Shown here: in pieces, positions 1-64,000 of the stretch
Position numbering within the stretch: position 1 is the stretch's first letter
Layout of the letters: the number at the start of each line of letters is the position of its first letter
Source: Hyphomonadaceae bacterium
Lineage (GTDB): Bacteria; Pseudomonadota; Alphaproteobacteria; Caulobacterales; Aquidulcibacteraceae
NCBI GenBank assembly: GCA_016791425.1
Contig: JAEUMQ010000007.1
Location: 1-64,000 of the forward strand
Length of the DNA: 64,000 nucleotides
Direction: 5' to 3'
Notes under the pieces: generated by a model
The model's input: only the letters and a program-made list of their open reading frames with translations
What the model was told of the DNA's origin: nothing
Databases searched by the model: none
Made by a program: the position numbers and the translations under genes

Positions 1-4
1 CCCT

Positions 5-34
5 AAAACACCGGCGTGGGTGTTTTTTTTTTTT
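5..34. terminator. Terminator-like hairpin at the left edge
   Basis: AAAACACC (5-12) pairs with GGTGTTTT (19-26) around a 6-nt loop, and the T run continues to position 34. It is T-rich on both strands after the stem, so it could end plus-strand transcripts arriving from the left and the leftward divL transcript. The following 45-110 stretch is a run of G and C homopolymers with no gene in it. Position at the extreme edge of the window means sequence quality is a concern. Confidence 0.5.
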
Positions 35-220
35 AGTCTTGTTTTTCGGGGTGCCCCCGTGCCCCCCCCCTCCTGGGGTGGTGGGTGTTTGGGGTGTGGG
101 GGTAGCCTCGATGTTGCATCATCTCGCGCAGCGAGCATCGCCAAGCATTGAGTTCGGTCGCTCGACACCCTGCCCTTTGGGAGAAGCGCCTCAATTTCCA
201 GCGGCGCACATTCTCTAAGC

Positions 221-2776
221 CTACCGTCCCGGCCCGCCGCTCGCCGGCTTCTTCTCGCGCACTTCTTCCGTCCACGGACGTTTTGCCGTCCCCGGACTTC
301 CCGGTCCCGAATTTTCCGGACCCGGATCTCTTGGCAGGCTCGGCGTCGCGGCGCGCACCGGCAGATGCACGGTCACCACCGTGCCCCTTCCCGGCTCCGA
401 TTCCAGCGCCACCCATCCTCCGTGCAGATCGACGAACGAGCGCACCAGCGCGAGCCCGAGGCCCGCGCCGTGATGATCGCCGGTTCGGAACGCGTCGAAC
501 GCCCGCGCCTGCTCGTCATAGGGAATGCCCGCTCCGGTGTCGGAGACCTTGAGCCGCATCACCCCGTCCAGTCTTTCCCCCGTCAGCGTCACGATCCCGC
601 CGCGCTCAGAATGCCGCATCGCGTTCGACACCAGGTTGAACAGGATCTGCTTCACGCGCTTTTCGTCCGCGTAGAGCGCGCCGATCGAGGGATCGGCCTC
701 CACGACGACGCGCACTTCGCTGTCGCCGGCCTTCGAGTGCGCGAACTGCGCAGCTTCGGTGAGCGCCGCGAACACATCGACGTCGCTGAGCTCGAGCTCC
801 ACCTCCCCCGCCTCCACCATCGCCACATCGAGAATGTTGGAGATGAGCTTCTCCAGCTCCCGCGTCGCTTCCAGGATCGCGCCGACCTGCTCGTCCTGGC
901 GGTCATTGAGCGGCCCGAACAGCTTCGCCTGCAGCATTTCCGCCGAGAAGAGCACGCCGTGCAGCGGATTGCGCAACTGGTAAGAGACGTTCTGCACGAA
1001 CTCGGTCTTGAGCCGGTCGGCCGCTTCGAACGCCTCGGCGCGGTCGCGGAGCGCGCCCTCCACCCGCTTGGCGGCGGTCACATCGAGGAACGCCACCAGC
1101 GTCTGCCCGTCCGGCAGCGGCCGCGTCGTGAACGTCAGCTGGCTCCCGTCCGAGCGGCGCATGTCGCCGCGATATTCCTGCCGCGCTTCCGGCGAAGGAT
1201 CTGTGATCCGTGCACGGATCTTCGCCCAGACGGTGCGGTCGTGGAAAAGCTTCTCGCACGCCTCCACCAATTGGTCGAACGGCACGTCCGTTTCCGGCAG
1301 CTCGTCCTCGAGCTCCCACATCGCCTTGAACGCGGAATTCCTGAGCTTGAGCTTGCCGTCGAGGCCGAACACCGCGACCGCCTCGTGCAGGTTCTCGATC
1401 GCGGCCTTCTGCACGGCCACCAGCGCATTGTAGCGCGTGCGCAGCGCAAGCTCGTTGGTGATGTCGCTGAAGACGAGCAGCAATCCCCCGAGCGGATGCC
1501 GCTGCCGCGCGATCCGGAGCGTGCGCCCTTCCGGCAGCACCCAGAGCGCTTCGGGCAGGTCCGCGACTTCCTGATAGAGCGCGAGCTCGTCGGCGCGCCA
1601 TTCCGCATAATTCGCGTGCGCCGGCAGCTTCCGCTTCTCTTTCAGGTGATCGAGCAGCGCCGCATGCGAAGGCCGATCGGCGAGGAACGAGGGCTCCAGT
1701 CCCCAGATCTCCGCGAACGCGCGATTGTGGAAGACGAGCCGCTTGTCCGGCCCGAACACGGCGACGCCCTCGGCGAGGTGATTGAGCGTTTCATCGTGCG
1801 CCGTCGCTTGCCGCGAAAGCGCATCGCGCGCCGTTTCGCCTTCGGTGACGTCGATCGCGACGCCGGCTGCGCCGCCCGCGACCGGCGCCATCACGATCCG
1901 CAGCGCGCGTCGTTCGCCGCGGATCACCGAATAGCGCACTTCTTCGTTGGTCTGGCCCGAATCGATCACGCGCCGGGCCTGCTCGTTCGAGGCCGTGTCG
2001 AGCGCGAGATTGCGCGCGATCGCCTGATCGAGCGACTTCGCCTCCAGCGCTTCGAGATAAGCCGCGTTCGCCCACTCAAGCTTGCCCGCGCCGCTGACCC
2101 GCCAGGCAAGGAACGGCGCCGCCGACAACATTTCGAGGAACGCGGCCGGGTCGCGCGCGATCACCTGCCGCGCTTCTTCAAGCCGCCCGCGCGCGCCGCT
2201 CTCTTCCACGCCGCGCACCGACGCATCGAGAATCCAGACGACGGCGCGCGCGCCTGCCGTGCGTCCATCCACCTCGATGAACACCCCGCCCGGCGTGGAG
2301 ATGCGCAGCGAGAACGGCGCCCCTTCCCGCCGCAGGCGCGCAACCGCCGTTGCGAGCCGCGTGTATCCGCCCGTCGCGTCTTGCGCTTCGAAACCGGAAA
2401 GTCCCTGCAGGATGCGCACCTGCGCCTCGGCCGCGACCGCCGAATCGGAAAATCGCAACAGGCTCGCCAGCGCCAGCGGCGAACCATAGAGCCTGGGATC
2501 GCCCCAATCGCCTTCGTCGCGCGGCCCTTGCGGCTCTTCCCAGATCAGCACCACGCCCGGATGCGCGCCGAAAATGGCGTCCGCGCGCGCGAGCTTGTCC
2601 TCAAGCTCGTGCGCCCGATCCTTGAACCGCGCCATCGCGCCGCGCGCGCCATCGGTGACCCGCAGCGCCCACAGGAGCGCTGCGATGCCGATGGCAGCGG
2701 AGCCGGCCGCCGCCAGATAGGCTGCGAAACTGCCTTCCACGCACGCCCTTTCGAATCGCCAACCCCTGTTGCGCAT
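221..2776 (-). CDS. divL: DivL-like PAS-domain histidine kinase homologue with Tyr phospho-site
   Basis: 851 residues. One N-terminal membrane segment (about residues 15-40) is followed by several PAS-like modules (about 215-310, 325-440, 455-570), a HisKA-like dimerisation helix (about 585-655) and a HATPase domain (about 700-805; N-box around N714, DTGAGI at 746-751, GAGLGLAL at 770-777). The dimerisation motif reads NVSYQLRNPL, with Tyr599 where kinases carry the phospho-accepting His. That substitution is the hallmark of DivL, which in Caulobacter controls CckA-CtrA signalling at the cell pole rather than acting as an ordinary kinase. ATP-binding motifs look intact. The C-terminal 45 residues are Pro/Gly-rich and probably disordered. 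It lies 73 bp downstream of a TonB-domain gene and near ptsH/chvG/chvI. The start is ATG. Confidence 0.85.
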   Translation of the reverse strand: MRNRGWRFERACVEGSFAAYLAAAGSAAIGIAALLWALRVTDGARGAMARFKDRAHELEDKLARADAIFGAHPGVVLIWEEPQGPRDEGDWGDPRLYGSPLALASLLRFSDSAVAAEAQVRILQGLSGFEAQDATGGYTRLATAVARLRREGAPFSLRISTPGGVFIEVDGRTAGARAVVWILDASVRGVEESGARGRLEEARQVIARDPAAFLEMLSAAPFLAWRVSGAGKLEWANAAYLEALEAKSLDQAIARNLALDTASNEQARRVIDSGQTNEEVRYSVIRGERRALRIVMAPVAGGAAGVAIDVTEGETARDALSRQATAHDETLNHLAEGVAVFGPDKRLVFHNRAFAEIWGLEPSFLADRPSHAALLDHLKEKRKLPAHANYAEWRADELALYQEVADLPEALWVLPEGRTLRIARQRHPLGGLLLVFSDITNELALRTRYNALVAVQKAAIENLHEAVAVFGLDGKLKLRNSAFKAMWELEDELPETDVPFDQLVEACEKLFHDRTVWAKIRARITDPSPEARQEYRGDMRRSDGSQLTFTTRPLPDGQTLVAFLDVTAAKRVEGALRDRAEAFEAADRLKTEFVQNVSYQLRNPLHGVLFSAEMLQAKLFGPLNDRQDEQVGAILEATRELEKLISNILDVAMVEAGEVELELSDVDVFAALTEAAQFAHSKAGDSEVRVVVEADPSIGALYADEKRVKQILFNLVSNAMRHSERGGIVTLTGERLDGVMRLKVSDTGAGIPYDEQARAFDAFRTGDHHGAGLGLALVRSFVDLHGGWVALESEPGRGTVVTVHLPVRAATPSLPRDPGPENSGPGSPGTAKRPWTEEVREKKPASGGPGR

Positions 2777-2849
2777 GGTCCCGCAACGCGCCGGCGAAAG
2801 ATATCGGTAAGGTGCGTCCCACCCGAGACGGACGCCGGTTGAAGCGCGG

Positions 2850-3566
2850 TTAAGAAGCGCCGACCGATCTGCGCATTTCCACCGCCGGCTGCTGCATCAT
2901 CGCCTCGGCGCGCCGCTGCGCGAGGGCCGAGCTGGCCGGCAGATGATGCACGACGCTGTGGCGTTCCCCCAGGCCCCCGAGACGGAACACGAACGGAAGC
3001 TGGTAGGTCGCCGAAAGCTGGGCGCTGCGTCCTTGCGGCGGCCGGAAGCGGGCCCCTTTGAGCGCCGAGGAGGCCGCCCGGAAGAACATGTCCGACGGCC
3101 AGGATTCCACGCACCGCACGCCCTTGGCGCGTCCATCCGCCCCGATCTCGAACGCCGCCACCGCAATCCCCTCGACCCCGAGCCGGCGCGCGAGCGGCGG
3201 ATACCGGGTCCGGATCGGCTTGCGCAGGTCCCACGGCAGCGGCGGCGGCTCGTCCGGCCCTTCCAGAACCAGGCAGCAGGGCCCGTCCGGCAGCTCGTTG
3301 CGCTTGCGGGCCGCCTCGCGCCCCCGCGCCCGCTCCACCCTGATCGAGCGCAGGAACCAGTTGAGGCTCAGAACGACCGTGAGCACGACGACGCCCGCCA
3401 GCGTGAACGCCGCCGCGCTGTTCAGCCCGAGCGCCAGCAGCCCCGTGCTCAGCCCGATTTCCAGCACCACCACGATCACGAAAAGCGTGAGGAGGATGAG
3501 CCCCCGGATCACTGCCTCCGGCAGCGTCCGCGTCGCCCACACCAGCATGACGCCCCGCATACCCAT
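2850..3566 (-). CDS. Membrane protein with C-terminal TonB-like domain
   Basis: 238 residues. Two hydrophobic segments lie near residues 18-40 and 47-72; then comes a basic linker (RVERARGREAARKR) and a region around 115-195 resembling a TonB C-terminal domain: PPLARRLGVEGIAVAAFEIG, then an Ala-Leu-Lys-Gly-Ala-Arg-Phe-Arg-Pro stretch typical of the last helix and strand. TonB domains of this type contact TonB-dependent receptors or act as generic periplasmic modules. There is no ExoB/ExbD partner adjacent, and the Pro-rich spacer of a classical TonB is short, so energy transduction is not certain. ATG start; a second ATG two codons downstream is equally possible. Confidence 0.55.
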   Translation of the reverse strand: MGMRGVMLVWATRTLPEAVIRGLILLTLFVIVVVLEIGLSTGLLALGLNSAAAFTLAGVVVLTVVLSLNWFLRSIRVERARGREAARKRNELPDGPCCLVLEGPDEPPPLPWDLRKPIRTRYPPLARRLGVEGIAVAAFEIGADGRAKGVRCVESWPSDMFFRAASSALKGARFRPPQGRSAQLSATYQLPFVFRLGGLGERHSVVHHLPASSALAQRRAEAMMQQPAVEMRRSVGAS

Positions 3567-3724
3567 ACCCCTGGCGTCGCGCCCTCCCCCCAGGTCCCCG
3601 AAGAGCGCGCGAGATTCGTGGACGCGTCCTATAGGTCGAAGCGTTCCCCCCGCCTAGCCGCGCAGGCGCCCACAATCCCCAACAAGCTTGGATTTGCTGC
3701 GAAATCACGCGGCGGGCGCGGGCC

Positions 3725-3997
3725 CTATTCGGGCTCCCCGAACCGGTCCGCCACCAGCGCCGCGATCGCCTCCACGGCCTCCGCGGCCTGCGGCCCGTCC
3801 GCCTCCACCTCGATCTCGCACCCCAGACCGGCCCCGAGCATCATCAGGTCCATCAGCGACTTGGCGTCCGCCGCCTCATCCTCGCGCCGCACCAGGATCT
3901 CCGCGTCGTAGCAGATCGCCAACTCCGCCAGCTTGCGGCTGGCGCGCGCGTGGAGGCCCTTCTGGTTGACGATCTCCATGCGTCTCAGAACGGCCAT
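3725..3997 (-). CDS. ptsH: HPr-family phosphocarrier protein (PTS)
   Basis: 90 residues from the ATG preceded by GGGGAG; a longer reading would need TTG. The phosphorylation motif GLHARAS places the active His at residue 16, and AKSLMDLMMLG contains Ser47, equivalent to the regulatory Ser46 of HPr. HPr accepts phosphate from PEP via enzyme I and passes it to EIIA proteins. In alphaproteobacteria these proteins form a regulatory PTS without sugar permease. It lies just downstream of the EIIA-Man gene and probably shares its transcript. Enzyme I is not in the window. Confidence 0.92.
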   Translation of the reverse strand: MAVLRRMEIVNQKGLHARASRKLAELAICYDAEILVRREDEAADAKSLMDLMMLGAGLGCEIEVEADGPQAAEAVEAIAALVADRFGEPE

Positions 3998-4054
3998 TGC
4001 GCTCCCCGGATACGAGCAACGCTTTTCCGCCAAGAACGCGCGCCGGGAAAGGTC

Positions 4055-4459
4055 CTAGACGCCCCCGGCCAATTCCGCCGAGGCGATTCGGATGTAGTGC
4101 CGTCCCGCTTCCTGGGCCTGGGCCGCCGCCTCGTGCAGCGGAACCCGGCCGCGAATCTCCGCCAGCTTGACCAGCATCGGCAGGTTCACCCCGGCGATCA
4201 CCTCGATCCGGCCCTCATTGATCACCGAGATCGCCAGGTTCGAGGGCGTGCCGCCGAACATGTCCGTGAGGATGATGACCCCGTCGCCGTCGTCCACCAG
4301 GCGCGCCGCGTCCAGGATCTCGCGCCGGCGGCCTTCCATGTCGTCGTCCGGACCAATGGCGACAGCCCGCATATGCCGCTGTGGCCCGAGCACATGCTCG
4401 GCCGCAGCGATGAATTCCTCGGCCAACTGGCCGTGGGATACGACCACAATGCCGATCAT
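4055..4459 (-). CDS. PTS EIIA component, mannose family
   Basis: 134 residues, the length of a free-standing EIIA-Man domain. It begins MIGIVVVSHG, putting the phosphorylatable His at residue 9, and has the family's ILTDMFGGTPSNLA stretch at about residues 63-76. No EIIB, EIIC or EIID genes are nearby, so the role is regulatory: phosphate from HPr reports the PEP/carbon state. In rhizobia and relatives this gene sits in a chvI-chvG-hprK-EIIA-HPr cluster. Here the order is the same but hprK is absent, leaving only 202 bp between it and chvG. Confidence 0.92.
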   Translation of the reverse strand: MIGIVVVSHGQLAEEFIAAAEHVLGPQRHMRAVAIGPDDDMEGRRREILDAARLVDDGDGVIILTDMFGGTPSNLAISVINEGRIEVIAGVNLPMLVKLAEIRGRVPLHEAAAQAQEAGRHYIRIASAELAGGV

Positions 4460-4661
4460 GCCGTTACCCCCGGGGGTTGCCGCTGGACCAGGCCGCCGAC
4501 TTTGGCATCGGACTATTTCGCATCTGCGAACATACAGCGCATGTGCAATATTAAAAACCGATCCATGTCAAACGGCCAGAGGTTTCCACATGAAAATGGG
4601 TGGGATTTCGCAGCTGTGCATCCCTTAGGGACCTAAGCAAGGCGCTGCCCCAAGGGCGGCC
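4460..4661. other. Intergenic stretch between chvG and EIIA-Man
   Basis: 202 bp, locally AT-rich (about 4520-4600), with no open frame worth calling. It probably contains the promoter for the EIIA-HPr pair. A perfect 6-bp inverted repeat (CTTAGG, 2-nt loop, CCTAAG) lies at 4624-4637, just past the chvG stop codon. This is where hprK would be expected. Confidence 0.4.
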
Positions 4662-6359
4662 CTATCCCCCGACACCGGCCGGCAGCTCCACGATAAGCCG
4701 CGCCCCCCGGATCGTTTCACCCGTCCCCACCACGTTCTCCGCCCAGATCTTCCCGCCGTGCGCCTCCACGATCTGGCGAGCGATCGACAACCCGAGCCCG
4801 GTGTTCGAGCCGAACGCCATGCCCTTCGGACGATCCGTGTAGAAGCGCGTGAACACCGTCTCGAGATTCTCCGGCGGAATGCCCGGCCCCTCGTCTTCCA
4901 CCGAGAGCCGCACGAAGGCGCCATCGCGCCGGCGCGCGCTCGACGCGCGCACGCGCACCACCCCGCCTTGCGGACTGAACGAGCAGGCGTTGTCCAAGAG
5001 GTTGCGCAGCACCTGCCCGAGCGGGCCCGCCTGTCCTTTGACGATCGCGTCGGCCGGCAACGGGCCGTCGAGACGCACCGACACGTTGTTCCGCGAGGTA
5101 TGCTCGTACGCGGCCGCGACGTCGCGCGCGAGACGCGCCAGATCCACCACCGAGAATTCCGAACGCGCCGTCTCCGCATCGATTCGGCTGGCGCGCGCGA
5201 TATCGGTGATCAGGCGGTCGAGCCGGTTCACGTCGGCCGACACGATGGCGAACAGCTTCGCCTGCTGCTCGGGATCCTTCACCGCGCGCATCGTGTCGAT
5301 CGCCGAGCGGATCGAGGCGAGCGGATTCTTGATCTCGTGGCTGACGTCCGCCGCGAAGCGCTCGTTGAGATCGATGCGCTCGGCAAGCGCGGCGGTCATC
5401 TTCTCCAGCGCCTGGGCGAGATCGCCGATCTCGTCGTTGCGGTCGGCGACATCCGGCAGCGCCAGCCGCGTCGCGCCAGTGGCGCGCACCCGATCGGCCG
5501 CCGTCGCCAGCCGCTTCAGCGGCCGCGCGATGAAGAGCGCCAGCAGCGTCGAGGCAAGGCACGTCACCACGGTCGCGGCGATCACGAACGGCAAGAGCGC
5601 CACGCGCTCGGCCACCAGGATCCGCTCCACATCGGCGCTTTCCAGCGTCAGGAACCCGAGCACCGCGTGCACGCGCTGGATCGGGATCGACACCATCACC
5701 ACGCGCTGCCCGGCTTCATCGAGCCGCTGGCCTTGCGCGACTTCGCCCCGCAGCGCCGCCGCGCGCGCCGACGCGACCGTGATCGTCTCGCGCCAGGGCG
5801 TGATGCGGATGTGCTCCACACCCTGCGCGGCCTGCTCCACGGCGCGGATCGAGCCCTCCACCGGCGTGTCGAGCGGCGCCAGAGAGCTTTCATAGACGCG
5901 CCCGTGCAGCACGTCGGTGTCGGCGATCACCGCCCCTTCCGGCGAGAAGATCCGGGCCCGGAGCGCCGGCTCCGTCTGGCCCTCGCGCCTGGGCGGCACC
6001 AGCCGCCGCAGCACGTCGCGCGCGGTGAGATCGTCGATGACCGGACCCGTATCGCCCGGCGCGGTGGCCGCCTCGATGAGCACGTTGGCGATGAGCTCGC
6101 CTTGCGAGGTCAGGCTCTGGAAATGCGCCTGGGTGAGCCGCGTGCGCATCTCCGAAAGCAGCAGCGCGCCGACCAGCAGCACCAGGAGGCCGATGAAGTT
6201 GCAGACGAAGATGAGGCGCGTGATGCGCGACGCGAAGAGGCCGCGACCCCGCGCGCCCTCTTCGCGGCGCGGCTCGGCGTCCTCGCTCGGCCGCGCCCCT
6301 GTCGAGACGCGCGGATCAGGCCCCAGATCAGGCCTCGTTATATCGATAGCCGACGCCAT
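4662..6359 (-). CDS. chvG: ChvG-like sensor histidine kinase
   Basis: 565 residues. A variable, charged N-terminus (1-43) is followed by membrane segment 1 (about 48-70), a periplasmic sensor region (about 71-250), membrane segment 2 (about 253-278), a HAMP domain, a HisKA domain with the H-box [15 protein letters not shown] (His341) and a HATPase domain with [10 protein letters not shown] and [16 protein letters not shown]. ChvG (ExoS) senses acid and envelope stress and phosphorylates ChvI. The ATG lies 32 bp inside chvI, without a Shine-Dalgarno sequence, which points to translational coupling. Confidence 0.9.
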
Positions 6360-7020
6360 ACAGCGTTTCGATCGCGTCGAACTGGTCGTCTCTTTCGCGG
6401 AATTTCTTCCTCAGGCGCTTGATGTGGCTGTCGATGGTGCGGTCATCGACATAGACCTGATCGTCATAGGCCGCGTCCATGAGCTGATCGCGGCTTTTCA
6501 CGTATCCGGGCCGCGTCGCCAGCGCCTGCAGGATAAGGAACTCGGTCACCGTGAGGCGCACCGTGTCGCCCTTCCAGGTGCAGGCGTGGCGGTTGGGATC
6601 AAGCGTCAGCGCGCCGCGCACGATCGATTTCTTGTCGTTGCCTTCAGCGCCCGCGCCGCTGCGCGTGCGCCGGAGCAGCGCCTTCACCCGCTCATTGAGC
6701 AGGCGCTGCGAGAACGGCTTCTTGATATAGTCGTCGGCGCCGACATTGAAGCCGACCACCTCGTCCATCTCCTCGTCCTTCGAGGTAAGGAAGATGACCG
6801 GCAGGTTGGAGTTCTGCCGGAGGCGTCGGAGCACCTCCACGCCGTCCATGCGCGGCATCTTGATGTCGAGAATCGCCACGTCCGGCGGCGCCTCCGAGAG
6901 CGCGGTCAGCGCAGCCGCGCCGTCCGTATAGGCGCGCACGGTGTAGCCTTCGGCCTCGAAGAACATCTTCAAGGAAGCCAGGATGTTCTCGTCGTCGTCG
7001 ACTAGGGCGATTGTAGGCAT
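6328..7020 (-). CDS. chvI: ChvI-like OmpR-family response regulator
   Basis: 230 residues from an ATG preceded by CAGGAC. The receiver domain (1-120) has the acidic pocket VDDDE, the phospho-acceptor Asp52 in [10 protein letters not shown] and the conserved Lys in FLTSKDEE. A winged-helix DNA-binding domain (about 135-230) contains [16 protein letters not shown] and [12 protein letters not shown]. It partners ChvG in the conserved alphaproteobacterial envelope-stress pathway controlling exopolysaccharide, motility and acid response. Transcription probably runs chvI, chvG. Confidence 0.93.
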
Positions 7021-7135
7021 GGGGTCCTGAGAGAAGGGGCCGCCAAGAACGGGCGCCCAAAGTGGCGGAACTGCGGCTAGATATAGCCCCTCCCGCGCCC
7101 GTCTCCAACCTCGCCGCCAATCGCGCGTCAAGCCC

Positions 7136-7486
7136 TCACGCTTCGATCGCGGTCTGTTGATGGAATGCGAGCTTCCAGCCCTCGTCGCGCCGGACATAGA
7201 GGCTCGAGACGTGGGCGCGATGGTCCTTGCCGTCCGCGCGCTTGGCCTTCACCTCGTAGCTGAGGACCGCGCAATCGCCTGTCGGCGTGACGAGCCCCTT
7301 CCGCTGCATGAGGACGTCGCGCCAGCGCCCGGCCTCGGCGGTCTTGGCGATGTCTTCCCGCTTCAGGACCTGCGCCATCTCGGCGAAGACGACGAGGCAT
7401 TCCGGGTCCGCGTGCTGGAGATAGGCGTCCTGGCCATCGGTCCAGAACAGGCGCTCCAGGCGCATGAGATCTTCCGCGAGCGGCAT
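7136..7486 (-). CDS. Small SnoaL/DUF4440-like protein
   Basis: 116 residues from the ATG preceded by GGAGG at 5-nt spacing. Features resembling the SnoaL/NTF2 cone fold are an N-terminal helix pair ([14 protein letters not shown]), a central [15 protein letters not shown] strand region and a C-terminal [20 protein letters not shown] strand pair, the last being typical of DUF4440 proteins. Such proteins are often small enzymes or ligand-binding domains; no catalytic pair is obvious. It sits between polA (59 bp upstream) and chvI (115 bp downstream), same strand. Confidence 0.7.
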
Positions 7487-7545
7487 GAGGGCCTCCGCCT
7501 CGCCAACGCCGAGCGCCTTAGCCGGGTTCCAAGGAAGCGCCCCGC

Positions 7546-10398
7546 CTAATGTGCGCCGGCCCAGCTCGGCCCGCTCTTGGCTTCCACCTCGAGCGGCACG
7601 GAGAGCGGCGCCGCCGGCTCGGGCGCGGCGATCATCACACGCTTCACCAGCGCGCCAAGCGCCGCCGCTTCGCCGGCCGGCGCCTCGAAGATGAGTTCGT
7701 CGTGCACCTGCAGCAGCATCCGCCCCTTCAGGCCCGCCTTCGCGACCTCGCCCGGCAGCCGCGCCATCGCGCGCCGGATGATGTCGGCGGCCGCGCCCTG
7801 CAGCGGCGCGTTGATCGCCTGGCGTTCCGCAAACGCGCGCTCCTGCGGGTTCTTCGCCTTGATACCGGCTATCCAGCACCGCCGCCCGAAGATCGTCTTC
7901 ACATAGCCGTTGGCGCGCGCGAACGCTTTGGTCGCGTCCATATAGTCGCGGATGCCCGGGAAGCGCTCGAAATATTGCTTGATGTAGGCCGACGCCTCGC
8001 TCTGCTCGATGCCGAGATTGCGCGCGAGGCCAAACGCCGAGATCCCGTAGATGATCCCGAAATTGATCGCCTTCGCCTGCCGCCGGATGCCCGGGTCCAT
8101 GCCTTTCACCGGCACCCCGAACATCTCCGACGCGGTCATCGCATGGATGTCGAGACCGTCCGCGAACGCCTTCTTCAGCTGCGGAATGTTCGCGACATGC
8201 GCCAGCAGGCGTAGCTCGATCTGCGAATAGTCGGCCGTGACGAGCACATTGCCCTTCTCCGCGATGAACGCCTCGCGGATGCGCCGCCCTTCATCCGTCC
8301 GTACCGGGATGTTCTGCAGGTTGGGATCGTAGGAGGAAAGCCGCCCCGTCGTCGTCGCCGCAAGCGCGAAGCTCGTATGCACGCGCCCCGTCTCCGGATT
8401 GATCGCCTCCTTGAGCGCCTCGGTATAGGTGGAGCGCAGCTTCGACAATTGCCGCCAGTCGAGCACCTTCTGCGGCAGCGCGTTTCCTTGCGCCGCAAGG
8501 TCCTCCAGCACGTTGGCGTCGGTGGACCACGCGCCCGTCTTCGTCTTCGAACCGCCCTGCAGCCCCATCTCGCCGAAGAGAATGTCGCCGATCTGCTTTG
8601 GCGAGCCGATATTGAATTCCTTGCCGGCCAACGCATAGGCCTCCGCCTCGTAGGCGCTCATCCGCTGCGCGAAATCGAGCGACAGCCGCGACAGCACCGT
8701 CGGATCGACCTTGATCCCGGCCGCCTCCATGTCGGCGAGCACGCCCGGCAGCGGCCGCTCCAATGTTTCGTACACGGACAAAAGCCGCTCGCGCGCCAGC
8801 TGCGGCTTGAGCCGCGACCAGAGCCGCAGCGCAATGTCGGAATCCTCCGCCGAATAGCGCGCCGCCGCCGCCACATCCACGCGGTCGAAGGTGATCTGCC
8901 CCTTGCCGGAGCCCACCACGTCCTTGAACCCGATCGGCGTGTGCCCGAGATGCTTCTCGGAGAGCTCGCTCATGCCGTGATCATGGAGCCCGCCGCCGAG
9001 CACGTACGACACGAGCATCGCATCGTCGATCGGAGCGACGCGCACGCCCTCGCGCAGCAGCGTCTCCACCGCCGCCTTCACGTTGAAGCCGATCTTGAGC
9101 ACCGCGCGGTCTTCCATGAGCGGCTTCAGCGCCGCGATCGCCGCTTTCACGTCGATTTGCGACGGCGCCGCCCCGGCCTTGGCCGTTCCGCCGAAGAGGT
9201 CGGCGCCGCTCTCGGCATGCGGATCGATGTGCCGGAGCGGAACGTAGCACGCCTGGTTCGGCCCGAGCGCCAGCGACAGCCCCACGAGCCTGCCCATCGC
9301 CACGTCCGGCCGATCCGTGTGGCATTCGATCGCGACGCGCCCTTGCGCGCGCGCCCGCGCGATCCAGCTCTCCAGCTCCTCGATCGTCGTCACTGCCTTG
9401 TACGCGTCGAAATCGATCGGCGGGTCCTCCGCGACGGCCGCCGCGGCGCTGGCCGCGACCGGCAGCGGCGCAGCCGTCGCGCCCTCCTTCGCGAACTCCT
9501 CCCGCACGCGCTTGGAGAGCGTCCGGAACTCCATCACATCGAGGAACTTCAGCAATTCGCCCGGATCGGGATCGCGCACGGCGAACGTGTCGTACTCCTC
9601 GATGTCCGGCACGTCGTCCTTGAGCGTGACGAGCTCCTTCGAGATGCGGATCTGATCCGCATACTGAATGAGCGTCTCGCGCCGCTTCGGCTGCTTGATC
9701 TCGCCGGCCCGCGCCAGCAATTCCTCGAGCGTGCCGTAGGTGTTGATCAGCTCGGCGGCGGTCTTCTGCCCGATGCCCGGCGCGCCTGGCACATTATCGA
9801 CGCTGTCGCCCATGAGCGCCTGCACGTCGATCACCTTCTCCGGCGGCACGCCGAACTTCTCCATCACCGCATCGGGCCCGAGCGGCCGCTGCTTCATCGG
9901 ATCGTAGAGCTCGATCACGCCGTCGCAGACGAGCTGCATGAGATCCTTGTCCGAGGAAACGATCTTCACGATCGCGCCGTCGCGCGCGGCGTTGCGCGCA
10001 TAGGTGGCGATGATGTCGTCGGCCTCGTAGCCCGCGAGCTCCACCACTGGCACGCCGAACGCGCGCGTCGCCTCGCGGATGAGCGGAAATTGCGGCACGA
10101 GGTCTTCCGGCGCCGGCGGCCGCTGCGCCTTGTATTGCGGATAGAGGTCCTTGCGGAACGTGTCTTCCGAGGCGTCGAACACGACCGCGAGGTGCGTCGG
10201 CTTCTCGCCCGCCTTCATGTCCTCCAGGAACTTCCAGAGCATGTTGCAGAAGCCGGCGACCGCCCCGACCGGCAGCCCGTCCGACGCGCGCGAGAGCGGC
10301 GGCAGCGCGTGGTACGCGCGGAAAATGTAGCCCGAGCCGTCGATCAGGAAGAGCCTGACCTGCTCCTTCGCCTTCTTGGCCGATTCTGCAGCTGCCAT
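7546..10398 (-). CDS. polA: DNA polymerase I
   Basis: 950 residues, normal for PolA. Domain order: 5'-3' flap exonuclease (1-295; FLIDGSGYIFRAYHALP, GYEADDIIATYA, MGDSVDNVPGAPGIGQKTA), 3'-5' exonuclease-like domain (about 328-530), polymerase domain (about 540-950). Polymerase motifs are intact: motif A DYSQIELRLLAH, motif B RRQAKAINFGIIYGI, motif C QVHDELIFE. The proofreading site is not: where Pol I has DTET the sequence reads ECHT (358-361), and the ExoII Asp is Ala443 (NVKAA). Tyr515 and Asp519 of ExoIII remain. The enzyme should still do repair synthesis and primer removal, but proofreading is doubtful. Its start codon is followed upstream by the nucleotidyltransferase gene, 31 bp away. 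Confidence 0.96.
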   Translation of the reverse strand: MAAAESAKKAKEQVRLFLIDGSGYIFRAYHALPPLSRASDGLPVGAVAGFCNMLWKFLEDMKAGEKPTHLAVVFDASEDTFRKDLYPQYKAQRPPAPEDLVPQFPLIREATRAFGVPVVELAGYEADDIIATYARNAARDGAIVKIVSSDKDLMQLVCDGVIELYDPMKQRPLGPDAVMEKFGVPPEKVIDVQALMGDSVDNVPGAPGIGQKTAAELINTYGTLEELLARAGEIKQPKRRETLIQYADQIRISKELVTLKDDVPDIEEYDTFAVRDPDPGELLKFLDVMEFRTLSKRVREEFAKEGATAAPLPVAASAAAAVAEDPPIDFDAYKAVTTIEELESWIARARAQGRVAIECHTDRPDVAMGRLVGLSLALGPNQACYVPLRHIDPHAESGADLFGGTAKAGAAPSQIDVKAAIAALKPLMEDRAVLKIGFNVKAAVETLLREGVRVAPIDDAMLVSYVLGGGLHDHGMSELSEKHLGHTPIGFKDVVGSGKGQITFDRVDVAAAARYSAEDSDIALRLWSRLKPQLARERLLSVYETLERPLPGVLADMEAAGIKVDPTVLSRLSLDFAQRMSAYEAEAYALAGKEFNIGSPKQIGDILFGEMGLQGGSKTKTGAWSTDANVLEDLAAQGNALPQKVLDWRQLSKLRSTYTEALKEAINPETGRVHTSFALAATTTGRLSSYDPNLQNIPVRTDEGRRIREAFIAEKGNVLVTADYSQIELRLLAHVANIPQLKKAFADGLDIHAMTASEMFGVPVKGMDPGIRRQAKAINFGIIYGISAFGLARNLGIEQSEASAYIKQYFERFPGIRDYMDATKAFARANGYVKTIFGRRCWIAGIKAKNPQERAFAERQAINAPLQGAAADIIRRAMARLPGEVAKAGLKGRMLLQVHDELIFEAPAGEAAALGALVKRVMIAAPEPAAPLSVPLEVEAKSGPSWAGAH

Positions 10399-10429
10399 AG
10401 GGCCTACATAAGGCTTTCAGCCCGTCCGG

Positions 10430-11227
10430 TCAGCCCCGCACCACCTTCCGGAAGAAGGCGTCGGTCTCCTCCAGCAGCTGCTTCTCAGGCTTCGGCGCCT
10501 TGCCCTTCACCGAAAGCCCCCATTCAGCCTGCGCGCGCACATAAGCATCGAGCGCCGGAATGCGCGCGCCCTCGCCGATCTCCGAAGCGTCGCGTTTCGC
10601 GACCCGCAGCGCTTCAAGCGCCTGGAACGTCTCACGCGGCAGCGCGACGCCCCTCAGCAATCCCGGCAAATCCATCGGCGGCGCAGCATCAGGCTTTTCG
10701 CGCAGCCATGCGAGCGCGATCGCCGGCCGGATCACGTAGAAATACTTCTTCAGCTTCACCCGCTCGCGCCCCTCGATGAAGCGCGCCCATTGCGACTGCA
10801 GGAGCCCGTAATAATGGTAGGCGTCCGCGTACGTGCTCCGCCACGCCCGCGCGACGGGCGCGAGCGCGGCGAGGAAAGCCTCGTCGGCGCAATACCGGAT
10901 CGGCGAGGCGAGCCATTCGTGCACGACGCTGTTGCCGCGGATCATGAGCTTGAGCGCTTTGCCCAGGTCCCAGCCATTGAGATCGATCAGCCCCTCGATC
11001 GGCGTCTCGATCACGTCGCGCGGCGGAAAGAGGCTCAAATAGGCGTCCGCCGCGTGCACATAGAGGAACCGCACGTCATAGTCCGAATCCGGAGAATGAA
11101 AGCCCCACGCCCGGCTGCCGCTCTCCACCGCGAGCAGCATGCGCACGCCCCTCTCGCGCGCGAGCGCGTCGAGCCGCGCGACGATGTCCGCGCGCGCGTC
11201 CTCCGAAACCGGAAGATCTTCGCTCAC
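10430..11227 (-). CDS. YcgL/RlaP-type nucleotidyltransferase
   Basis: 265 residues from a GTG that overlaps the upstream stop codon (GTGA), so it is probably coupled to the PEP-mutase-family gene. The nucleotidyltransferase core is near the N-terminus: ESGSRAWGFHSPDSDYDVRF, with the GS motif and the DxD pair for metal binding. The rest (FIEGRERVKLKKYFYVIRPA, ALAWLRE) matches the COG3541 family of predicted nucleotidyltransferases, some of which occur in RNA repair loci. No RtcB or ligase gene is nearby, so the substrate is unknown. Confidence 0.78.
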   Translation of the reverse strand: MSEDLPVSEDARADIVARLDALARERGVRMLLAVESGSRAWGFHSPDSDYDVRFLYVHAADAYLSLFPPRDVIETPIEGLIDLNGWDLGKALKLMIRGNSVVHEWLASPIRYCADEAFLAALAPVARAWRSTYADAYHYYGLLQSQWARFIEGRERVKLKKYFYVIRPAIALAWLREKPDAAPPMDLPGLLRGVALPRETFQALEALRVAKRDASEIGEGARIPALDAYVRAQAEWGLSVKGKAPKPEKQLLEETDAFFRKVVRG

Positions 11228-12033
11228 GGAAAGAGCTTGTTGTAGTCGACGCTTGGCCCCGCCGCCTCCGCCAGCGCATCCCCGTCGCCGCTCTGCAGGA
11301 ATGCGGCCGCGGCCTTCTGCGCGGCCGAATACGCCGCCCGCCCGATCGCCGTCGCCGCCGACAAGCGCCGCACGCCGATCTGCTTCAGCTCCGCCAGCGC
11401 CGGCGCGCCCTTGCGCGCCATCACATTGAGCGGCAGCGCTGCTTCCCGCACCACCGTCCCGAGCAGGCCCGCATCGGTCGGCCCCGGCACGAAGAACCCG
11501 CTCGCGCCGGCTTCGCGATAGAGATTGCCGCGCCGGATCGTTTCCGCCAGCGCCGCCTCGCCCGTCGCGAGCTGCTTGAGATAGACGTCCGTGCGCGCAT
11601 TGATGAAGAGCTGCACGCCCGTGCGTTCGCCCGCCTTGCGCGCCGCCTCGATCTTCCTGCAGAGCACATCGGGCGCGAGCGTCCCGTCCTCCAGATTGAT
11701 CCCCACCGCGCCCGCGCCGATGAACGCGGCGATGTTCTCGCCGGCCTGCGCAGGATCGTCCGAATAGCCGCCCTCCACGTCCGCCGTAATCGGGATGCTC
11801 ACCACGCGCGCGATCTCCTCGATCGTCGCAATCAGCTTCGCCGTCGGCAGATGGTGCCCGTCGCCGTAACCATGCGCCCACGCGACCGCGGCGCTCGACG
11901 TCGCGATCGCCTTGGCGCCGGCATCGGCCGCGAGCTTGGCGGAGAACGCATCCCAGACGTTCGCCAGCACGAGCACGTCCGGCCCTTCATGCAGGCGATG
12001 GAAAATCGGCGCAGCTTCCGGGCGAGCAGGCAT
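11224..12033 (-). CDS. PEP mutase / isocitrate lyase family protein
   Basis: 269 residues from an ATG preceded by AAAGGAG. It shows the family barrel: VLANVWDAFSAKLAADAGAK near the start, the metal-site segment TADVEGGYSDDP, GAVGINLEDG and FINARTDVYL. The nucleophilic Cys motif KKCGH of true isocitrate and methylisocitrate lyases is missing; the gating loop is short, as in the wider phosphonomutase/oxaloacetate-decarboxylase-like subfamily. A C-C or P-C lyase/hydrolase acting on a 2-oxo acid is likely; the substrate cannot be read from sequence. Confidence 0.8.
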   Translation of the reverse strand: MPARPEAAPIFHRLHEGPDVLVLANVWDAFSAKLAADAGAKAIATSSAAVAWAHGYGDGHHLPTAKLIATIEEIARVVSIPITADVEGGYSDDPAQAGENIAAFIGAGAVGINLEDGTLAPDVLCRKIEAARKAGERTGVQLFINARTDVYLKQLATGEAALAETIRRGNLYREAGASGFFVPGPTDAGLLGTVVREAALPLNVMARKGAPALAELKQIGVRRLSAATAIGRAAYSAAQKAAAAFLQSGDGDALAEAAGPSVDYNKLFP

Positions 12034-12112
12034 GGGCGTCTCCTTTGCGCGCTCTATAGCGCTCGACGGCGCCGGGCGCCCGCCGAAATCGGACCCTATC
12101 GCGCGACGCCGC

Positions 12113-12316
12113 CTAGTGCCCGCCGCCCTCCAGCACGAATCGCCGGTCGCAATAGAGGCATTCGACGAAATTCTCTTCGCCGATCTCATAGAACACACGC
12201 GGGTGCCCGAGCGCCCCGCCGCCGCCGTCGCAGGCCACGCGCCGGGTCTTCACGTTGACGATCTCCGGCGCCGGCAGCGCGTCGGCGTCGCCGGGCGTGG
12301 TCTGATCGGTTTCCAT
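12113..12316 (-). CDS. CHCC-type zinc-finger protein
   Basis: 67 residues. The C-terminal half carries the zf-CHCC pattern: RRVACDGGGGALGHPRVFY then FVECLYCDRRFVL, giving Cys, His, Cys, Cys ligands. The family is related to the mitochondrial complex I accessory subunit NDUFS6 and is common in alphaproteobacteria as a small stand-alone protein. The first 20 residues are acidic and disordered. It diverges from the ABC ATPase gene across 81 bp. Confidence 0.85.
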   Translation of the reverse strand: METDQTTPGDADALPAPEIVNVKTRRVACDGGGGALGHPRVFYEIGEENFVECLYCDRRFVLEGGGH

Positions 12317-12397
12317 GGGCGCTCCGGTTGCTTCGTTCGCGGCCAATCCGTACCTAAGGCGCCTCCCAAGACGCAACTCCTCTTCAAGAGCGCCTGA

Positions 12398-13363
12398 ATG
12401 GCCGATACGCCGCACCCCCCAACGAACGCGCCGGACTTCGCCATCGAGGCCAGGGGCCTCGACAAGACCTACGCGGCCCGCAAGAAGGCCCCGGCGGTGA
12501 ACGCGCTGAAGGGCGTCGATCTGGCGATCCCGCGCGGTTCGTTCTTCGGACTCCTCGGCCCCAACGGCGCGGGCAAGTCGACCTTTATCAACATCCTCGG
12601 CGGCCTGGTCGTGAAGACGGGCGGCCAGGCGAGCATCTGGGGCTTCGACATCGATGCCGAACCGCGCAACGCCCGCGGCGCCATCGGCATCGTGCCGCAA
12701 GAGCTCAACATGGATCCGTTCTTCTCGCCGATGGAGAGCCTGGAGCTGCAGGCCGGCTTCTACGGCGTCCCCGCCGGCGAGCGCCGGACGAAGGAGATCC
12801 TCGAAGCCGTCGGCCTCTGGGACAAGCGCAACGCCTACGCCCGCACGCTGTCGGGCGGCATGAAGCGGCGCCTGCTCGTCGCCAAGGCGCTCGTGCACTC
12901 TCCGCCCGTGCTCGTGCTCGACGAACCGACCGCCGGCGTCGATGTGGAGCTCCGCCGCCAGCTCTGGGACTATGTGAAGCGCCTGCACGAGAGCGGCGTC
13001 ACGATCGTGCTCACCACGCACTATCTGGAAGAGGCCGAGGCGCTCTGCGACACCATCGCGATCATCAATCACGGCCAGGTCGTCGCCTGCGAGCCCACCA
13101 AGGCCCTGGTGCGCCGCATGGACCAGAAGACGCTCGTCGTCGCGCCGCAATCCGAGCTTGCCGCCGCGCCGGCGGGCTTCGAGGACGTGCAGGCTCAGCT
13201 GCGCGCCAATGGAGCGCTCGCGGTCACCTATCGCACGAGCCAGCATTCGGTGGAGGAATTGCTCGATCGCGTCCGCCGCGCCGGCGTCGCCATCAAGGAC
13301 CTCTCCATCGAGGAGCCGGACCTCGAGGACGTGTTCGTGGCGATGACCAGCGCGCAAAGCTGA
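12398..13363 (+). CDS. ABC transporter ATP-binding protein (ABC-2 type)
   Basis: 321 residues. Walker A GPNGAGKS (54-61), Q-loop IVPQELN, signature LSGGMKRRLLVAKAL, Walker B VLVLDEPTAGVD and H-loop TTHYLEEAE are all present. The C-terminal extension (about 235-321) resembles those of drug/polysaccharide exporter ATPases such as DrrA-like proteins. No permease gene is adjacent; exoD follows 21 bp downstream, so the membrane partner must be encoded elsewhere. Confidence 0.9.
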   Translation: MADTPHPPTNAPDFAIEARGLDKTYAARKKAPAVNALKGVDLAIPRGSFFGLLGPNGAGKSTFINILGGLVVKTGGQASIWGFDIDAEPRNARGAIGIVPQELNMDPFFSPMESLELQAGFYGVPAGERRTKEILEAVGLWDKRNAYARTLSGGMKRRLLVAKALVHSPPVLVLDEPTAGVDVELRRQLWDYVKRLHESGVTIVLTTHYLEEAEALCDTIAIINHGQVVACEPTKALVRRMDQKTLVVAPQSELAAAPAGFEDVQAQLRANGALAVTYRTSQHSVEELLDRVRRAGVAIKDLSIEEPDLEDVFVAMTSAQS

Positions 13364-13384
13364 AGCAACCTGACGGGTGACGAC

Positions 13385-14014
13385 ATGAGCGCGGCGATCG
13401 ATGCTCCGTCTACGGACGGCCCGAAGGTGGAGAATCTCTCCGCGCTGCTCGACCGCATCGCCGCCAGCGCCGACGATCCGGAAGACGCCGCCGACGGCCG
13501 CATCTCGATCCGCGAGATCCTCGGCCATGTCGGACGCCGTTCCTACGGTCCGCTGCTGCTGTTCATCGGGCTCTTCTCGATCTCGCCCGCGACGATCGTG
13601 CCCGGCATGACCTGGCTCTCAGCAGGGATGACGCTCGTCATCGCCGGCCAGATGGCGGTGGGGCGCAAGCATGTGTGGCTGCCGCGCAAGGCGCTCGATG
13701 CGGCGTTCGAGCCGGGCAAGGTCAAGGGCGGCGTGGAGAAGCTCCGCCCCTGGGCGCGGCGCATCGACAGCTTCCTGAAGCCGCGCCTGCGCGCGCTGGC
13801 GGCGCCGCCGCTGGTGATCCTGGTGGCGCTGCTGTGCATCCTGGCGGCGCTGATCACGTTCCCGCTCGGCTTCATCCCGTTCGCGCCGCTCGCGCCGGGG
13901 ATCGCGATCGTGCTCTTCGGCCTGGGCATGACAGCCCACGACGGGCTCCTCCTCCTCCTGGGCGCCGCCCCGGCGATCGCCGCCTTCGCCCTGGCGCTTC
14001 CGCTGCTGACCTGA
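13385..14014 (+). CDS. exoD: ExoD-family exopolysaccharide synthesis protein
   Basis: 209 residues with the ExoD pattern: a cytosolic N-terminus (about 1-55) with SIREILGHVGRRSYGPLLLF, paired hydrophobic segments around 55-90, a basic middle stretch (VEKLRPWARRIDSFLKPRL) and three C-terminal hydrophobic segments (about 139-209) with PFAPLAPGIAIVLFGLG. In Rhizobium, ExoD is needed for normal exopolysaccharide and alkaline tolerance; the biochemistry is unknown. It is probably co-transcribed with the ABC ATPase. Confidence 0.85.
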   Translation: MSAAIDAPSTDGPKVENLSALLDRIAASADDPEDAADGRISIREILGHVGRRSYGPLLLFIGLFSISPATIVPGMTWLSAGMTLVIAGQMAVGRKHVWLPRKALDAAFEPGKVKGGVEKLRPWARRIDSFLKPRLRALAAPPLVILVALLCILAALITFPLGFIPFAPLAPGIAIVLFGLGMTAHDGLLLLLGAAPAIAAFALALPLLT

Positions 14015-14114
14015 GCGCCAAGCCCCCCTCGGGGCTATCGCGCCGCAGCGGGGAGCGGTTCGGGTGGAACACATTGACGCTCCAGGCGGGCTCCCCTACA
14101 TCGCAGCGCTCAGT

Positions 14115-14199
<85 letters not shown>

Positions 14200-14382
14200 C
14201 TTTAAAATCAATGGCTTGAAGCTCTCCGGGGTTTGCGCCTCACCCCGGGACGCGCCGCCGTCCGCCCCCGCGAGCGGACACGCCAAGAAACGCTCCTTCT
14301 CCCCCGCCCCTTCATTCCCGACCGCATCGCGCGCCGCCGCACCGACCCCCGCCGCGCGGCCGCGCCGCGAGTTTGCGTACAT

Positions 14383-14396
14383 TTGATTTAGATCAA
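14383..14396. promoter_or_regulatory. FNR/FixK-type box upstream of the aromatic operon
   Basis: TTGAT-TTAG-ATCAA is an exact match to the FNR/Anr/FixK consensus TTGAT-N4-ATCAA, and one further base pair extends the dyad on each side. It lies in an AT-rich patch of a 288-bp gap (14200-14487), 91 bp before the ATG at 14488. No other gene could use it except on the minus strand, where the nearest feature is far away. Control of the downstream operon by oxygen or a related signal is inferred. Confidence 0.6.
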
Positions 14397-14487
14397 ATTG
14401 CAGGCATTATTGTTAGCACAAATAGGAGGACGAACCGCGGCTGGGGCGGCGGAATGAAACGGGCCAATCAAAGTGGGAGGGGCAATC

Positions 14488-15633
14488 ATGCTGGTGTGCG
14501 TGTCGCCGAACGGCGGGGTGGAATACGCAGGTCCCCAGCCCCTCGGCGCGATCAAGGTCGCCACGATCGACGGCGTGCACACGTTCCAGCGCGAGCCTGG
14601 CGCGACCCAATGGCGCCGCGGTCCCGCGTCGCTGCAGGGCATCCATGTCGGCGCGCTGCTCTACGAACCGGCGTCGGGCGCCCTTTTCGCCGGCGCTCAT
14701 GCGGACGGCGGCCTCTGGCGCAACAAGGACGGCGAAACCTGGGAACGCCTGTCGTTCCCGATGACCCACATCTATTCCGTGCAAGCACAGAAACGGAAGC
14801 AAGGCGTGCGCCTCTGGGTCGGAACCGAACCGGTCGGCCTCTTCTTCAGCGACGATCTCGGCGACACATGGACCGAGTGCGAAGCGTTGAAGCGCGTGCC
14901 CGAGCATGAGAACTGGACCTTCCCCTCGCCGCCGAACATCGGGCACGTAAAGGGCCTCGCCTGGCACGACAGCGATCCCGACCGGATCTACGTCATGGTC
15001 GAGCAGGGCGGCCTCTATCTCTCCAAGGACGCGGGCAAGAGCTTCACCGAGCTCAAGGGCTATCTCATCGGACATCAGGAGATGTACCGCGACGCCCATC
15101 GCATCTGCATTCCGCCCAGCAATCCAAATCTGCTCTTCTTCGCCACCGGCGACGGGCTCTGCCGCAGCTTCGACGGCGGCGAGACATGGACCTACCTCAT
15201 GCCGCGCGGGCCCGGCCGCATCGGCTATCCCGACGCGATGTTCATTGATCCGCACAATGAGAAAATGGTGGTCGTCGGCGGCCCGCGTCTCGGCCCCGAA
15301 CTCTGGTGCAAGACCGCGCACAGCGAATCCACCGTTCTCGTCAGCTACGACGGCGGCGACACCTGGGTGGACAAGGGTGCCGATCTCGGCGCGCCGGTGA
15401 AAGGCAACATCGAGGCCATGGGCTGCTACGCGACCCCGTCGGGCTCGACCTATCTGGTCGGCACGGCCACCGGACAGCTCTTCATCTCCGAAAACGCCTG
15501 CGACAGCTGGACGCTCATCGCCGACGATCTGCCGCCGATCTCGAAGGCCGGCCATTACCGCTGGTTCCTCAGCGAAAGCGAACGCCACGCCGTCGAAGCG
15601 CGCATGCGCCGTTGGTCGCAAACCGCCGCCTGA
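14488..15633 (+). CDS. Asp-box (BNR-type) beta-propeller protein
   Basis: 381 residues from the ATG preceded by GGGAGGGG; a GTG 15 bp upstream is less likely. It carries a series of Asp-box motifs: NKDGETW, SDDLGDTW, SKDAGKSF, SFDGGETW, SYDGGDTW and a degenerate SENACDSW. These mark sialidase/VPS10-like propellers. There is no signal peptide, so it should be cytosolic, unlike most sialidases. It is the first gene of an operon with a flavin monooxygenase, a Rieske oxygenase and a LigB protein; a lactonase-like or substrate-binding role is possible but unproven. Confidence 0.75.
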   Translation: MLVCVSPNGGVEYAGPQPLGAIKVATIDGVHTFQREPGATQWRRGPASLQGIHVGALLYEPASGALFAGAHADGGLWRNKDGETWERLSFPMTHIYSVQAQKRKQGVRLWVGTEPVGLFFSDDLGDTWTECEALKRVPEHENWTFPSPPNIGHVKGLAWHDSDPDRIYVMVEQGGLYLSKDAGKSFTELKGYLIGHQEMYRDAHRICIPPSNPNLLFFATGDGLCRSFDGGETWTYLMPRGPGRIGYPDAMFIDPHNEKMVVVGGPRLGPELWCKTAHSESTVLVSYDGGDTWVDKGADLGAPVKGNIEAMGCYATPSGSTYLVGTATGQLFISENACDSWTLIADDLPPISKAGHYRWFLSESERHAVEARMRRWSQTAA

Positions 15634-15664
15634 AGCCCCCTGTCCTGAGAGCTGGGAAGGAGCG

Positions 15665-16888
15665 ATGAACATGATCGCAGCGGAAGCCAAGGCGCCGACC
15701 GGTCCGCGCACCGCCATTCCGACGCGGCAGGAAGCGATCGCGCGTGCGCGCGCGCTCGCTCCGGAGATCGCCAAGCGCGCGCCGGCGGCCGAGCGCCTGG
15801 CGATGGTCCCGCAGGAATCCATCGACGCGCTGCGCGAGAGCGGCCTCTTCGGCGTCGTCACGCCGAAGCGCTTCGGCGGCGCCGAGCTTGGCTTCGGCGC
15901 GCTTTTCGACGTCACCGTCGAGATCGCCGCCGCGTGCCCGTCCACCGGCTGGGTGTACGGCGTGGTCGCCGGCCATTCCTGGCTGGTGAACCTTTTCCCG
16001 CTCGAAGCGCAAGAGGAGGTCCTCGCCGATCCCAACGCGCTCAGCGCCACGCTCTTCCGCCTGGCCGGCGACGTCGTCGAAGTGGAGGGCGGCTACCGGC
16101 TCACCGGCGGTTCCGGCCGTTTCGCCAGCGGCGTCGATCACGCCTCGTGGCTCATCGTCGGCAACGCCGTGCAGCGCAAGGGCGCTCTTCCCGATCCGCA
16201 CTTCTTCATCCTTCCACGGCCGGATTTCGAGATCATCGACGACTGGTCCGTGGTCGGCATGCGCGCGACCGGCAGCAAGAGCGTGACCGTTCGCGACTGC
16301 TTCATCCCCAAGCATCGCGCCGTGCGCCTCTCCGACATGCTCGCCGGAACCTCCCCCGGCGCGAAAGCGCATGACGGCCCGCTCTATCGCCTGCCGTTCT
16401 CCTCCGTGGCGCCGTTCTCCATCGTCGGCGCGCCGATCGGCGCCGCCCGCGGCGGCATCGAGTGTTTCGCCGAGATGATGAAAGCGCGCCTGGCCGGCGT
16501 CGGCGCCGAGGAGCTCGCCGATGCCGGCGACACGCTCGCGCGCCTCGCATCGTCCGCCGCCAAGCTCGACGCCGCGATCGCGCTCGTGCGCACGTCCGCC
16601 GCACGCATCGATGCCTTGGGCCCGAGCGAGGCTCTCACTGCAACGGAGATCACCAACATTCCGCGCAACTGGGCCTACGCCGTCCAGTCCGCCCGGGAGG
16701 CGATCAATGCGCTCTTCGAGGTCTCCGGCGGATCGCAGGTGTACGATTCATCGCAGCTGCAGCGTTTCTGGCGCGACGCCAACGCCGGCGCGCAGCATTT
16801 CGCCTTCACCTGGGGCGCGGCGATGAAGGCCGCCGGTCGCGCGATGGTCGGCGCTTCGCCAAGCGCCTTCGCCCTGAAATCCAAATGA
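15665..16888 (+). CDS. Acyl-CoA-dehydrogenase-fold (group D) flavin monooxygenase
   Basis: 407 residues with the acyl-CoA dehydrogenase fold: N-terminal helices (VPQESIDALRESGLFGVVTP, FGGAELGFG), a middle beta domain (YRLTGGSGRFASGVDHASW, VVGMRATGSKSVTV) and a C-terminal helical bundle ending in WRDANAGAQHFAFTWG. The absence of the usual dehydrogenase catalytic Glu context and this last motif fit the group D hydroxylases (HsaA, p-hydroxyphenylacetate C2-hydroxylase oxygenase component), which take reduced flavin from a separate reductase. No reductase gene is adjacent. It probably hydroxylates an aromatic substrate upstream of ring cleavage. Confidence 0.8.
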   Translation: MNMIAAEAKAPTGPRTAIPTRQEAIARARALAPEIAKRAPAAERLAMVPQESIDALRESGLFGVVTPKRFGGAELGFGALFDVTVEIAAACPSTGWVYGVVAGHSWLVNLFPLEAQEEVLADPNALSATLFRLAGDVVEVEGGYRLTGGSGRFASGVDHASWLIVGNAVQRKGALPDPHFFILPRPDFEIIDDWSVVGMRATGSKSVTVRDCFIPKHRAVRLSDMLAGTSPGAKAHDGPLYRLPFSSVAPFSIVGAPIGAARGGIECFAEMMKARLAGVGAEELADAGDTLARLASSAAKLDAAIALVRTSAARIDALGPSEALTATEITNIPRNWAYAVQSAREAINALFEVSGGSQVYDSSQLQRFWRDANAGAQHFAFTWGAAMKAAGRAMVGASPSAFALKSK

Positions 16889-16912
16889 ACGCCCGATGAC
16901 AAGGAGAGCGGC

Positions 16913-18163
16913 ATGCTGACGAAGGAAGATAACGACCTCTTGTGCCGCGTCGGACCCGGCACGCCGATGGGCGAACTGATGCGCCGCTTCTGGATGCCCG
17001 CCGTGATGAGCGAGGAGCTCCCCGAGCCGGACGGCAAGCCGGTCAAGGTGCGCCTGCTCGGCGAGGATCTGGTGGCGTTCCGCGACACCGAAGGCCGCGT
17101 CGGATTGCTGGACGCGCGCTGCCCGCATCGGCGCGCGTCGATGGCGCTGGCCGCGAACGAGAAGTGCGGCCTGCGCTGCCTCTATCACGGCTGGAAGTTC
17201 GACGTGCATGGCAAGTGCGTCGATACGCCCGGCGAACCGCCGAATTCCAGGATCAAGGAAGTCGTGCGCGCGAAGGCGTATCCGACGGTCGAGAAGGGTG
17301 GAATGATCTGGGCCTATATGGGTCCGCCTGAGCAGCGTCCCGTCTTCCCCGACTACGAGTTCCTGAACATGGCCCCGGGCCACAGCGCGGTGTTCAAGAT
17401 CCAGGAGGAGTGCAATTACGCGCAGGCCGTGGAAGGCACCATCGACACCGTGCATGCCGGCGCGCTGCACCGCTCCGTGCGCTGGGACGATCCGGGAACC
17501 GTGCCGCACGAGCAGGTGCTCTATGCCCAGCTCGAGGTGGAGCCCACGCAATACGGCTTTCGCTATGCCGGCTTGCGCGCGCTCCCCGATGGCCGCACCC
17601 ACACCCGCATCACGCAGGTCACGCTGCCGTTCTTCACGTTCATTCCTCCCGACGGAACCCAGACCGACCGCAAGCATCGCCGCCTGGTCAACGCCTTCGT
17701 CCCGCGCGACGACACGACGACCTGGCACACGCAATGGTTCTTCGACCAGGCGCGCCCGATCGATGTCGCATTCCGCCTCAAGGAGGGCGGCCTGCAGCTC
17801 AACCCGGACTACACCAAGAAGATCGGCCTGAAGGAGGAATACGGCCAGGACCGCGAGCGGATGAAGACCAAGAACTTCTCCGGCATCGTCGGCGTGGTCA
17901 TGGAAGATCACGCCGTGGTCGAATCCCAGGGCGTCATCACCGATCGGGAGAACGAGCATCTCGGACAATCCGATGTCGCGATCGTCACTTGGCGCCGGAT
18001 CTTGATGAAGGCGGCGCGCACGCTCGCCGAAACCGGCAAGCTGCCGCCCGCGCTCGCCAATCCCGCCATCCCATGGGGCGATGTGAAGGGCGTCGAGTGC
18101 GTCGTCGATAAGGGCAAGGGCTGGCGCGAGGAGGTGCCGCTCGCGCCGGAATTCGCGCTCTGA
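16913..18163 (+). CDS. Rieske non-haem iron oxygenase, alpha subunit
   Basis: 416 residues, preceded by AAGGAG. The Rieske [2Fe-2S] ligands are Cys70, His72, Cys89 and His92 (CPHRR ... CLYHGWKF). The mononuclear iron site is EGTIDTVHAGALH, giving Asp178 for electron transfer and His181 and His186 as ligands. The sequence resembles the phthalate 4,5-dioxygenase / vanillate O-demethylase group, which act as ring hydroxylases or O-demethylases with no beta subunit. No ferredoxin or reductase gene is in the operon, so electrons must come from a partner encoded elsewhere. Confidence 0.9.
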   Translation: MLTKEDNDLLCRVGPGTPMGELMRRFWMPAVMSEELPEPDGKPVKVRLLGEDLVAFRDTEGRVGLLDARCPHRRASMALAANEKCGLRCLYHGWKFDVHGKCVDTPGEPPNSRIKEVVRAKAYPTVEKGGMIWAYMGPPEQRPVFPDYEFLNMAPGHSAVFKIQEECNYAQAVEGTIDTVHAGALHRSVRWDDPGTVPHEQVLYAQLEVEPTQYGFRYAGLRALPDGRTHTRITQVTLPFFTFIPPDGTQTDRKHRRLVNAFVPRDDTTTWHTQWFFDQARPIDVAFRLKEGGLQLNPDYTKKIGLKEEYGQDRERMKTKNFSGIVGVVMEDHAVVESQGVITDRENEHLGQSDVAIVTWRRILMKAARTLAETGKLPPALANPAIPWGDVKGVECVVDKGKGWREEVPLAPEFAL

Positions 18164-18209
18164 AGCGATCGCCGCGAAACGACGACGACGCGAGGAGCCG
18201 GAGCTTGGC

Positions 18210-19040
18210 ATGGCTGAGATAGTTGGCGGCATCGCGACGTCGCACGTTCCCGCGATCTACGGCGCGATCGCCAAAGGCCTGCAGCGGGATCCGTACTGGA
18301 AGCCGTTCTTCGACGGCATTCCTCCCTTGCGCGCCTGGCTGGCCGAGACGCGTCCTGAGGCCGTGATCGTGTTCTACAACGATCATGGCCTCAATTTCTT
18401 TCTCGACAACTTGCCGACCTTCGCAATCGGCGCGGCGCAGGAATACCTCAACGACGACGAAGGTTGGGGAATGCCGGCGCCGGCGCCGTTCCGCGGCGCG
18501 CCGGCTCTATCCTGGCGCCTGATCGAACATCTGGTCGAGCACGAGTTCGACATCGCCACGTGCCAGAACATGAAGGTGGATCACGCCTTCGTCCTGCCGC
18601 TGCAGCTTCTTTGGCCCGATGGCGATGCGCCGCCAGCCGTGCCGATCTCGATCAACACCGTGCAGCATCCCCTGCCGAGCGTCGGCCGTTGCCTGAAGCT
18701 GGGGCGCGCCATCGGCGCGGGCCTCGCCTCGTGGCAGGGCGCCGAACGGATTGCGGTGATCGCCTCGGGCGGCCTCTCGCACCAATTGGACGGCGAACGG
18801 GCCGGGTTCATGAATCAGGCGTTCGACCTCGAATTCCTCGATGAGCTTGTCCGCGCGCCCGATGTGCTGACCCGCCTTACGATCGACGAGGTGGTCGAGA
18901 AATCCGGCACGCAGGGCGTGGAGCTGCTCTCGTGGGTCGCGATGCGCGGCGTTCTGGGAGGCGCAGTGCAGCAGCGCCTCCTCAACTACCACATCCCGAT
19001 CTCGAACACCGCGGGCTGCCAGCTCCTGCTGACGCGATAG
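18210..19040 (+). CDS. LigB-type extradiol ring-cleavage dioxygenase
   Basis: 276 residues, class III extradiol dioxygenase catalytic subunit. Compared with LigAB, the iron ligands map to His12 (TSHVPAI), His59 (FYNDHG) and Glu238 (GVELLSW); His191 (GGLSHQL) matches the catalytic base and His125 the second active-site His. It should open a catechol-type ring at the meta position. The small alpha subunit LigA, normally adjacent or fused, is absent here. The gene ends the operon that also carries a flavin hydroxylase and a Rieske oxygenase, consistent with hydroxylation or demethylation followed by cleavage. Confidence 0.88.
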   Translation: MAEIVGGIATSHVPAIYGAIAKGLQRDPYWKPFFDGIPPLRAWLAETRPEAVIVFYNDHGLNFFLDNLPTFAIGAAQEYLNDDEGWGMPAPAPFRGAPALSWRLIEHLVEHEFDIATCQNMKVDHAFVLPLQLLWPDGDAPPAVPISINTVQHPLPSVGRCLKLGRAIGAGLASWQGAERIAVIASGGLSHQLDGERAGFMNQAFDLEFLDELVRAPDVLTRLTIDEVVEKSGTQGVELLSWVAMRGVLGGAVQQRLLNYHIPISNTAGCQLLLTR

Positions 19041-19052
19041 CCTCTGTCGCGC

Positions 19053-19457
19053 CTAGTTCGTGCAGAAGCTCGGGACCGCGACCGGCGTGCTCGCCGTATT
19101 CGTGCGCCACGTGCCGCCCTCATCGCGATACTTCTCGCCGACTGCGATCCGTCCACGGAAGATCTGGCAGGCGACGGCCGCGGCCATCTCGCTCGCGGTG
19201 GCGCCGTTCTGCGCGGCGCGCTGCGTATAGACGCCCCGGCGCCGGATATTGAGCTGATCGACCCGCGCCCGGATGTCCGCGGAGGCCTCCGCGCCGGCGA
19301 CGACGCCGACATATCCGTCCGCCTGCTCGCCGACGATCCCTTGTGCGCGCGCCTGTTCGATCACCGCGTCGGCCTGCGCCGCCGCAGGCGCCGCGAACGC
19401 GACGGCCGCGAGCGCCGCCAGCGCCCCCAGCCCGATGCAAAATCCCTTGCGTCCCAT
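19053..19457 (-). CDS. ydbL: YdbL-family (DUF1318) periplasmic protein
   Basis: 134 residues from an ATG with GGA upstream. A signal peptide (about 1-27, ending AAPAAAQA) is followed by a DUF1318-like domain: AQGIVGEQADGYVGVV, NIRRRGVYTQRAAQNGATASE. In E. coli, YdbL assists YdbH and YnbE, which form a bridge between inner and outer membranes for lipid transport. Gene order here is ydbH, ynbE, ydbL, the same as in enterobacteria. Convergent with the LigB gene, 12 bp apart. Confidence 0.9.
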   Translation of the reverse strand: MGRKGFCIGLGALAALAAVAFAAPAAAQADAVIEQARAQGIVGEQADGYVGVVAGAEASADIRARVDQLNIRRRGVYTQRAAQNGATASEMAAAVACQIFRGRIAVGEKYRDEGGTWRTNTASTPVAVPSFCTN

Positions 19458-19525
19458 GTTCGGCGTCCTCAAAGCCTGAAATCGATCCTGCGCCCCCGGC
19501 GATGAACGCCGCCTGAGGGCGTTGT

Positions 19526-19708
19526 TCAGAACAAGTCCGGATTGTCGCGCAGCAGGTCGTCGGCTTCGCGCTCCAGCCGCACGATCACCTCCTGGCGGAT
19601 ATTGACGTTGAGATTGATCTCGATCGGCTTGTCCGGCGCCTGCACCCGGATGCAGCCCGCGGCGGCGCAAGCGCTCACGGCCGCCGCCAATATGAATAGT
19701 CGCCGCAT
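19526..19708 (-). CDS. ynbE: YnbE-like outer-membrane lipoprotein
   Basis: 60 residues. A short signal sequence ends in a lipobox with Cys19 (CAAAGC), followed by VQAPDKPIEINLNVNIRQEV, the strongly conserved strand of the YnbE family. YnbE is thought to extend the beta-sheet of YdbH from the outer membrane. It lies 18 bp downstream of ydbH. Confidence 0.93.
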   Translation of the reverse strand: MRRLFILAAAVSACAAAGCIRVQAPDKPIEINLNVNIRQEVIVRLEREADDLLRDNPDLF

Positions 19709-19726
19709 GGTGCCTCCACTGCTTCC

Positions 19727-22700
19727 TTATCGTGTCGGGGGGGCGTTGAGGTCAATGTCCTGACCGCTATCGGACGGCGCCTGTTCGGCCTCGCGCGATT
19801 GCTGCAGCGCCCGCTTGGGATCGAACGCGCCGGCGGCCAGCTCCCCCAGACGCCGGAAGGGCGCGCGCACCGAGACGTTGAACACGAACGGAACGCCCGC
19901 CAGCTCGGCGCGCAACGGGCCCTGGCTCACCCCCGGCAGATCGACGCTCGCCCTGCTCGCGCCGCTGAACCTGATCTCGGTCAGGAGGTCGCCGGCCAGA
20001 TCGCCGTTGAGCACCAGCGAGAGATTGTCATACCGGAACTGCTTCAGCGCATCGAACGCCAGGCGCGCCGCGCCGCGCATCTCCTCCCCCGCCCGCCCCG
20101 CATACGCGATCGTGCCGCCGGTCTCGGCCTGCAGCGTTCCGTTCTCCACCTTCGCGGCTTCCGGCGTCAGCACCAGCGGAAAGCTGCCGCCGACCCGTCC
20201 GGTCGCCGCCAGATCGGGAACCTTGAGCTCGGCGAGCAGCGTCTCCACGTCCACATGCGCCAGCGTCAGGCTGAACCGCGTTTCCTCGGCGCCGAGCGCG
20301 ATCGTGATCGGCGCCACCGCGAGCACGCCCTGCGCGAACGGCCATTCGGCGCGCTCGATCACCACGCGCCCCGCATCGAGCAATTGAAAGTCGATGACGC
20401 CGTCGCGCACGGCGACGCCCGGATTGAGCAGCGCCACGGTCAGCCGCTGCGACGGCGGCGTCTCCGGATTGAGGAGGTCGGAGAACCGGATCTCGCCCGA
20501 CACGCCCTCGATGATCGGCAGCGTCGATGTCGCCAGCGACATGTTGTCGAGCCGCACCGATCCGTCGGCCGCGAACGCGTCGGGCGTCCAATGCGCATGG
20601 ATCGTCGCCGCCGCCGGGCCGCGCACATTCTCCACCACGCCGCGTGCGCGTTCCGTGATCTCGAACGGCTGCAGCCTTGCGCCGAACGCGAGATCGTCGG
20701 TTCGGATCGTAGCCTCGCCCGCGCCGCTTTCGAACGCGTGCGTCGCCTCGAAGCGCGCCAGCTGACGCGCGCCCTCCTCCAGCGCGATCACGCCGGTCGC
20801 ATCGACGCGTCCGTCCTGGATCGTGGCCGCGGCGCCCGCCACACGCATGGGATTGAAGGCCGGACGGGAATCCGTCGCGCTGACCGTCTCGCGGCTCGTG
20901 AGCCGCGCTGCGCCGCCTTCGAACCGCACGACGGCACCCCCTCCGTGCGGCGCGGCATTCCACCGCCCGGCGATCTCCGTCACCCGCGCCGGCAGCGTCG
21001 CGTCTTCAAGCACGCCCGCCGCGATAGCGCCGGTCGCGCGCCAGCCGTCCGCCGTGGCGACAAGATGCGCATCGAGCCGCGGCGCCTCCGCACGCATCGT
21101 ACGGTCCGGTCCGAACCGAATGTCGAGGGTGGGTGATTGCACCAGCGCGCCGAGCTCGAGCCGCCCGCCCACGCCGCTCAACGCGCCGCGCACGCCCTGC
21201 ATCCTCAGTTGCGCGGCATGCTCCTCGCCCATGCGCCCCGACCAAGTCGTCGCCGCCATGGAGAAGCCTCCAGTGACGACGCCCTCTCCATCCGTCGCGT
21301 AGAAAGCGCCGCCCTCGGGGCAAATCGGCGCGGCCCCGTCCACGAACGTCAGGGCCGGAAGCGCGAGCGACGCGAAGCGCAGCGCGAGGCATCGCCCTTC
21401 TTGCGGCGCGATCCGCAGGCCATCGCCCCAAGCGACGGCGAGATCGAGCGGCGCAACGAGCCCCTCGACATGCGCGCCGCCCATCGGCCCGCTCATGATC
21501 GCCTCGCCGCGAAGGCGCGCCGCGCCGCGCCCGTTCGCATGATCGAGCGTGACGGCCAAAGCCGGCGCCTGCAGCGCTGCGCCGTTGGCGCGATAATCCG
21601 GAACCGACACGTCCGCACGCGCGGTGAGCGCACCGCGCTCGAGCCTGAACGTCGGCGCATCGATGCGGACGGACGGAAGCCCCCCGCCGCTCGTTTCGAT
21701 GACGCCCGCGCCCGTGGCGCGCAAGTCCTGCAGATTGATCGTCAGAAGAGGCGCGCCGCCCTGGCGCGGCTGCAGCCGAATCCGGCCGCCCGACGCGCCC
21801 GCGACCTCCAGCGAGGGGACCGCCAGGCTTTGCGCCGCCAAGGCGAACGGGGCGTCCAGCGCGGCGTCGGACAGCGCTGCGATCGTCGCGTCCCGCGAAG
21901 CCGCGAGCAGGGGCCCGAACGGAAACGCCCCAAGGCTGGGCCATGCATCCGCCAGCGCCGCGCGCCCGCTGCGCGTCAGTGCGAAGTGCGGCGTGCGCAC
22001 CGCGCCGCTGAGCGCCGGCGCGTCGCGCAGCGCGAGCGTCGCGCGAACCTCCGTATCCGGAGCGTTCCACTGCCCATCGCCCGAGGCGTCGGCGCGCACG
22101 CTCCCTTCGCCCGCCCAGCTCCCGTCCTGCAGGCTCGCCAGGCTAACCTCGCCCCGCAGAGAATCGAGCGTCATGGCGCCGGCCGAGAGCGACGCTGCAG
22201 CTATTCTCCCTGTTGCGCGCCCACGCAGCGCGAGGTCCGTCGCGAACTCCGCGTCGATCCGCGCGTTGCTCACAGAGACGCCCGGCAGACGCGCGGCCCC
22301 CGCCGCGACCTGCAGCACGCCGTGCAACGCGCCCTCACGGGTCCGCAAGGCGAGCGCGCCCTCCGCGTCCGCCAGCGCGTTCTCGCCCTTCTGCAGCGAT
22401 GTCCGCGCCAGACGCACATCGCCGACGAAATCGCGCCGCAGCGCTCCGTGCGTTTCCGCGCTCAGCGCCAACGCCCCGAACGGCGTCTCCACCAGGCCCC
22501 GACCATCGACGATCTCCAGCGTGATGTCCGGCAGCGCACGCTCGCCGCCGTCGCCGCGCCGCAGGAGCGGATCGAGCGAACCGAGCGAGAACCCCCGCTC
22601 GTCGAGGCGCGCGCGCAGCATCGCCCCTTCCATCCGGATGCGGCCGACGCGCGGCAGCGGCGCCCAGGAAAGATCCATCCGCGCGCGCCGCATCGTCGCG

Positions 22701-22954
22701 TCCGGCGCGCCTTCCGCGCCGAGCCGGACATCTTCCAGCGCCACGCCGCCGAAATCCAATTCCGTGACCCGGAATGCGCTCTCCACGCCGGCGCCCGCGA
22801 GCGCCTGACGCATCGCAGCCCCGGCGATCGGCGCGCGAAAGAGCCAGATGGCGCCGAGCGCCACAGCGCCCACGCCAAGCACCAGGGCCGTCGCGTGCGT
22901 CGGCGAGCGCCGCCGGCGCGGGGCGTCTTCGTCAGGATTGCGCGGCTGATCCAT
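19727..22954 (-). CDS. ydbH: YdbH-like AsmA-superfamily intermembrane bridge protein
   Basis: 1075 residues with one N-terminal membrane anchor (about 22-42) and a long, beta-rich periplasmic body without Cys clusters or catalytic motifs. The C-terminal part (about 780-1000, with LDNMSLATSTLPIIEGVSGE, TRFSLTLAHVDVETLLAELK and RVGGSFPLVL) matches the YdbH/dicarboxylate-transport domain. E. coli YdbH is one of the AsmA-like proteins with TamB and YhdP that carry phospholipid across the periplasm. The gene is followed directly by ynbE and ydbL. Confidence 0.9.
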   Translation of the reverse strand: MDQPRNPDEDAPRRRRSPTHATALVLGVGAVALGAIWLFRAPIAGAAMRQALAGAGVESAFRVTELDFGGVALEDVRLGAEGAPDATMRRARMDLSWAPLPRVGRIRMEGAMLRARLDERGFSLGSLDPLLRRGDGGERALPDITLEIVDGRGLVETPFGALALSAETHGALRRDFVGDVRLARTSLQKGENALADAEGALALRTREGALHGVLQVAAGAARLPGVSVSNARIDAEFATDLALRGRATGRIAAASLSAGAMTLDSLRGEVSLASLQDGSWAGEGSVRADASGDGQWNAPDTEVRATLALRDAPALSGAVRTPHFALTRSGRAALADAWPSLGAFPFGPLLAASRDATIAALSDAALDAPFALAAQSLAVPSLEVAGASGGRIRLQPRQGGAPLLTINLQDLRATGAGVIETSGGGLPSVRIDAPTFRLERGALTARADVSVPDYRANGAALQAPALAVTLDHANGRGAARLRGEAIMSGPMGGAHVEGLVAPLDLAVAWGDGLRIAPQEGRCLALRFASLALPALTFVDGAAPICPEGGAFYATDGEGVVTGGFSMAATTWSGRMGEEHAAQLRMQGVRGALSGVGGRLELGALVQSPTLDIRFGPDRTMRAEAPRLDAHLVATADGWRATGAIAAGVLEDATLPARVTEIAGRWNAAPHGGGAVVRFEGGAARLTSRETVSATDSRPAFNPMRVAGAAATIQDGRVDATGVIALEEGARQLARFEATHAFESGAGEATIRTDDLAFGARLQPFEITERARGVVENVRGPAAATIHAHWTPDAFAADGSVRLDNMSLATSTLPIIEGVSGEIRFSDLLNPETPPSQRLTVALLNPGVAVRDGVIDFQLLDAGRVVIERAEWPFAQGVLAVAPITIALGAEETRFSLTLAHVDVETLLAELKVPDLAATGRVGGSFPLVLTPEAAKVENGTLQAETGGTIAYAGRAGEEMRGAARLAFDALKQFRYDNLSLVLNGDLAGDLLTEIRFSGASRASVDLPGVSQGPLRAELAGVPFVFNVSVRAPFRRLGELAAGAFDPKRALQQSREAEQAPSDSGQDIDLNAPPTR

Positions 22955-23229
22955 GGACTTGAGGGCCGTGCTGGCGAGGCTCAGCGTCCGAATAGGCCGA
23001 TATCGTCAAGATTCTCTATCGAAACTGTCAGCGGACGCCTCCCCGGGTCTCGCCTCCAGCCTCATGCGGACCGCAGCGGTGCAAGCGGGCGCACGTTCAG
23101 ATCGAATGCACGATCTCGCCGCACACCCGCTGCGCGCGCTCGCGTCGTTGTCACATGCAACGCAATTGTGTGGTCGCAGACGATCATCGTCCGTGGTAGG
23201 AATATACGCATGAGCGGAGTCGATCGCAC
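22955..23229. other. Divergent promoter region ydbH / marR
   Basis: 275 bp between the divergent ydbH and MarR-family genes. It should contain promoters for both. The part nearest the MarR gene is relatively AT-rich (23145-23215). I see no clear long dyad that would mark a MarR operator, and no open frame to call. Confidence 0.35.
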
Positions 23230-23733
23230 GTGAGCGCCGTGAAGAAGCGCATGGCCGATGAAGCCGACTACGCGTGGGAGATGCTCGCGCGTTCCCGCCG
23301 TTCGGTCGGAACCCTCTATCTCATCTCGTACGCGTTCCACGCTTCGCGCGCGCGCCTGGAAAAGGCGCTGCGGAAGTTCAGCTTGACGGGCATCCAGTAC
23401 ACGATCCTCGACATCCTCTCCTATCAGGAGGGACAATCATCGGCGCAGCTTTCGCGCCGCTTCATCGTGACGCCCGCCACGATGGGAGAGATCGTGTCGG
23501 GGCTCGAGCGGCGCGGCCTCGTCAAGCGCGTCGCCGATCCAAAGCGCCGCCGCGTGCTTCAAACCTTCCTGACCACGAAGGGCCAGCGCGTGCTTCGCGA
23601 CGCATCGAAAGACGTCGCCCGCATTGGAAAGCAATCATTCCGCGGCCTCGATGCGACCACTCTCACGACGCTGCGTGAGATCCTGTTCCGGCTTAATGCG
23701 CAGATGCGCGCGCAAATCCTCCTCGATCTCTGA
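23230..23733 (+). CDS. MarR-family transcriptional regulator
   Basis: 167 residues from a GTG with GGAG about 10 nt upstream. Winged-helix pattern: QYTILDILSYQEGQSSAQLS, then the recognition-helix region RRFIVTPATMGEIVSGLERR and the wing GLVKRVADPKRRRVLQTFLT. MarR proteins typically control catabolic or efflux genes in response to phenolic ligands. The neighbour facing it is a TonB-dependent receptor operon, which with its own promoter region is a plausible target. Confidence 0.9.
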   Translation: MSAVKKRMADEADYAWEMLARSRRSVGTLYLISYAFHASRARLEKALRKFSLTGIQYTILDILSYQEGQSSAQLSRRFIVTPATMGEIVSGLERRGLVKRVADPKRRRVLQTFLTTKGQRVLRDASKDVARIGKQSFRGLDATTLTTLREILFRLNAQMRAQILLDL

Positions 23734-23777
23734 GGCGCTCGGCGTGGCGCAGGCGCGCCACGCCGATTCCCCATGCG

Positions 23778-26225
23778 TCAGAACTTCCGTCCGAGCGTGA
23801 CGTACCATTCACGCGGACGGCCGGGCTGGCCTTCCGAATAAGGCTGACCGAACGCCGTCAGGTCGAACTTGTTGAGGAAGTATTCCTCGTCCGCCAGGTT
23901 CGTCACGCCCACGGCCGCCGACCAGGTTTCCTCCGGGCTCTCCCATTGCAGCCGCGCGTTCACCAGTTCGTAGGGCGCCGTGCAGCTCGAGTCCGGGAAG
24001 AGCGAAGTGGTGCGGACGGTCTGCGAGCAGATCTCCGTCTGGCCGTAGACGTCCACCCGCGGCGTCAGCGTCGCGCCGCTGCTCATCTCCGCCGTGTAGG
24101 ACACGCTGACCGCCCAATTCTGCTCCGGCACATATCGCGGAAGATCCTTGATGACGGTGGGATCGCCCTGGATGTCCGGCGATTCCCAGCTCGTGTAGCC
24201 ATAGGCGCCGCTGATCACGAGACCAGTCACGGGCTCCCAGGTGATCTCCGCCTCGAAGCCTTGGATCTCTCCGGGCGCGTTGGTGTAGTTCGTGCGCGAG
24301 ACGGTCGTGAGGCAGGTGTTGCCGAGGCTGTCGGTCACTGCGCCTGGCGTGCCGGGCGGCCGCTGGTCCAGATAGACCGCCGGCGGCCCCGAAGAGATCA
24401 CGACGCACTCCACGCCGCTGCGCTCCTGGATGCGGGTTTTCCAGTCGGTGAAGAACGCCGCGAGATTGGTGCGCAGGCGATGGTCGAACCAGTCGGCCTT
24501 CACGCCCAGCTCGTACGCGGTGGATTCTTCAGGATCGACCGCGACGACCTGCGTCCACTGGAACGGCCGTGGATTGTAGCTGCCCGGCCGGTATCCGGTC
24601 GCCGCGCTGCCATAGACGAGCAAGTCGGGCGTCAGCTGGTAGTCGAGCCCGACCCGCCAATCCGTGTGTTCGCTCTGCACCGCAACGCTCGGGTTCCTCA
24701 CCCGCGTATTGTCGAACTGCACGAGCTTCTCGTCTTCCGAATAGCGCAGGCCCGCCGTCAGCGACAATTGCTCCGTGAGGTCGGTCACCGTGTGCACGAA
24801 CACCGACTTGTTCTGGTTCTCGTGCACATTGTGCGCGTTGACGAACGGACGGCTCGGATTGGTGAACGCAACCCCGTCGAGCAGGAAGCTCAGGAACGGA
24901 ATGCTGACGATCTGATCGTTGACCGACTCGCCATCATAATAGAAGCCGCCGACCGTCCAGTCCGTGCGGTCGAACAGCCGCCCGCTGAACCGCAGCTCGG
25001 CGGTGTAATAGTTGATCGTCTGCACGCCGGCCGTCAGGTTGAGGTTGACCGGCGACGCATCCGCGTCCGAGACCAGCGAGGACGTGATGTCCGCATAGGC
25101 CAGGATCAGCGCCGCGTTCAGGTTGCTCGAGATCTCCCAATCGGATCGCGCCGTCGCGCTCCAGGATTCGAACTCGGTCTTCGGCTCGAAGCTGAGGCCG
25201 CTGCGCGGATCCGAATACGTTGCGTACGTGACGAACGGATTGGGCGGCAGGAAGCGCGCATCGTACCCGGGGTTCGGGTAACCGAACGGACCGCCGGAGA
25301 ACGCAAATCCCGAGCCCGGATCCACATTCACCAGGGTGTCCGCCTTCGGCTCGCCGTCCTCCCGCTGATAGTCGGCGGTGAAGGACATCGACAGGCTGGC
25401 GTCCGGCTGCCAGCGCAGCATGCCGCGCGCGCCATAGAAATCGGAGCCGCCCTGCGTGCCGGTCTTGCAGCCGGTCGCGCGATTGACGGGGAACGCCGGC
25501 AAGCCCGTCGAGAGGCTCGGGAACGCGCAGGTGAAATCGATGACGTCCTGATAGCCGGCCCGCGTGGCGGCCGCGCCGCTGATCCGCGCCGCCAGCGTGT
25601 CGGAGATTCCGATGTCGTAGCTGGCGCGGACATCGACCCGGTCATAATCGCCGACGGTGACGTTGATCGAACCGGTGTCGTCGCCCTGCGGCTGCTTGCT
25701 GATATAGCGGATGGCGCCGCCGATGGCGCCGCGGCCGAACAGCGTGCCCTGCGGGCCGCGCAGCACTTCCACGCGCTCCACGTCCATCAGCTGGGTCTGC
25801 GAGCCCAGCGTGAACGGGTGGTACATGTCATCGACATAGATCGCCACGCCCGGCTCGAACGCGAAGTCGAAATCGTTTTGCCCGATGCCGCGGATATACG
25901 CGGTCATGGTGTTGCCGAAGGCGCCTTGCGCGGGACGCAGGGACGCGTTCGGCACGGCGTAGCCGAGATCCGAGCTTGCGCCGAAGGCGCGCTGCTCGAT
26001 CTGATCGGACGTGATCGCGGTGATCGCGATCGGCGTCTCCTGCAGCCTTTGTGTGCGGAACTGGGCGGTGACGACGATCTCGCCGACCTGCCCGCCCTGC
26101 TGCGCCTCCTGCTGCTGCGCGCCCGCCGGCGCAGCGAGGGCCGCCCACGCCGCCACGCCCAGCGACAGAGCCTTGAACGAGCAGTTCGGGACCAGTCTCT
26201 TCATGAACGAGGATTCAAAAGCCAT
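23778..26225 (-). CDS. TonB-dependent receptor
   Basis: 815 residues from an ATG preceded by GGGGAA. A signal peptide ends near AAPAGAQ, followed by a TonB-box-like VGEIVVTAQ and a plug domain (about 60-175) with MTAYIRGIGQNDFDFAFEPG, VEVLRGPQGTLFGRGAIGG and AIRYISKQP. The rest is a 22-strand barrel ending in YVTLGRKF. The family imports substrates such as siderophores, vitamins, glycans or aromatics. It is downstream of the PQQ dehydrogenase and YciI genes on the same strand, so the imported substrate may be oxidised by the dehydrogenase. Confidence 0.94.
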   Translation of the reverse strand: MAFESSFMKRLVPNCSFKALSLGVAAWAALAAPAGAQQQEAQQGGQVGEIVVTAQFRTQRLQETPIAITAITSDQIEQRAFGASSDLGYAVPNASLRPAQGAFGNTMTAYIRGIGQNDFDFAFEPGVAIYVDDMYHPFTLGSQTQLMDVERVEVLRGPQGTLFGRGAIGGAIRYISKQPQGDDTGSINVTVGDYDRVDVRASYDIGISDTLAARISGAAATRAGYQDVIDFTCAFPSLSTGLPAFPVNRATGCKTGTQGGSDFYGARGMLRWQPDASLSMSFTADYQREDGEPKADTLVNVDPGSGFAFSGGPFGYPNPGYDARFLPPNPFVTYATYSDPRSGLSFEPKTEFESWSATARSDWEISSNLNAALILAYADITSSLVSDADASPVNLNLTAGVQTINYYTAELRFSGRLFDRTDWTVGGFYYDGESVNDQIVSIPFLSFLLDGVAFTNPSRPFVNAHNVHENQNKSVFVHTVTDLTEQLSLTAGLRYSEDEKLVQFDNTRVRNPSVAVQSEHTDWRVGLDYQLTPDLLVYGSAATGYRPGSYNPRPFQWTQVVAVDPEESTAYELGVKADWFDHRLRTNLAAFFTDWKTRIQERSGVECVVISSGPPAVYLDQRPPGTPGAVTDSLGNTCLTTVSRTNYTNAPGEIQGFEAEITWEPVTGLVISGAYGYTSWESPDIQGDPTVIKDLPRYVPEQNWAVSVSYTAEMSSGATLTPRVDVYGQTEICSQTVRTTSLFPDSSCTAPYELVNARLQWESPEETWSAAVGVTNLADEEYFLNKFDLTAFGQPYSEGQPGRPREWYVTLGRKF

Positions 26226-26330
26226 CACACTTCCCCCTATCGTTTGCTGATCGTTCTTCACTCTCGACCGTTGCGCCCGCCGAACCCGCGACCGGATTGG
26301 ACGAGCTGACGGCATTTCGCCTCCCGCCGC

Positions 26331-26630
26331 CTACGGCGCCGGAGGACCGAAACGGATGTCGATCGGCTCCACGCGCGCGATGCGCGTGATGCCGTCCTTC
26401 TGCCAGGGATCGCCCCCGATGCGCGCGCGCACTTCCTCCGCGCTTTCCGCGCGCACGATGAAGAGCACGTCCATGCTGTCCTTCATCAGCCCCGCCATCG
26501 CCACGAACCGCGCCTCCTCCAGCCCGCGCCAATGCGCGGAGTGCGGCGCGAAATCCGGCTGCTCCGAGGAGGGCTTGCTGTGATCCCAGGCCGCGGCGCG
26601 CTGGACGACGACCGCGAAGAATTGACTCAT
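26331..26630 (-). CDS. YciI-like protein
   Basis: 99 residues, the size of a single YCII domain. It shows an N-terminal strand (QFFAVVVQRA), a central HSAHWRGLEEARFVAMAGLM segment with candidate active-site His residues, and a strand LFIVRAESAEEVRARI. The fold is related to muconolactone isomerase; bacterial members include a dehydrochlorinase and enzymes of aromatic metabolism. It lies between the PQQ dehydrogenase (93 bp upstream) and the TonB receptor (105 bp downstream). Confidence 0.8.
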   Translation of the reverse strand: MSQFFAVVVQRAAAWDHSKPSSEQPDFAPHSAHWRGLEEARFVAMAGLMKDSMDVLFIVRAESAEEVRARIGGDPWQKDGITRIARVEPIDIRFGPPAP

Positions 26631-26723
26631 GATTCCGCTCCGTATGTGCGCGGCGCGCGCCGCGACCAGCTCTCCGCTGCTGAACTGGTCTGGATCTCGT
26701 CTCGCGGCGCCGCATCTGCATCG

Positions 26724-28802
26724 TCAATTCTCGCCGATGCGGCGCGCGGTGAGGTACGCGCGGATCAAGGCGACGTCGTCACGCGTCAAGTGTTGGCTGA
26801 ACGAGGGCATGCCGCGCGGAACGAGCGCGCCCTCCAGCACGATGGACTCCAGCTCCCCGAGCGTCTGCGTCCGCCGCAAATCCGGATAGGCGCCGTTCGC
26901 CACCACGGAGGGCCCGTGACACTCCACGCAATAGGTGTGGTAGAGCAGCGAGCCGCGATCGATGCGCGCATCGCCCGACGGCTTCATTGGATCGGGCGGC
27001 GAAGCTTCTGCGGCGAGCGCCGGCTCGCGCGCCGGCAGCTGCGCGGCGCCGCCGAGCTTGAAGGCGAGCACGCGCCGCCCTTCGCCGTAGCGCCAGCCAT
27101 AGCGTTGCGCCGCGTTCGACGCCATGAGCGCATAGGCGCCGCCCATCCCAGCCATCACCGCGACGTATTGCTCTCCGCCGGCCTCGTACGAGACCGGGCC
27201 GCCGATCACCGCATTGCCCGCTGCGCCGCGCCAGCGTTCCGCGCCGGTGCGCGCATCATAGGCGATGAGGTTTCCTTCGCCGGTTCCCTGGAACACCAGC
27301 CCGCCGGCCGTGCTCATCGTCCCGCCAGCGACGCCGTCCGGCGCGTAATGGCGCCACACTTCGCGCTGCGCGACCGTATCCCAGGCCAAGAGCCCGCCGC
27401 GCATGTTCGCCGGCAACCCGATGCGGACGGAGGTGTCCATCCCTTGGCCCTGATCGAAGCGCCATTGCCCGATCGGCGTCTCCTCGTAGCTCATGTTCGC
27501 TTCGATGAACGGGATGAACGCAATATTGAGCCGTGGGCTGAACGACATCGGCTGCCAGGAATGTCCCCCAAGCCAGCTCGGCGCGAGATCGAACACGCCC
27601 TGGTTTCCGCGTGCGCGCGGATTCTCCACCGGCCGCCCGGTCGCAATGTCGATCCGCTCGGCCCAGGTGACCGGAACATAATTCGCCGCCGAGAGAAGCT
27701 CTCCGGTCGCGCGGTCGAGCACATAGAAGAACCCGTTCTTCGGCGCCTGCATGATCACGCGCCGCTCGCGTCCGCCGATCGGCAAGGTCGCGAGGATCAT
27801 GTCCTGCGTGGCGGTGTAGTCCCATTGGTCGCCGGGCGTGGTCTGGTAGTGCCATACGTACTCGCCGGTATCGACCTTCACCGCGACGATGCTGGAGATG
27901 TAGAGATTGTCGCCGCCGCCGGGACTGCGCGCATTGCGCCCCCACGGGCCGCCATTGCCGGTCCCGATATAGACGAGGCGCAGCTCCGGATCATAGGCGA
28001 ACGCGTTCCATGGATTGCCGCCGCCGCCGTGCTTCCACCATTCGCCATGCCAGGTTTCGGCCGCGCGCCTCTCGGCGTCGGAAGCGAATCCGTCGGCGGG
28101 ATTTCCCGGCGCGACCCAGAACCGCCACTCCAGCGCGCCGGTCTCGGCGTTGTAGGATGAGGCGTAGCCGCGCGTGGCCTTGTCGCCGCCGCCTTGTCCG
28201 ATCAGCACGTGGCCGTCGAACACGCGCGGCGCGCCGGTGATCGAATAGGGCTGCGACTGATCGAAGGTCTGCGTTTCCCAGACCAGCGCGCCGTTTGCCG
28301 CGTTGAGCGCGACGAGCCGGCCGTCGGCGACGCCGACATAGACCTTGCCGCGCCACAGCGCGACGCCGCGATTGCGTCCCCACACCGGGAAGTTGGCGTT
28401 ACGCTGCGCGGCGCCCGGATCGTAGCGCCAGAGCTGACGCCCGGTGCGTCCGTCGATGGCGTAGACGACGCCGAACGTCCCGGTCGTGTAGAGGATGCCG
28501 TTGGCGACGAGCGGCGTCGATTCCATCTCGCCCGGCGCGTCGATGTCCGCGAACCAAGCCAAGCCCAATCGGCTTATGTTGTTGGCGTTGATCGCATCAA
28601 GCGGACTGAAGCGCTGCTCTGAATACGTGCGGCCGTGCGACAGCCAGTCGGCGCCGGCGCGTTCGTCGGCGATCGCCGCGGCGTCCACTTGCGCAGCATC
28701 GCGGCCCCCTGAGCGGCCGCCCCACGGACGCAGCGCCAGGAGGAGGATCGCACCGACAAGGAGAACCGCGCCGATCGCGATCCACGGGCCAAACTTCCTC
28801 AT
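26724..28802 (-). CDS. PQQ-dependent dehydrogenase with C-terminal cytochrome c domain
   Basis: 692 residues. An N-terminal membrane anchor (about 7-26) is followed by an eight-bladed quinoprotein propeller (about 50-590) and a c-type haem domain with CVECH (625-629) and a Met ligand in GMPSFSQ. Domain order is that of type II quinohaemoprotein alcohol dehydrogenases. The catalytic Asp is probably Asp328 (GDQWDYTATQ); the residue two positions later is Thr, so this is a calcium-type, not lanthanide-type, enzyme. Two departures are visible: the vicinal Cys-Cys pair over PQQ is replaced by Pro-Val (139-140), and the Ca-ligand Glu position reads Asp207 (GGGDKATRGY). An anchored periplasmic oxidase of an alcohol or polyol is likely. 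Confidence 0.88.
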   Translation of the reverse strand: MRKFGPWIAIGAVLLVGAILLLALRPWGGRSGGRDAAQVDAAAIADERAGADWLSHGRTYSEQRFSPLDAINANNISRLGLAWFADIDAPGEMESTPLVANGILYTTGTFGVVYAIDGRTGRQLWRYDPGAAQRNANFPVWGRNRGVALWRGKVYVGVADGRLVALNAANGALVWETQTFDQSQPYSITGAPRVFDGHVLIGQGGGDKATRGYASSYNAETGALEWRFWVAPGNPADGFASDAERRAAETWHGEWWKHGGGGNPWNAFAYDPELRLVYIGTGNGGPWGRNARSPGGGDNLYISSIVAVKVDTGEYVWHYQTTPGDQWDYTATQDMILATLPIGGRERRVIMQAPKNGFFYVLDRATGELLSAANYVPVTWAERIDIATGRPVENPRARGNQGVFDLAPSWLGGHSWQPMSFSPRLNIAFIPFIEANMSYEETPIGQWRFDQGQGMDTSVRIGLPANMRGGLLAWDTVAQREVWRHYAPDGVAGGTMSTAGGLVFQGTGEGNLIAYDARTGAERWRGAAGNAVIGGPVSYEAGGEQYVAVMAGMGGAYALMASNAAQRYGWRYGEGRRVLAFKLGGAAQLPAREPALAAEASPPDPMKPSGDARIDRGSLLYHTYCVECHGPSVVANGAYPDLRRTQTLGELESIVLEGALVPRGMPSFSQHLTRDDVALIRAYLTARRIGEN

Positions 28803-29204
28803 CCAGCTCCCTCATCCGCGGCGCGCGTGGACGACGTTCCTTCACCGACAGTTTCGCGCAGACGCTTGCCCCCCTCGCCTCGGCGAGCTGTGCGCCTGTG
28901 TCCTGACGATCTGTCTGAAAGGCCCTCCCGTGGGCGGCGCCCGTGGTTCCGGGCGCTTATCCTTGCCGTTGAGAATGCCACGAGCCCCCAAAGGCGCGGG
29001 TATCGTCATTCAAGCGGCATGCATAACTGCACGCGATAGCCCGGGGCCCATGTCCTTCGCGGACATTCGGGAGCCAGCATCGGATACCGGCCAATATCGG
29101 ATACCGGCCAAATATCGGATACCGGAATGTCGCCATCCCCAACCAATATAACCGCGCCTCCCGCCTCCGATGGGACAGATGCGCAGCTTGGTCTTGGGTG
29201 AGAC
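28803..29204. other. Divergent promoter region, PQQ dehydrogenase / TfdA-like dioxygenase
   Basis: 402 bp without a credible gene. It separates the minus-strand PQQ dehydrogenase operon from the plus-strand dioxygenase at 29205. The only clear structure is the triple direct repeat at 29079-29125, just left of the dioxygenase. The remainder holds no strong dyad or frame with typical codon usage. Confidence 0.4.
29079..29125 (+). promoter_or_regulatory. Three direct repeats of ATCGGATACCGG
   Basis: Exact 12-bp copies start at 29079, 29096 and 29114 (17- and 18-bp spacing). Each contains the small dyad CGG-ATA-CCG, and the spacers are CCAAT and CCAAAT. The array ends 79 bp before the dioxygenase start codon. 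The arrangement looks like a multi-site operator for a regulator of the dioxygenase, the PQQ operon, or both. Confidence 0.5.
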
Positions 29205-30092
29205 ATGGACACGGAAACTCTGGACATTCGCCAGGTCGGCCCCACGTTCGCCGCCGAATTGCGCGGCCTCGACACCGCGAACGGCCTCTCCGCGCGAGAC
29301 GCCGCTGCGCTGGTCGGCGCCCTCGATCGCTTCGGCGTCGTTGTTCTGCCGAAACAGAGCCTGACGCCGCCCCAGCAGATCGCGCTCTGCGAAAGCCTCG
29401 GCCCGCTGGAGAATTCCGACGACGGCAGCCCCAGCTTCAAGGAACTTCGGCGCAACCTGCAATTCAAGGATCCCCGGCTCTCGGAGATTTCGAACCTCGC
29501 CCAGGGCGAAGGCATCCTCGACAAGGAGGACGTGCGCCGGCTTTTTCTCGTCGCCAACCAGCTCTGGCATTCCGACAGCACGTTCCGGCCGATCCGCGCC
29601 CGCTACACCTCGCTCACCGCGGTCAAGGTGCCCGCCTCGGGCGGCGACACCGAGTTCGCCGACGCCGCCAGCGCCTACGACGCCCTGTCCGCGGACGACA
29701 AGGCCGACATCGAGGGCCTCGTCGGCATCCACAGCCCGACCCACGTGATGGACGTGATGGGCGCCACCGGCCCGGACGGCGGCGGCTTCGTGAGCACGCT
29801 TACCCCGCAACGGCGCCCCATCGTCGAGGTGCATGCAGGTTCCGGCCGCAAGGTCCTGAACGTGCCGTCGCATTGCTCCCACATCGAGGGCATGTCCATT
29901 CCCGAGGGCCGCGCGCTGCTCACCTATCTGCGCGAGCAGGCGACGCTGCCTGCGTTCCGCTACCGGCACAAATGGTCGCCGGGCGATTTCGTCATCTGGG
30001 ACAATCGCTCCACGCTGCATCGCGCATGCCGATTCCAGGAGCGCAAAGAGGCGCGCCAGCTCGTCCGCTCGGTCGTGCAGGACGTCCATTGA
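29205..30092 (+). CDS. TfdA/TauD-family Fe(II)/2-oxoglutarate dioxygenase (A1)
   Basis: 295 residues. The facial triad is His122, Asp124 (ELWHSDSTF-type motif, here QLWHSDSTF) and His272 (RSTLHRACR); Arg284 or Arg288 would bind the 2-oxoglutarate carboxylate. Length and motifs are closest to TfdA-like aryloxyalkanoate dioxygenases, which cleave aryl ethers by hydroxylating the side chain. Its paralogue lies at 40841 with all motifs at the same residue numbers. A secreted SnoaL-like protein follows 20 bp downstream. Cytosolic; true substrate unknown. Confidence 0.88.
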   Translation: MDTETLDIRQVGPTFAAELRGLDTANGLSARDAAALVGALDRFGVVVLPKQSLTPPQQIALCESLGPLENSDDGSPSFKELRRNLQFKDPRLSEISNLAQGEGILDKEDVRRLFLVANQLWHSDSTFRPIRARYTSLTAVKVPASGGDTEFADAASAYDALSADDKADIEGLVGIHSPTHVMDVMGATGPDGGGFVSTLTPQRRPIVEVHAGSGRKVLNVPSHCSHIEGMSIPEGRALLTYLREQATLPAFRYRHKWSPGDFVIWDNRSTLHRACRFQERKEARQLVRSVVQDVH

Positions 30093-30112
30093 GCGAGGTG
30101 AGGAGAGGACAA

Positions 30113-30619
30113 ATGCGGATATCCATGCTCGCGGCAGCCCTGTGCGCGGGGCTGCTGATGGCGGCGACGTCCGCCGCTTTCGCACAGCCCGCGCAGATCA
30201 CGCAGCGGACTTTGCTCGACCGTATCCAGATCGAGGACCTGATCACCAGCTATTACAATGACGTCGAGGCCGGCGGCGCGAACGCCTATCCCAACTACTA
30301 CACCGACGACGCCGAGTTCGTGGTGAACGGGACGGTCTATCGCGGCCGCGACGCCATCGTCGCCTATCATCAGGCGCTCGCGGCGCGCAGCCCGACGCAC
30401 ATCGGCACGTTCCACATGGTCTTCAACAATCTGCAGGTCGAGGTCCGGGGCGCCGCCGCGACCGCGCGCTTGATCTGGTCCGGCATCCTCTCCGAGCGCG
30501 TCGAGGCGCCGGCCCGCATCCTCAAGCACGGCCGCGAGACCGATGAGCTTGTGAAGCGCGACGGCCAGTGGCGGATCAGCCGGCGCACCATCATCACCGA
30601 CGCCGGTTCCGCCTATTGA
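30113..30619 (+). CDS. Secreted SnoaL-like protein
   Basis: 168 residues from an ATG preceded by AGGAG. A signal peptide (about 1-24, ending AAFAQ) is followed by a SnoaL-like cone: RIQIEDLITSYYNDV, YYTDDAEFVVNGTVYRGRDA, HMVFNNLQVEV and DGQWRISRRTIITDAG. SnoaL_4-type domains include isomerases and small dehydratases of aromatic and polyketide metabolism. Export is unusual for those enzymes. It is cotranscribed with the preceding dioxygenase and overlaps the tail of the convergent MFS gene by 7 bp. Confidence 0.78.
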   Translation: MRISMLAAALCAGLLMAATSAAFAQPAQITQRTLLDRIQIEDLITSYYNDVEAGGANAYPNYYTDDAEFVVNGTVYRGRDAIVAYHQALAARSPTHIGTFHMVFNNLQVEVRGAAATARLIWSGILSERVEAPARILKHGRETDELVKRDGQWRISRRTIITDAGSAY

Positions 30620-31977
30620 GCGGAGGCGCCCGCGCGGACCTCGTCCACGCGCACGCCCTTGGTCTCCCTGGCCGCGAAGGCCCAGATCGCCGCGACGCCG
30701 AGGCCGAGCACGCCGAAGATGGCGAACACCGGCTGCACCGATCCCGTCGATGCGATGAGCCCGCCGACGAGCAGCGGCGTCAGCATCGAGGCGGTGCGCG
30801 CCGCCGCGCTGCAGAGCCCGAGCGCCATCGCCCGGATGCGTGTCGGAAAGGTCTCCGCCGAGAAGGGCCACAGGATGATGGTGCCGATCCCGATGCCGGT
30901 ATGCCCCAGCACGACCGCCGCGACGATGAGGCCGACTTCACCCTGCGGCATCGCAAGCAGGCTGAGCAGCACCGCGCCGCCGACCAGCGTGCCGAAGATG
31001 GCCAGCGGCCTGCGGCCCACCTTGTCCATCAGCGCCCCGAGCACGATCGGCGCAACGAGGATCACGATCACCGAGATGCTCGCGAAGCGCAAAGCTTCCG
31101 CCACCGGGATATGGAACACGCTGACATAGATCGACGGCGCCCAATTGGTCAGGCCGAAATTCACCAGCGACGTCAGGAACCAGAGCGCGACCAGCGTCGC
31201 CACCGTCCAGCGCACGTCGCGCGCGAAGAGATCGGCGAACCGCGTTCTCGCCGCCGCATTCGCCGCCGCCGGCGTCGCCGCAAGCGCCGCTTCAGCCGCG
31301 CCGCCGAGCTTCCTGATCGCCGCCAGCGCCGCGTCGGGACGCCCGATCCGCGCCAGCCAGCGCGGCGATTCCGGCAGCAGCGCCATCGCGAAGGGCAGCA
31401 CCAGCAGCGGCGCCGCGCCAAGCACGAACATCACCCGCCACCCGACCTGCTCGATGATGAGCGCGCTGGTGACCGCCGCGGCGGCGTAGCCGCTGACCAT
31501 CAGGAACTGGAAGACCGAGAAGAAGCGTCCGCGCGTCTTGGTGGGCGCAATCTCGTTGATGTAGCTCGCGCACACGGGCACGGCGCCGCCGATCGCAAGC
31601 CCCTGCACGAAGCGCAGCGCGCCGAGCTGCTCGGGCGTCTGCGCCGCCGCGCACGCCACGCTGAGCAGCGACATGACGACGATCGCTGCGCTGTAGACCG
31701 GCTTGCGCCCCCAGCGCTCGGCAAGCGCGCCGAGCGCGATCGCGCCCACCAGCTGCCCCGCATACCCGCTGGACATGAGCGCGCCCATCGCGATGGGCTC
31801 CAGGCCCCATTCCCGCGACAGCGTCGGCATGATGAAGGCGATCATCACGCTGTCCCAGGAATCGAACAGCATCAGCACGCCAAGGAGAACGGGCGCCAGC
31901 GCCCGCCGCCGCCATGCGCCCGGCGCATCCAGCATCGCGCCGATCTGAGCCTGCTGATCCTCGTGTGCGCCCGCCAT
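30613..31977 (-). CDS. MFS transporter, aromatic acid:H+ symporter-like
   Basis: 454 residues, 12 predicted membrane segments. Loop motifs: DSWDSVMIAFIMPTL in TM1, GALAERWGRKPVY between TM2 and TM3, PTKTRGRFFS, and a second-half GALMDKVGRRPLA. The TM1 Asp pair and overall pattern fit the AAHS/sugar-porter-like group that imports benzoate, 4-hydroxybenzoate and similar acids. It is the last gene of the eight-gene minus-strand operon. The ATG at 31977 is chosen because an upstream alternative would overlap the SDR gene; no strong Shine-Dalgarno sequence is seen. Confidence 0.85.
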   Translation of the reverse strand: MAGAHEDQQAQIGAMLDAPGAWRRRALAPVLLGVLMLFDSWDSVMIAFIMPTLSREWGLEPIAMGALMSSGYAGQLVGAIALGALAERWGRKPVYSAAIVVMSLLSVACAAAQTPEQLGALRFVQGLAIGGAVPVCASYINEIAPTKTRGRFFSVFQFLMVSGYAAAAVTSALIIEQVGWRVMFVLGAAPLLVLPFAMALLPESPRWLARIGRPDAALAAIRKLGGAAEAALAATPAAANAAARTRFADLFARDVRWTVATLVALWFLTSLVNFGLTNWAPSIYVSVFHIPVAEALRFASISVIVILVAPIVLGALMDKVGRRPLAIFGTLVGGAVLLSLLAMPQGEVGLIVAAVVLGHTGIGIGTIILWPFSAETFPTRIRAMALGLCSAAARTASMLTPLLVGGLIASTGSVQPVFAIFGVLGLGVAAIWAFAARETKGVRVDEVRAGASAQ

Positions 31978-31993
31978 CGCCCGCCCCCGTCGC

Positions 31994-32752
31994 TCAGAAC
32001 GCGAACTTGTGGCTCCCGCCATCGACGGAGATCACCTCGCCCGTGATGTAGCGCGCTCGCGGCGAGACGAGGAAGGCCACGAGCACGGCCAGGTCTTCCG
32101 GCTGGCCGAAATAGCCGACCGGTATGTTCTTGCGGCAATAGTCCTCGCGCGCTTCCATCGTCGGGAAGATCTTGTCGATCTGCTCGCTGATGATGACCCC
32201 CGGCCCGATCGTGTTGACGGTCACCCCGTCCTTCGCGACCTCGTGCGACAGGCTCTTGGAATAGACCGTGCGCGCCGCGTTCATGACGCTGGCCGAATTG
32301 ATGATCGCCTGCACCTCGAACGTGCCGCCGATATTGATGATCCGGCCGTACTTGCGCTGCCGCATTCCGGGCAGCAGCGCTTCGGCCAGATGCCGCGGCG
32401 CAACCACGCGCAGCGCATAGGCGTGCTGCCAGCGCGCTTCATCGCCGCCGATGCCCATCACGTCGGACGTGCCGGCATTGTTGATCAGGATATCGACCTC
32501 GCCGAGCTTCGCGATCGCTTCCGCCGCGATGGCCTTGCCCGCATCGGGCGCGGTGAGATCATGCACGATGATCGCCGGCCGCTGCTTGCCGGACGCCGCC
32601 AGCTTGTCGGCCGCCGCCTCAAGCACGTCGGCGCGCCGCCCCAGCAGCGCCAGGCGCACGCCTTCGCCCGCCAGCGCCTGCGCGATGCCGAACCCGATCC
32701 CGGTTCCCCCGCCCGTGATCAGGGCGCCCTTGCCTTCAAGCTGCAGATCCAT
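31994..32752 (-). CDS. SDR-family protein lacking the YxxxK dyad
   Basis: 252 residues, classical SDR size. The NAD(P)-binding TGGGTGIG (14-21), NNAG, and C-terminal ITGEVISVDGG are all normal. The active site is not: the Ser position reads IGG and the Tyr-x-x-x-Lys segment reads ASVMN (followed by AARTVYSKSL), confirmed from the codons. Either it uses other residues or it does not catalyse a standard dehydrogenation. It lies between the TauD-family gene B1 (32 bp) and the MFS gene (16 bp), so it belongs to the operon. Confidence 0.87.
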   Translation of the reverse strand: MDLQLEGKGALITGGGTGIGFGIAQALAGEGVRLALLGRRADVLEAAADKLAASGKQRPAIIVHDLTAPDAGKAIAAEAIAKLGEVDILINNAGTSDVMGIGGDEARWQHAYALRVVAPRHLAEALLPGMRQRKYGRIINIGGTFEVQAIINSASVMNAARTVYSKSLSHEVAKDGVTVNTIGPGVIISEQIDKIFPTMEAREDYCRKNIPVGYFGQPEDLAVLVAFLVSPRARYITGEVISVDGGSHKFAF

Positions 32753-32784
32753 GCGCGTTCATTCCATTTTCAGACGCGTGACGT

Positions 32785-33798
32785 TCAGGCGCGCGCCACG
32801 TCCTCAAAGCCGCGACGCGTGAACCGCGCGATCGACTCCGGAGGCTTCGCCTCGGCGAGATTCAGCCACAAGCGCAACAGAAGCCGCCAGCGGCCCGGAT
32901 CGTCGTAATCATCGTAGGCCGTGCGGGCGTGCAGCACCGCGTAATTGTTGACCAGCTGAATGTCGCCCGCCTGCAGCTCCATGTCCAACCGGAACTCGGG
33001 CGCCAGGATGAGCTCGTCCATCAGCGCCAGCGCCTCCTCCTCCTCCCGGCTCGGCGCGACGCCCTTCTTCTTGAAGGTCGCGTCGATGCCCCGCCGTCCG
33101 TAGAAGCAGGTGAGCCGCCCCTCTTCATGGGCGAAGATCGGCACGCGGTAGGGCGTGGTGCTGGAAGGATCGGCGCCCTCGCCGCGATAGTCGCGATAGA
33201 ACCCGCGATACATGATCGGGAGAAGATCGGGTCGGCGCGCAAGAAAGGCGTTGTACGCCGCCGCCATGTTCACGATCGAGCTCGCGCCGCCGGACTTGGC
33301 TTTCCGGATGCACAAGAGGCCAACCATGTCGGCGAGATCATTGTGCGGCTCCTGGTGGCGGCGATCCTGATAGCCCCGCACGTTGGGATTGCTCGGGTCG
33401 AGATCATGGAACGTCACATGCGTGAGCAGATCGCCGTGCGCGTTCTGCCCCAGACCCGCCCCCAGATAAGATCCGATCCCCCAATAGACGAGCTCGAGGT
33501 CCTGGACGCTGAGGCCTTCGACCTTGACGCCGCGCAACAGCGCGAACCGCTTGCCATCGACCACGTCGCTGCGGATCGCCGCAAGCTTCGGCGCAAGGCG
33601 CGGCAACGCGAACTCGCGGGGTCCGAATTCGCCAAGCCGCAGGCCCCGCCCTTTCACGTCCTCCAGCGCCCGGTCGAGCTCTTCCTGCTCTGCGCTTTCC
33701 AGCCGCCACACCCAGTCCTTTTCCGCCAAGTCGCCCGCAGTCCACAGCGCCGGCCCTCGGACGGGTTCCCGCTTGATTGCGTCAGTCGCGTCGATCAT
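32785..33798 (-). CDS. TauD-family Fe(II)/2-oxoglutarate dioxygenase (B1)
   Basis: 337 residues from the ATG at 33798; two upstream ATGs in frame exist and none has a good Shine-Dalgarno sequence, so the start is uncertain. The iron triad is His152 and Asp154 (EPHNDLADMVG) plus His290 (NNYAVLHARTAYDD), with Arg305/Arg309 for 2-oxoglutarate. The fold is the TauD/gamma-butyrobetaine-hydroxylase type with a long N-terminal region. Its close paralogue is at 38550 in the same operon (shared YWGIG/FWGIG, GQNA, GYQDRR, SGGASSIVN, CFYGRRGID). Substrate unknown. Confidence 0.86.
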   Translation of the reverse strand: MIDATDAIKREPVRGPALWTAGDLAEKDWVWRLESAEQEELDRALEDVKGRGLRLGEFGPREFALPRLAPKLAAIRSDVVDGKRFALLRGVKVEGLSVQDLELVYWGIGSYLGAGLGQNAHGDLLTHVTFHDLDPSNPNVRGYQDRRHQEPHNDLADMVGLLCIRKAKSGGASSIVNMAAAYNAFLARRPDLLPIMYRGFYRDYRGEGADPSSTTPYRVPIFAHEEGRLTCFYGRRGIDATFKKKGVAPSREEEEALALMDELILAPEFRLDMELQAGDIQLVNNYAVLHARTAYDDYDDPGRWRLLLRLWLNLAEAKPPESIARFTRRGFEDVARA

Positions 33799-33916
33799 GG
33801 AGCTGGAGTTTCTTTCCCTGGCGGACATCGGCCGCAGCGGATCGCGCATAGCACGTCGGCGCGAATGCGGAGGGATAGCCATTCGTGAAGGGGCTATCGT
33901 TCGGGGCGATGGTGAT

Positions 33917-34690
33917 TCACGCGGCCTCCAGCAGGCGGGCGAGCTCCGCCGGCTTGTCGATCATCACGTCGTGCCCGCAGCCCCGAATGTCATGCACGCG
34001 CCAGCTCGGATCCTGGCGCAGCGGCGCGCACACCGCGTCGGAGAACGGCGAGGGAAAATCGATCGGTCGGATATAAGTCTTCCGGGCGACGCGGTCATAG
34101 GCGTTCGTGTGTGTGAGCTTCTGCGAGAAACTCGCGGCCGATTGCGGCGTGAACTGCGCATCGACCCAGGCGCGGTCCGCGAGGTTCACCATCGTCGCCT
34201 CGGCCGAGAAGATCGGCGCGACCGGATCGGCGCCGCCGCCGCTCACGAAGCCGACCATGTCGTTTAGCGATTGCCCGCTCTGCGGCAGGAACGCGTCGAG
34301 ATAGACGATGGAGGCGATCCGCTCCGGCGCGCGCTCCACGACGCCCGTGATCACCATGCCGCCGTACGAATGCCCCACGAGCGTGACGCCCTGCAGGTCT
34401 TTCCAGCGAAGCTCGCCCGTGACATCCGCAATGTGGGTGTCGAGATTGATCGCCGGCGAGATGAGATGCGATCGCTCTCCGAGCCCGGTCAGCGTCGGCG
34501 CGTAGACGCGGTGGCCGCGCGCCTGCAGCCGCGCCGCGACGCGCTCCCAGCACCAGCCGCCGTGCCAGGCGCCGTGCACCAGCACGAAGGTGAGGTTTCG
34601 GCGGCGCGGCGCGGCGTGCGCGGCGCCGACACTGGCCGCCGCCGCCCCAGCCGCAAGAACGCCGAGCGCGCGACGCGTCAACCTGCCCAT
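33917..34690 (-). CDS. Tat-exported alpha/beta hydrolase
   Basis: 257 residues from an ATG preceded by GAGGGAGGT. The N-terminus LTRRALGVLAAGAAAASVGA looks like a twin-arginine signal peptide, cleaved near AHA. The core has VHGAWHGGWCWERV (oxyanion hole), the nucleophile elbow GHSYGG, an Asp in YLDAFLPQSG and the catalytic His in GCGHDVM. The pattern is that of the hydroxynitrile-lyase / methyl-esterase / pyrethroid-hydrolase group. A periplasmic esterase releasing an acid for import is plausible. It starts 2 bp after the aminotransferase stop codon. Confidence 0.85.
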   Translation of the reverse strand: MGRLTRRALGVLAAGAAAASVGAAHAAPRRRNLTFVLVHGAWHGGWCWERVAARLQARGHRVYAPTLTGLGERSHLISPAINLDTHIADVTGELRWKDLQGVTLVGHSYGGMVITGVVERAPERIASIVYLDAFLPQSGQSLNDMVGFVSGGGADPVAPIFSAEATMVNLADRAWVDAQFTPQSAASFSQKLTHTNAYDRVARKTYIRPIDFPSPFSDAVCAPLRQDPSWRVHDIRGCGHDVMIDKPAELARLLEAA

Positions 34691-34692
34691 GC

Positions 34693-35886
34693 TCACCTCC
34701 CTCCGCCCATCGCCGCCGCGAGCGCGTCCACCACGTATTGCGCGCGCTCCGGATGCAGCGCGGCGAGGTTCACCCGCCCGCTCTCCGGCATGTAGATGGC
34801 CCGATCCGCGCGAAGCGCGCGCACCTGCTCCGGCGTCAGCGGCAGGAGGCTGAACATGCCGCGATGGTCGCGCACGGGCGCAAGCGGCAGGCCAGCGCGC
34901 TCCGCGCGCGCGGCGAAATCGGCGCGTATGGCGTTCAAACGCAGACGCATGGCGTCCAGCTCGCGAAGCCAGCTTGCGCGCAGATCCTCGCGCTCCAGCA
35001 CCAGCCGCACGATCGCCGCGCCGTGATCGGGCGGAACCGAATAGAGCGTGCGTGCGATCGCGGTCGCGTTGGTCATCGCCACATTCGTGACTTCGGCGGT
35101 GCGCCCGAGGATGAAGAGCGCGCCGACGCGCTCGCGATAAAGCCCGAAGGATTTTGAGCCCGACACCGCCACCAGCGCATCCGGCGCCGCCTCCAGCATC
35201 AGGCGCAGGCCCGCCGCATCCGCATCGATGCCATCGCCAAGCCCCAGATAGGCCGCATCGACAAAAGGCACGAGCCCTCTTGCCGAGACGATGCCCGCCA
35301 GCTCGCGCCATTGCGCCGGGGAAGAATCCGCGCCGGTCGGATTGTGGCAGCTCGCATGCACAAGAAACGGCGTGCCGCTCGGCGCGCTCTTCAGCGCATC
35401 GACCGTGGCGTCGAAATCCACCGCCTGGCGCCGCGGGTCGAAATACTCCACCCAGCGCACCTGCGCGCCGCCGGCCATCATGATCGTGTCGTGGATCGCC
35501 CAGGTCGGGCGCCCGAGCACGATCGGCGGCGCGCCCGCACGCGCGATGAGCTCCGCGCCGAGCCGCAGCGCCGCGACGCCGCCGGCCGCCTGCAATCCGC
35601 GCACGCGTCCGCCCAGCGTCCTGCAGAGGCCCTCGCCGAGCACCAGCTGCACGATCAGCTCCGTGCTCCGCACGTCGCCGAACGAGCCGAGATACACCTT
35701 CGACTCCTGCGTCTCGAGCAGCTCTCGCTCGGCCGCCTTCACCGCCGCCATGATCGGCGTGCGGCCGCTCTCATCGATATAGACGCCCACCCCGAGATCG
35801 ACTTTCTCCGCGCGCGCATCGGCGCGCACGATATCGACCAGCGAGAGAATGGGATCGATGGGCTGCGGCTGAAGCTTTTCCAGCAT
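34693..35886 (-). CDS. Aromatic/aspartate-type class I aminotransferase
   Basis: 397 residues, the length of AspC/TyrB. PLP residues are visible: Asn182 in CHNPTG, Asp210 in FVDAAYLGLGDG, the Schiff-base Lys245 in SGSKSFGLYRERVGA, and the C-terminal substrate Arg in PESGRVNLAAL. TyrB-type enzymes interconvert aromatic amino acids and 2-oxo acids. Its place 4 bp after an MIO-type ammonia-lyase gene suggests two ways of removing nitrogen from the same class of substrate, or sequential work on different isomers. Confidence 0.9.
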   Translation of the reverse strand: MLEKLQPQPIDPILSLVDIVRADARAEKVDLGVGVYIDESGRTPIMAAVKAAERELLETQESKVYLGSFGDVRSTELIVQLVLGEGLCRTLGGRVRGLQAAGGVAALRLGAELIARAGAPPIVLGRPTWAIHDTIMMAGGAQVRWVEYFDPRRQAVDFDATVDALKSAPSGTPFLVHASCHNPTGADSSPAQWRELAGIVSARGLVPFVDAAYLGLGDGIDADAAGLRLMLEAAPDALVAVSGSKSFGLYRERVGALFILGRTAEVTNVAMTNATAIARTLYSVPPDHGAAIVRLVLEREDLRASWLRELDAMRLRLNAIRADFAARAERAGLPLAPVRDHRGMFSLLPLTPEQVRALRADRAIYMPESGRVNLAALHPERAQYVVDALAAAMGGGR

Positions 35887-35890
35887 CGGA

Positions 35891-37540
35891 TCAGCGGCCC
35901 TCCGCGGCGAAGGCCCGCACCGCGCCGCGCAGCGGCTCGATCGATGTGAGGATCGCGCCGCGGCTGCGGATATCGGAGAGGATGCCTTCCACCTTCGGCT
36001 GGATGAAGCCGTCGGTGTCGTCCCAGATCACCGGCCGGTCGCCCGCGCGTGGGCCGACGGCGGCGGTGCGCGTCGCTTGATAGAGCCCCCGCGTCTGCGC
36101 CGACAGAAGCGGGCTTGGATCGTGCGTGTCGGCCACGGCCTTCGCGCGCAGCTCCGCGCCCTGGATCGCAAAGAGCAGCGCATTGGCCATGAAATGCTCG
36201 CACGCCTCCACCGAGTCGCGCGCGATGTTCGCCGAATTCATCGCCTGGCTGTTGATGTTCTGGTTGTATTGCTCCGCATGCGTTGGATACCGGTCGGCCA
36301 TCGAGCCGCCATAGAACCCGACGAGCGGCGCAAGCGCGTTGCAGCCGACCTGCAGGGACTTGAGGCCGATATTGAGGCCATGGTCGGGATTGCCGACCAG
36401 CGACGGCGGCAGGCCGTGATTGAATTCCGGCGACACCAGCATCGCGATCTGCACGTCGAGGTGCTTCACCAGCATTCCGAGATGATAGCGCAGCTGATCC
36501 ATCGCCACGGCGGTGTATTGCGCGAGGAAATTGCCGGTGTGGTAGACTTCGCCCGTGTCCGGATCGTTGAGCGGATTGTCGTTGGCCGAATTGGCCTCCA
36601 CCTCGACCTGCCGCGCCGACATGGCGATGCCGTCGATGATCGGCCCCATATATTGCGGCAGGCACCGGAGCGCGTAGCGATCCTGCACCAGCGCGCCCGC
36701 GCGGTGCCCCCGATCGCCGGCGGCCTCGGACCGGATGAGCTTCGATCCCGCGATCAGCCCGCGCATCTGCGCCGCGATCCAGATCTGCCCCGGATGCGGC
36801 TTCCAGCGATGGATGATCTCGTCGAAGGATTGGCTGGTCGCGAGCAGCGTCTGGGCGAAGAGCGCATGCAGCGCCAGCCCGAGCGCGAACACGTCATAGG
36901 CGCGCGCCATGGCGTTCGCGGCCACTGCGGTGGAGGCGGCCGTGCCGTTGTTGAGCGCGAGGCCCTCCTTCGGCTCCAGTTCGAGCGGCTTCAGGCCGAG
37001 CTTCTTGAGCGCGCTCACGCAATCAAGCGTCTCGCCCTTGTAATCGACGAGGAAAGCCGGATCGAGCCCGACGATCGAGGCGCCGATATACGAAAGCTGT
37101 CCCAGGTCGCCGCTCGCGCCGATCGAGCCGCGCTGATAGACGTGCGGCGATGCGCCTTGGTTGAGGAACGTCGCCAGGCGCTCGATGAGCTCCACGCGCA
37201 CCGAAGACGCGCCCTTCAGCAGCGTGTTGGCGCGGAGCAGCATCGCGGCGCGCACTTCCTCTTCCGTGAGCCGCGGCCCGGTCGCGGCCTTGTGGTGCCA
37301 GAGCGCGATCCGCTGCAGCTCGCGCATCCGCTCCGGCGGAACGCGCCTGTCCGCCATAGCGCCGTAGAGCGTGGTGACGCCGTAGACCTGCTGCCCGGCC
37401 GCGATGGCGTCGGCCATCTTCTGGCGCGACCGCTCGACTCGATCGAGCACCGCGCGGTCCTTGGTGATCTCGACCTTGGCGCCGCGCGCAACCGCGGCGA
37501 TGTCGTCGATGCTCAAGCCTTCTCCGCTGATCGTCACCAT
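35891..37540 (-). CDS. MIO-dependent aromatic amino acid ammonia-lyase/aminomutase family protein
   Basis: 549 residues from the ATG preceded by GGAG. The MIO cofactor tripeptide is Ala142-Ser143-Gly144 in GSIGASGDLGQLSY; Tyr53 (VYGVTTLYG) and the family segments NNGT, QDRYALRC and SANDNPL are present. The selectivity positions read His82-His83 (IALWHHKAA): His83 is the histidine-lyase residue, while His82 matches the position used by tyrosine lyase. The histidine-lyase QEDHVSM segment is replaced by INSQAMNSAN, closer to phenylalanine/tyrosine lyases and aminomutases. No hutU or hutI is nearby, so histidine use is unlikely; substrate unresolved. Confidence 0.88.
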   Translation of the reverse strand: MVTISGEGLSIDDIAAVARGAKVEITKDRAVLDRVERSRQKMADAIAAGQQVYGVTTLYGAMADRRVPPERMRELQRIALWHHKAATGPRLTEEEVRAAMLLRANTLLKGASSVRVELIERLATFLNQGASPHVYQRGSIGASGDLGQLSYIGASIVGLDPAFLVDYKGETLDCVSALKKLGLKPLELEPKEGLALNNGTAASTAVAANAMARAYDVFALGLALHALFAQTLLATSQSFDEIIHRWKPHPGQIWIAAQMRGLIAGSKLIRSEAAGDRGHRAGALVQDRYALRCLPQYMGPIIDGIAMSARQVEVEANSANDNPLNDPDTGEVYHTGNFLAQYTAVAMDQLRYHLGMLVKHLDVQIAMLVSPEFNHGLPPSLVGNPDHGLNIGLKSLQVGCNALAPLVGFYGGSMADRYPTHAEQYNQNINSQAMNSANIARDSVEACEHFMANALLFAIQGAELRAKAVADTHDPSPLLSAQTRGLYQATRTAAVGPRAGDRPVIWDDTDGFIQPKVEGILSDIRSRGAILTSIEPLRGAVRAFAAEGR

Positions 37541-37618
37541 GCGAGGTCTCCTCAAATCGCGGGCCGGCGACGATCGCATATGCGCACAAAGCGCGCGCCT
37601 CGTCCCCCGGCGTTCAAA

Positions 37619-38518
37619 TCAATATCCGCCTGCGCCTGGCTGGCGGGCGTCCGGATCGCCGGCCGCTTCGGATCGGATCGGGTTGACCAGCTCTCCGATG
37701 CCGGAAATCCGGCTCGTGAGGATGTCTCCCGCCTGCAGTGCGCGCCTGCGCCCCGTCGGCCGCGGCGACCCGCAAAGGATGACGTCCCCTGCTTCGAGGC
37801 CGAACGCGTCGCTCGCTTCCGACACCAGCTCCGCGACGGAGTGGATCATGAGCCGCGCCGAGGCCTCCGCCTCGATCTCGCCGTTCACCAGCTGCTGCAG
37901 ATGCATATCGGCGGGATCGATTTCGTCCTTGGTCACGATCCACGGCCCGAGCGGACAGAAGCTCGGAAAGCCCTTGCCGCGCGCCGCCTGCAGGAAAAGC
38001 GGATTGCGCGCGCTTTCTCCCAGCAGGATCTCGGGCGCGGTTACATCGTTCGCGATCGTGTAGCCGAACACATGGTCCATGGCAGCGGCCGGACCGACGC
38101 GCCGTCCCGCTTTGCCGATGATGACGGCGATCTCCACTTCGCCGACCACGCTCCTCGCCTCGCGCGGCGCCACGATCGCGTCGCCCGGACCAATGAGGCT
38201 GGAGCTCGGCTTCAGGAAGAAGATCGGCGCGGGGGGAAGGTCGGGCGCGGCGCCGTCCGCAGAGCGGAAATTGCTCCCCACGCCGATGATCTTGCCCGGC
38301 CGCAGGAGCGGGGCCGCGAGGCGCGCGTCCTCGAGCCGCACGCGCGCCAGCCCATCCAATCCATGCGCCGTGAGCCGCCCTTCGATGGCCGGCCATGCCG
38401 CGATCAAGCCGCCCACGTCGCGCGCGCCGTCTGCGAACGTCGCGAGGGACAGCGCCTCGCCGCCGCGAACGAGGCCCGGCGCTTCCCGCCCCGGCGCGCC
38501 AATCGCTGCGAGCTTCAA
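37619..38518 (-). CDS. Fumarylacetoacetate hydrolase (FAH) family protein
   Basis: 299 residues from a TTG at 38518 (reads MKLAAIGAPG), which has GGAG 7 nt upstream and gives the family's usual N-terminus. An ATG 78 bp earlier would overlap the upstream gene. Metal ligands are in GEVEIAVIIGK (two Glu) and YTIANDVTA (Asp). The usual TGTPxGVG signature is altered to CGSPRPTGRR. FAH-family enzymes hydrolyse or decarboxylate 2,4-dioxo acids at the end of aromatic pathways. Located 31 bp after TauD-family gene B2 and 78 bp before the MIO lyase gene. Confidence 0.85.
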   Translation of the reverse strand: MKLAAIGAPGREAPGLVRGGEALSLATFADGARDVGGLIAAWPAIEGRLTAHGLDGLARVRLEDARLAAPLLRPGKIIGVGSNFRSADGAAPDLPPAPIFFLKPSSSLIGPGDAIVAPREARSVVGEVEIAVIIGKAGRRVGPAAAMDHVFGYTIANDVTAPEILLGESARNPLFLQAARGKGFPSFCPLGPWIVTKDEIDPADMHLQQLVNGEIEAEASARLMIHSVAELVSEASDAFGLEAGDVILCGSPRPTGRRRALQAGDILTSRISGIGELVNPIRSEAAGDPDARQPGAGGY

Positions 38519-38549
38519 GCCTGCGCTCCGAGGATTGGATGATGCTTTC

Positions 38550-39581
38550 TCAACGCGCCCTGCTGCCCTCGGCCTGCGCCGTCGCGACATCCGCAAAGCC
38601 CGCGCGCGTAAACCGCGCCAGCCGCGGCGGCAATTCGAGATCCGGCAGATTGAGCCACAGGCGCAGCATCAGGCGCCAGAGCTTCGGGTCCTCGTGATCC
38701 TCGTACGCCGTCCGCGCATGCAGCACCGAATAATTGTTGATGAGCTGGATATCGCCGGTCTCAAGCTGCATGTCGAGCCGCAGGTTCTCCTGCGCGACAA
38801 GCTCGTCAAGCAGCGCGAACAGGTCCTTCTCTTCCGCGCTGGGCGTCTCGCCACGCTTCTTCATCGCCACATCGATGCCGCGCCGGCCATAGAAGCAGCT
38901 GAGTTTGCCGTCGGAATAGCTGAAGATGGGGATGCGGTAGGAGGTGGTCGCGTTCGGATCGGCGCCTTCCCCGCGATAATCCAGATAGAAACCACGATAG
39001 CAGAGCGGCAGCAGGTCCGGACGCCGCCGCAGCAATTCGTTGTAGAGCGCGTACGAATTGACGATCGAGCTCGCTCCGCCGGACCGCGCCTTCCGCACGC
39101 ACATCAGCCCCACCACGTCCGCCAGGTCGTTGTGCGGCCCCTGCTCGCGCCGATCCTGGTAGCCGCGCACGCGCGGATCGTTCGGGTCGAGATTGTGATG
39201 CGTCACATGGGTGAGCAGCGCGCCTTGCGCATTCTGCCCGAGCCCGACGCCGAGATGCGCCCCGATGCCCCAGAACAGGAGCTCGATTTGCCGCAGATCG
39301 TACCGCTCGAGCTCCACCTTGCGCAGAAGCGCGAAGCGAACGCCTCCGGTGAGCGCCTTGCGGATGGCCGCCAGCTTGCGGCCGAACACCGGGAGCGGGA
39401 AATCCGCCTTGCCGAACGCGCCGACGCCGAGGCGCCGCGCCTCGACGCCGCGGAGCGCCGCGTCAAGGTCGGCCGCCTCATCGGGCGTGATCCGCCAAAC
39501 CCAGTCGCTGGCTTGGAGGTCGTCGCGCATCCAGACCGCCGGGCCCGTGACCGGAGCGTCCAGGATCACCTCTTCCGGCAT
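38550..39581 (-). CDS. TauD-family Fe(II)/2-oxoglutarate dioxygenase (B2)
   Basis: 343 residues from the ATG at 39581; an earlier TTG adds seven residues. Iron ligands His150, Asp152 (GPHNDLADVVG) and His288 (NNYSVLHARTAYED). Clear paralogue of the protein at 32785, with the same block order, and both in one operon. It is the first gene of the eight-gene minus-strand operon, which diverges from the LysR gene. Retained paralogues suggest different regio- or substrate preference. Confidence 0.86.
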   Translation of the reverse strand: MPEEVILDAPVTGPAVWMRDDLQASDWVWRITPDEAADLDAALRGVEARRLGVGAFGKADFPLPVFGRKLAAIRKALTGGVRFALLRKVELERYDLRQIELLFWGIGAHLGVGLGQNAQGALLTHVTHHNLDPNDPRVRGYQDRREQGPHNDLADVVGLMCVRKARSGGASSIVNSYALYNELLRRRPDLLPLCYRGFYLDYRGEGADPNATTSYRIPIFSYSDGKLSCFYGRRGIDVAMKKRGETPSAEEKDLFALLDELVAQENLRLDMQLETGDIQLINNYSVLHARTAYEDHEDPKLWRLMLRLWLNLPDLELPPRLARFTRAGFADVATAQAEGSRAR

Positions 39582-39763
39582 TCTCCGCGCAGCTCCGCCC
39601 AATCCCAGCTAGGCATGCCATGCGGCCGGCAGGGCGCGGAAATAGCGTTTCAACCGGGGGATATAGTCACCCGCGATAGCCTTCTGCCTGTTGGCAATCG
39701 CAGTGCGGGCTGGCACCTTGACGCGACGGACAGCCTGCCTGGGATTTCGGCCTCCATCTTCAC
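39582..39763. other. Divergent promoter region, B2 operon / LysR
   Basis: 182 bp between the divergent dioxygenase B2 and lysR genes, the likely control point of the locus. It holds an imperfect 19-bp dyad with CGGG/CCCG arms (around 39655-39675) and the small palindrome GGCATGCC (39612-39619). LysR proteins usually bind such intergenic regions through T-N11-A sites. I cannot assign the exact site. Confidence 0.35.
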
Positions 39764-40804
39764 ATGGACCTTCGCACCAACATCGACCTGAAGCAGCTCC
39801 GCTACTTTGTTGCGGTGGTGGACGCCGGCAGCATCAGCCGCGCCTCCAAGCTGCACCACATCGCCCAGCCGGCGCTGTCCAAGCGCATCGGGCAGCTCGA
39901 ATACGATCTTGGCGCCCCGCTGCTGCATCGCGGCCATACTGGCGTTCAGCCCACGGAGCAGGGCTGGATGCTCTATCGCGCCGCGCAGCGTGTGTTGCGC
40001 GACATGGCCTCGGTGGTCGAGGCCGTGCACGCCGCCGAATCCGATCCGGTCGGCGATGTGCGGATCGGATGTCTGCAGAGCCTCACCGCGCTGGTCGGCG
40101 CTCCCCTGGCGGTGCGCGTCATCGAGGAATTTCCCCGCGTGCGGCTTTCCGTGCTCGGCGGCCAGAGCCTGGAGATCTACCGGGCGCTGGTCGATGGCCT
40201 CCTCGATGTCGCCCTCTGCGTGTGGGACGAAGAGGCGCCCCACCTGGAGGTCGAGCTGCAGATCCAGGAGGAGTTCTTCCTCGCCGCCTCGCCCGATATG
40301 CCCGGCCTGCCCAAGGAGGCGGTGATCGATCCCAAGCGCCTCAAGCGTTTCCCGTTCGTCTTCCCGACGGCGCGGACCTACGCCAGCGGGCCGGTGATCG
40401 TCGGCCAGCTGCAGGAGATGGGGATCGAGCTCAACGTCATCGCCGAGATCGACGGCGACGGCATCAAGTCGCTCATCGCCGGCGGCCATGGCTGCTGCAT
40501 CCTCACCCTGTCGACGATCCAATCCGAGGTCGCCGCCGGGCGCATCGTGCTCAAGCGCCTCCGCAACACCCCGATCTGGCGCACGCTCGCGCTCTGCACC
40601 GCCAAGGACCGGCCCCTCTCGCTCGCCGCCCGCGCCGTGACCCAGCAGATGAAGAAGGTCATCGAGGATCAGATCAGGACGGGCGCCTGGCGCAACGTCC
40701 AGATCGCCGCCGGGCGGCCAAACTTATCGACGGACGGCATACCCGTATCGCCAACGGGTATTACCCCCGCCTCCGCGACAATGGGACAAGCACGGCGGGA
40801 CTGA
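39764..40804 (+). CDS. LysR-family transcriptional regulator
   Basis: 346 residues. Winged helix at the N-terminus: LKQLRYFVAVVDAGSISRAS, KLHHIAQPALSKRIGQLE. The effector domain follows (about 100-300; VRIGCLQSLTALVGAPLAVR, GRIVLKRLRNTPIWRTLAL). The C-terminal tail after about residue 315 is longer than in typical LysR proteins and may be disordered. It is transcribed away from the eight-gene operon and towards dioxygenase A2, so it probably regulates both arms, with an aromatic or carboxylate effector. Confidence 0.92.
   Translation: MDLRTNIDLKQLRYFVAVVDAGSISRASKLHHIAQPALSKRIGQLEYDLGAPLLHRGHTGVQPTEQGWMLYRAAQRVLRDMASVVEAVHAAESDPVGDVRIGCLQSLTALVGAPLAVRVIEEFPRVRLSVLGGQSLEIYRALVDGLLDVALCVWDEEAPHLEVELQIQEEFFLAASPDMPGLPKEAVIDPKRLKRFPFVFPTARTYASGPVIVGQLQEMGIELNVIAEIDGDGIKSLIAGGHGCCILTLSTIQSEVAAGRIVLKRLRNTPIWRTLALCTAKDRPLSLAARAVTQQMKKVIEDQIRTGAWRNVQIAAGRPNLSTDGIPVSPTGITPASATMGQARRD
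40739..40761. promoter_or_regulatory. Perfect 7-bp inverted repeat before dioxygenase A2
   Basis: ATACCCG (40739-40745) and CGGGTAT (40755-40761) flank a 9-bp centre inside the last codons of the LysR gene, about 80 bp upstream of the next start codon. It could be an operator or an RNA hairpin. Its ATACC/GGTAT core resembles the ATACCGG of the repeats at 29079-29125, upstream of paralogue A1. Confidence 0.4.
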
Positions 40805-40840
40805 GGCGCTGCGCGGCAGGCGGCGAGCACGAAAGCGCGC

Positions 40841-41725
40841 ATGGCAATTCGAACGCTCGGCATCCGACAATTGGCGCCAACCTTCGCGGCCGAGATCAGC
40901 CGGCTGAATCTCGCGCTTCCGCTTGCGCCCCGGGACCTCACGGCCGTCGTCGAAGCGCTCGACCGGTATGGCGTCGCGGTCTTTCCCGGACAGAACCTGA
41001 CGATGCAGCAGCAGATCGCCTTCAGCGAGCTGCTCGGTCCGCTGGAGAATTCCGACGAAGGCAGCCCGACCTACCAGGAATTCCGCCGCGAGCACGAATT
41101 CGCCGACGGCCGGGTCTCGGAAGTGTCCAATCTTGTCCGCGGCGGCGACCTGCTCGAGCTGGCCGACATGCGCCGCCTCTACCAGTTCGCGAACGAGCTC
41201 TGGCACTCCGACAGCACCTTCCGCCCGGTCCGCGCGCGCTACACCATTCTCTCGGCCGTCAAAGTGCCCGCCTCGGGCGGCGACACCGAGTTCGCGGACG
41301 TCGTCGGCGCCTATGACGCGCTGCCGGCGGACATCAAGGAGGACATCGAAAGCCTCGTCGGCGTCCACAGTCCAACCGCGGTGATGGAGACGCTCGGCGC
41401 CCTGCAGGCCGACGGCGGCGGATTCCAATCGACCTACGGCCTTCAACGCCGGCCGCTCGTCGAAACCCATCCCGGCTCCGGGCGCCGCTTCCTCTCCGTC
41501 CCGTCGCACTGCTCGCACATCGAAGGAATGTCGCTGCCGGAAGGTCGCTCGCTCCTCTTCTATCTGCGCGAGCACGCCACCCAGCCGCGCTTCCGCTATC
41601 GTCATGCCTGGACGCCGGGCGACCTGGTGGTCTGGGACGATCGCTCGACCCTTCATCGCGCGTGCCGATACAAAGAGCGCAACGAACCGCGCCAACTTGT
41701 AAGAACAGTCGTGCAGGACCGCTGA
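40841..41725 (+). CDS. TfdA/TauD-family Fe(II)/2-oxoglutarate dioxygenase (A2)
   Basis: 294 residues. Triad His122, Asp124 (ELWHSDSTFRP) and His272 (RSTLHRACR), the same positions as in A1 at 29205. Shared blocks include KVPASGGDTEFAD, PSHCSHIEGMS and GPLENSD. TfdA-like enzymes oxidise the side chain of aryloxy acids to release a phenol; whether this one does so is an inference from family resemblance. It is followed by the MmgE/PrpD gene (25 bp) and probably by a transporter in one transcript. Confidence 0.88.
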   Translation: MAIRTLGIRQLAPTFAAEISRLNLALPLAPRDLTAVVEALDRYGVAVFPGQNLTMQQQIAFSELLGPLENSDEGSPTYQEFRREHEFADGRVSEVSNLVRGGDLLELADMRRLYQFANELWHSDSTFRPVRARYTILSAVKVPASGGDTEFADVVGAYDALPADIKEDIESLVGVHSPTAVMETLGALQADGGGFQSTYGLQRRPLVETHPGSGRRFLSVPSHCSHIEGMSLPEGRSLLFYLREHATQPRFRYRHAWTPGDLVVWDDRSTLHRACRYKERNEPRQLVRTVVQDR

Positions 41726-41750
41726 GAACGGCGCACTGCGGAGGAAACGC

Positions 41751-43301
41751 ATGATCGGTCGACGGGCATTTCTGAGCGGCTCGGCGCTTCTGGGCCCGGC
41801 GCTGCTCGCGCAATCCGCAGCGGCGCAAACCGTGACGCCGACGGCGGCGCCGGCCGCTGCGCCAGCAAGGCCCCGCTTCTCCTATGTGGAAACCCGCGGC
41901 GCCCCGAGCCCGGCGATGCCGCTCGAAACCCGCGCCTTCGCCGCGCACGCAGTGAAAGTGCAATTCGCCGACCTCGACGAAGCGACCCGCAAGAAAGCCA
42001 AGCGCAGGATCCTCGATCTCTTCGGTTGCGCGCTCGGCGGCGTCCACGCCTCCGGCAATGCCGCGCTCGTGCGCATGCTGCAGGCGCAGCGCGGACCGCA
42101 GGAAGCGTCCGTCATCGGCTATCGCGCCAGGCTGCCCGCCGCCGAAGCGGCGATGGCCAACGCCATCATCTCGCGCTCCTACGATTACGAAGTGATGACC
42201 GTCGTCGTCGGCGACCGGCTCATCGGCTCGCACAATTCCCCGACCACCTGCTTCACCGCGCTCGCCCTCGCGGAACGCGCGCGCCTTTCCGGCGCCGACT
42301 TCCTCACCGCGCTCGTTGTCGGCGACGACATCGCCGCGCGCATGCTCGCCGCATCCGGGCTCGATCTCGGCATGGGCTGGGACGCCTCCTCCGTGTTCAC
42401 CGCGATCGCCGCCGCCGCCATCGGCGCGCGCCTTGTCGGCGCCACAGAGGAGCAGGCGCAAGACGCGCTCGGGCTTGCGGTCGATATGGTGTGCGGCACG
42501 ACCCAAAGCGTCTGGGACGGCGCGCCCGGCTGGAAATTCGTCGGCGGCGCCTCCGCGCGCAACGGAATCTTCGCCGCGCAGCTCGCCAAGACCGGAGAAT
42601 GGCCCGGCATCCGCGACGCCCTGCGCGCCCCTTACGCGCTCTACGGACAATTCACGCCCGGTCTCGTCGATCCACCCGCGCTCATCGCCGATCTCGGCGC
42701 CAAGTTCTACGGGGAGGAATATTTCAAGCCGTATCCGTCCTGCGCCGCCACGCACATGATGCACGAATGCGCCTTCCAGCTGCGCGAGGCGCATCATCCT
42801 GCCCCGGAGGATATTCGCAGCGTCGAGGTGCGCATCCCCGGCTTCGTCCTCTCCACCGCGCTCGCGCAGGCCTTCGAGCCCGGCCGCGATCCGCACACCG
42901 TGGCGAACTTCAATATCCGCTATCAATCCGCCACCGGCCTGCTGCGCGGCCCGATCCGCCTCGAGCATTACGCGCCCGAGGCGATCAACGCGCCGGAGAT
43001 CGCCGCGCTCATCGGCAAGCTCAAGCTCGCCGCCCTGCGCGAGGGCGAAACCGGAATCGTGATCGACGTCGCGATGCGCGACGGACGCGTGCTCACCCAG
43101 CGCCATTCCGGCACGCCGATGCGCAATCCCGCCATCCGCGCCAGCACCGACGCGGAGATTCTCGAGAAGTTCATGGGCCAGGCCGCGTTTTCAAACGCCG
43201 TCACGCCGCAGACCGCGCGTCAGATCGCCGAACGCATCGACTCCATCGAGCGCGAGCGCGACATCCGCAGCCTCGTCAGCCTCATGCGCGGGCGGGCCTA
43301 G
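41751..43301 (+). CDS. MmgE/PrpD-family protein with Tat-like signal
   Basis: 516 residues, preceded by GGAGG. The N-terminus MIGRRAFLSGSALLGPALLA then SAAAQ is a clear Tat-type signal peptide, followed by a Pro/Ala linker. The body has MmgE/PrpD features: KKAKRRILDLFGCALGG, ANAIISRSYDYEVM, GDDIAARMLAASG, KPYPSCAATHMMHECA. Known relatives (2-methylcitrate dehydratase, cis-aconitate decarboxylase, iminodisuccinate epimerase) work in the cytosol. A periplasmic member suggests dehydration, decarboxylation or isomerisation of a carboxylate outside the cytosol. Confidence 0.86.
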   Translation: MIGRRAFLSGSALLGPALLAQSAAAQTVTPTAAPAAAPARPRFSYVETRGAPSPAMPLETRAFAAHAVKVQFADLDEATRKKAKRRILDLFGCALGGVHASGNAALVRMLQAQRGPQEASVIGYRARLPAAEAAMANAIISRSYDYEVMTVVVGDRLIGSHNSPTTCFTALALAERARLSGADFLTALVVGDDIAARMLAASGLDLGMGWDASSVFTAIAAAAIGARLVGATEEQAQDALGLAVDMVCGTTQSVWDGAPGWKFVGGASARNGIFAAQLAKTGEWPGIRDALRAPYALYGQFTPGLVDPPALIADLGAKFYGEEYFKPYPSCAATHMMHECAFQLREAHHPAPEDIRSVEVRIPGFVLSTALAQAFEPGRDPHTVANFNIRYQSATGLLRGPIRLEHYAPEAINAPEIAALIGKLKLAALREGETGIVIDVAMRDGRVLTQRHSGTPMRNPAIRASTDAEILEKFMGQAAFSNAVTPQTARQIAERIDSIERERDIRSLVSLMRGRA

Positions 43302-43304
43302 AGG

Positions 43305-44657
43305 ATGGAGACGGCGTCTGCATCGGCGAACGCCGCCGCGCCCGGCGAGGCGGCGACCGAGGAGGTGACGCCGCTCAACCGCGTCGTCGCCGGCGCCGCG
43401 GCGGGCACGGTGATCGAGTATTATGATTTCGGCATCTATGCGGTTCTCGCCGTCGCGCTCGGCCACGCCTTTTTCCCCCCGGACGATCCCAGCCTCGGCG
43501 TCCTGCTCGCGGTCGCTTCCACCGGCGTCGCGTTCGTCGTGCGCCCGCTCGGCGGCATGCTCTTCGGCATGATGAGCGACCGGATCGGCCGCAAGTTCAC
43601 CTTCATGACGACGCTCTTCGTGATGAGCGGCGCCACCATCCTGATGGGCCTGACGCCGAACTACGCCACGATCGGCGTCGCCGCGCCGATCATCATCGTC
43701 GGCCTCAGAGTGCTCCAGGGGCTTGCGGTCGGCGGCGAGTACGCGGCCGCATCGACTTACGTCATCGAGCATTCGCCCGATCACAAGCGCGGCTACTACA
43801 CCGGCTGGCTCGGCGGCATGACCGGCGGCTCGCTCGTGCTCGCGCTGCTGGCGGTGGTCGCCACGCAACGTTCGCTCCCCCCGGAAGCCTTCCAGGCCTG
43901 GGGCTGGAGGTTTCCCTTCCTCTACGCGGCGGGGCTCCTGCTCATCGCGCTCTATATCCGCACGCGGCTGCGCGAATCCCCGGTCTTCCGGCGCCTCGCA
44001 GCGAGCGGGCGGCTCGCCAAGACGCCGCTTCGCGACGTCCTCGCCGATCCCAAGGCGCTCGGCCGCATCATGGCCGTGGCGTTCGGCGTGTGCACGCCGC
44101 AGATCACCTCCGGCCTCATCGGGTCGATGCTGGCGCTCTACTACATGCAGACGAGCGGCGGCGTGGAGCCGAGCCACGCCACGCTCCTGCTGGCGGTCGG
44201 TTGCCTCGCGGCGATGCCGATGACCATTCTCGCCGGCGCGCTGTCGGACAAGCTCGGCCGCAAGCCGGTGCAGATCACCGGCATGGCGCTGGGCGCAATC
44301 GGGTTCATCCCGCTCTTCCACTATCTGCCGGCGGCGGCGGCATCTTCATCCGCTCTCGCCTATGTGCTGATCATCCTGCTCCAGGTTCCCTCATCCCTGG
44401 TGGTGGGCCCCGCCTTCGCGACCATCACGGAATCCTTTCCCGCCGCGCAGCGCACCACCTCGGCCGCGATCGCCTTCTCCACCGGCGGCGTGATCGGCGG
44501 CTTCTCGCCGGCCGTCGCGCTCTGGCTCGCCAAGACGTATGGCGACATCAATTGGGGCCTCGCCTACGCGATCGCCGTCCTGACGGCCGGCATGGTGATC
44601 AATCTCCTGTGGGTGCGCGAAAGCAGCCGCATCCAATTGAGCGCCGACGCATCCTGA
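43305..44657 (+). CDS. MFS transporter, metabolite:H+ symporter (MHS)-like
   Basis: 450 residues with 12 membrane segments. MHS-type signatures: GTVIEYYDFGIYAVLA in TM1, RPLGGMLFGMMSDRIGRK after TM2, GLAVGGEYAAASTYV in TM4, GALSDKLGRKPVQ in the second half. MHS proteins import organic acids such as 2-oxoglutarate, citrate or shikimate. It starts 3 bp after the MmgE/PrpD stop, so both are co-translated and the transporter may import that enzyme's product. Confidence 0.9.
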   Translation: METASASANAAAPGEAATEEVTPLNRVVAGAAAGTVIEYYDFGIYAVLAVALGHAFFPPDDPSLGVLLAVASTGVAFVVRPLGGMLFGMMSDRIGRKFTFMTTLFVMSGATILMGLTPNYATIGVAAPIIIVGLRVLQGLAVGGEYAAASTYVIEHSPDHKRGYYTGWLGGMTGGSLVLALLAVVATQRSLPPEAFQAWGWRFPFLYAAGLLLIALYIRTRLRESPVFRRLAASGRLAKTPLRDVLADPKALGRIMAVAFGVCTPQITSGLIGSMLALYYMQTSGGVEPSHATLLLAVGCLAAMPMTILAGALSDKLGRKPVQITGMALGAIGFIPLFHYLPAAAASSSALAYVLIILLQVPSSLVVGPAFATITESFPAAQRTTSAAIAFSTGGVIGGFSPAVALWLAKTYGDINWGLAYAIAVLTAGMVINLLWVRESSRIQLSADAS

Positions 44658-44733
44658 ACGCTTGAACCGCGCGCGGCGCATTCACATTGACCCCGCATTC
44701 TGCCGCCATCATCTTCAGCGGTCCGCCGCTGGA

Positions 44734-45201
44734 ATGATCGCGATGCCCGCCAAGCCGCCGGGAAAGAGCAAGGTCGCCCAACCGAAGAAGCCCGCCGCGA
44801 AAGCGGTGAGGCTTCTCTCCGGCGGCAATCCGCAGATCGCGAAGGGCTACGGCGACGCGCCCGTCCAGGCCTACATCGCCGCCATCCCGGACTGGAAGCA
44901 GGACCTCGCCCGCCGCCTCGACGCGCTCATCGTCCGCGCCGTCCCCGGCGTGAAGAAGGCCGTGAAATGGAACTCCCCTTTCTACGGCGTCGAGGAGGGC
45001 GCGTGGTTCCTGAGCTTTCATTGCTTCACGAAGTACGTGAAAGTGGCGTTCTTCCGCGGCGCGCGCCTGCAGCCGCCGCCGCCCGGCGCATCCAAGCAGG
45101 AGGACGTGCGTTATCTCGACATCCGCGAGGACGGTTTCGACGAAGCGCAATTCCTCAAATGGGTGAAAGCCGCCAGCAGGCTGCCCGGCGAACGCATGTG
45201 A
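44734..45201 (+). CDS. DUF1801 protein (first of a tandem pair)
   Basis: 155 residues from ATG (another ATG three codons on). A basic Lys/Pro-rich start is followed by the YdhG/DUF1801 pattern: YGDAPVQAYIAAIPDWK, DALIVRAVPGVKKAVKWNSP, FHCFTKYVKVAFFRGA, DIREDGFDEAQFLKWVKAA. The fold is common in stress- and metal-related small proteins with no known reaction. The next gene encodes a second DUF1801 protein. Confidence 0.82.
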   Translation: MIAMPAKPPGKSKVAQPKKPAAKAVRLLSGGNPQIAKGYGDAPVQAYIAAIPDWKQDLARRLDALIVRAVPGVKKAVKWNSPFYGVEEGAWFLSFHCFTKYVKVAFFRGARLQPPPPGASKQEDVRYLDIREDGFDEAQFLKWVKAASRLPGERM

Positions 45202-45223
45202 GGCGCGCAAAGCGAGAGACGCC

Positions 45224-45655
45224 ATGAAGAAGACGACACGCGCCGCGACGAAGAAGAGCCCCGCCGGGCCGGCGACCCAAAACCCATCGAAGCTCATCGA
45301 CGCGCGCATCAAGGAACTCGGCGATTGGCGCGGCCGAACGCTCGCTCATGTCCGTACACTGATCAAGGCGGCGATCCCCGACGTGGTCGAAGAATGGAAG
45401 TGGCGCGGCGTTCCGGTCTGGGAGAAGGACGGCATCATCTGCACCGGCGAGACCTACAAGGCCGTGGTCAAGCTCACCTTCGCCAAGGGCGCCGCGCTCG
45501 CCGATCCCAAGCGGCTGTTCAATTCGAGCCTTGAGGGCAATGTGCGCCGCGCCATTGACATCGGCGAGAACGACAAGATCGACGCCAAAGCGCTTCAGGC
45601 GCTCGTCCGCGCCGCCGCCGCGCTCAACGGCGCCAAGCGGAAGAAGCCTGCCTGA
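45224..45655 (+). CDS. DUF1801 protein (second of a tandem pair)
   Basis: 143 residues. A Lys/Ala-rich N-terminus (1-25) leads into LIDARIKELGDWRGRTLAHV, AIPDVVEEWKWRGVPVWEKD, TYKAVVKLTFAKGA and DIGENDKIDAKALQALV, again DUF1801 but clearly diverged from the preceding gene. It lies 22 bp downstream of it, so both are probably transcribed together. Function unknown. Confidence 0.82.
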   Translation: MKKTTRAATKKSPAGPATQNPSKLIDARIKELGDWRGRTLAHVRTLIKAAIPDVVEEWKWRGVPVWEKDGIICTGETYKAVVKLTFAKGAALADPKRLFNSSLEGNVRRAIDIGENDKIDAKALQALVRAAAALNGAKRKKPA

Positions 45656-45694
45656 AGCGTTGACCCCGCCGCGCCCGGGGCCTAGCCAGTCCCC

Positions 45695-46351
45695 ATGACT
45701 CGCCGCCTCTCCATGACGCTGCCGGACGGCCGCAACGTGCACGTCCACCTGCACAAGGGCGACCTGCCCGACAATATCGGCTTTTCCAGCGCCGTCGCCA
45801 TCGACAGCGAGACGATGGGCCTCTCCCTCGTCCGCGACCGGCTCTGCCTGGTGCAGCTCTATGACGGCGGCGAGGCGGCCCATTGCGTCCAGATCGCCAA
45901 GGACGGCGATGCGCCCAACCTGAAGCGCCTGCTCTCCGACACCGCGATCCTCAAGCTTCTGCACTTCGCGCGCTTCGATCTTGCGATGTTCATGCGCGAT
46001 CTCGGCGTGTGGTGCGCGCCGGTCTATTGCACCAAGACGGCCTCCAAGCTCGCCCGCACCTACACCGATCGCCACGGACTGAAGGATTGCCTGAAGGAGC
46101 TCCTCGGTCGCGACATCTCCAAGGAGCAGCAGAGCTCCGATTGGGGCGCGGAAAATCTCACCGACGCGCAGCTCACCTACGCCGCCGCCGACGTGCTGCA
46201 TCTGCATGCGTTGAAGGCGAAGCTCGACGAGATACTCATCCGCGAAGGCCGCGCCGAGCTGGCGCAGGCCTGCTTCGACTTCCTCCCCAGCCGCGCCGCC
46301 CTCGACCTCGCCGGCTGGGACGAAGTGGACATCTTCGCCCACTCTTCGTGA
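45695..46351 (+). CDS. nrnC: NrnC-like 3'-5' exoribonuclease (nanoRNase, RNase D fold)
   Basis: 218 residues, only the DEDDy exonuclease domain, without the HRDC domain of RNase D. Catalytic residues: Asp37 and Glu39 (AIDSETMGL), Asp95 (HFARFDLAMF), Tyr162 and Asp166 (YAAADVLHL). This length and composition match NrnC of Bartonella, Brucella and Caulobacter relatives, which degrades 2-5-nt RNAs, replacing Orn in many alphaproteobacteria. Confidence 0.88.
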   Translation: MTRRLSMTLPDGRNVHVHLHKGDLPDNIGFSSAVAIDSETMGLSLVRDRLCLVQLYDGGEAAHCVQIAKDGDAPNLKRLLSDTAILKLLHFARFDLAMFMRDLGVWCAPVYCTKTASKLARTYTDRHGLKDCLKELLGRDISKEQQSSDWGAENLTDAQLTYAAADVLHLHALKAKLDEILIREGRAELAQACFDFLPSRAALDLAGWDEVDIFAHSS

Positions 46352-46373
46352 TCGCAGAATAGAGCGCCGATTT

Positions 46374-46470
46374 CTTCCCCCGCCACCGGCCGCTGAAGAT
46401 TTCGAGATCGCTCCGCGATCTCACAGGGGGCAGGTGGTCGCGAAACGACCGGAGGGCGCGCAACAGCCTC
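46374..46470. repeat. Divergent copy of dispersed palindromic repeat
   Basis: The second half (46434-46459), GGTGGTCGCGAAACGACCGG then AGGGCG, matches the repeats at 55837 and 60815. The first half is replaced by another strong hairpin, GAGATCGC-TCC-GCGATCTC (46404-46422). Located between the convergent nrnC and antitoxin genes. Confidence 0.6.
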
Positions 46471-46478
46471 AGACAGCG

Positions 46479-46769
46479 CTATGCCGTCTCTTCCACGGCC
46501 GCAAGCCTGACGCCTAGCGCCTTCAGCACACGCAGCACCGTCGCGAACTCCGGATTGCCGTCCTTGCTCAGCGCACGATAAAGCGCCTCGCGCGCCAGTC
46601 CGGTCTCTCGCGCCACTTCGGTCATGCCGCGTGCCCGTGCTGCGTCGCCGATCGCCGCCGCAATAAGCGCAGGATCGCCATCCTCGAACGCCGCTTCCAG
46701 ATAGCGAGCGATGCGCTCAGGTGTGTCCAACTGCTCCGCTGCGTCCCAGGGTCGGGTCTTCACCTTCAC
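46479..46769 (-). CDS. HigA-like antitoxin (HI1420-type addiction module antidote)
   Basis: 96 residues from a GTG that overlaps the toxin stop codon (GTGA), with GGAG 8 nt or so upstream. RPWDAAEQLDTPERIARYLE and ALIAAAIGDAARARGMTEVA, then the helix-turn-helix TGLAREALYRALSKDGNPEF, are typical of the HI1420-type antidote family. It should bind the toxin and repress the operon at the palindrome upstream of the toxin gene. Confidence 0.9.
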   Translation of the reverse strand: MKVKTRPWDAAEQLDTPERIARYLEAAFEDGDPALIAAAIGDAARARGMTEVARETGLAREALYRALSKDGNPEFATVLRVLKALGVRLAAVEETA

Positions 46770-47062
46770 GTCTCCAACTCCTGCGCCATCTTTTGCGCCG
46801 CCCTGATGTCCTTCGCCTGTGTGCGTTTGTCGCCGCCGCACAAGAGCACCACCAGAGTGTCGCCGCGCTGTACGAAATACAGACGATAGCCCGGTCCGTA
46901 ATCGATCCGCAGCTCGAGCACACCGCCGCCAACTGTCTTCACGTCGCCCGGATTTCCCAAAGAGAGGCGCCGAATACGAACATTGATCCGGGCGCGCGCA
47001 CGCTCGTCCTTCAGATCCGTCAGCCATTCGGCAAACGCATGAGTCTGACGAATCTCCGGCAC
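46766..47062 (-). CDS. RelE/HigB-like toxin (HI1419 family)
   Basis: 98 residues, GTG start. RelE-fold features: TLDLKD-like helix (EWLTDLKDERARARINVRI), GGGVLELRIDYGPGYRLYF and VVLLCGGDKRTQAKDI. The basic and aromatic residues at the C-terminal strand suit an mRNA endonuclease acting on the ribosome. The toxin precedes the antitoxin, the order normal for the HigBA-like HI1419/HI1420 pair. No Shine-Dalgarno sequence is seen, which may keep toxin synthesis low. Confidence 0.9.
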   Translation of the reverse strand: MPEIRQTHAFAEWLTDLKDERARARINVRIRRLSLGNPGDVKTVGGGVLELRIDYGPGYRLYFVQRGDTLVVLLCGGDKRTQAKDIRAAQKMAQELET

Positions 47063-47070
47063 GAGGGAAT

Positions 47071-47086
47071 GTAACTTATAAGGTAC
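47071..47086. promoter_or_regulatory. Palindromic operator of the toxin-antitoxin pair
   Basis: GTAACTTATAAGGTAC is palindromic except at one pair of positions. It lies 8 bp upstream of the toxin GTG and contains a TATAAG-like core, so an antitoxin bound here would block the promoter. Confidence 0.55.
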
Positions 47087-47107
47087 ACGAAGTCAACGCT
47101 GCGCGGC

Positions 47108-47554
47108 CTAAAGCAGCATCCCGCGCGCGTTCAGCACCGGCTTGCGCAGCGCCGCGAGCACGAGCCCGACGCCAGCGCGCACGAGCACCCAGATCGCCAC
47201 CACGATCGAGATCCCGAACGCGACCGAGCTCATCCCCGGGAAGAACGCCAGCAACGAGCCCAGCGTCCACACCGCCGCGCCGATCACGATCGTCCGCAGC
47301 GCCTGCTCATGATGCGTGGTCGCCCATGGCATGCCCTCGCGCCGGTTGGACGAAGCGATGGCGATCGCGGCGATGCCGAACGCGAGCCCCACGAACGTGA
47401 TGGGCGGTCCGGTGAAGAGATAGATCGCGAACGCCGCAAGCGTGAGCGAATGAACGATGATCACCTTGCCGCGGTGGCTTTTCAGCGGATCGGTGCGCTT
47501 CGGCGCCGGCCGCTGCGGCCGGCGCGGCCGAAAGGGGGTGACGTTGTCTTCCAT
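47108..47554 (-). CDS. Small membrane protein of unknown function
   Basis: 148 residues from an ATG preceded by GGGGGCG. A basic, Pro/Arg-rich cytosolic N-terminus (about 1-28, FRPRRPQRPAPKRTDP) is followed by about four hydrophobic segments (32-48, 52-68, 85-105, 110-135). No catalytic motif. It follows the putA stop by 72 bp (upstream) on the same strand. I do not recognise the family. Confidence 0.65.
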   Translation of the reverse strand: MEDNVTPFRPRRPQRPAPKRTDPLKSHRGKVIIVHSLTLAAFAIYLFTGPPITFVGLAFGIAAIAIASSNRREGMPWATTHHEQALRTIVIGAAVWTLGSLLAFFPGMSSVAFGISIVVAIWVLVRAGVGLVLAALRKPVLNARGMLL

Positions 47555-47637
47555 GCTCGCCCCCAAATATGCGCCGCGCCGCCAAAATTGCGACCCCTAA
47601 ACGCCGCCGGGCGCGCAGGGCCTGACTCGCGTAGGGC

Positions 47638-50600
47638 CTAAAGATTGAACAGCGCCGGATCCCCGCCCTGCGCCGCGATGTTCACGCTCACCGTCCGCTC
47701 CGCCGCGAACCGTGCGACATAATGCGGACCGCCAGCCTTCGGCCCGGTCCCGGAAAGTCCGAGGCCGCCGAACGGCTGCACCCCGACCACCGCTCCGATC
47801 ATCGAGCGGTTCACATAGAGGTTCCCGGCCGGAACCGCAGCCTTGACCGCCGCCGCGAAGCTCTCCAGCCGCGAATGCACGCCCAGCGTCAGCCCATAGC
47901 CCTTCGCCGCCAGCGCCCCGCCGACAGCCGCGATCTCCGCCGGATCGTAGCGCACCACGTGCAGCACCGGCCCGAACACTTCGCGCGCGATGAGATCGAG
48001 CGACGGCAATTCTACGATCGCCGGCCCGAAGAACGTGCCTGCCAATCCCAAGGCCGGAAGCCGGCCGACATCGCACTGCGCATGCACCTTCGCGACATGC
48101 CGCATGCGTTCCATGTGTGCGTCGAGCGCCGCCTTGGCGTCGGCGTCGATCACCGGCCCGATATCGGTCGCCGGATCGGCCGGGTCGCCGATCTTGAGCT
48201 CCTGCATGGCGCCCGTCAGCATACGGATGATATGGTCCGCCGTCGCGTTCGGCAGGAAGAGCACGCGCAGGCCCGAGCAGCGCTGCCCCGCCGATCCGAA
48301 CGCCGACAGCACCGCATCATCGACCACCTGCTCGGCGAGCGCCGTGGTGTCCACGAACATGCCGTTGAGCCCCCCGGTCTCCGCGATCAGCACCGGGATC
48401 GGTCCCTCGCGCGCCGCCAGGCTGCGATTGATCGCCTGCGCGACTTCGGTGGAGCCCGTGAAGCACACGCCGGCGATGCGAGGATCGGCGACCAGCGCCG
48501 CGCCGACATCGCCCGCGCCGGGACAGAGCGCCAGCACATCCTCCGGCAGGCCCGCCGCGCGGAAGAGCTGCACCGCCTCGTGCGCGATGAGCGGCGTCTG
48601 CTCCGCCGGCTTGGCGACGACCGTGTTCCCCGCCGCCAACGCCGCCGCGATCTGCCCGGTGAAGATCGCCAGCGGAAAATTCCACGGCGAGATGCACACG
48701 AAAACCCCGCGCCCCATCAGCTCGAGCGCATTCGTCTCTCCAGCCGGCGAGGGCAGCGGGGTCTCCCCTCCGAACAGCCGCTCCGCCTCCGCCGCGTAAT
48801 AGCGGCAGAAATCCACCGCCTCGCGCACCTCATCGACGCCGTCCTGCAGCGTGCGCCCGCCCTCGCGCGCGATGAGCGCAACGAGCCGGTCTGCATTCGC
48901 CTGCAGCGCATCGCCCATCGCCCGCAGCACAGCAGCGCGCGCAACGCCGCCCCAATCGTTCCACGCCTTTTGCGCCGCAAGCGCCGTCGCCACCGCAGCT
49001 TCAGCCTGCGCCGTGACCGTCTCTGCAACGATGCCGACGATCCGTTCCGGGTCGGCCGGCGCACGCATCTCCAGCCGCTTGCGCTTCAAGACGCTCTCCC
49101 GCGCCGGCGCGCCGATCAGCGGCCCCGTCTCGATCGCCTCCCGATCGAGGTCCGCGACCGCTTGCACGAACGCCGCGCGGTCGGACGCGATGGAAAGATC
49201 GCGTCCCGTCGAGTTCCGCCGGCTCGCGCCATAGAGCGCCGGCGGCGCCGGCACGCGCGGATGCCGATGCGGACTTGCCTCCACCTTCGTGATCGGATCG
49301 GCCGCCACAAGGTCGGGCGACACATCGTCATCGAGGAACGAATGCACGAAGCTGGTGTTGGCGCCGTTCTCCAGCAGCCGCCGCACCAGATAGGGCAGCA
49401 GGTCTTCATGCCCGCCGACCGGCGCATAGACGCGCACCCGCGCCACCGGCCCCAGACTAGCCTGCAGCGCCGCATAGAGCGCCTCGCCCATCCCGTGCAG
49501 CCGCTGGAACTCGTAATCGGAAACGCCCGCCGCTTCCGCCATCCGCCGCACGGCCGCGACCGTGTGCGCATTGTGCGTGGCGAATTGCGGATAGATCGCG
49601 TCCGGCGCCGCCAGCATCGCCTTCGCGCACGCCAGATAGGAGACGTCGGTCGCGGCCTTGGTCGTGAACACCGGAAAATCGCTGCGCCCCATCACCTGCG
49701 CGCGCTTGATCTCGCCATCCCAATAGGCGCCCTTCACCAGCCGCACCATGAGCCGCCGCTTGCGCCTGCGCGCCAGCGTCGCGACCGCGTCCACCACCAG
49801 CCGCGCGCGCTTCTGGTAGGCCTGCAGCGCAAGGCCGAGCCCGTCCCAGCCGCCGAGGGACGGCGCTGCGCAGAGCGCATCCAGCAGCTTCAGCGAAAGC
49901 GCCAGCCGGTCGGCCTCTTCCGCATCCAGGGTGAGCCCGATCCCATGCGCCTTCGCCCGCTCGCAAAGCTCCAGCGTCCGCGGCAGGAGCTCCGCCATCA
50001 CCCGCGCTTCCTGGCGCGCCTCGTAGCGCGGAAAGAGCGCCGAAAGCTTCACCGAGACGCCGTTGCCGAGGACCGGCCCGGCGCCTTCCGCATCCCTGCC
50101 CACCGCATCGATGGCCTCGGCATAGAGCTTGGTGTAGCGCGCCGCGTCCGCAGCCGTGCGCGCGCCCTCGCCGAGCATGTCGAACGAGAACGAGCTCGCC
50201 GCGCCCTCGCGCACGAAGCCTTTGCCGCGCCGGAGCGCCGCCTCGATCGTCCGCCCAAGGACGAATTGCTCTCCGAGAATCCGCATCGCCTGCATCGCGC
50301 CGGCGCGCACGACAGGTTCGCCCGCCCGCGCCACGAAGCGCCGCATGAAGCTCTCCGCGTCGCTCGCCATCTCGTCCGGCGCCGCCACGATCCGCCCGGT
50401 GAGCATGAGCCCCCAGGTGCCGGCATTGACGAGCCAATGGTCCGATCGTCCGAGATGCTCCTCCCAGCGGCCGGTCGAGATTTTCTCCGCGATGAGCTTG
50501 TCGGCGGTCTCCTCGTCCGGCACGCGCAAGAGCGCCTCGGCAAGGCACATGAGCGCAAGACCCTCCGCATTGGAGAGCCCGAACTCCTCCAGGAAGCTCT

Positions 50601-50799
50601 CCATCACGCCCTTGCGGCGCTTGAGCGCACGCGCCTTCACCACCAGCGCCCGCGCCTCCGCCGCGGCCCCCGCGCGCGCCGCGACGTCAAGCGGCTGCGC
50701 CTCCAAGAGCGCGGCGATCTCGCGGTTCTCATCGGGATATTTCGCCGCGTCGAGATTGTCCCAATCGACGGCAGGGGCTCCCAAAGTGGACACCGGCAT
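47638..50799 (-). CDS. putA: Bifunctional proline dehydrogenase / P5C dehydrogenase
   Basis: 1053 residues from an ATG preceded by CCAGGAG. Domains: helical arm (1-130), FAD-binding proline dehydrogenase barrel (about 150-460, with RLVKGAYWDGEIKRAQ and YPQFATHNAHTVAAV) and aldehyde dehydrogenase (about 540-1010, with the catalytic Cys in SAGQRCSGLRVLFL and the Glu in IAETGGLNG). It oxidises proline to glutamate. The length and lack of an N-terminal ribbon-helix-helix domain put it in the short, non-repressor PutA class. It diverges from the glycosyltransferase gene across 136 bp. Confidence 0.96.
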   Translation of the reverse strand: MPVSTLGAPAVDWDNLDAAKYPDENREIAALLEAQPLDVAARAGAAAEARALVVKARALKRRKGVMESFLEEFGLSNAEGLALMCLAEALLRVPDEETADKLIAEKISTGRWEEHLGRSDHWLVNAGTWGLMLTGRIVAAPDEMASDAESFMRRFVARAGEPVVRAGAMQAMRILGEQFVLGRTIEAALRRGKGFVREGAASSFSFDMLGEGARTAADAARYTKLYAEAIDAVGRDAEGAGPVLGNGVSVKLSALFPRYEARQEARVMAELLPRTLELCERAKAHGIGLTLDAEEADRLALSLKLLDALCAAPSLGGWDGLGLALQAYQKRARLVVDAVATLARRRKRRLMVRLVKGAYWDGEIKRAQVMGRSDFPVFTTKAATDVSYLACAKAMLAAPDAIYPQFATHNAHTVAAVRRMAEAAGVSDYEFQRLHGMGEALYAALQASLGPVARVRVYAPVGGHEDLLPYLVRRLLENGANTSFVHSFLDDDVSPDLVAADPITKVEASPHRHPRVPAPPALYGASRRNSTGRDLSIASDRAAFVQAVADLDREAIETGPLIGAPARESVLKRKRLEMRAPADPERIVGIVAETVTAQAEAAVATALAAQKAWNDWGGVARAAVLRAMGDALQANADRLVALIAREGGRTLQDGVDEVREAVDFCRYYAAEAERLFGGETPLPSPAGETNALELMGRGVFVCISPWNFPLAIFTGQIAAALAAGNTVVAKPAEQTPLIAHEAVQLFRAAGLPEDVLALCPGAGDVGAALVADPRIAGVCFTGSTEVAQAINRSLAAREGPIPVLIAETGGLNGMFVDTTALAEQVVDDAVLSAFGSAGQRCSGLRVLFLPNATADHIIRMLTGAMQELKIGDPADPATDIGPVIDADAKAALDAHMERMRHVAKVHAQCDVGRLPALGLAGTFFGPAIVELPSLDLIAREVFGPVLHVVRYDPAEIAAVGGALAAKGYGLTLGVHSRLESFAAAVKAAVPAGNLYVNRSMIGAVVGVQPFGGLGLSGTGPKAGGPHYVARFAAERTVSVNIAAQGGDPALFNL

Positions 50800-50935
50800 G
50801 CATATCTCCTGGCCGGGATATGCGCGCGTGCGCCCGCCTCCGGCAAGGCCTTGCGCGCCCTCCGCCCAGACGCCACAAATACGCCCCCAAAGCTGCCCCA
50901 AAGCGGCTCCCCCAAGCTGCCTTAAGCCCGACGCC

Positions 50936-52090
50936 GTGACCGAAACCCCCTCAGCCTCCGTTGAAGCGCCCGCCGAGATCGCCGCCGAGCCTCTCGCGCA
51001 GCGCATCATGATCGTCACCGACGCCTGGGAGCCGCAGGTGAACGGCGTGGTGCGCACGCTCGCCAAGACCATCGCCGAGCTCCGCCAGATGGGCTGCGAG
51101 ATCGAGATCGTCGCTCCCGGCGACGGCTACTTCACGATGCCGCTGATCACCTATTCCGAGATCCGCCTCGCCATCGGTGCGCGCGACGACGTGGAGGAGC
51201 GCTTCTTCGCCTTCGCGCCGGACGCAGTGCACATCGCCACGGAGGGCACGCTCGGCTGGGACGCGCGCGCCATTTGCCTCAAGCACAAGTTTCCCTTCAC
51301 CACGAGCTACCACACGCAGTTTCCCGAATACGTCCACGCGCGCTTTTCCTGGGTCCCTCTCTGGGCGGGCTATCGCTACATGCACGCCTTCCATGACGCG
51401 TCCGGCCGCATCATGGTCGCGACCCCGACGATGATGGAGCGCCTGCGCGCGCACGGGTTCAACAACATCACCGCCTGGAGCCGCGGCGTCGATACCGAGC
51501 TCTTCCATCCCGCCAAGCGCGACGTTGCGAACGGCGTCTATAAGGACCTGCCGCGCCCCGTGTTCGCCTATGTCGGCCGCGTCGCGGTGGAGAAGAACAT
51601 CGAGGCGTTCCTCGCCCTCGACCTGCCCGGCGCGAAGGTGGTGGTCGGCGACGGTCCCGCGCGCCTCGACCTGATGAAGCGCTATCCTGAAGCGCGCTTT
51701 CCCGGCGTGAAGAACGGCGAGGAGCTCGCCCGCCATTACGCCGACGCCGACGTCTTCGTCTTTCCCTCGTTCACCGACACCTTCGGCCTGGTGCTTTTGG
51801 AAGCGATGGCGACCGGCACGCCGGTGGCGGCCTTTCCCGCGCCCGGGCCGATCGACATTCTTCCCGGCACCGGCGCTGGCGTGTGCAATGACGATCTCCG
51901 CGCCGCGTGCCTGGAAGCGCTCGAGCTCAGCCGCGACACCGCCCGAGCGGTGGCGGAAACCTATTCCTGGCGCGCCTGCGCCGAAGCCTTCCGCCGCAAC
52001 CTCGAGCCTTTGCCGAAGCCGGAGAAGAAGCGCTTCTGGCAGCGCATCCAGCTTCTCCGCCGCGGCCGCCGCAAGCCCCTCGCGGCTTAA
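50936..52090 (+). CDS. GT4-type glycosyltransferase
   Basis: 384 residues from a GTG; an ATG at 51008 (361 residues) is an alternative and neither has a strong Shine-Dalgarno sequence. GT-B features: MIVTDAWEPQVNGVVRTL at the start, TTSYHTQFPEYV, YVGRVAVEKNIEAFL, and the EX7E segment FPSFTDTFGLVLLEAMATGT. It resembles alpha-mannosyl- or glycolipid-forming enzymes that use a nucleotide sugar to modify membrane lipids. Such enzymes are often induced by phosphate limitation, and the pst genes lie next to it, convergent, 22 bp away. Confidence 0.85.
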   Translation: MTETPSASVEAPAEIAAEPLAQRIMIVTDAWEPQVNGVVRTLAKTIAELRQMGCEIEIVAPGDGYFTMPLITYSEIRLAIGARDDVEERFFAFAPDAVHIATEGTLGWDARAICLKHKFPFTTSYHTQFPEYVHARFSWVPLWAGYRYMHAFHDASGRIMVATPTMMERLRAHGFNNITAWSRGVDTELFHPAKRDVANGVYKDLPRPVFAYVGRVAVEKNIEAFLALDLPGAKVVVGDGPARLDLMKRYPEARFPGVKNGEELARHYADADVFVFPSFTDTFGLVLLEAMATGTPVAAFPAPGPIDILPGTGAGVCNDDLRAACLEALELSRDTARAVAETYSWRACAEAFRRNLEPLPKPEKKRFWQRIQLLRRGRRKPLAA

Positions 52091-52112
52091 CCCCGTCCCC
52101 CATGAGCAGGAC

Positions 52113-53240
52113 CTACCAGCGGATCTTCCGCCGCAGCCTTGCGCGCAGCCAGATCGCCACCCCATTCATCAGCAGCGTGATCGCCAGCAGCACCAGCCCC
52201 GCCGCCGCCGCCGCATCGCGAAACGCCTCTTCCGGCCGCGAGGTCCAATTGAACATCTGGATCGGCATCACCGTGAACGCTTCGCCGAGCCAATGCCACG
52301 GCGCCCAGCTCTGCGCCGCGTCGGCGAACGTCGCGGTCGTCTCGACGAGCGAGCCGGCCGGCGCCTCCACCGTCGCGCCCGGCGCGACCGCAAGCTCGGC
52401 GCCTTCAGGCGTATGCACCGCGCCGCCGCGCGCGAGATGCACCGCGACCATCTCGTCCGGATCGATCGCCGCGCCGTACTCGTCGACGCGCCCAACCGTG
52501 TAGGAAAGCGGTTCGCCCGGCGCATGCACGGGCAGGAACGCCACGAACGTCAATCCGCCGACCAGAATGAGCGGCGCGGTCTCGCCGATCGCGCGCGACA
52601 ATCCGATGATGACCCCCGTCACCATGCCCGGCAGCGCATAGGGCAGCACGTGATCCTGCGTCGTGCGCCATTTCGTGGCGCCGAGCGCAAGCGCCGCCTG
52701 GCGGATGTCGTGCGGCACCCCGCGCACCGCCTCCCGAGTCGCCACGATGATCACCGGCAGGATGAGCAGCGCGAGCGTCAGCCCCGCCACCAGGATCGTC
52801 TGCCCCATCGCCAGCGCCTGCACGAAAAGCCCGAGCGCCAGGAGGCCATAGAGGATCGACGGCACGCCGGCGAGATTGTTCACCGCGATCTCGATCGCGC
52901 TCGTCACCCGGTTCTTCGGCGCGTACTCCTCCAGATAGATCCCCGCCAGCGCGCCGAGCGGAATGGCGATCGCCGCTGTCGTCAAGATCACCAGCAATGA
53001 TCCGACCCAGGACGAAAGTATCCCCGCCATCGCCGGGTTCGACGACGGGAAGCTGAAGAAGAACTGCGCGTTGAGCCGCGAGCCGCCGTCCGCCCAAAGC
53101 CCGAGCACCAGCGCCGCGAGCGTGCCGAGCCCGACCAGCGTCGCCACCGCGCCCCAAACCAGGAAGCTGGCGTCGAGGAAGCGCCGCCGCCGCAAGCCCG
53201 GCGGCCGCGCCGTCAGATCGCGCGCTTCGACGTTCGCCAT
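52113..53240 (-). CDS. pstA: Phosphate ABC transporter permease PstA, with an insertion
   Basis: 375 residues from the ATG that overlaps the pstC stop (TGATG). Permease segments and the EAA loop (REAVRGVPHDIRQAALALGA) are normal, as are AIGETAPLILVG and AFTVMPIQMFNW. Typical PstA has about 280-300 residues; here about 70 extra residues (roughly 259-327, acidic/Ala-rich, with AIDPDEMVAVHLARGG) sit just before the FTVMPIQ segment, in what should be a periplasmic loop. Confidence 0.92.
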   Translation of the reverse strand: MANVEARDLTARPPGLRRRRFLDASFLVWGAVATLVGLGTLAALVLGLWADGGSRLNAQFFFSFPSSNPAMAGILSSWVGSLLVILTTAAIAIPLGALAGIYLEEYAPKNRVTSAIEIAVNNLAGVPSILYGLLALGLFVQALAMGQTILVAGLTLALLILPVIIVATREAVRGVPHDIRQAALALGATKWRTTQDHVLPYALPGMVTGVIIGLSRAIGETAPLILVGGLTFVAFLPVHAPGEPLSYTVGRVDEYGAAIDPDEMVAVHLARGGAVHTPEGAELAVAPGATVEAPAGSLVETTATFADAAQSWAPWHWLGEAFTVMPIQMFNWTSRPEEAFRDAAAAAGLVLLAITLLMNGVAIWLRARLRRKIRW

Positions 53241-54151
53241 CAATAGGCCTCCCGGTAGCGCCGGTGCAGCGCGAATGCGACGAGGTTGAACACCAGCGTG
53301 AGCAGCAGCAGCGCCAGGCCGGCCGCGAAGATGCTCTGGTATTCGAGCGTGCCGAAAGGCAGGTCCCCGAGCGCCACCTGCGCGATGAACGCCGTCACCG
53401 TCGCGCCTTGCTGCGTCGGCGAGGTCACGATCTGCGGCTGCTGCCCGCCGGCGATGACGACGATCATCGTCTCGCCGACCGCGCGCGACATGCCGAGCAC
53501 GACCGCGCCCACCACGCCCGACACCGCCGCCGGCAGCACCACGCGGAACGCGGTTTCCAGCTTCGTGGCGCCCATGGCATAGGAGCCGTCGCGCAGATTG
53601 TTCGGCACGGCCCGCAGCGCATCTTCGGACAAGGACGCGATATAGGGAATGATCATCAGCCCCATGACGATCCCGGCCGACAAGAGATTGAAGCCCGGCA
53701 GCCCGGGGATCAGCCGCTGCAGCAGCGGCGTCACCATCAACAGCGCGAAATAGCCGTAGACCACCGTCGGCACGCCCGCGAGCAGCTCGAGCGTCGGCTT
53801 GATCGTCTCGCGTGAGCGCGCGTCGGCGAACTCGGAGAGATAGATCGCCGTCAGCAAACCGAGCGGCACCGCCACCGCGAGCGCCACCAGCGTCGACATG
53901 AACGTTCCCGAAAGCAGCGGCGCGATGCCGTAATGCGCGTCCTCGAACAGCGGCGTCCAGCGCGTGTCGGTGAGGAAGTCCCCGATCGGCACCGCGGCGA
54001 AGAACTTCACCGATTCGGAAAGCACCACATAGACGATGCCGACGAGCACCGCGATCGCGACGGCCGCGGCCAGAAAGAGCACGCCTTCCATGACGCGTTC
54101 CAGCGGGCGCGCGCGCCGCCTGGTGAAATCCCGATCCAGACTCTCGGCCAA
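53240..54151 (-). CDS. pstC: Phosphate ABC transporter permease PstC
   Basis: 303 residues from a TTG preceded by GGAGG at 6-nt spacing, a better start than the ATG at residue 21. Six membrane segments; permease motif SEDALRAVPNNLRDGSYAMG and MSRAVGETMIVVIAGG match PstC. It lies 24 bp downstream of pstS and overlaps pstA. It forms the phosphate channel with PstA in the inner membrane. Confidence 0.94.
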   Translation of the reverse strand: MAESLDRDFTRRRARPLERVMEGVLFLAAAVAIAVLVGIVYVVLSESVKFFAAVPIGDFLTDTRWTPLFEDAHYGIAPLLSGTFMSTLVALAVAVPLGLLTAIYLSEFADARSRETIKPTLELLAGVPTVVYGYFALLMVTPLLQRLIPGLPGFNLLSAGIVMGLMIIPYIASLSEDALRAVPNNLRDGSYAMGATKLETAFRVVLPAAVSGVVGAVVLGMSRAVGETMIVVIAGGQQPQIVTSPTQQGATVTAFIAQVALGDLPFGTLEYQSIFAAGLALLLLTLVFNLVAFALHRRYREAY

Positions 54152-54175
54152 GCGCCCCTCCAGCCGCTTTGCGAA

Positions 54176-55234
54176 TTACGGCGCCGGCGGCGCCCCGGCC
54201 TCGGCGAGCGGCCGCGCGAGCACTTCGGCAATGTTCGCCCCGACGTCCTGATGGCCGCCGAAAGCGGTGCCCGCCGTGCGATCGCGCACGCGCGCCGCGT
54301 AGGTCTCGTACGCGCTCGCCGGAAGCGGAATGTAGCCGACTTGCGGCGCGATTCGCGCGGCGTTGGCGACATAGAATTGCACGAATTGCTGCACCGCCGG
54401 GCGCCGCAGCGCATTGGCGTTCGCGTAGAGGAACATCGGCCGCGCCAGGGGATACGTCCCGGCGGCGACGGTGTCGGCGTTGGGCGCGATCGGCCCGGCG
54501 CCCGCATCGATCGCGAGCGCCTTCAGCCGCTGCTTGTTCTGCTCGTAATAGGCGATGCCGAAGAAGCCCATCGCGCCGGGATTTGTCGCCACGCCCTGCA
54601 CCGTGACGTTATCGTCCTCGGTCGGCGTGAAATCCGTGCGCGAGGATTTCGCCGTGCCGACCACCGCCTCGGTGAAGAAATCGAACGTGCCCGAAGCCGT
54701 ACCGGCGCCGAACAATTGCAGCGGCATGTTCGGCCATGCCGGATTTGCCTGCCGCCAATTCATGATCTGGCCTTCCGCCTGCGGCTCCCACACCCGCTTG
54801 AGCTGCGCGATCGTCACGGAATTCAGCGGGTTCGACGGATGCACGACCACCGTCAGCCCGTCGAACGCGATCGGAATCTCGACATAAGGGATGTCGGCGG
54901 CGCGGCATGTCGCCATCTCCGTTTCCAGGATCGGGCGCGAGGCGTCCTGCACTTCGGTCTCGCCGCGGCAGAATTTCGCGAACCCGCCGCCGGTTCCGGA
55001 TTCGCCCACCGTCACGCGCACGCGGCCGGAATTTTCCGCCATGAATTGCTCGGCCGCCGCTTCCGAAAGCGGGAACACCGTGGACGAGCCATCGACGCGC
55101 ACCGTCTGCACGCCGCTCGACTTCGCCTTCTGCCCCCCGCCCGGACCACAAGCTGAGAGGCCGCCAGCGGCGAACGCCAACGCCAGCGCCGCGGCGAACG
55201 CCGGCGCGACGCGCTTCAAGACCATCTTATCCAC
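54176..55234 (-). CDS. pstS: Phosphate-binding lipoprotein PstS
   Basis: 352 residues from a GTG with GGAG 7 nt upstream; ATG three codons later is possible. A signal peptide with a lipobox at Cys29 (GLSACG). Phosphate-site segments: VDGSSTVFPLSEAAAEQF, GESGTGGGFAKFC, DASRP, GAGTASGTFDFF. It captures periplasmic phosphate for PstCA. The upstream Pho-box-like element suggests PhoB control. Confidence 0.94.
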   Translation of the reverse strand: MDKMVLKRVAPAFAAALALAFAAGGLSACGPGGGQKAKSSGVQTVRVDGSSTVFPLSEAAAEQFMAENSGRVRVTVGESGTGGGFAKFCRGETEVQDASRPILETEMATCRAADIPYVEIPIAFDGLTVVVHPSNPLNSVTIAQLKRVWEPQAEGQIMNWRQANPAWPNMPLQLFGAGTASGTFDFFTEAVVGTAKSSRTDFTPTEDDNVTVQGVATNPGAMGFFGIAYYEQNKQRLKALAIDAGAGPIAPNADTVAAGTYPLARPMFLYANANALRRPAVQQFVQFYVANAARIAPQVGYIPLPASAYETYAARVRDRTAGTAFGGHQDVGANIAEVLARPLAEAGAPPAP

Positions 55235-55290
55235 AGCACTGCTCCAACGCCCGAGCGCCTGCTAGCCGGACCGCATGTCGCCTGCGCGAA

Positions 55291-55313
55291 GCTTTTATGA
55301 CACATCCGTGACG
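55291..55313 (-). promoter_or_regulatory. Pho-box-like element upstream of pstS
   Basis: Read on the minus strand, CGTCACGGATG is followed directly by TGTCATAAAAG. The two GTCA cores are 11 bp apart, the geometry of a PhoB box (TGTCA repeats). It is 57 bp from the pstS start codon. PhoB control is inferred. Confidence 0.55.
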
Positions 55314-55366
55314 CCCTTACGCGTCCCTCTATCGCTCGGACGCCGCGCGACCTCTATCACGCGTCT

Positions 55367-55822
55367 GTGTCGCCCCATCTCGCCACCGCCGGATTGGCCA
55401 TCCTGCTTGCCGCCGTCGCCGTCGCCGACGTGCGCACCTACCGGATTCCCGACTGGCTGAATGCGCTGATCATCCTCTCCGGGCTGGCCGCGACCTGGCT
55501 GCTCGGCCGCGATCTCATCGCCGCCCTGATCGGTGTGGCGGCGGGCTATGCCGCGCTATGGCTTGTGAATTTTCTCTTCCGCGCCGTGCGCGGCAAGGAC
55601 GGCCTCGGCCTGGGGGACGCCAAGCTTCTGGCCGGCGCCGGCGCCTGGCTGGGCTGGCATGCCCTGCCCTTCGTGGTTCTGACAGCCTCGATCCTGGGCC
55701 TTGCCTATGTCGGCCTCGACCGCCTGCGCGGCCGCGCCTTCGACGGCGCCCGCAAGCTGCCCTTCGGCCCCTACCTCTGCCTGGGCGTCTTCGCGATGTG
55801 GATCGTCGAGCTCTACTTCTGA
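55367..55822 (+). CDS. Short A24-family prepilin peptidase
   Basis: 151 residues, GTG start. Only the catalytic membrane domain: the two Asp motifs are in AVADVRTYRIPDWLNAL and GLGLGDAKLLAGAGAWLG, with four or so membrane segments. The N-terminal methylase domain of full PilD/GspO is absent, as in CpaA/TadV-type enzymes. It lies next to the type II secretion operon, convergent with it, so it may process the pseudopilins GspG-K; a role in Tad pili is equally possible. Confidence 0.85.
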   Translation: MSPHLATAGLAILLAAVAVADVRTYRIPDWLNALIILSGLAATWLLGRDLIAALIGVAAGYAALWLVNFLFRAVRGKDGLGLGDAKLLAGAGAWLGWHALPFVVLTASILGLAYVGLDRLRGRAFDGARKLPFGPYLCLGVFAMWIVELYF

Positions 55823-55836
55823 AAAAGAGGCTCTTT

Positions 55837-55885
55837 CCTCCCACGTTTACGGGGGAGGTGGTCGCGAAGCGACCGGAGGGGGCGC
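55837..55885. repeat. Dispersed palindromic repeat, copy 2
   Basis: 49 bp: CCTCCCACGTTTACGGGGGAGG hairpin (loop GTTTAC-like) joined to GGTCGCGAAGCGACC, then a G-rich tail. It lies between the convergent prepilin peptidase and the T2SS tail gene, 15 bp past the former's stop codon. Confidence 0.8.
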
Positions 55886-55903
55886 AAACAGCCGCTCCCT
55901 ATC

Positions 55904-56398
55904 TCAGGTCTGGCAGGCCACCATGCCGCCGACCGGCAGGATCGTCTTCCAACCGGCCCGGTTCACCACCCGCACCACGCCGCTCTGCACGATCGCCCCG
56001 TCGCGGATCTGCCGGTTCGCGTCGAAATGCACGTCCACTTCCAGCGTCAGCCGCCCATCGGAGAACACCTGCCGCTCGAACTGCCCGTGCACCGGCGAGC
56101 CGTCGAACTCCGTCCGCGGCAATGTCCGCTGCGAGCCGTCCGCCCGCACCCGCGCCACCGAATCCTCGGCGCCGATCACCGTCATCAGCAGCATCGGCGA
56201 ATTCGTCCGCGCCCAGAGGAAGAGGCCGCACTCTCCGCGCCGCAGCTCCTGCGGCGGCAGCGCCTCGAAGCGCACGTCTCCGGCCTGCACGGTCTGACGC
56301 GAATCCGGCGCGGCCGCGGCCGTGCCGGAGGCCGCAGCGGCCAGCGCAAGGCCCGCCAGGACGGCGCCGAAGAACGCGGATTTCAAAACGGCAACCAT
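55904..56398 (-). CDS. Secreted protein of unknown function, coupled to gspN
   Basis: 164 residues. A signal peptide ends near AAAAPDS (about residue 31). The mature part is beta-rich and contains two Cys positions (RGECGLFLW and the C-terminal VACQT) that could form a disulfide. Its ATG lies 16 bp inside gspN, so it is translated with the type II secretion operon. I do not recognise the family; it could be an accessory or pilot-like part of the secretion system or one of its substrates. Confidence 0.7.
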   Translation of the reverse strand: MVAVLKSAFFGAVLAGLALAAAASGTAAAAPDSRQTVQAGDVRFEALPPQELRRGECGLFLWARTNSPMLLMTVIGAEDSVARVRADGSQRTLPRTEFDGSPVHGQFERQVFSDGRLTLEVDVHFDANRQIRDGAIVQSGVVRVVNRAGWKTILPVGGMVACQT

Positions 56399-57108
56399 CT
56401 GAGGTCCTTGCTCAACCGATAGCCCCCCGCTTCCTGCGCGAAGCCGGCCGCGCCGAGCGCGGCGGCCAGCTCCGGTTTACGCGCTTGCACCTCCACGCGC
56501 CACACGCCTCTCCCGTCCGGACTGAGATCGAGCCCGGCGCGCACGCTGCCGCTGTCGCTCGCCCCGGAGAGATCGAGCCGCGCCGCCTCGCCCGCGCAGA
56601 TCGCCGCGCCCCTGAGCTGCGGCCCCTGCCAGCGCCAAGCGGCCGACGTGCGCACCAGCACATCGGAGAAGAGGTTGCCCCGCGCATTCACGCACTGGCC
56701 GCCGCGGAAGAAGATGTCGAGATTGCCGATCGTCGTGGCGCCCGGCAGCTTCAGCGTCTGCGACACCGGCGCCCCGCGCAGCGTCAGCGCGTGCGCCACC
56801 AGCCGCCGGTCTCCGCGCCAATTGCCCAGCAGGGTCGCATCGCCCTCGATCTCGCCGCCGGAAAAATCCATGCGCGCAATCAGCTTCCCCTGCAGGAGGT
56901 CCTTCAGCGAGAAGCGCCACGACATCTCGCCCGCCTGCAACGCCCCCAGCCGCACGCCGTGGAACTGCGCGCTCCAGATGCTGCCTTCCGACGACGCATA
57001 GGTGAACACGCCCGGCCGCTGCCGCAGCACGAACGCCGCCGGCGCCAACGCCGCCGCCGACACCGCGAGCGCCGTGAGAAACACGAAGATGCGCCAGGCG
57101 TGCATCAT
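56383..57108 (-). CDS. gspN: Type II secretion protein N
   Basis: 241 residues, one N-terminal membrane anchor (about 5-25), then a beta-rich periplasmic domain: SSEGSIWSAQFHGVRLG, LKDLLQGKLIARMDF, LDIFFRGGQCVNARGN and CAGEAARLDLSG. The pattern is that of GspN. Overlaps gspM by 4 bp. Its role in secretion is dispensable in some species. Confidence 0.82.
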   Translation of the reverse strand: MMHAWRIFVFLTALAVSAAALAPAAFVLRQRPGVFTYASSEGSIWSAQFHGVRLGALQAGEMSWRFSLKDLLQGKLIARMDFSGGEIEGDATLLGNWRGDRRLVAHALTLRGAPVSQTLKLPGATTIGNLDIFFRGGQCVNARGNLFSDVLVRTSAAWRWQGPQLRGAAICAGEAARLDLSGASDSGSVRAGLDLSPDGRGVWRVEVQARKPELAAALGAAGFAQEAGGYRLSKDLRWLPF

Positions 57109-57605
57109 CGCGGCCGCCTCTCCAGCGCGATCTCGAACTCCGCGGCCACCTGATCCACGCCGCCCTGCGCTCCGATGCGCCGCAGCTCCGTCTTCTCCAG
57201 CGCCGCGCCGCGCCGCGAGAGCGCATCGATCCAGCGATACACCTTGAGCGAATCTGCGGGCTCCAGCGCGATGCGTATCCGGTCGGGCCCCGCCGTCTCG
57301 ATCCGCGACACCGTGAGCCCGTTCGCCTGCGCGAGCGCGAACGCGATCCCGCGCAGCGAGCCGTCGCTCGCCGCCTCCGTCGGCGCGCTCCCCTGCGCCG
57401 CCAGCCGCCGCACATTGGCCTGCACTTCGCGCGCGCTCTTGAGGTCGTTCCCCGCCTTCGCCCGGAACGCCGACGCGCTCTGGAACGCCATGAACGGCAG
57501 CAGCACGCCGAACACGATCACCGCGCCGCCCTTGAGGATCAGCTGCTCGCGCGCGGTGCGCGCACGCCAGAACGCCGTCCAGGAATCGAGGATGGACTGG
57601 ATCAT
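57105..57605 (-). CDS. gspM: Type II secretion protein M
   Basis: 166 residues. Short cytosolic stretch with the family's WRARTAREQLIL, one membrane segment (about 24-44), then a periplasmic ferredoxin-like domain. GspM helps position GspL and the E-L-M platform. Overlaps gspL by 4 bp. Confidence 0.9.
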   Translation of the reverse strand: MIQSILDSWTAFWRARTAREQLILKGGAVIVFGVLLPFMAFQSASAFRAKAGNDLKSAREVQANVRRLAAQGSAPTEAASDGSLRGIAFALAQANGLTVSRIETAGPDRIRIALEPADSLKVYRWIDALSRRGAALEKTELRRIGAQGGVDQVAAEFEIALERRPR

Positions 57606-58852
57606 GGGCTCTCGATCGCCGCCTCGACCGTATAGCGGCCCTCTACCGGAGCGATGCTGTGCACGTCGAAGCTCAGGCCCTGGCCGCGCAATTCCCCCCC
57701 GAGCGCCTCCAGCGCCTGCGGATCGAGCGAGGAGAAGCGCATGCGCACGGTGCGCTCCGGGCTCTCGTGGCGCACTTCGTCAAGCCGCACCAGCGGATGC
57801 GCGCGAAGCGCCCGGATCACCGGCTCGTTGACCTTCAGCACCGGCTGATCCTGCGCCTGGCTCATCGTCCGCACCAGCGTCGCGACCTGCGACTGCAGGT
57901 TCGCGGTCTCTCCCAGCTCCGGGCGCAGCGCGCGGAACTCCCGCGCCGCGACGGCGAGCGTCGCACGCGCTTCGCGCGCATCGCGCCAGCCCGCCACCAC
58001 CATCGAGAACACCTGCAGGAACACCGCCAGCACCGCGAGCGCAGCAGCAAACCGCCAAAGCCGAAGCGGCTGCTTCTCTGTCTTCTTCTGCGCATACATG
58101 CCCTGCAGCAGGTTGGGCGCATGCTCCGGCGCCGCCGCCGCGCCGCGCACCAGCGTCAGCAGCGGATCGCGATCCTCCGCGACCTCCAGCAGCCGCGCCT
58201 CCGCGCCGAGCTGCCGCCGCCACATCTCCGCGTCGCCGCCGATCAGCCGCACACGGTCGATCGGCGCGAACACGCCCGAACGCCAGCTCGCGAAAAGCGC
58301 CGGCGCCAGATCGGGCTCGATGCCAAATCCGCCAAAAGCGCCGGCCGCAACGATCGTGCGTTGCGGCGTCTCCACGATGTCGATCGCGCCGCGTTCGGTC
58401 GGCCACACGGTGCAATCGAGCCAGAGGAACGACGGCGTCGCGCCGAGCGCGCGCGCAGCCTCCATCCACTCGGCCAGCCGCACCGCCGAAATGGCCGCAA
58501 CGAGCCGCATGCCGCTCTCGTCCTGCGCCGCGCCGATGGCGTAATGCGTCGGGCTGCCGCCGCCGGCCAGCGAGCCTTCGAACAGGAAGGGCGCCGCAGC
58601 GCGCGCCTGCGCTTCCGTTCGCGCATTGAGCTCGACCCGCTTCACCAGCGCATCCGCGCCCGGCAACACGAGCATGGTGTGCGCAGTGGGCGCGCGCGGC
58701 GCCGGCGCGCCATCGTCAGCGACGCCGTGCGCGCGCTCCTCCATGGTGTCGATATCGATCAGCATCCAGGCCATCGCCCCCGGCGTCTCCGCGCCGATCA
58801 GCACCAGGATATCCTTGTCGCGCGCCTGCTCCGGCGCTTTCCGCTCGCTCAC
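57602..58852 (-). CDS. gspL: Type II secretion protein L
   Basis: 416 residues. A cytosolic actin-like domain (1-255: VLIGAETPGAMAWMLID, FLWLDCTVWPTERGAIDIV), a membrane segment (about 268-290) and a periplasmic domain. GspL holds the ATPase GspE at the membrane and contacts GspM. Overlaps gspK by 4 bp. Confidence 0.9.
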   Translation of the reverse strand: MSERKAPEQARDKDILVLIGAETPGAMAWMLIDIDTMEERAHGVADDGAPAPRAPTAHTMLVLPGADALVKRVELNARTEAQARAAAPFLFEGSLAGGGSPTHYAIGAAQDESGMRLVAAISAVRLAEWMEAARALGATPSFLWLDCTVWPTERGAIDIVETPQRTIVAAGAFGGFGIEPDLAPALFASWRSGVFAPIDRVRLIGGDAEMWRRQLGAEARLLEVAEDRDPLLTLVRGAAAAPEHAPNLLQGMYAQKKTEKQPLRLWRFAAALAVLAVFLQVFSMVVAGWRDAREARATLAVAAREFRALRPELGETANLQSQVATLVRTMSQAQDQPVLKVNEPVIRALRAHPLVRLDEVRHESPERTVRMRFSSLDPQALEALGGELRGQGLSFDVHSIAPVEGRYTVEAAIESP

Positions 58853-59844
58853 AGCACCCGCTCCGCGCCGCCGACGCCGAACAGCCGCCGCACCACGCGC
58901 CCGCGCGAGCCGTCCATGCGGATGAGCGCCGCGGAGCGTTCGGCAAACTCCGCCCGCTCCACCCGCGCCTGCATCACGAAATAGCTCGAGGTCAGCGCGA
59001 ACTGCGCCCGCGTCGGCTCGTTCAGTTCAAGCCCAATCAGCCGCGGCTGCTGGAAGAATTCGTTGAGGTCGCGCCATCCCCCCCGCGGCCGCGAGCGGAT
59101 CACCTCGCGCGCGCCGTCGATCGAGAGGTCCGGGATCACCATCGCCAGCAGCGGCGCCTGCTCGCTCGTCAGCGCGTTGACGTTGAGCACGCTCGGCGCC
59201 TCGGTCGGCCGCACGCACACGAAGGGCGCGATCCTGGCGACGGTCTCGGCATCGAAGCCGCGCACCCTGCGCAGCTCGCCGATGTCCGCGATGAGCGTGT
59301 TCGCTGTCCGGTAGGGCGCCTCGCCGCGCGAATAGATCTCGTCCTCGCCGCCGCCAAGCGCCGCCTGCTGATCGCTGTCGATCCAGTCCGCCAGCGAAGC
59401 CGCCAGCCCGCCCTCGACGCGCACGCCCACCAGATCGAGCAGCCGCGCGAACTGCAATTGTCCCCGCGCGCTCGCCACATACGGGCCCGCTTGGGGCCGC
59501 TCCACGACACTGTTCAGGTTGAAGCAATTGCCCCCGTCGAAGAGCGTGATCGTCATGTCCCCGTCGTCGAGCGGATAGAGGAACGGGCGTCCCTGCCATT
59601 GCTCCTGGTCGATCGGAAGGTCGGTGGAGAGCTGCTGCGTGATCCGTGTGATCCGCGTCGCGGCGTAATTCTCCGCCCCGAGCAGATACCAGCGGGCCTG
59701 GTCCATCTGCGCCTGGTTCGCGGTGCGCCTGAGGCTGAAGCGCGCCGCGTCCGTGATCACGATCGCCAGCGCCGACATGATCGCCAGCATCACCAGCACC
59801 GTGACCAGCGCCGCGCCGGCCTCCGAGTTCGCGCCGCGCTTCAT
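58849..59844 (-). CDS. gspK: Type II secretion minor pseudopilin K
   Basis: 331 residues. Prepilin-like N-terminus with cleavage at EAG|AALVTVLVMLAIMSAL, then the large GspK head (LLGAENYAATRITRI, LDLVGVRVEGGLAASLADWI, VCVRPTEAPSVLNVNALTSE). GspK caps the pseudopilus with GspI and GspJ. Overlaps gspJ by 4 bp. Confidence 0.92.
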   Translation of the reverse strand: MKRGANSEAGAALVTVLVMLAIMSALAIVITDAARFSLRRTANQAQMDQARWYLLGAENYAATRITRITQQLSTDLPIDQEQWQGRPFLYPLDDGDMTITLFDGGNCFNLNSVVERPQAGPYVASARGQLQFARLLDLVGVRVEGGLAASLADWIDSDQQAALGGGEDEIYSRGEAPYRTANTLIADIGELRRVRGFDAETVARIAPFVCVRPTEAPSVLNVNALTSEQAPLLAMVIPDLSIDGAREVIRSRPRGGWRDLNEFFQQPRLIGLELNEPTRAQFALTSSYFVMQARVERAEFAERSAALIRMDGSRGRVVRRLFGVGGAERVL

Positions 59845-60428
59845 CGCGTCGCTCCCACGATCGTCTCAACGCGCACCGCGCCGTAGCGGGGCAGCTCGGC
59901 CGTGAGCGCCACCGCGCGCGGCAACCGCCCGCCCGGCGACCATTGCTCGACCCAATTGGCGCCGTCATAGAACGCGAAGCGCACGTTCTGCGCATCGAGC
60001 AGCACGCGTTCGCTCTCCGGCGTCGCCTCCGTGGCGTCGAGCTCGGACCGGCTCGCGCGGATGAGCTGCCGGTCCCGGACGAAATAGCGGACATAGACGA
60101 GCGAGCTGACTGCCCCCAGCGTCGGATCCGGCTCCGCGCTCGCGCGCACGAACGCCAGCGGCAGCGATGCGTCTCCGCCCACGAACGGCGGCGTCCGCGC
60201 ATTGTCCGCCGTCCGCACCGGCCGCTGCACGATCTGCATGAGGTCGCTCTCCAGAAGAGCGCGCGCCGTCTGCAATTGCCTGAGGCTCGCCTCGCTCACG
60301 CCGATGCGCCGCTGGCTCTCCACCGCCTGCCCGAGCATCACCACGCAGCCGCCGGCGACGAGGCTGAACACGAAGAGCGAAACGAGCGCCTCCACCAGCG
60401 TGAAGCCGGCATCCCTCCGTTCGCTCAT
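59841..60428 (-). CDS. gspJ: Type II secretion minor pseudopilin J
   Basis: 195 residues. MSERRDAG|FTLVEALVSL is a standard prepilin leader and cleavage site. The head has RALLESDLMQIVQRPVR and YVRYFVRDRQLIRA. ATG overlaps the gspI stop (ATGA). Confidence 0.92.
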   Translation of the reverse strand: MSERRDAGFTLVEALVSLFVFSLVAGGCVVMLGQAVESQRRIGVSEASLRQLQTARALLESDLMQIVQRPVRTADNARTPPFVGGDASLPLAFVRASAEPDPTLGAVSSLVYVRYFVRDRQLIRASRSELDATEATPESERVLLDAQNVRFAFYDGANWVEQWSPGGRLPRAVALTAELPRYGAVRVETIVGATR

Positions 60429-60895
60429 GACGGGGCCTCGACCGTCACAAAGCCGCGTGCGTTGACCGCCTGCGCCGGCGCCGCGGCGTCGCGCACCTCG
60501 ACATCGACACGCCGCACCTCCGCCTCTGTCGTCGGCGACACCACCATCCGCCAGCGCCACGTGCGCCCGCCCATCGTCTCCTCGCCCGCGCTTGTTCCCA
60601 GATCCGGCGGCGCCGTCGCCGCCACCGCTTCCGTCAGCCGGTTCTGCGCGACGATGCCCGCCAGCGCGTGCGTCTCCACCCGCGCGAACGTCATGAGCGA
60701 GAACGTCTGCATCTGCACCAGCGCAACGCCGGCGAGCGCGAACACGAAGAGCGCCACCAGCGCCTCTACCAGCGAAAAGCCGCCATCCGAGACCCTTGCA
60801 AGGTGAGGCTCCTTCCTCCCCCGTTTACGGGGGAGGTGGTCGCGGAGCGACCGAAGGGGGCGCAGCCGCGCGGGTCTATTCCACGCGCGCGACAT
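60425..60895 (-). CDS. gspI: Type II secretion minor pseudopilin I, with repeat-derived leader
   Basis: 156 residues from the only usable in-frame ATG, 20 bp inside gspH. The mature start is SDGG|FSLVEALVALFVFALAG, giving an unusually long, basic leader of about 38 residues (Arg/Pro-rich, with DHLPRKRGRK). The leader codons are those of the palindromic repeat at 60815-60863; no ATG, GTG or TTG occurs between the repeat and the cleavage site. The head (ATARTWRWRMVV-type segment, here GGRTWRWRMVVSPTTEAEV) fits GspI. Confidence 0.85.
   Translation of the reverse strand: MSRAWNRPARLRPLRSLRDHLPRKRGRKEPHLARVSDGGFSLVEALVALFVFALAGVALVQMQTFSLMTFARVETHALAGIVAQNRLTEAVAATAPPDLGTSAGEETMGGRTWRWRMVVSPTTEAEVRRVDVEVRDAAAPAQAVNARGFVTVEAPS
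60815..60863. repeat. Dispersed palindromic repeat, copy 3 (inside gspI leader)
   Basis: 49 bp: hairpin CCTCCCCC-GTTTAC-GGGGGAGG followed by GGTCGCGGAGCGACC and a G-rich tail, nearly identical to copy 2. It falls within the coding sequence of the gspI leader. Confidence 0.85.
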
Positions 60896-61430
60896 GGCTC
60901 TCACCTTGCCCATCGACGTCCACGCGCCAGCGCACGCCGCCGCGCCGCAGCGTGATGCGCGCGGGCGTGGCGCCGCCCAGCGCATCGAACCGCACTGCCG
61001 GCGCCTCCTCGTCCGCGCGCGCGCGCTCCTGCTCAAGCGTGTACGTCACGCCCTCCGGCCACACGTGGAACATGAGCGGCGATTCGCTCTCGATCCGCGT
61101 CCAGCCGTTCTCCTCCAGGCGCGCGAAGCCGTAGCCCTGCGCAGTGGCGACAAAGCCGACGGGCCGGTTGGTGATGATGCTCTCCTCCGCCGCCAGCGTG
61201 AGCCGCCGCGCCAATTGCTCCGCCGCCGCGCGCGTCTCGCGCTCCTGCGGCGGCGCCATGAGCATGACGGCGCCCGCGACGAGCGCGATGATCATCAGCG
61301 TCGCCATCGCCTCCACGAGCGTAACGCCCGCGTCGGACCGGAGGCGCCGCGCGCTTCCCGGAAAAGTGGGAACCGGTCTTCCGCTAGGAAGCGCGTCAAA
61401 CAAACTATTGCCAGTTGCCGATGTCGGCAT
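60876..61430 (-). CDS. gspH: Type II secretion minor pseudopilin H
   Basis: 184 residues from an ATG 26 bp inside gspG; a TTG just after the gspG stop would give a shorter leader. The prepilin site is RSDAG|VTLVEAMATLMIIAL, with Val at +1 instead of Phe. The head has RAAAEQLARRLTLAAEESII and ENGWTRIESESPLMF, as in GspH. Probable connecting subunit between the tip and GspG fibre. Confidence 0.88.
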   Translation of the reverse strand: MPTSATGNSLFDALPSGRPVPTFPGSARRLRSDAGVTLVEAMATLMIIALVAGAVMLMAPPQERETRAAAEQLARRLTLAAEESIITNRPVGFVATAQGYGFARLEENGWTRIESESPLMFHVWPEGVTYTLEQERARADEEAPAVRFDALGGATPARITLRRGGVRWRVDVDGQGESHVARVE

Positions 61431-61878
61431 TTGCGCCTTCTCCGCCCTCCTGGGCGTCCGCGCCCAGCGAGTAGAGGTCGTACGCGCCGTTCTTGCCGGG
61501 TACGGAATATCGATAGGGCTGCCCCCAGGGATCGTTCGGCAGCCGGCGCACATAGGACTCGCGCGGAACCGCCGCCCCCGCGCCGGTCGTCGGCGCCGGC
61601 GCCTGCACCAGCGCGTTGAGGCCCTCATCGCCCGACGGATAGCGCGCCCGATCCAGCCGATAGAGTTCGAGCGCCTGTTCGAGCGTGCGGATGTCGGCCT
61701 TCGCCTTCTCCATCCGCGCCGTGTCCTGCGCCGGCAGCACATTGATCACCACGATCGCGGTGACGAGGCCGATGATGACGATCACCACCATCATCTCGAC
61801 CAGCGTCACGCCGGCTTCAGCGTCGAACCGCTCCTTCTTCGCCTTCAAGCGCCGCAGCAGGCCAGCCAGCATCGCCAT
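61405..61878 (-). CDS. gspG: Type II secretion major pseudopilin G
   Basis: 157 residues. Leader about 22 residues, cleavage DAEAG|VTLVEMMVVIVIIGL. Conserved GspG body: KADIRTLEQALELYRLDRAR, YPSGDEGLNALV, LPNDPWGQPYRY and the calcium loop LGADAQEGGEGANADIGNW. It forms the pseudopilus fibre. Gene 4 bp after gspF. Confidence 0.94.
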   Translation of the reverse strand: MAMLAGLLRRLKAKKERFDAEAGVTLVEMMVVIVIIGLVTAIVVINVLPAQDTARMEKAKADIRTLEQALELYRLDRARYPSGDEGLNALVQAPAPTTGAGAAVPRESYVRRLPNDPWGQPYRYSVPGKNGAYDLYSLGADAQEGGEGANADIGNWQ

Positions 61879-61881
61879 CTC

Positions 61882-63105
61882 CTAACCCGTCGCCAATCGA
61901 TTGAGCTGCAGCACCGGCAGCATGATCGCCAGCACGATCATCGCCACGATCGCGCCCATGAACACGATGATCGCCGGCTCCAGCAAGCTCAGCGCTGAGT
62001 TCGTGAACGCCTCGAATTCCTGGTCGAGATAATCGGCGGCCTTCTCCAGCATGCCCGAGAGGTCGCCCGCGTTCTCGCCCGAAGCGGCCATGTACGCCAC
62101 CATCGGCGGAATGAGCCCGCTGCGGCGCATCGCTGCCGACAACGGCTCGCCCTCCTCGATCCGCGCGCCCATCTCGCCGATCGCCTTCGCCACGACCCGA
62201 TTATCGACCGCCTCGCGCCCCTGGCGCACGCTGTCGAGCACCGTGAGCCCCGACGCCGTCAGCGTCGAGACCGCGCGCGCAAACCGGCTCGCGTTCACCG
62301 CCGCCGTCCACCGCCCGATGATCGGCGCGCGCAGCATGAACGCGTCGATCGCGAAGCGCACCGGCTCCCGCTTCATGAGCACACGGAGGAAATATCCTCC
62401 CCCAAGCAGCGCCGCGAGCAGGATCGCCCAATAGGTCGCCAGGAAGGTGGATGTGCCGATCAGGATCTGCGTCAGCAGCGGCAGCCGCGCCTGGAAGCTC
62501 TTGAACTGCTCCGCCAGGCTCGGCACCACGAAGATCATCAGGCAGGTGACGACCGTGATCGCCACCAGGCTGAGCGCGGCGGGATAGACCATCGCGGTCG
62601 TGACCTTCGAGCGCAGCGCCTCCGCGCGCGCCAGGTAATCGCCCATCCGCACAAGCACCGGCCCAAGCTGGCCGGAGCGCTCCCCGCCCGCGACCGCGCT
62701 GCGATAAAGCCCCGGGAAGCTCTTCGGGTGCCGTCCCAGCGCTTCGGCGAGCCGCGCGCCTTCGACCACCGCGACCTGCACGTCCGCCATCACCCGCTTC
62801 GCGGTCGGCGTCTCCTGTTGCGCTGCGATCATGCCGAGCGCTTCGTCCACCGGCACCGCGGCCTCGACCAGCGTCGAGAGCTGCCGCGTCACCAGCAGCC
62901 GCTCCTTGTGCGTGAGCGTGGCGCGCACCCGGCCGCGCTTCGGCTCGGCCGTTTCGACCGCCGCCGCGCCCGCGCTTGCGATCTGCACCGGCAGGAGATT
63001 GCGCTTCTGCAGGCCCTCGCGCGCGGCGAACTCGCTCGCCGCGTCGATCCCGCCGCTGCGTTTCTTGCCCGCGGTGTCGAGCGCGACATAATTGTAGCGC
63101 GGCAT
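61882..63105 (-). CDS. gspF: Type II secretion inner-membrane protein F
   Basis: 407 residues. Two repeated T2SSF domains (about 70-190 and 275-395; LSTLVEAAVPVDEALGMIAA / VSTLTASGLTVLDSVRQGRE), with three membrane segments around 170-190, 220-240 and 375-400. ATG overlaps the gspE stop (ATGA). Platform protein that couples the ATPase to pseudopilus growth. Confidence 0.95.
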   Translation of the reverse strand: MPRYNYVALDTAGKKRSGGIDAASEFAAREGLQKRNLLPVQIASAGAAAVETAEPKRGRVRATLTHKERLLVTRQLSTLVEAAVPVDEALGMIAAQQETPTAKRVMADVQVAVVEGARLAEALGRHPKSFPGLYRSAVAGGERSGQLGPVLVRMGDYLARAEALRSKVTTAMVYPAALSLVAITVVTCLMIFVVPSLAEQFKSFQARLPLLTQILIGTSTFLATYWAILLAALLGGGYFLRVLMKREPVRFAIDAFMLRAPIIGRWTAAVNASRFARAVSTLTASGLTVLDSVRQGREAVDNRVVAKAIGEMGARIEEGEPLSAAMRRSGLIPPMVAYMAASGENAGDLSGMLEKAADYLDQEFEAFTNSALSLLEPAIIVFMGAIVAMIVLAIMLPVLQLNRLATG

Positions 63106-64000
63106 CAGATCATCGCTTCGGCGCTGGTGAGCCGGAGCACGTCGCTGAGCGAGGTCACGCCCGCCGCCGCGCAGCGCAGGCCGCTCTTCAGCAGCGGATC
63201 GGAGCCGCGGAACGCGTGCGCCGCCATCTCTTGCTCGGTCGCGTTCGCATGAATGAGCCGCCGGATCTCGTCGTCGATGGTCACGAACTCGTAGAGCCCG
63301 ATGCGCCCGACATAGCCCGAATTGCTGCAGCGCGAGCACCCGACCGCCTCGAACACCCGCGCATTGTGTGCGCCAACCGTCGCCAGCATCCGCGTCTCCG
63401 CCGGGCCCAGCACCGCCGGTCGCTTGCATTCGTTGCAGAGCCGCCGCGCCAGCCGCTGCGCCGCGATCGCGCGCAGCGTCGAGGCAAGGAGATAAGGCGC
63501 CACGCCCATGTCCTTCAGCCGCGTGATCGCCGAGACCGCATCATTGGTGTGCACCGTGGAGAAGACGAGGTGCCCCGTGAGGCTCGCCTGCACCGCGATC
63601 TGCGCGGTCTCCACGTCGCGGATTTCCCCGACCATCACGATGTCCGGGTCTTGCCGCAGGATCGCCCTGAGGCCCGCCGCGAACGTCATGCCGATCTTCG
63701 GATTGACCTGGGTCTGCCCGATCCCCTCCACCGCGTACTCGATCGGATCCTCCACCGTGAGGATGTTCCGTGTACGGTCGTTCAGCAGATTGAGCGCGGC
63801 GTAGAGCGTCGTCGTCTTGCCCGATCCGGTCGGCCCGGTGACGAGGATCACGCCGTTCGGATAGGCCAGCGCCTGCTTGAACTTCTCGTGGATGTCGCTG
63901 GACATGCCCAAGGCGTCGAGCTGCCTGAGCCCCTGATCCTTGTCGAGCAGCCGCATCACCACCCGCTCGCCGTGCCGTGAGGGCAGCGTCGAGATCCGCA
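63105..64000 (-). CDS. gspE: Type II secretion ATPase GspE (5' part outside the window)
   Basis: Partial: the frame stays open to the right edge ([20 protein letters not shown]). About 298 residues are seen: Walker [15 protein letters not shown], Asp box [12 protein letters not shown], Walker [17 protein letters not shown], and a zinc-type tetra-Cys module (CNECKRP ... [17 protein letters not shown]). The catalytic C-terminal half of GspE. The missing N-terminus, and probably gspD and gspC, lie to the right. Confidence 0.94.

Follow-up and report, generated by a model that had tools for sequence, protein, structure and literature searches.

We found a gene island at positions 23778–44657 of the 64,000-nucleotide window, the whole stretch of DNA that was analysed, which is a unit recurring in four genomes of two orders and rare in the samples searched. 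The conserved unit is this island rather than the eight-gene operon within it. Judging from gene content and order, we tentatively read it as a LysR-linked catabolic island in which an aromatic conjugate of a plant type would be taken up, converted to an arylpyruvate and then, via an aromatic aminotransferase (AAT), a tyrosine-like intermediate and a tyrosine ammonia-lyase (TAL)-like lyase, to p-hydroxycinnamate, and we place slightly less than even confidence in this reading.

The preliminary description had started the locus at 29205, which was too far to the right, since a TonB receptor and a PQQ-dependent alcohol dehydrogenase (PQQ-ADH) had been missed at 23778–28802. The left end now comprises three minus-strand genes: a TonB-dependent receptor for outer-membrane uptake (23778–26315; PF00593/PF07715), with 25–36% homologues in the loci of Marinicaulis flavus (Hyphococcus luteus) and a metagenome-assembled genome (the MAG) and none found in the Novosphingobium stretches compared; a 99-aa YciI-like protein (26331–26630), 70% identical over 90 aa to a protein of MAG locus L013 beside PQQ-ADH, with no Pfam match of its own and an M. 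flavus homologue slightly under the YCII cut-off; and a PQQ-dependent type II quinohaemoprotein alcohol dehydrogenase with a cytochrome c domain (26724–28802), which has a 70–73% homologue in the three other genomes. All genes named earlier were recovered in place with their Pfam/NCBIfam families (four TauD/TfdA, two MFS, SDR, alpha/beta hydrolase, aminotransferase, Lyase_aromatic, FAA_hydrolase, LysR, MmgE/PrpD and SnoaL_4), except that the SnoaL gene is now placed at 30113–30619 and the hydrolase start at 34690.

On the plus strand at the left, the TfdA-like Fe(II)/2-oxoglutarate dioxygenase A1 (29205–30092), orthologous to the single A gene of M. flavus and Novosphingobium, is followed by a SnoaL_4-like protein (30113–30619; PF13577, 66.9 bits) with a signal-peptide-like N-terminus by eye and 41–50% homologues in two genomes. 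Eight minus-strand genes then run from 39602 down to 30613: a second FrbJ-like dioxygenase, B2 (38550–39602), a paralogue seen in the window genome only; an FAH-family protein (37619–38596, start uncertain); the MIO lyase (35891–37579); the TyrB-type AAT (34693–35886); an esterase-like alpha/beta hydrolase assigned by Pfam (33917–34690; Tat-type leader by eye); the FrbJ-like 2-oxoglutarate dioxygenase B1 (32785–33882; true start maybe internal); an SDR oxidoreductase (31994–32752); and MFS1 (30613–32022), of the aromatic-acid:H+ symporter type, which fell under the TIGR00895 cut-off and for which two genomes have homologues at 69%. The gaps between them, taken from the longest reading frames with some starts uncertain, are −47, 39, 4, 2, 34, 32 and −29 bp, and because they are small or negative a single operon is plausible. 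Plus-strand genes follow to the right: a LysR-type regulator (39764–40804; 47–49% homologues beside B), the second TfdA-like dioxygenase A2 (40841–41725), an MmgE/PrpD-family protein (41751–43301) whose Tat-type N-terminus (by eye) is absent from its three homologues, and MFS2, of the metabolite:H+ symporter type (43305–44657; NCBIfam match under cut-off, 56% homologue). A sigma-70 promoter scan gave 0 sites, a terminator scan gave fewer than chance, and PADLOC returned no match for the two proteins submitted.

Conservation was assessed in 398 genomes of the window's order, 385 genomes class-wide and plasmid records. The MIO lyase (E 1e-80) and B (E 1e-60) occurred in the same 3 of the 398 genomes; among nine MIO-bearing genomes, the three with an AAT-linked MIO gene also have B and PrpD, and the other six have neither at the limits used. 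Class-wide, an MIO search at E 1e-120 found one genome of 385, that of the window. In plasmids, no MIO or PrpD match was found at E 1e-60, and 17 records had B relatives, all below 60%. When B2 was the sole query, a first scan of genome contigs confirmed no relative. The single B gene of the other genomes is orthologous to B1 (69–72%) and not to B2. Separately, genome G1131 has a B relative at 40% whose neighbours seem unrelated by eye. All 14 island families are present in M. flavus. Novosphingobium BIN27, a MAG from another order than the window genome, has 13 of them, spread over two contigs that may not adjoin, and the MAG has 11, spread over three short contigs. In the eight stretches compared, none of the flanking genes LigB, YdbH, RNase D and PutA was matched at E 1e-8.

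The block B2-FAH-MIO-AAT-hydrolase-B1-SDR-MFS, put forward earlier as one arrangement, was seen in the window genome only, and the other three genomes hold several sub-operons instead: MIO-AAT, B-SDR-MFS, LysR-MFS2-esterase and FAH/PrpD. The MIO and AAT genes adjoin in all four genomes, 4 bp apart or overlapping, and the SDR gene (74–78%) lies directly 3′ of B in all four; the alpha/beta hydrolase is replaced by an unrelated carboxylesterase in the other three. Scattering of the homologues without a conserved neighbourhood, which the preliminary description had named as evidence against one pathway, was not what the genome and synteny searches found, as the gene set recurs together. Independent events are nonetheless few, because two of the four genomes belong to one genus.

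An operator-like palindrome matching at 12/14 or better was found 5′ of B in 4/4 genomes, two of which are close relatives, and 0 times in 305 kb of background; its consensus was spotted by eye in an alignment and defined from one of the four genomes counted. In the window the site is CTATCGT-N5-GCGATGG (33894–33912; 12/14 to CTATCGC-N5-GCGATAG), and a weaker site of 11/14 lies in the B2/LysR gap (39661–39679). No palindrome of at least 11/14 was present in the PQQ-ADH/A gap of the window, M. flavus or Novosphingobium. None of 12 intergenic pieces contained a box when scanned for a T-N11-A palindrome. The recurrent palindrome appears compatible with LysR control.

The MIO lyase matched PF00221 at 454.6 bits and carries the MIO-forming Ala-Ser-Gly within GSIGASGD. 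Its closest full-length solved relatives are the cyanobacterial phenylalanine ammonia-lyases AvPAL (2nyn) and NpPAL (2nyf), and its Tyr66 aligns with Tyr78 of AvPAL, the catalytic loop Tyr whose role is described in the part of PMC5651878 consulted. Compared with AvPAL the pocket differs by L104A, F107H, L108H and M222N, in an alignment counted by hand. The resulting His-His selectivity pair was present in the window enzyme and in 10 of 10 relatives read, a set partly pre-selected for it since one scan pattern contained ALWHH and frames were chosen with LWHHK. The consulted part of PMC5651878 gives FL as the PAL motif, YH as a TAL motif and FH as possibly intermediate, does not name HH, and links a His at one motif position to strict TAL activity; we take that residue to be the second His of the pair. 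On this basis the MIO lyase is predicted to be a tyrosine ammonia-lyase. The adjoining AAT scored 430 bits against the aromatic amino acid transaminase model PRK09257 (cut-off 377).

With 13 TauD matches, the window genome is not short of TauD genes in general; the B type was found at two places. A1 and A2 are TfdA-like and 67% identical, and both match PF02668. A TfdA-type enzyme is the closest solved chain to A1, which aligned with the TfdA/aryloxyalkanoate dioxygenase 5bke, presumably AAD-12, over 287 residues (E 1.5e-51). Like the TfdA family, A1 has the HxD motif and distal His by eye; unlike TfdA, it neighbours AAT, MIO and PQQ-ADH, with no chlorophenol pathway setting. NCBIfam models such as PtlD and ScoE matched A weakly, far under cut-off. 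B1 and B2, 61% identical, form a clade separate from A1/A2 with FrbJ as nearest solved relative (B2 against 5eqn: 310 residues, E 2.3e-46). FrbJ is part of phosphonate antibiotic synthesis, whereas no phosphonate gene was recognised in the island. Substrates assigned to A and B from such remote relatives are guesses.

The best NCBIfam model for the FAH-family protein was 2,4-didehydro-3-deoxy-L-rhamnonate hydrolase, at 145 bits against a cut-off of 500. Pathways of the L-rhamnonate type for 2,4-dioxo acids contain an SDR-FAH module, and the island likewise has one SDR and one FAH-family protein together. What we take to be the acidic metal-site pattern of FAH proteins is retained. The His30-Glu33 dyad given for FAHD1 in the consulted part of PMC8398924 has no His-x-x-Glu at the aligned place, by eye, in this protein or its three homologues (4/4). 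Because this dyad is absent and no ring-cleaving dioxygenase was identified among the island genes, the protein may not finish ring cleavage, the role it had earlier been given.

In the proposed catabolic pathway for an aromatic conjugate, the TonB receptor would admit a conjugate with a 4-hydroxyphenyl-C3 (tyrosine-skeleton) unit, which the periplasmic esterase, PQQ-ADH and SnoaL protein, and in the window genome also PrpD, would cut and oxidise, and the two MFS carriers would import the resulting acids. In the cytosol, the A oxygenase may act on an aromatic acid, with ether cleavage beside the carboxylate giving a 2-oxo acid; the B oxygenase would hydroxylate an intermediate, the SDR would then oxidise the product, and FAH and PrpD would act on a fragment that is a dicarboxylate or an oxo acid. 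The AAT would aminate the arylpyruvate arising from these steps with glutamate, regenerating 2-oxoglutarate for the oxygenases, and the lyase would release ammonia and p-hydroxycinnamate. From the earlier idea of an inducible pathway, we retain the conserved unit, the import step, the hydrolysis predicted in the periplasm and a chemistry of aromatic amino acids; the exact block and the FAH role are not retained. Rosmarinic acid (the caffeate-dihydroxyphenyllactate ester), eucomate/piscidate, homotyrosine and 8-O-4′-diferulate were weighed as substrates and none is claimed. A literature search found nothing linking rosmarinic acid with Novosphingobium, and the island gene words searched for were not found in the consulted parts of PMC12607616 and PMC11323797 on pinoresinol and beta-5 dimer catabolism.

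M. flavus and the MAG have genes for HCHL, an aldehyde dehydrogenase and PobA, which would together take p-hydroxycinnamate on to protocatechuate. In M. flavus, PobA and an HCHL homologue lie 5.4 and 9.1 kb from MIO, near the island, while such genes are outside the window island itself. In the MAG, an HCHL gene above its NCBIfam cut-off is lined up with genes for a CoA ligase, an aldehyde dehydrogenase and PobA, and their contig is unlinked to the island. The Novosphingobium island contig ends in a 44-residue PobA fragment. Proximity of HCHL is weaker evidence because M. flavus has four copies and the MAG three at 88% identity or more. HCHL identity was at least 70% in G784, G785 and G786; a clear orthologue was not found in the window genome (best 29%), where p-hydroxycinnamate would thus need another exit. 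The window genome has two HPPDs, on contigs other than that of the island, which is compatible with tyrosine leaving via 4-hydroxyphenylpyruvate instead. One of them lies near genes resembling FAH and MarR by eye. HPPD, HmgA and FAH were not found together in this genome.

These HPPDs also bear on a rather unlikely alternative, that the conjugate releases tyrosine itself and that AAT (to 4-hydroxyphenylpyruvate and homogentisate) and MIO (to p-coumarate) are parallel outlets for it. It would fit MaiA, above its NCBIfam cut-off, on the Novosphingobium island contig, and a Novosphingobium FAH with a fumarylacetoacetase N-terminal domain adjoining MIO-AAT (no NCBIfam match at 1e-10). It would also fit the Lrp-type regulator that neighbours MIO in both M. 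flavus and the MAG, with a more distant one (33%) close to where the Novosphingobium island contig ends. Yet it would be uneconomical for two genes so tightly coupled to encode rival outlets, HmgA had no match in the window genome or G784 and weak, sub-cut-off matches in the other two, and HPPD was not found in G784 or G785, a weak absence as both are MAGs.

It is very unlikely that the cluster is biosynthetic, with the lyase, the oxygenases and the aminotransferase making a specialised metabolite. TALs often supply specialised metabolism, and FrbJ and the weak A matches PtlD and ScoE are biosynthetic enzymes, but the island genes identified include no synthetase, carrier protein, ligase or acyltransferase; the TonB receptor, esterase and PQQ-ADH are present, and p-hydroxycinnamate degradation genes lie nearby in M. 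flavus. Two or more unrelated operons that are neighbours by chance are scarcely credible, for although sub-operon order varies and the eight-gene arrangement has been observed only in the window genome, presence is patchy yet matched, gene content is common to two orders, and the same genes stay together even where MIO-AAT and FAH have moved in the window.

Within the catabolic island as we read it, a more specific route is a long shot: the TfdA-type oxygenase would split a natural 2-aryloxy-3-arylpropanoate (an 8-O-4′-type neolignan or related plant acid) into a phenol and an arylpyruvate, the aminotransferase would recycle 2-oxoglutarate and make an aryl-alanine, and the His-His TAL would yield a hydroxycinnamate. 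If true, this would provide a natural role for TfdA-like enzymes and a purely catabolic bacterial TAL. As the preliminary description had supposed, literature searches found no described cluster with this gene set. The island is a conserved and putatively catabolic unit, some 14 genes long, whose order of steps is testable. It may include a catabolic tyrosine ammonia-lyase whose unusual pocket would be of use in making or breaking down hydroxylated amino acids, and it may reveal the natural function of TfdA-like dioxygenases.

All of the genes named in the preliminary description were found in the window, and gene calls together with Pfam and NCBIfam matches placed them in the families it had claimed. 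Taking the longest frames, the minus-strand genes follow one another from 39602 to 30613 with intergenic gaps of -47 to 39 bp. The proposed presence of two distinct dioxygenase types was also borne out: the closest solved chain to A1 was 5bke (E 1.5e-51), making it TfdA-like, with A2 as its paralogue (67% identity), and that to B2 was FrbJ (E 2.3e-46), with B1 as its paralogue (61% identity). The whole 4.36 Mb genome of the organism gave 13 TauD-family matches.

We then examined how widely these genes occur together. The MIO lyase was matched in 3 of the 398 genomes sampled from the order (E 1e-80) and, among 385 sampled from the class, in the window genome alone (E 1e-120). A B2 query (E 1e-60) returned the identical three of the 398 genomes, for which the probability by chance is ~1e-7 assuming independent genomes, the true figure being weaker because two of the three belong to one genus. 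An alignment of three MIO sequences, scanned against genome contigs, picked out 10 loci, and nine of the genomes behind them (all except that of L020) were searched for B (E 1e-25) and PrpD (E 1e-40). Both were present in three, Novosphingobium MAG BIN27, MAG 8_bin.23 and Marinicaulis flavus (current NCBI name Hyphococcus luteus, Parvularculaceae), the latter two being those already found by the order-wide search, so that with the window genome four genomes in total carry the island. Both were missing at these cut-offs from the other six, whose loci contained no island gene near the lyase except a remote FAH-family gene (29%); these loci also held PutA-like aldehyde dehydrogenase stretches (31–47%), which are not island genes. 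In the order to which the Novosphingobium MAG belongs, B1 was matched (E 1e-60) in 2 of 386 sampled genomes, at 72% in the MAG itself and at 40% in another genome (G1131), whose neighbouring genes looked unrelated by eye.

The gene order in M. flavus is TonB receptor, YciI and PQQ alcohol dehydrogenase (PQQ-ADH) on the minus strand; A, a beta-propeller-like protein and SnoaL (+); MFS1, SDR and B (-); LysR, MFS2 and a carboxylesterase (+); FAH (-); PrpD (+); TonB receptor, AAT and MIO (-); and an Lrp-type regulator. On contig C8 of the Novosphingobium MAG, YciI and PQQ-ADH (-) are followed by the same genes on the same strands from A through PrpD. The MIO–AAT pair of this MAG is on a separate contig, which also carries a tannase-family gene, a further esterase gene and a second FAH-family member; no overlap between the two contigs was found at the two contig ends tested. 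MAG 8_bin.23 has 11 of the families across three short contigs, on which no A, SnoaL or MFS1 gene was seen. Identities to the window, partial genes included, were 74–78% for SDR, 70–73% for PQQ-ADH, 71–76% for A, 69–72% for B, 69% for MFS1, 62–64% for MIO, 53–57% for PrpD, 56% for MFS2, 47–49% for LysR, 46–50% for FAH, 41–47% for AAT and 41–50% for SnoaL. Thus the gene set recurs in four genomes, but the eight-gene block B2-FAH-MIO-AAT-hydrolase-B1-SDR-MFS expected to be syntenic is a local arrangement, since gene orders elsewhere differ; in the window, LysR is separated from the B1-SDR-MFS1 unit by FAH, MIO, AAT, the Tat-type hydrolase and B2.

To the left of A1 are three genes whose transcription runs away from it; they encode a TonB receptor, a YciI-like protein and a type II PQQ-dependent quinohaemoprotein alcohol dehydrogenase, and they also accompany the remaining island genes in other genomes; the TonB receptor homologues are at 25–36% identity, with none in the Novosphingobium stretches. 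These left-hand genes recur elsewhere, and none of the flanking genes LigB, YdbH, RNase D and PutA was matched at E 1e-8 in the eight compared stretches; on this basis we bounded the island at 23778–44657. The island and the rest of the window have similar G+C contents (0.677 and 0.685). The LigB-type gene, encoding a ring-opening dioxygenase, is located at 18210–19040.

A perfect palindrome, CTATCGC-N5-GCGATAG, was found in the Novosphingobium B/LysR gap, and sites matching at least 12 of its 14 positions were found upstream of B in all four genomes (33894–33912 in the window, upstream of B1), with an 11/14 site in the window B2/LysR gap. In 305 kb of background from 16 other loci there were no 12/14 sites and 21 11/14 sites. 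Other 12/14 sites were in the tannase–esterase gap of the Novosphingobium MIO–AAT locus and within a coding gene of locus L029. The whole window showed no excess of sites with up to three mismatches (7 observed, 7.0 by chance), and the PQQ-ADH/A gap had no site of at least 11/14 in the window, M. flavus or Novosphingobium. The palindrome upstream of B is a candidate shared LysR operator, which these sites support but do not prove.

The closest relatives of the MIO lyase are cyanobacterial PALs, and a hand count on the alignment gave Ala, His, His and Asn at AvPAL positions 104, 107, 108 and 222. The His-His pair was present in all 11 sequences examined, whose retrieval was partly selected for it; L017 and L019 have Ser in place of both Ala and Asn. 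In Pararhodobacter and another MAG (L015 and L016), His-His-type lyases without island genes lie ~8–12 kb into the locus, preceded by the same neighbours in both, including a porphobilinogen synthase-like gene (by eye). According to PMC5651878, the selectivity positions are FL in PALs and YH in known TAL motifs, with FH as a possible intermediate, and the strict TAL activity of BagA is tied to His at motif position 7. Given the His-His pair and these motif assignments, a tyrosine-like substrate is our best guess. In all four genomes MIO and AAT directly adjoin: 4 bp separate them in the window, as in Novosphingobium if a GTG start is used, and they overlap by 4 bp in M. flavus and MAG 8_bin.23. 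This contact suggests that AAT and then MIO would catalyse consecutive steps, from arylpyruvate to aryl-alanine to arylacrylate; alternatively, the two enzymes may be parallel exits for tyrosine.

For the scheme of consecutive AAT and MIO steps, TfdA chemistry cleaves an aryloxyacetate to a phenol and glyoxylate, and from a substituted acid a different 2-oxo acid would be formed; by this reasoning the A oxygenase would act before AAT. The B oxygenase would act before SDR, as SDR lies directly downstream of B in the four genomes. The FAH protein retains an acidic metal-site pattern. The His-Glu dyad, described for FAHD1 in PMC8398924, is missing in all four FAH homologues, and we therefore refrained from naming the protein a hydrolase. 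IDS epimerase and cis-aconitate decarboxylase are only distant relatives of PrpD; the window PrpD (41751–43301) has a Tat-type leader (by eye) and is preceded by a good ribosome-binding site, and its homologues in the three related islands begin without such a leader.

As to downstream routes, on the M. flavus contig that carries MIO, PobA is 5.4 kb and an HCHL homologue 9.1 kb away from it, and this genome has four HCHL copies of this kind in total. In MAG 8_bin.23, genes for aldehyde dehydrogenase (partial), HCHL (457.8 bits, cut-off 276), CoA ligase and PobA stand in a row, on a contig without a link to the island. The Novosphingobium island contig terminates in a 44-residue PobA fragment also present on a second contig; PobA fragments were seen on contigs C8, C9, C11 and C12, several at contig ends, suggesting that two similar pobA copies broke the assembly. 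Against such a route, the window genome has PobA on another contig and just under the cut-off (534.3 against 538.7 bits) and lacks a clear HCHL orthologue (best identity 29%), but it has two HPPD genes (contigs C9 and C15). By eye, one HPPD gene precedes a VOC-family-like protein gene and the other is near FAH-like and MarR-like genes. No HmgA match was found in this genome, where a VOC protein might stand in place of homogentisate dioxygenase.

In sum, the catabolic island is real, rare and conserved, and is a combination of known enzyme families, of which we found no published description in the literature searched, most subscription journals being outside its reach. Its interest lies in a testable pathway rather than in a new kind of system.

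What the first reader, a model, noticed from the sequence alone, without database searches (positions are those of the whole stretch)
35891..37540. MIO lyase with a His82-His83 selectivity pair and no histidine-utilisation context
The MIO tripeptide (142-144) and Tyr53 fall at exactly the same numbers as in bacterial histidine lyase, and His83 is kept, yet the preceding residue is also His (the tyrosine-lyase position) followed by Lys84, the QEDHVSM segment is missing, and the QDPY motif reads QDRY. Substrate may be Tyr, Phe, an unusual aromatic amino acid, or a beta-amino acid (aminomutase).
Basis: partly seen in the sequence, partly recalled or inferred. Interest (0 to 1): 0.6.

Follow-up and report, generated by a model that had tools for sequence, protein, structure and literature searches.

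The report
AL-11-type aromatic amino acid ammonia-lyase
This gene encodes an enzyme that most likely strips ammonia from a ring-substituted aromatic amino acid (such as tyrosine or DOPA); it is not a histidine-degrading enzyme but belongs to a small alphaproteobacterial branch of the phenylalanine ammonia-lyases that very probably includes a known biocatalyst (AL-11), and here it sits in an unusual degradation operon whose substrate is unknown.

Summary
In detail: on the minus strand (37540→35891) lies a 549-aa MIO lyase with Tyr53, H82-H83-K84, ASG 142-144 and QDRY. It is not HutH: it is 48-49% identical to the cyanobacterial PALs AvPAL and NpPAL, falls in their clade with full support, grouping with HutH is rejected (AU p = 2e-5), and the genome has a true hutU-hutH pair elsewhere. 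Eight alphaproteobacterial orthologs (60-67%) share [A/S]79-x-W-[H/Q]82-H83-K84. Most likely function: ammonia-lyase for ring-oxygenated L-aromatic amino acids (Tyr or DOPA-like); histidine and beta-amino acid chemistry are unlikely. The gene and its operon (two TauD-type oxygenases, FAH hydrolase, aromatic aminotransferase, SDR, MFS) were not found in 59 other family genomes, and orthologs lack the operon. New member of a known kind; substrate and pathway remain open.

The parts
35891..37540 (-). MIO-dependent aromatic amino acid ammonia-lyase, AvPAL/AL-11 type (549 aa)
37292..37297 (-). codons of the selectivity pair His82-His83 (AvPAL F107-L108)
   Evidence: position from the translation and alignment
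37109..37117 (-). codons of Ala142-Ser143-Gly144, precursor of the MIO group
34693..35886 (-). aromatic amino acid aminotransferase (PRK09257, above cut-off), 4 bp downstream of the lyase
33917..34690 (-). alpha/beta hydrolase with a Tat-like signal sequence
32785..33798 (-). TauD/FrbJ-like Fe(II)/2-oxoglutarate oxygenase (paralog b)
31994..32752 (-). short-chain dehydrogenase/reductase
30613..31977 (-). MFS transporter; best NCBIfam model is aromatic acid/H+ symport (TIGR00895, below cut-off)
37619..38596 (-). fumarylacetoacetate-hydrolase-family enzyme, upstream of the lyase
38550..39581 (-). TauD/FrbJ-like Fe(II)/2-oxoglutarate oxygenase (paralog c, 61% identical to b)
39764..40804 (+). divergent LysR-type regulator, candidate regulator of the operon (inference)

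Best explanation
It is a class I lyase-like MIO enzyme of the bacterial PAL (AvPAL) branch, in an alphaproteobacterial subclade that very probably includes the biocatalyst AL-11. Ala142-Ser143-Gly144 cyclises to the MIO electrophile. The substrate amine is captured by MIO, its carboxylate is held by R292 with the Q286/Y289/N322 network, Tyr53 takes the beta proton, and ammonia leaves to give a trans-arylacrylate (steps inferred from AvPAL, whose residues are all kept). In the ring pocket F107-L108 of AvPAL is replaced by His82-His83, L104 by Ala79 and M222 by Asn197, which makes the pocket roomier on the meta side and more polar. The natural substrate is therefore most likely a ring-oxygenated L-aromatic amino acid: L-tyrosine, or L-DOPA or another meta/para-oxygenated phenylalanine (inferred). 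In this genome it probably acts within a catabolic operon that also encodes an aromatic aminotransferase (co-transcription inferred from gene spacing).
For: Full-length 48-49% identity to AvPAL/NpPAL with catalytic residues kept. Tree: query plus 8 orthologs 100/100, whole AvPAL-type clade 100/100; grouping with HutH rejected. Six pocket residues of AL-11 (Q84, H85, L148, L196, N199, I400) coincide in residue and number with ortholog L060, and the published A80 is A81 there. AL-11 aminates 3,4-di- and 3,4,5-trimethoxycinnamates, for which its Ala is held responsible, and mutating its H85 is destructive. A His at the second position is linked to tyrosine specificity in BagA, and a His at the first position to TAL activity in RtPAL. 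True hutU-hutH elsewhere in the genome. Operon geometry: 4 bp to the aromatic aminotransferase. An ortholog (L060) lies 2 bp tail-to-tail from a PRK12582 acyl-CoA synthetase, a group that in own knowledge includes feruloyl-CoA synthases; this suggests but does not show an arylacrylate product.
Against: No natural substrate is known for any clade member in the sources held; AL-11 converted para-only substituted acids poorly (4-MeO 5%) and did not aminate ferulic acid, which tempers a plain TAL reading. The genome has no close relative of the L060 acyl-CoA synthetase and no hydroxycinnamoyl-CoA hydratase-lyase above cut-off, so the fate of the product is unexplained. Position 82 varies (H or Q) among orthologs, so HH as such may not set specificity. 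AL-11's own sequence could not be compared.
Confidence: 0.62

Rival explanations
1. Strict tyrosine ammonia-lyase (a narrower form of the best explanation): H83 (with H82) hydrogen-bonds the para hydroxyl, as in the YH-type TALs; the product is p-coumarate.
For: [quoted passage not shown] a first-position His gives TAL activity in fungal enzymes.
Against: Ala79 and Asn197 are not TAL features, and AL-11 prefers meta or multiply substituted rings and is poor with para-only ones. No classical coumarate route found in the genome.
Confidence: 0.38
2. Histidine ammonia-lyase, a second HutH.
For: H83 occupies the His position characteristic of HALs; Tyr53 and the MIO numbering coincide.
Against: HutH grouping rejected; hutH equivalog score 324 against a cut-off of 539; QDPY and QEDHVSM absent; a true hutU-hutH pair exists on another contig; the same second-position His is found in all FH and YH sequences, which lie outside HutH.
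Confidence: 0.06
3. Aminomutase making a beta-aromatic amino acid for a secondary metabolite.
For: Lyases and mutases share fold and cofactor; AvPAL shows slow mutase-like side activity (PMC6413883, title and abstract only).
Against: Mutase models score at most 270 bits against cut-offs of 501 or more; the lyase glutamate (E423, AvPAL E448) is kept; no NRPS/PKS genes among the annotated neighbours.
Confidence: 0.04
4. The lyase was recruited into the operon for one particular non-proteinogenic aromatic compound; TauD oxygenases, FAH hydrolase and aminotransferase process its other parts, so the true substrate is an unusual ring-substituted amino acid.
For: Tight 8-gene operon not shared by any ortholog nor found in 59 other family genomes or the wider samples; pocket altered towards larger and more polar; aromatic ring-cleavage genes 16 kb away.
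Against: Orthologs keep the same pocket without this operon, so the pocket was not shaped by it. Co-transcription is inferred from spacing only.
Confidence: 0.25

Closest known systems
AL-11 aromatic ammonia-lyase (metagenomic, GenBank MW026687; PMC8154213)
   Same: Pocket residues Ala, His (second position), Leu, Leu and Asn at corresponding positions; numbering identical in ortholog L060 (Q84, H85, L148, L196, N199, I400).
   Different: First selectivity residue His instead of Gln; V398 instead of I400. Overall identity not testable because the sequence is not held.
AvPAL / NpPAL, cyanobacterial phenylalanine ammonia-lyases (3CZO, 5LTM, 2NYF)
   Same: 48-49% identity over the full length; QDRY, Lys after the pair, HAEQ-x-NQNINSQ, all catalytic residues.
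   Different: F107-L108 to H82-H83, L104 to A79, M222 to N197, Ile to V398; separate, well-supported subclade.
PbPAL of Planctomyces brasiliensis (9EQ5)
   Same: Next closest solved structure (420 bits); same branch of the family.
   Different: Phe-Leu pair and Leu90; more distant.
HutH of Pseudomonas putida (1GKM)
   Same: Fold, MIO triad, Tyr53, His83 at the same number.
   Different: Ser82, QDPY, QEDHVSM, shorter C-terminus; other clade (193 bits).

Membership tests
MIO-dependent aromatic amino acid lyase family (PF00221) | Profile match above gathering score, Ala-Ser-Gly triad, catalytic Tyr, carboxylate Arg | tested here: met
   454.8 bits against 27.3; A142-S143-G144, Y53, R292
AvPAL-type (bacterial PAL) branch | Phylogenetic placement with AvPAL/NpPAL, full-length similarity, QDRY and HAEQ-x-NQNINSQ | tested here: met
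   49/48% identity; clade support 100/100; motifs
Phenylalanine ammonia-lyase (by the published AvPAL active-site motif) | At least 18 of 19 AvPAL active-site residues, with hydrophobic (Phe-Leu) selectivity pair | tested here: not met
   Both selectivity positions differ (His-His), so at most 17/19
AL-11-type clade | Ala, Gln-His, Leu, Leu, Asn, Ile at the published pocket positions | tested here: inconclusive
   Ala79, His83, Leu146, Leu194, Asn197 agree; His82 and Val398 differ; one ortholog agrees fully in residue and number except Ala80/81. AL-11 sequence not held
Histidine ammonia-lyase (HutH) | hutH equivalog score above cut-off; QDPY; QEDHVSM; HutH clade | tested here: not met
   324 against 539 bits; motifs absent; clade rejected, p = 2.3e-5
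Histidine ammonia-lyase (HutH) | hutU/hutI/hutG neighbours | tested here: not met
   None among annotated neighbours; hutU-hutH are on contig C19
Tyrosine ammonia-lyase | His in the selectivity pair (HL, YH or HQ types) | tested here: inconclusive
   His at both positions, a pair not described in the papers read
Tyrosine ammonia-lyase | Preferred turnover of L-tyrosine | not testable with these tools
   needs an assay
Aminomutases (TAM, PAM) | Curated mutase model score above cut-off | tested here: not met
   at most 270 bits against cut-offs of 501-1250

The most novel reading that the evidence does not exclude
The [H/Q]-H, Ala, Asn clade is a distinct ammonia-lyase specificity: a catabolic lyase for catecholic or methoxylated aromatic amino acids (such as L-DOPA or O-methylated derivatives), and in this genome it opens an undescribed degradation pathway together with FrbJ-like oxygenases and an FAH-family hydrolase.
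Probability: 0.2. Interest if true: 0.55.

Novelty: new member of a known kind. Interest (0 to 1): 0.3.

Why it matters
AL-11, very probably a member of this clade, is already used to make electron-rich L-phenylalanines, yet its natural substrate is not given in any source held here. The eight orthologs, natural His-His and Gln-His variants of one pocket, and an operon context make that question testable. It also shows how easily genes of this kind are misread against HutH.

Tried and rejected
HutH reading: rejected by profile, motifs, tree and AU test. Aminomutase reading: rejected by model scores and kept E423. Reading QDRY and lost QEDHVSM as oddities of this protein: rejected, clade-wide. 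Pathway by conserved neighbourhood: led nowhere; no window neighbour other than distant SDRs lies near any ortholog, and the only recurring neighbour is a divergent Lrp/AsnC regulator in 3 of 8. Orthologs in 40 relatives, 385 class and 398 phylum genomes, and on plasmids: none. Operon elsewhere by TauD and FAH: TauD relatives at about 40% are common but without the rest in the 4 kb loci held; no close FAH in 397 other phylum genomes. Hydroxycinnamate route in the own genome: no close CoA ligase, no hydratase-lyase above cut-off. Papers on the substrate-switch motif and on LaAAL not held. Structure prediction was not run: at 49% identity the fold is not in doubt and no coordinates would be returned for pocket analysis.

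Full report
What is there. The minus-strand ORF 37540→35891 encodes 549 residues and starts behind a clear Shine-Dalgarno sequence. It is a complete PF00221 aromatic amino acid lyase (454.8 bits).

What it belongs to. Among solved structures the best matches are the cyanobacterial phenylalanine ammonia-lyases NpPAL (544 bits) and AvPAL (538), then PbPAL (420); plant PAL (232) and HutH (193) are far behind. Identity to NpPAL and AvPAL is 49 and 48% over the whole length. All NCBIfam equivalogs in the family stay below cut-off: PAL 356 of 519, hutH 324 of 539, the aminomutases at most 270 of 501 or more. In a maximum-likelihood tree of 48 sequences the query and eight alphaproteobacterial proteins form one clade (100/100) within an AvPAL-type clade (100/100), away from HutH. 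Forcing the query, or its whole clade, together with HutH is rejected (p = 2.3e-5 and 2.8e-36). Activity could not be tested.

What is and is not unusual. In the 138 MIO sequences compared, the HutH-like ones have Ser-His with mostly QDPY, and nearly all others have QDRY with Phe-Leu, Phe-His or Tyr-His. QDRY is therefore a property of the non-HutH side of the family, and Lys84 and the HAEQ-x-NQNINSQ segment are shared with AvPAL and NpPAL. The pair His-His occurs in seven sequences and Gln-His in two, all in the query's clade, always with Ala or Ser at position 79 and in eight of nine with Asn at 197.

Link to a known enzyme. PMC8154213 describes AL-11, a metagenomic ammonia-lyase that aminates 3,4-dimethoxy-, 3,5-dimethoxy- and 3,4,5-trimethoxycinnamic acids at 92-98% conversion where PbPAL gives less than 1%. 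It names A80, Q84, H85, L148, L196, N199 and I400 in the pocket and reports that changes at H85 are detrimental or abolish activity. The Thetidibacter ortholog L060 has A81, Q84, H85, L148, L196, N199 and I400: six of seven agree in residue and number. AL-11 therefore very probably belongs to this clade. The inference rests on residues, as MW026687 itself was not available. A Loktanella enzyme, LaAAL, whose L216 corresponds to PbPAL L205 (PMC12535398), may belong too: 216 is 196 plus 20, the length of a common His-tag leader. That is a guess.

How it probably works. MIO formation, amine capture, carboxylate binding by R292 and proton abstraction by Tyr53 follow AvPAL, whose residues are all conserved (mechanism from established knowledge). 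The ring pocket differs: His82-His83 for Phe-Leu, Ala79 for Leu104, Asn197 for Met222, Val398 for Ile. The literature read here ties a second-position His to strict tyrosine activity in BagA (PMC5651878) or to HALs, and a first-position His to tyrosine activity in fungal enzymes (PMC9226071); the Ala in place of Leu at position 79 was predicted to make room for meta substituents. A ring-oxygenated L-aromatic amino acid fits best. Whether that is Tyr, DOPA or something rarer is not decided. The kept Glu423 (AvPAL E448) speaks for a lyase (own knowledge).

Surroundings. The lyase is the third gene of a minus-strand operon: TauDc, FAH, lyase, aromatic aminotransferase, alpha/beta hydrolase, TauDb, SDR, MFS, with gaps from -47 to 118 bp and 4 bp between lyase and aminotransferase. 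Co-transcription is inferred. The two oxygenases are 61% identical, keep the HxD...H iron triad, and TauDc is closest in the PDB to FrbJ. A LysR gene diverges upstream. None of the ortholog loci has this operon. The lyase and TauDc were not found in 59 other genomes of the family, and no close FAH was found in 397 other phylum genomes. G+C of the lyase (67.4%) matches the window (68.2%). Horizontal acquisition is likely from the distribution, not from composition. The genome holds a canonical hutU-hutH pair on contig C19, so histidine breakdown is covered elsewhere. It lacks a close relative of the CoA ligase beside L060 and a hydroxycinnamoyl-CoA hydratase-lyase above cut-off, so a conventional coumarate or ferulate route is not apparent and the operon may do something else with the product.

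Verdict. A true observation with a partly wrong yardstick. The enzyme is a new member of a known kind, with a clade-typical selectivity pair whose natural substrate is untested in the sources at hand.

Noticed in passing
window 15665-19040 (+): Cluster of a HsaA/HpaB-type flavin monooxygenase, a Rieske LigXa_C oxygenase and a class III extradiol dioxygenase (PRK13364): aromatic ring hydroxylation and cleavage, 16 kb from the lyase.
   Followed up: partly
window 29205-30092 (+) and 40841-41725 (+): Two TauD-like dioxygenases 67% identical to each other flank the lyase operon on the opposite strand; with the two FrbJ-like paralogs this makes four such oxygenases in 13 kb.
   Followed up: partly
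window 41751-44657 (+): MmgE/PrpD-family protein followed by an MFS metabolite/H+ symporter, apparently one operon with the LysR and TauD genes.
   Followed up: no
L060:11644-13485: PRK12582 acyl-CoA synthetase tail-to-tail, 2 bp from the Thetidibacter ortholog of the lyase.
   Followed up: partly
L054 and L057, about 12158-21638: In both Pararhodobacter genomes the ortholog lies next to YeeE/YedE-like transporters and what look like sox thiosulfate-oxidation genes (by eye from translations); no functional link shown.
   Followed up: no
L058:9390-9872, L059:4121-4585, L064:9381-9872: Divergent Lrp/AsnC-type regulator beside the orthologous lyase in three loci, which would suit control by an amino acid.
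   Followed up: partly
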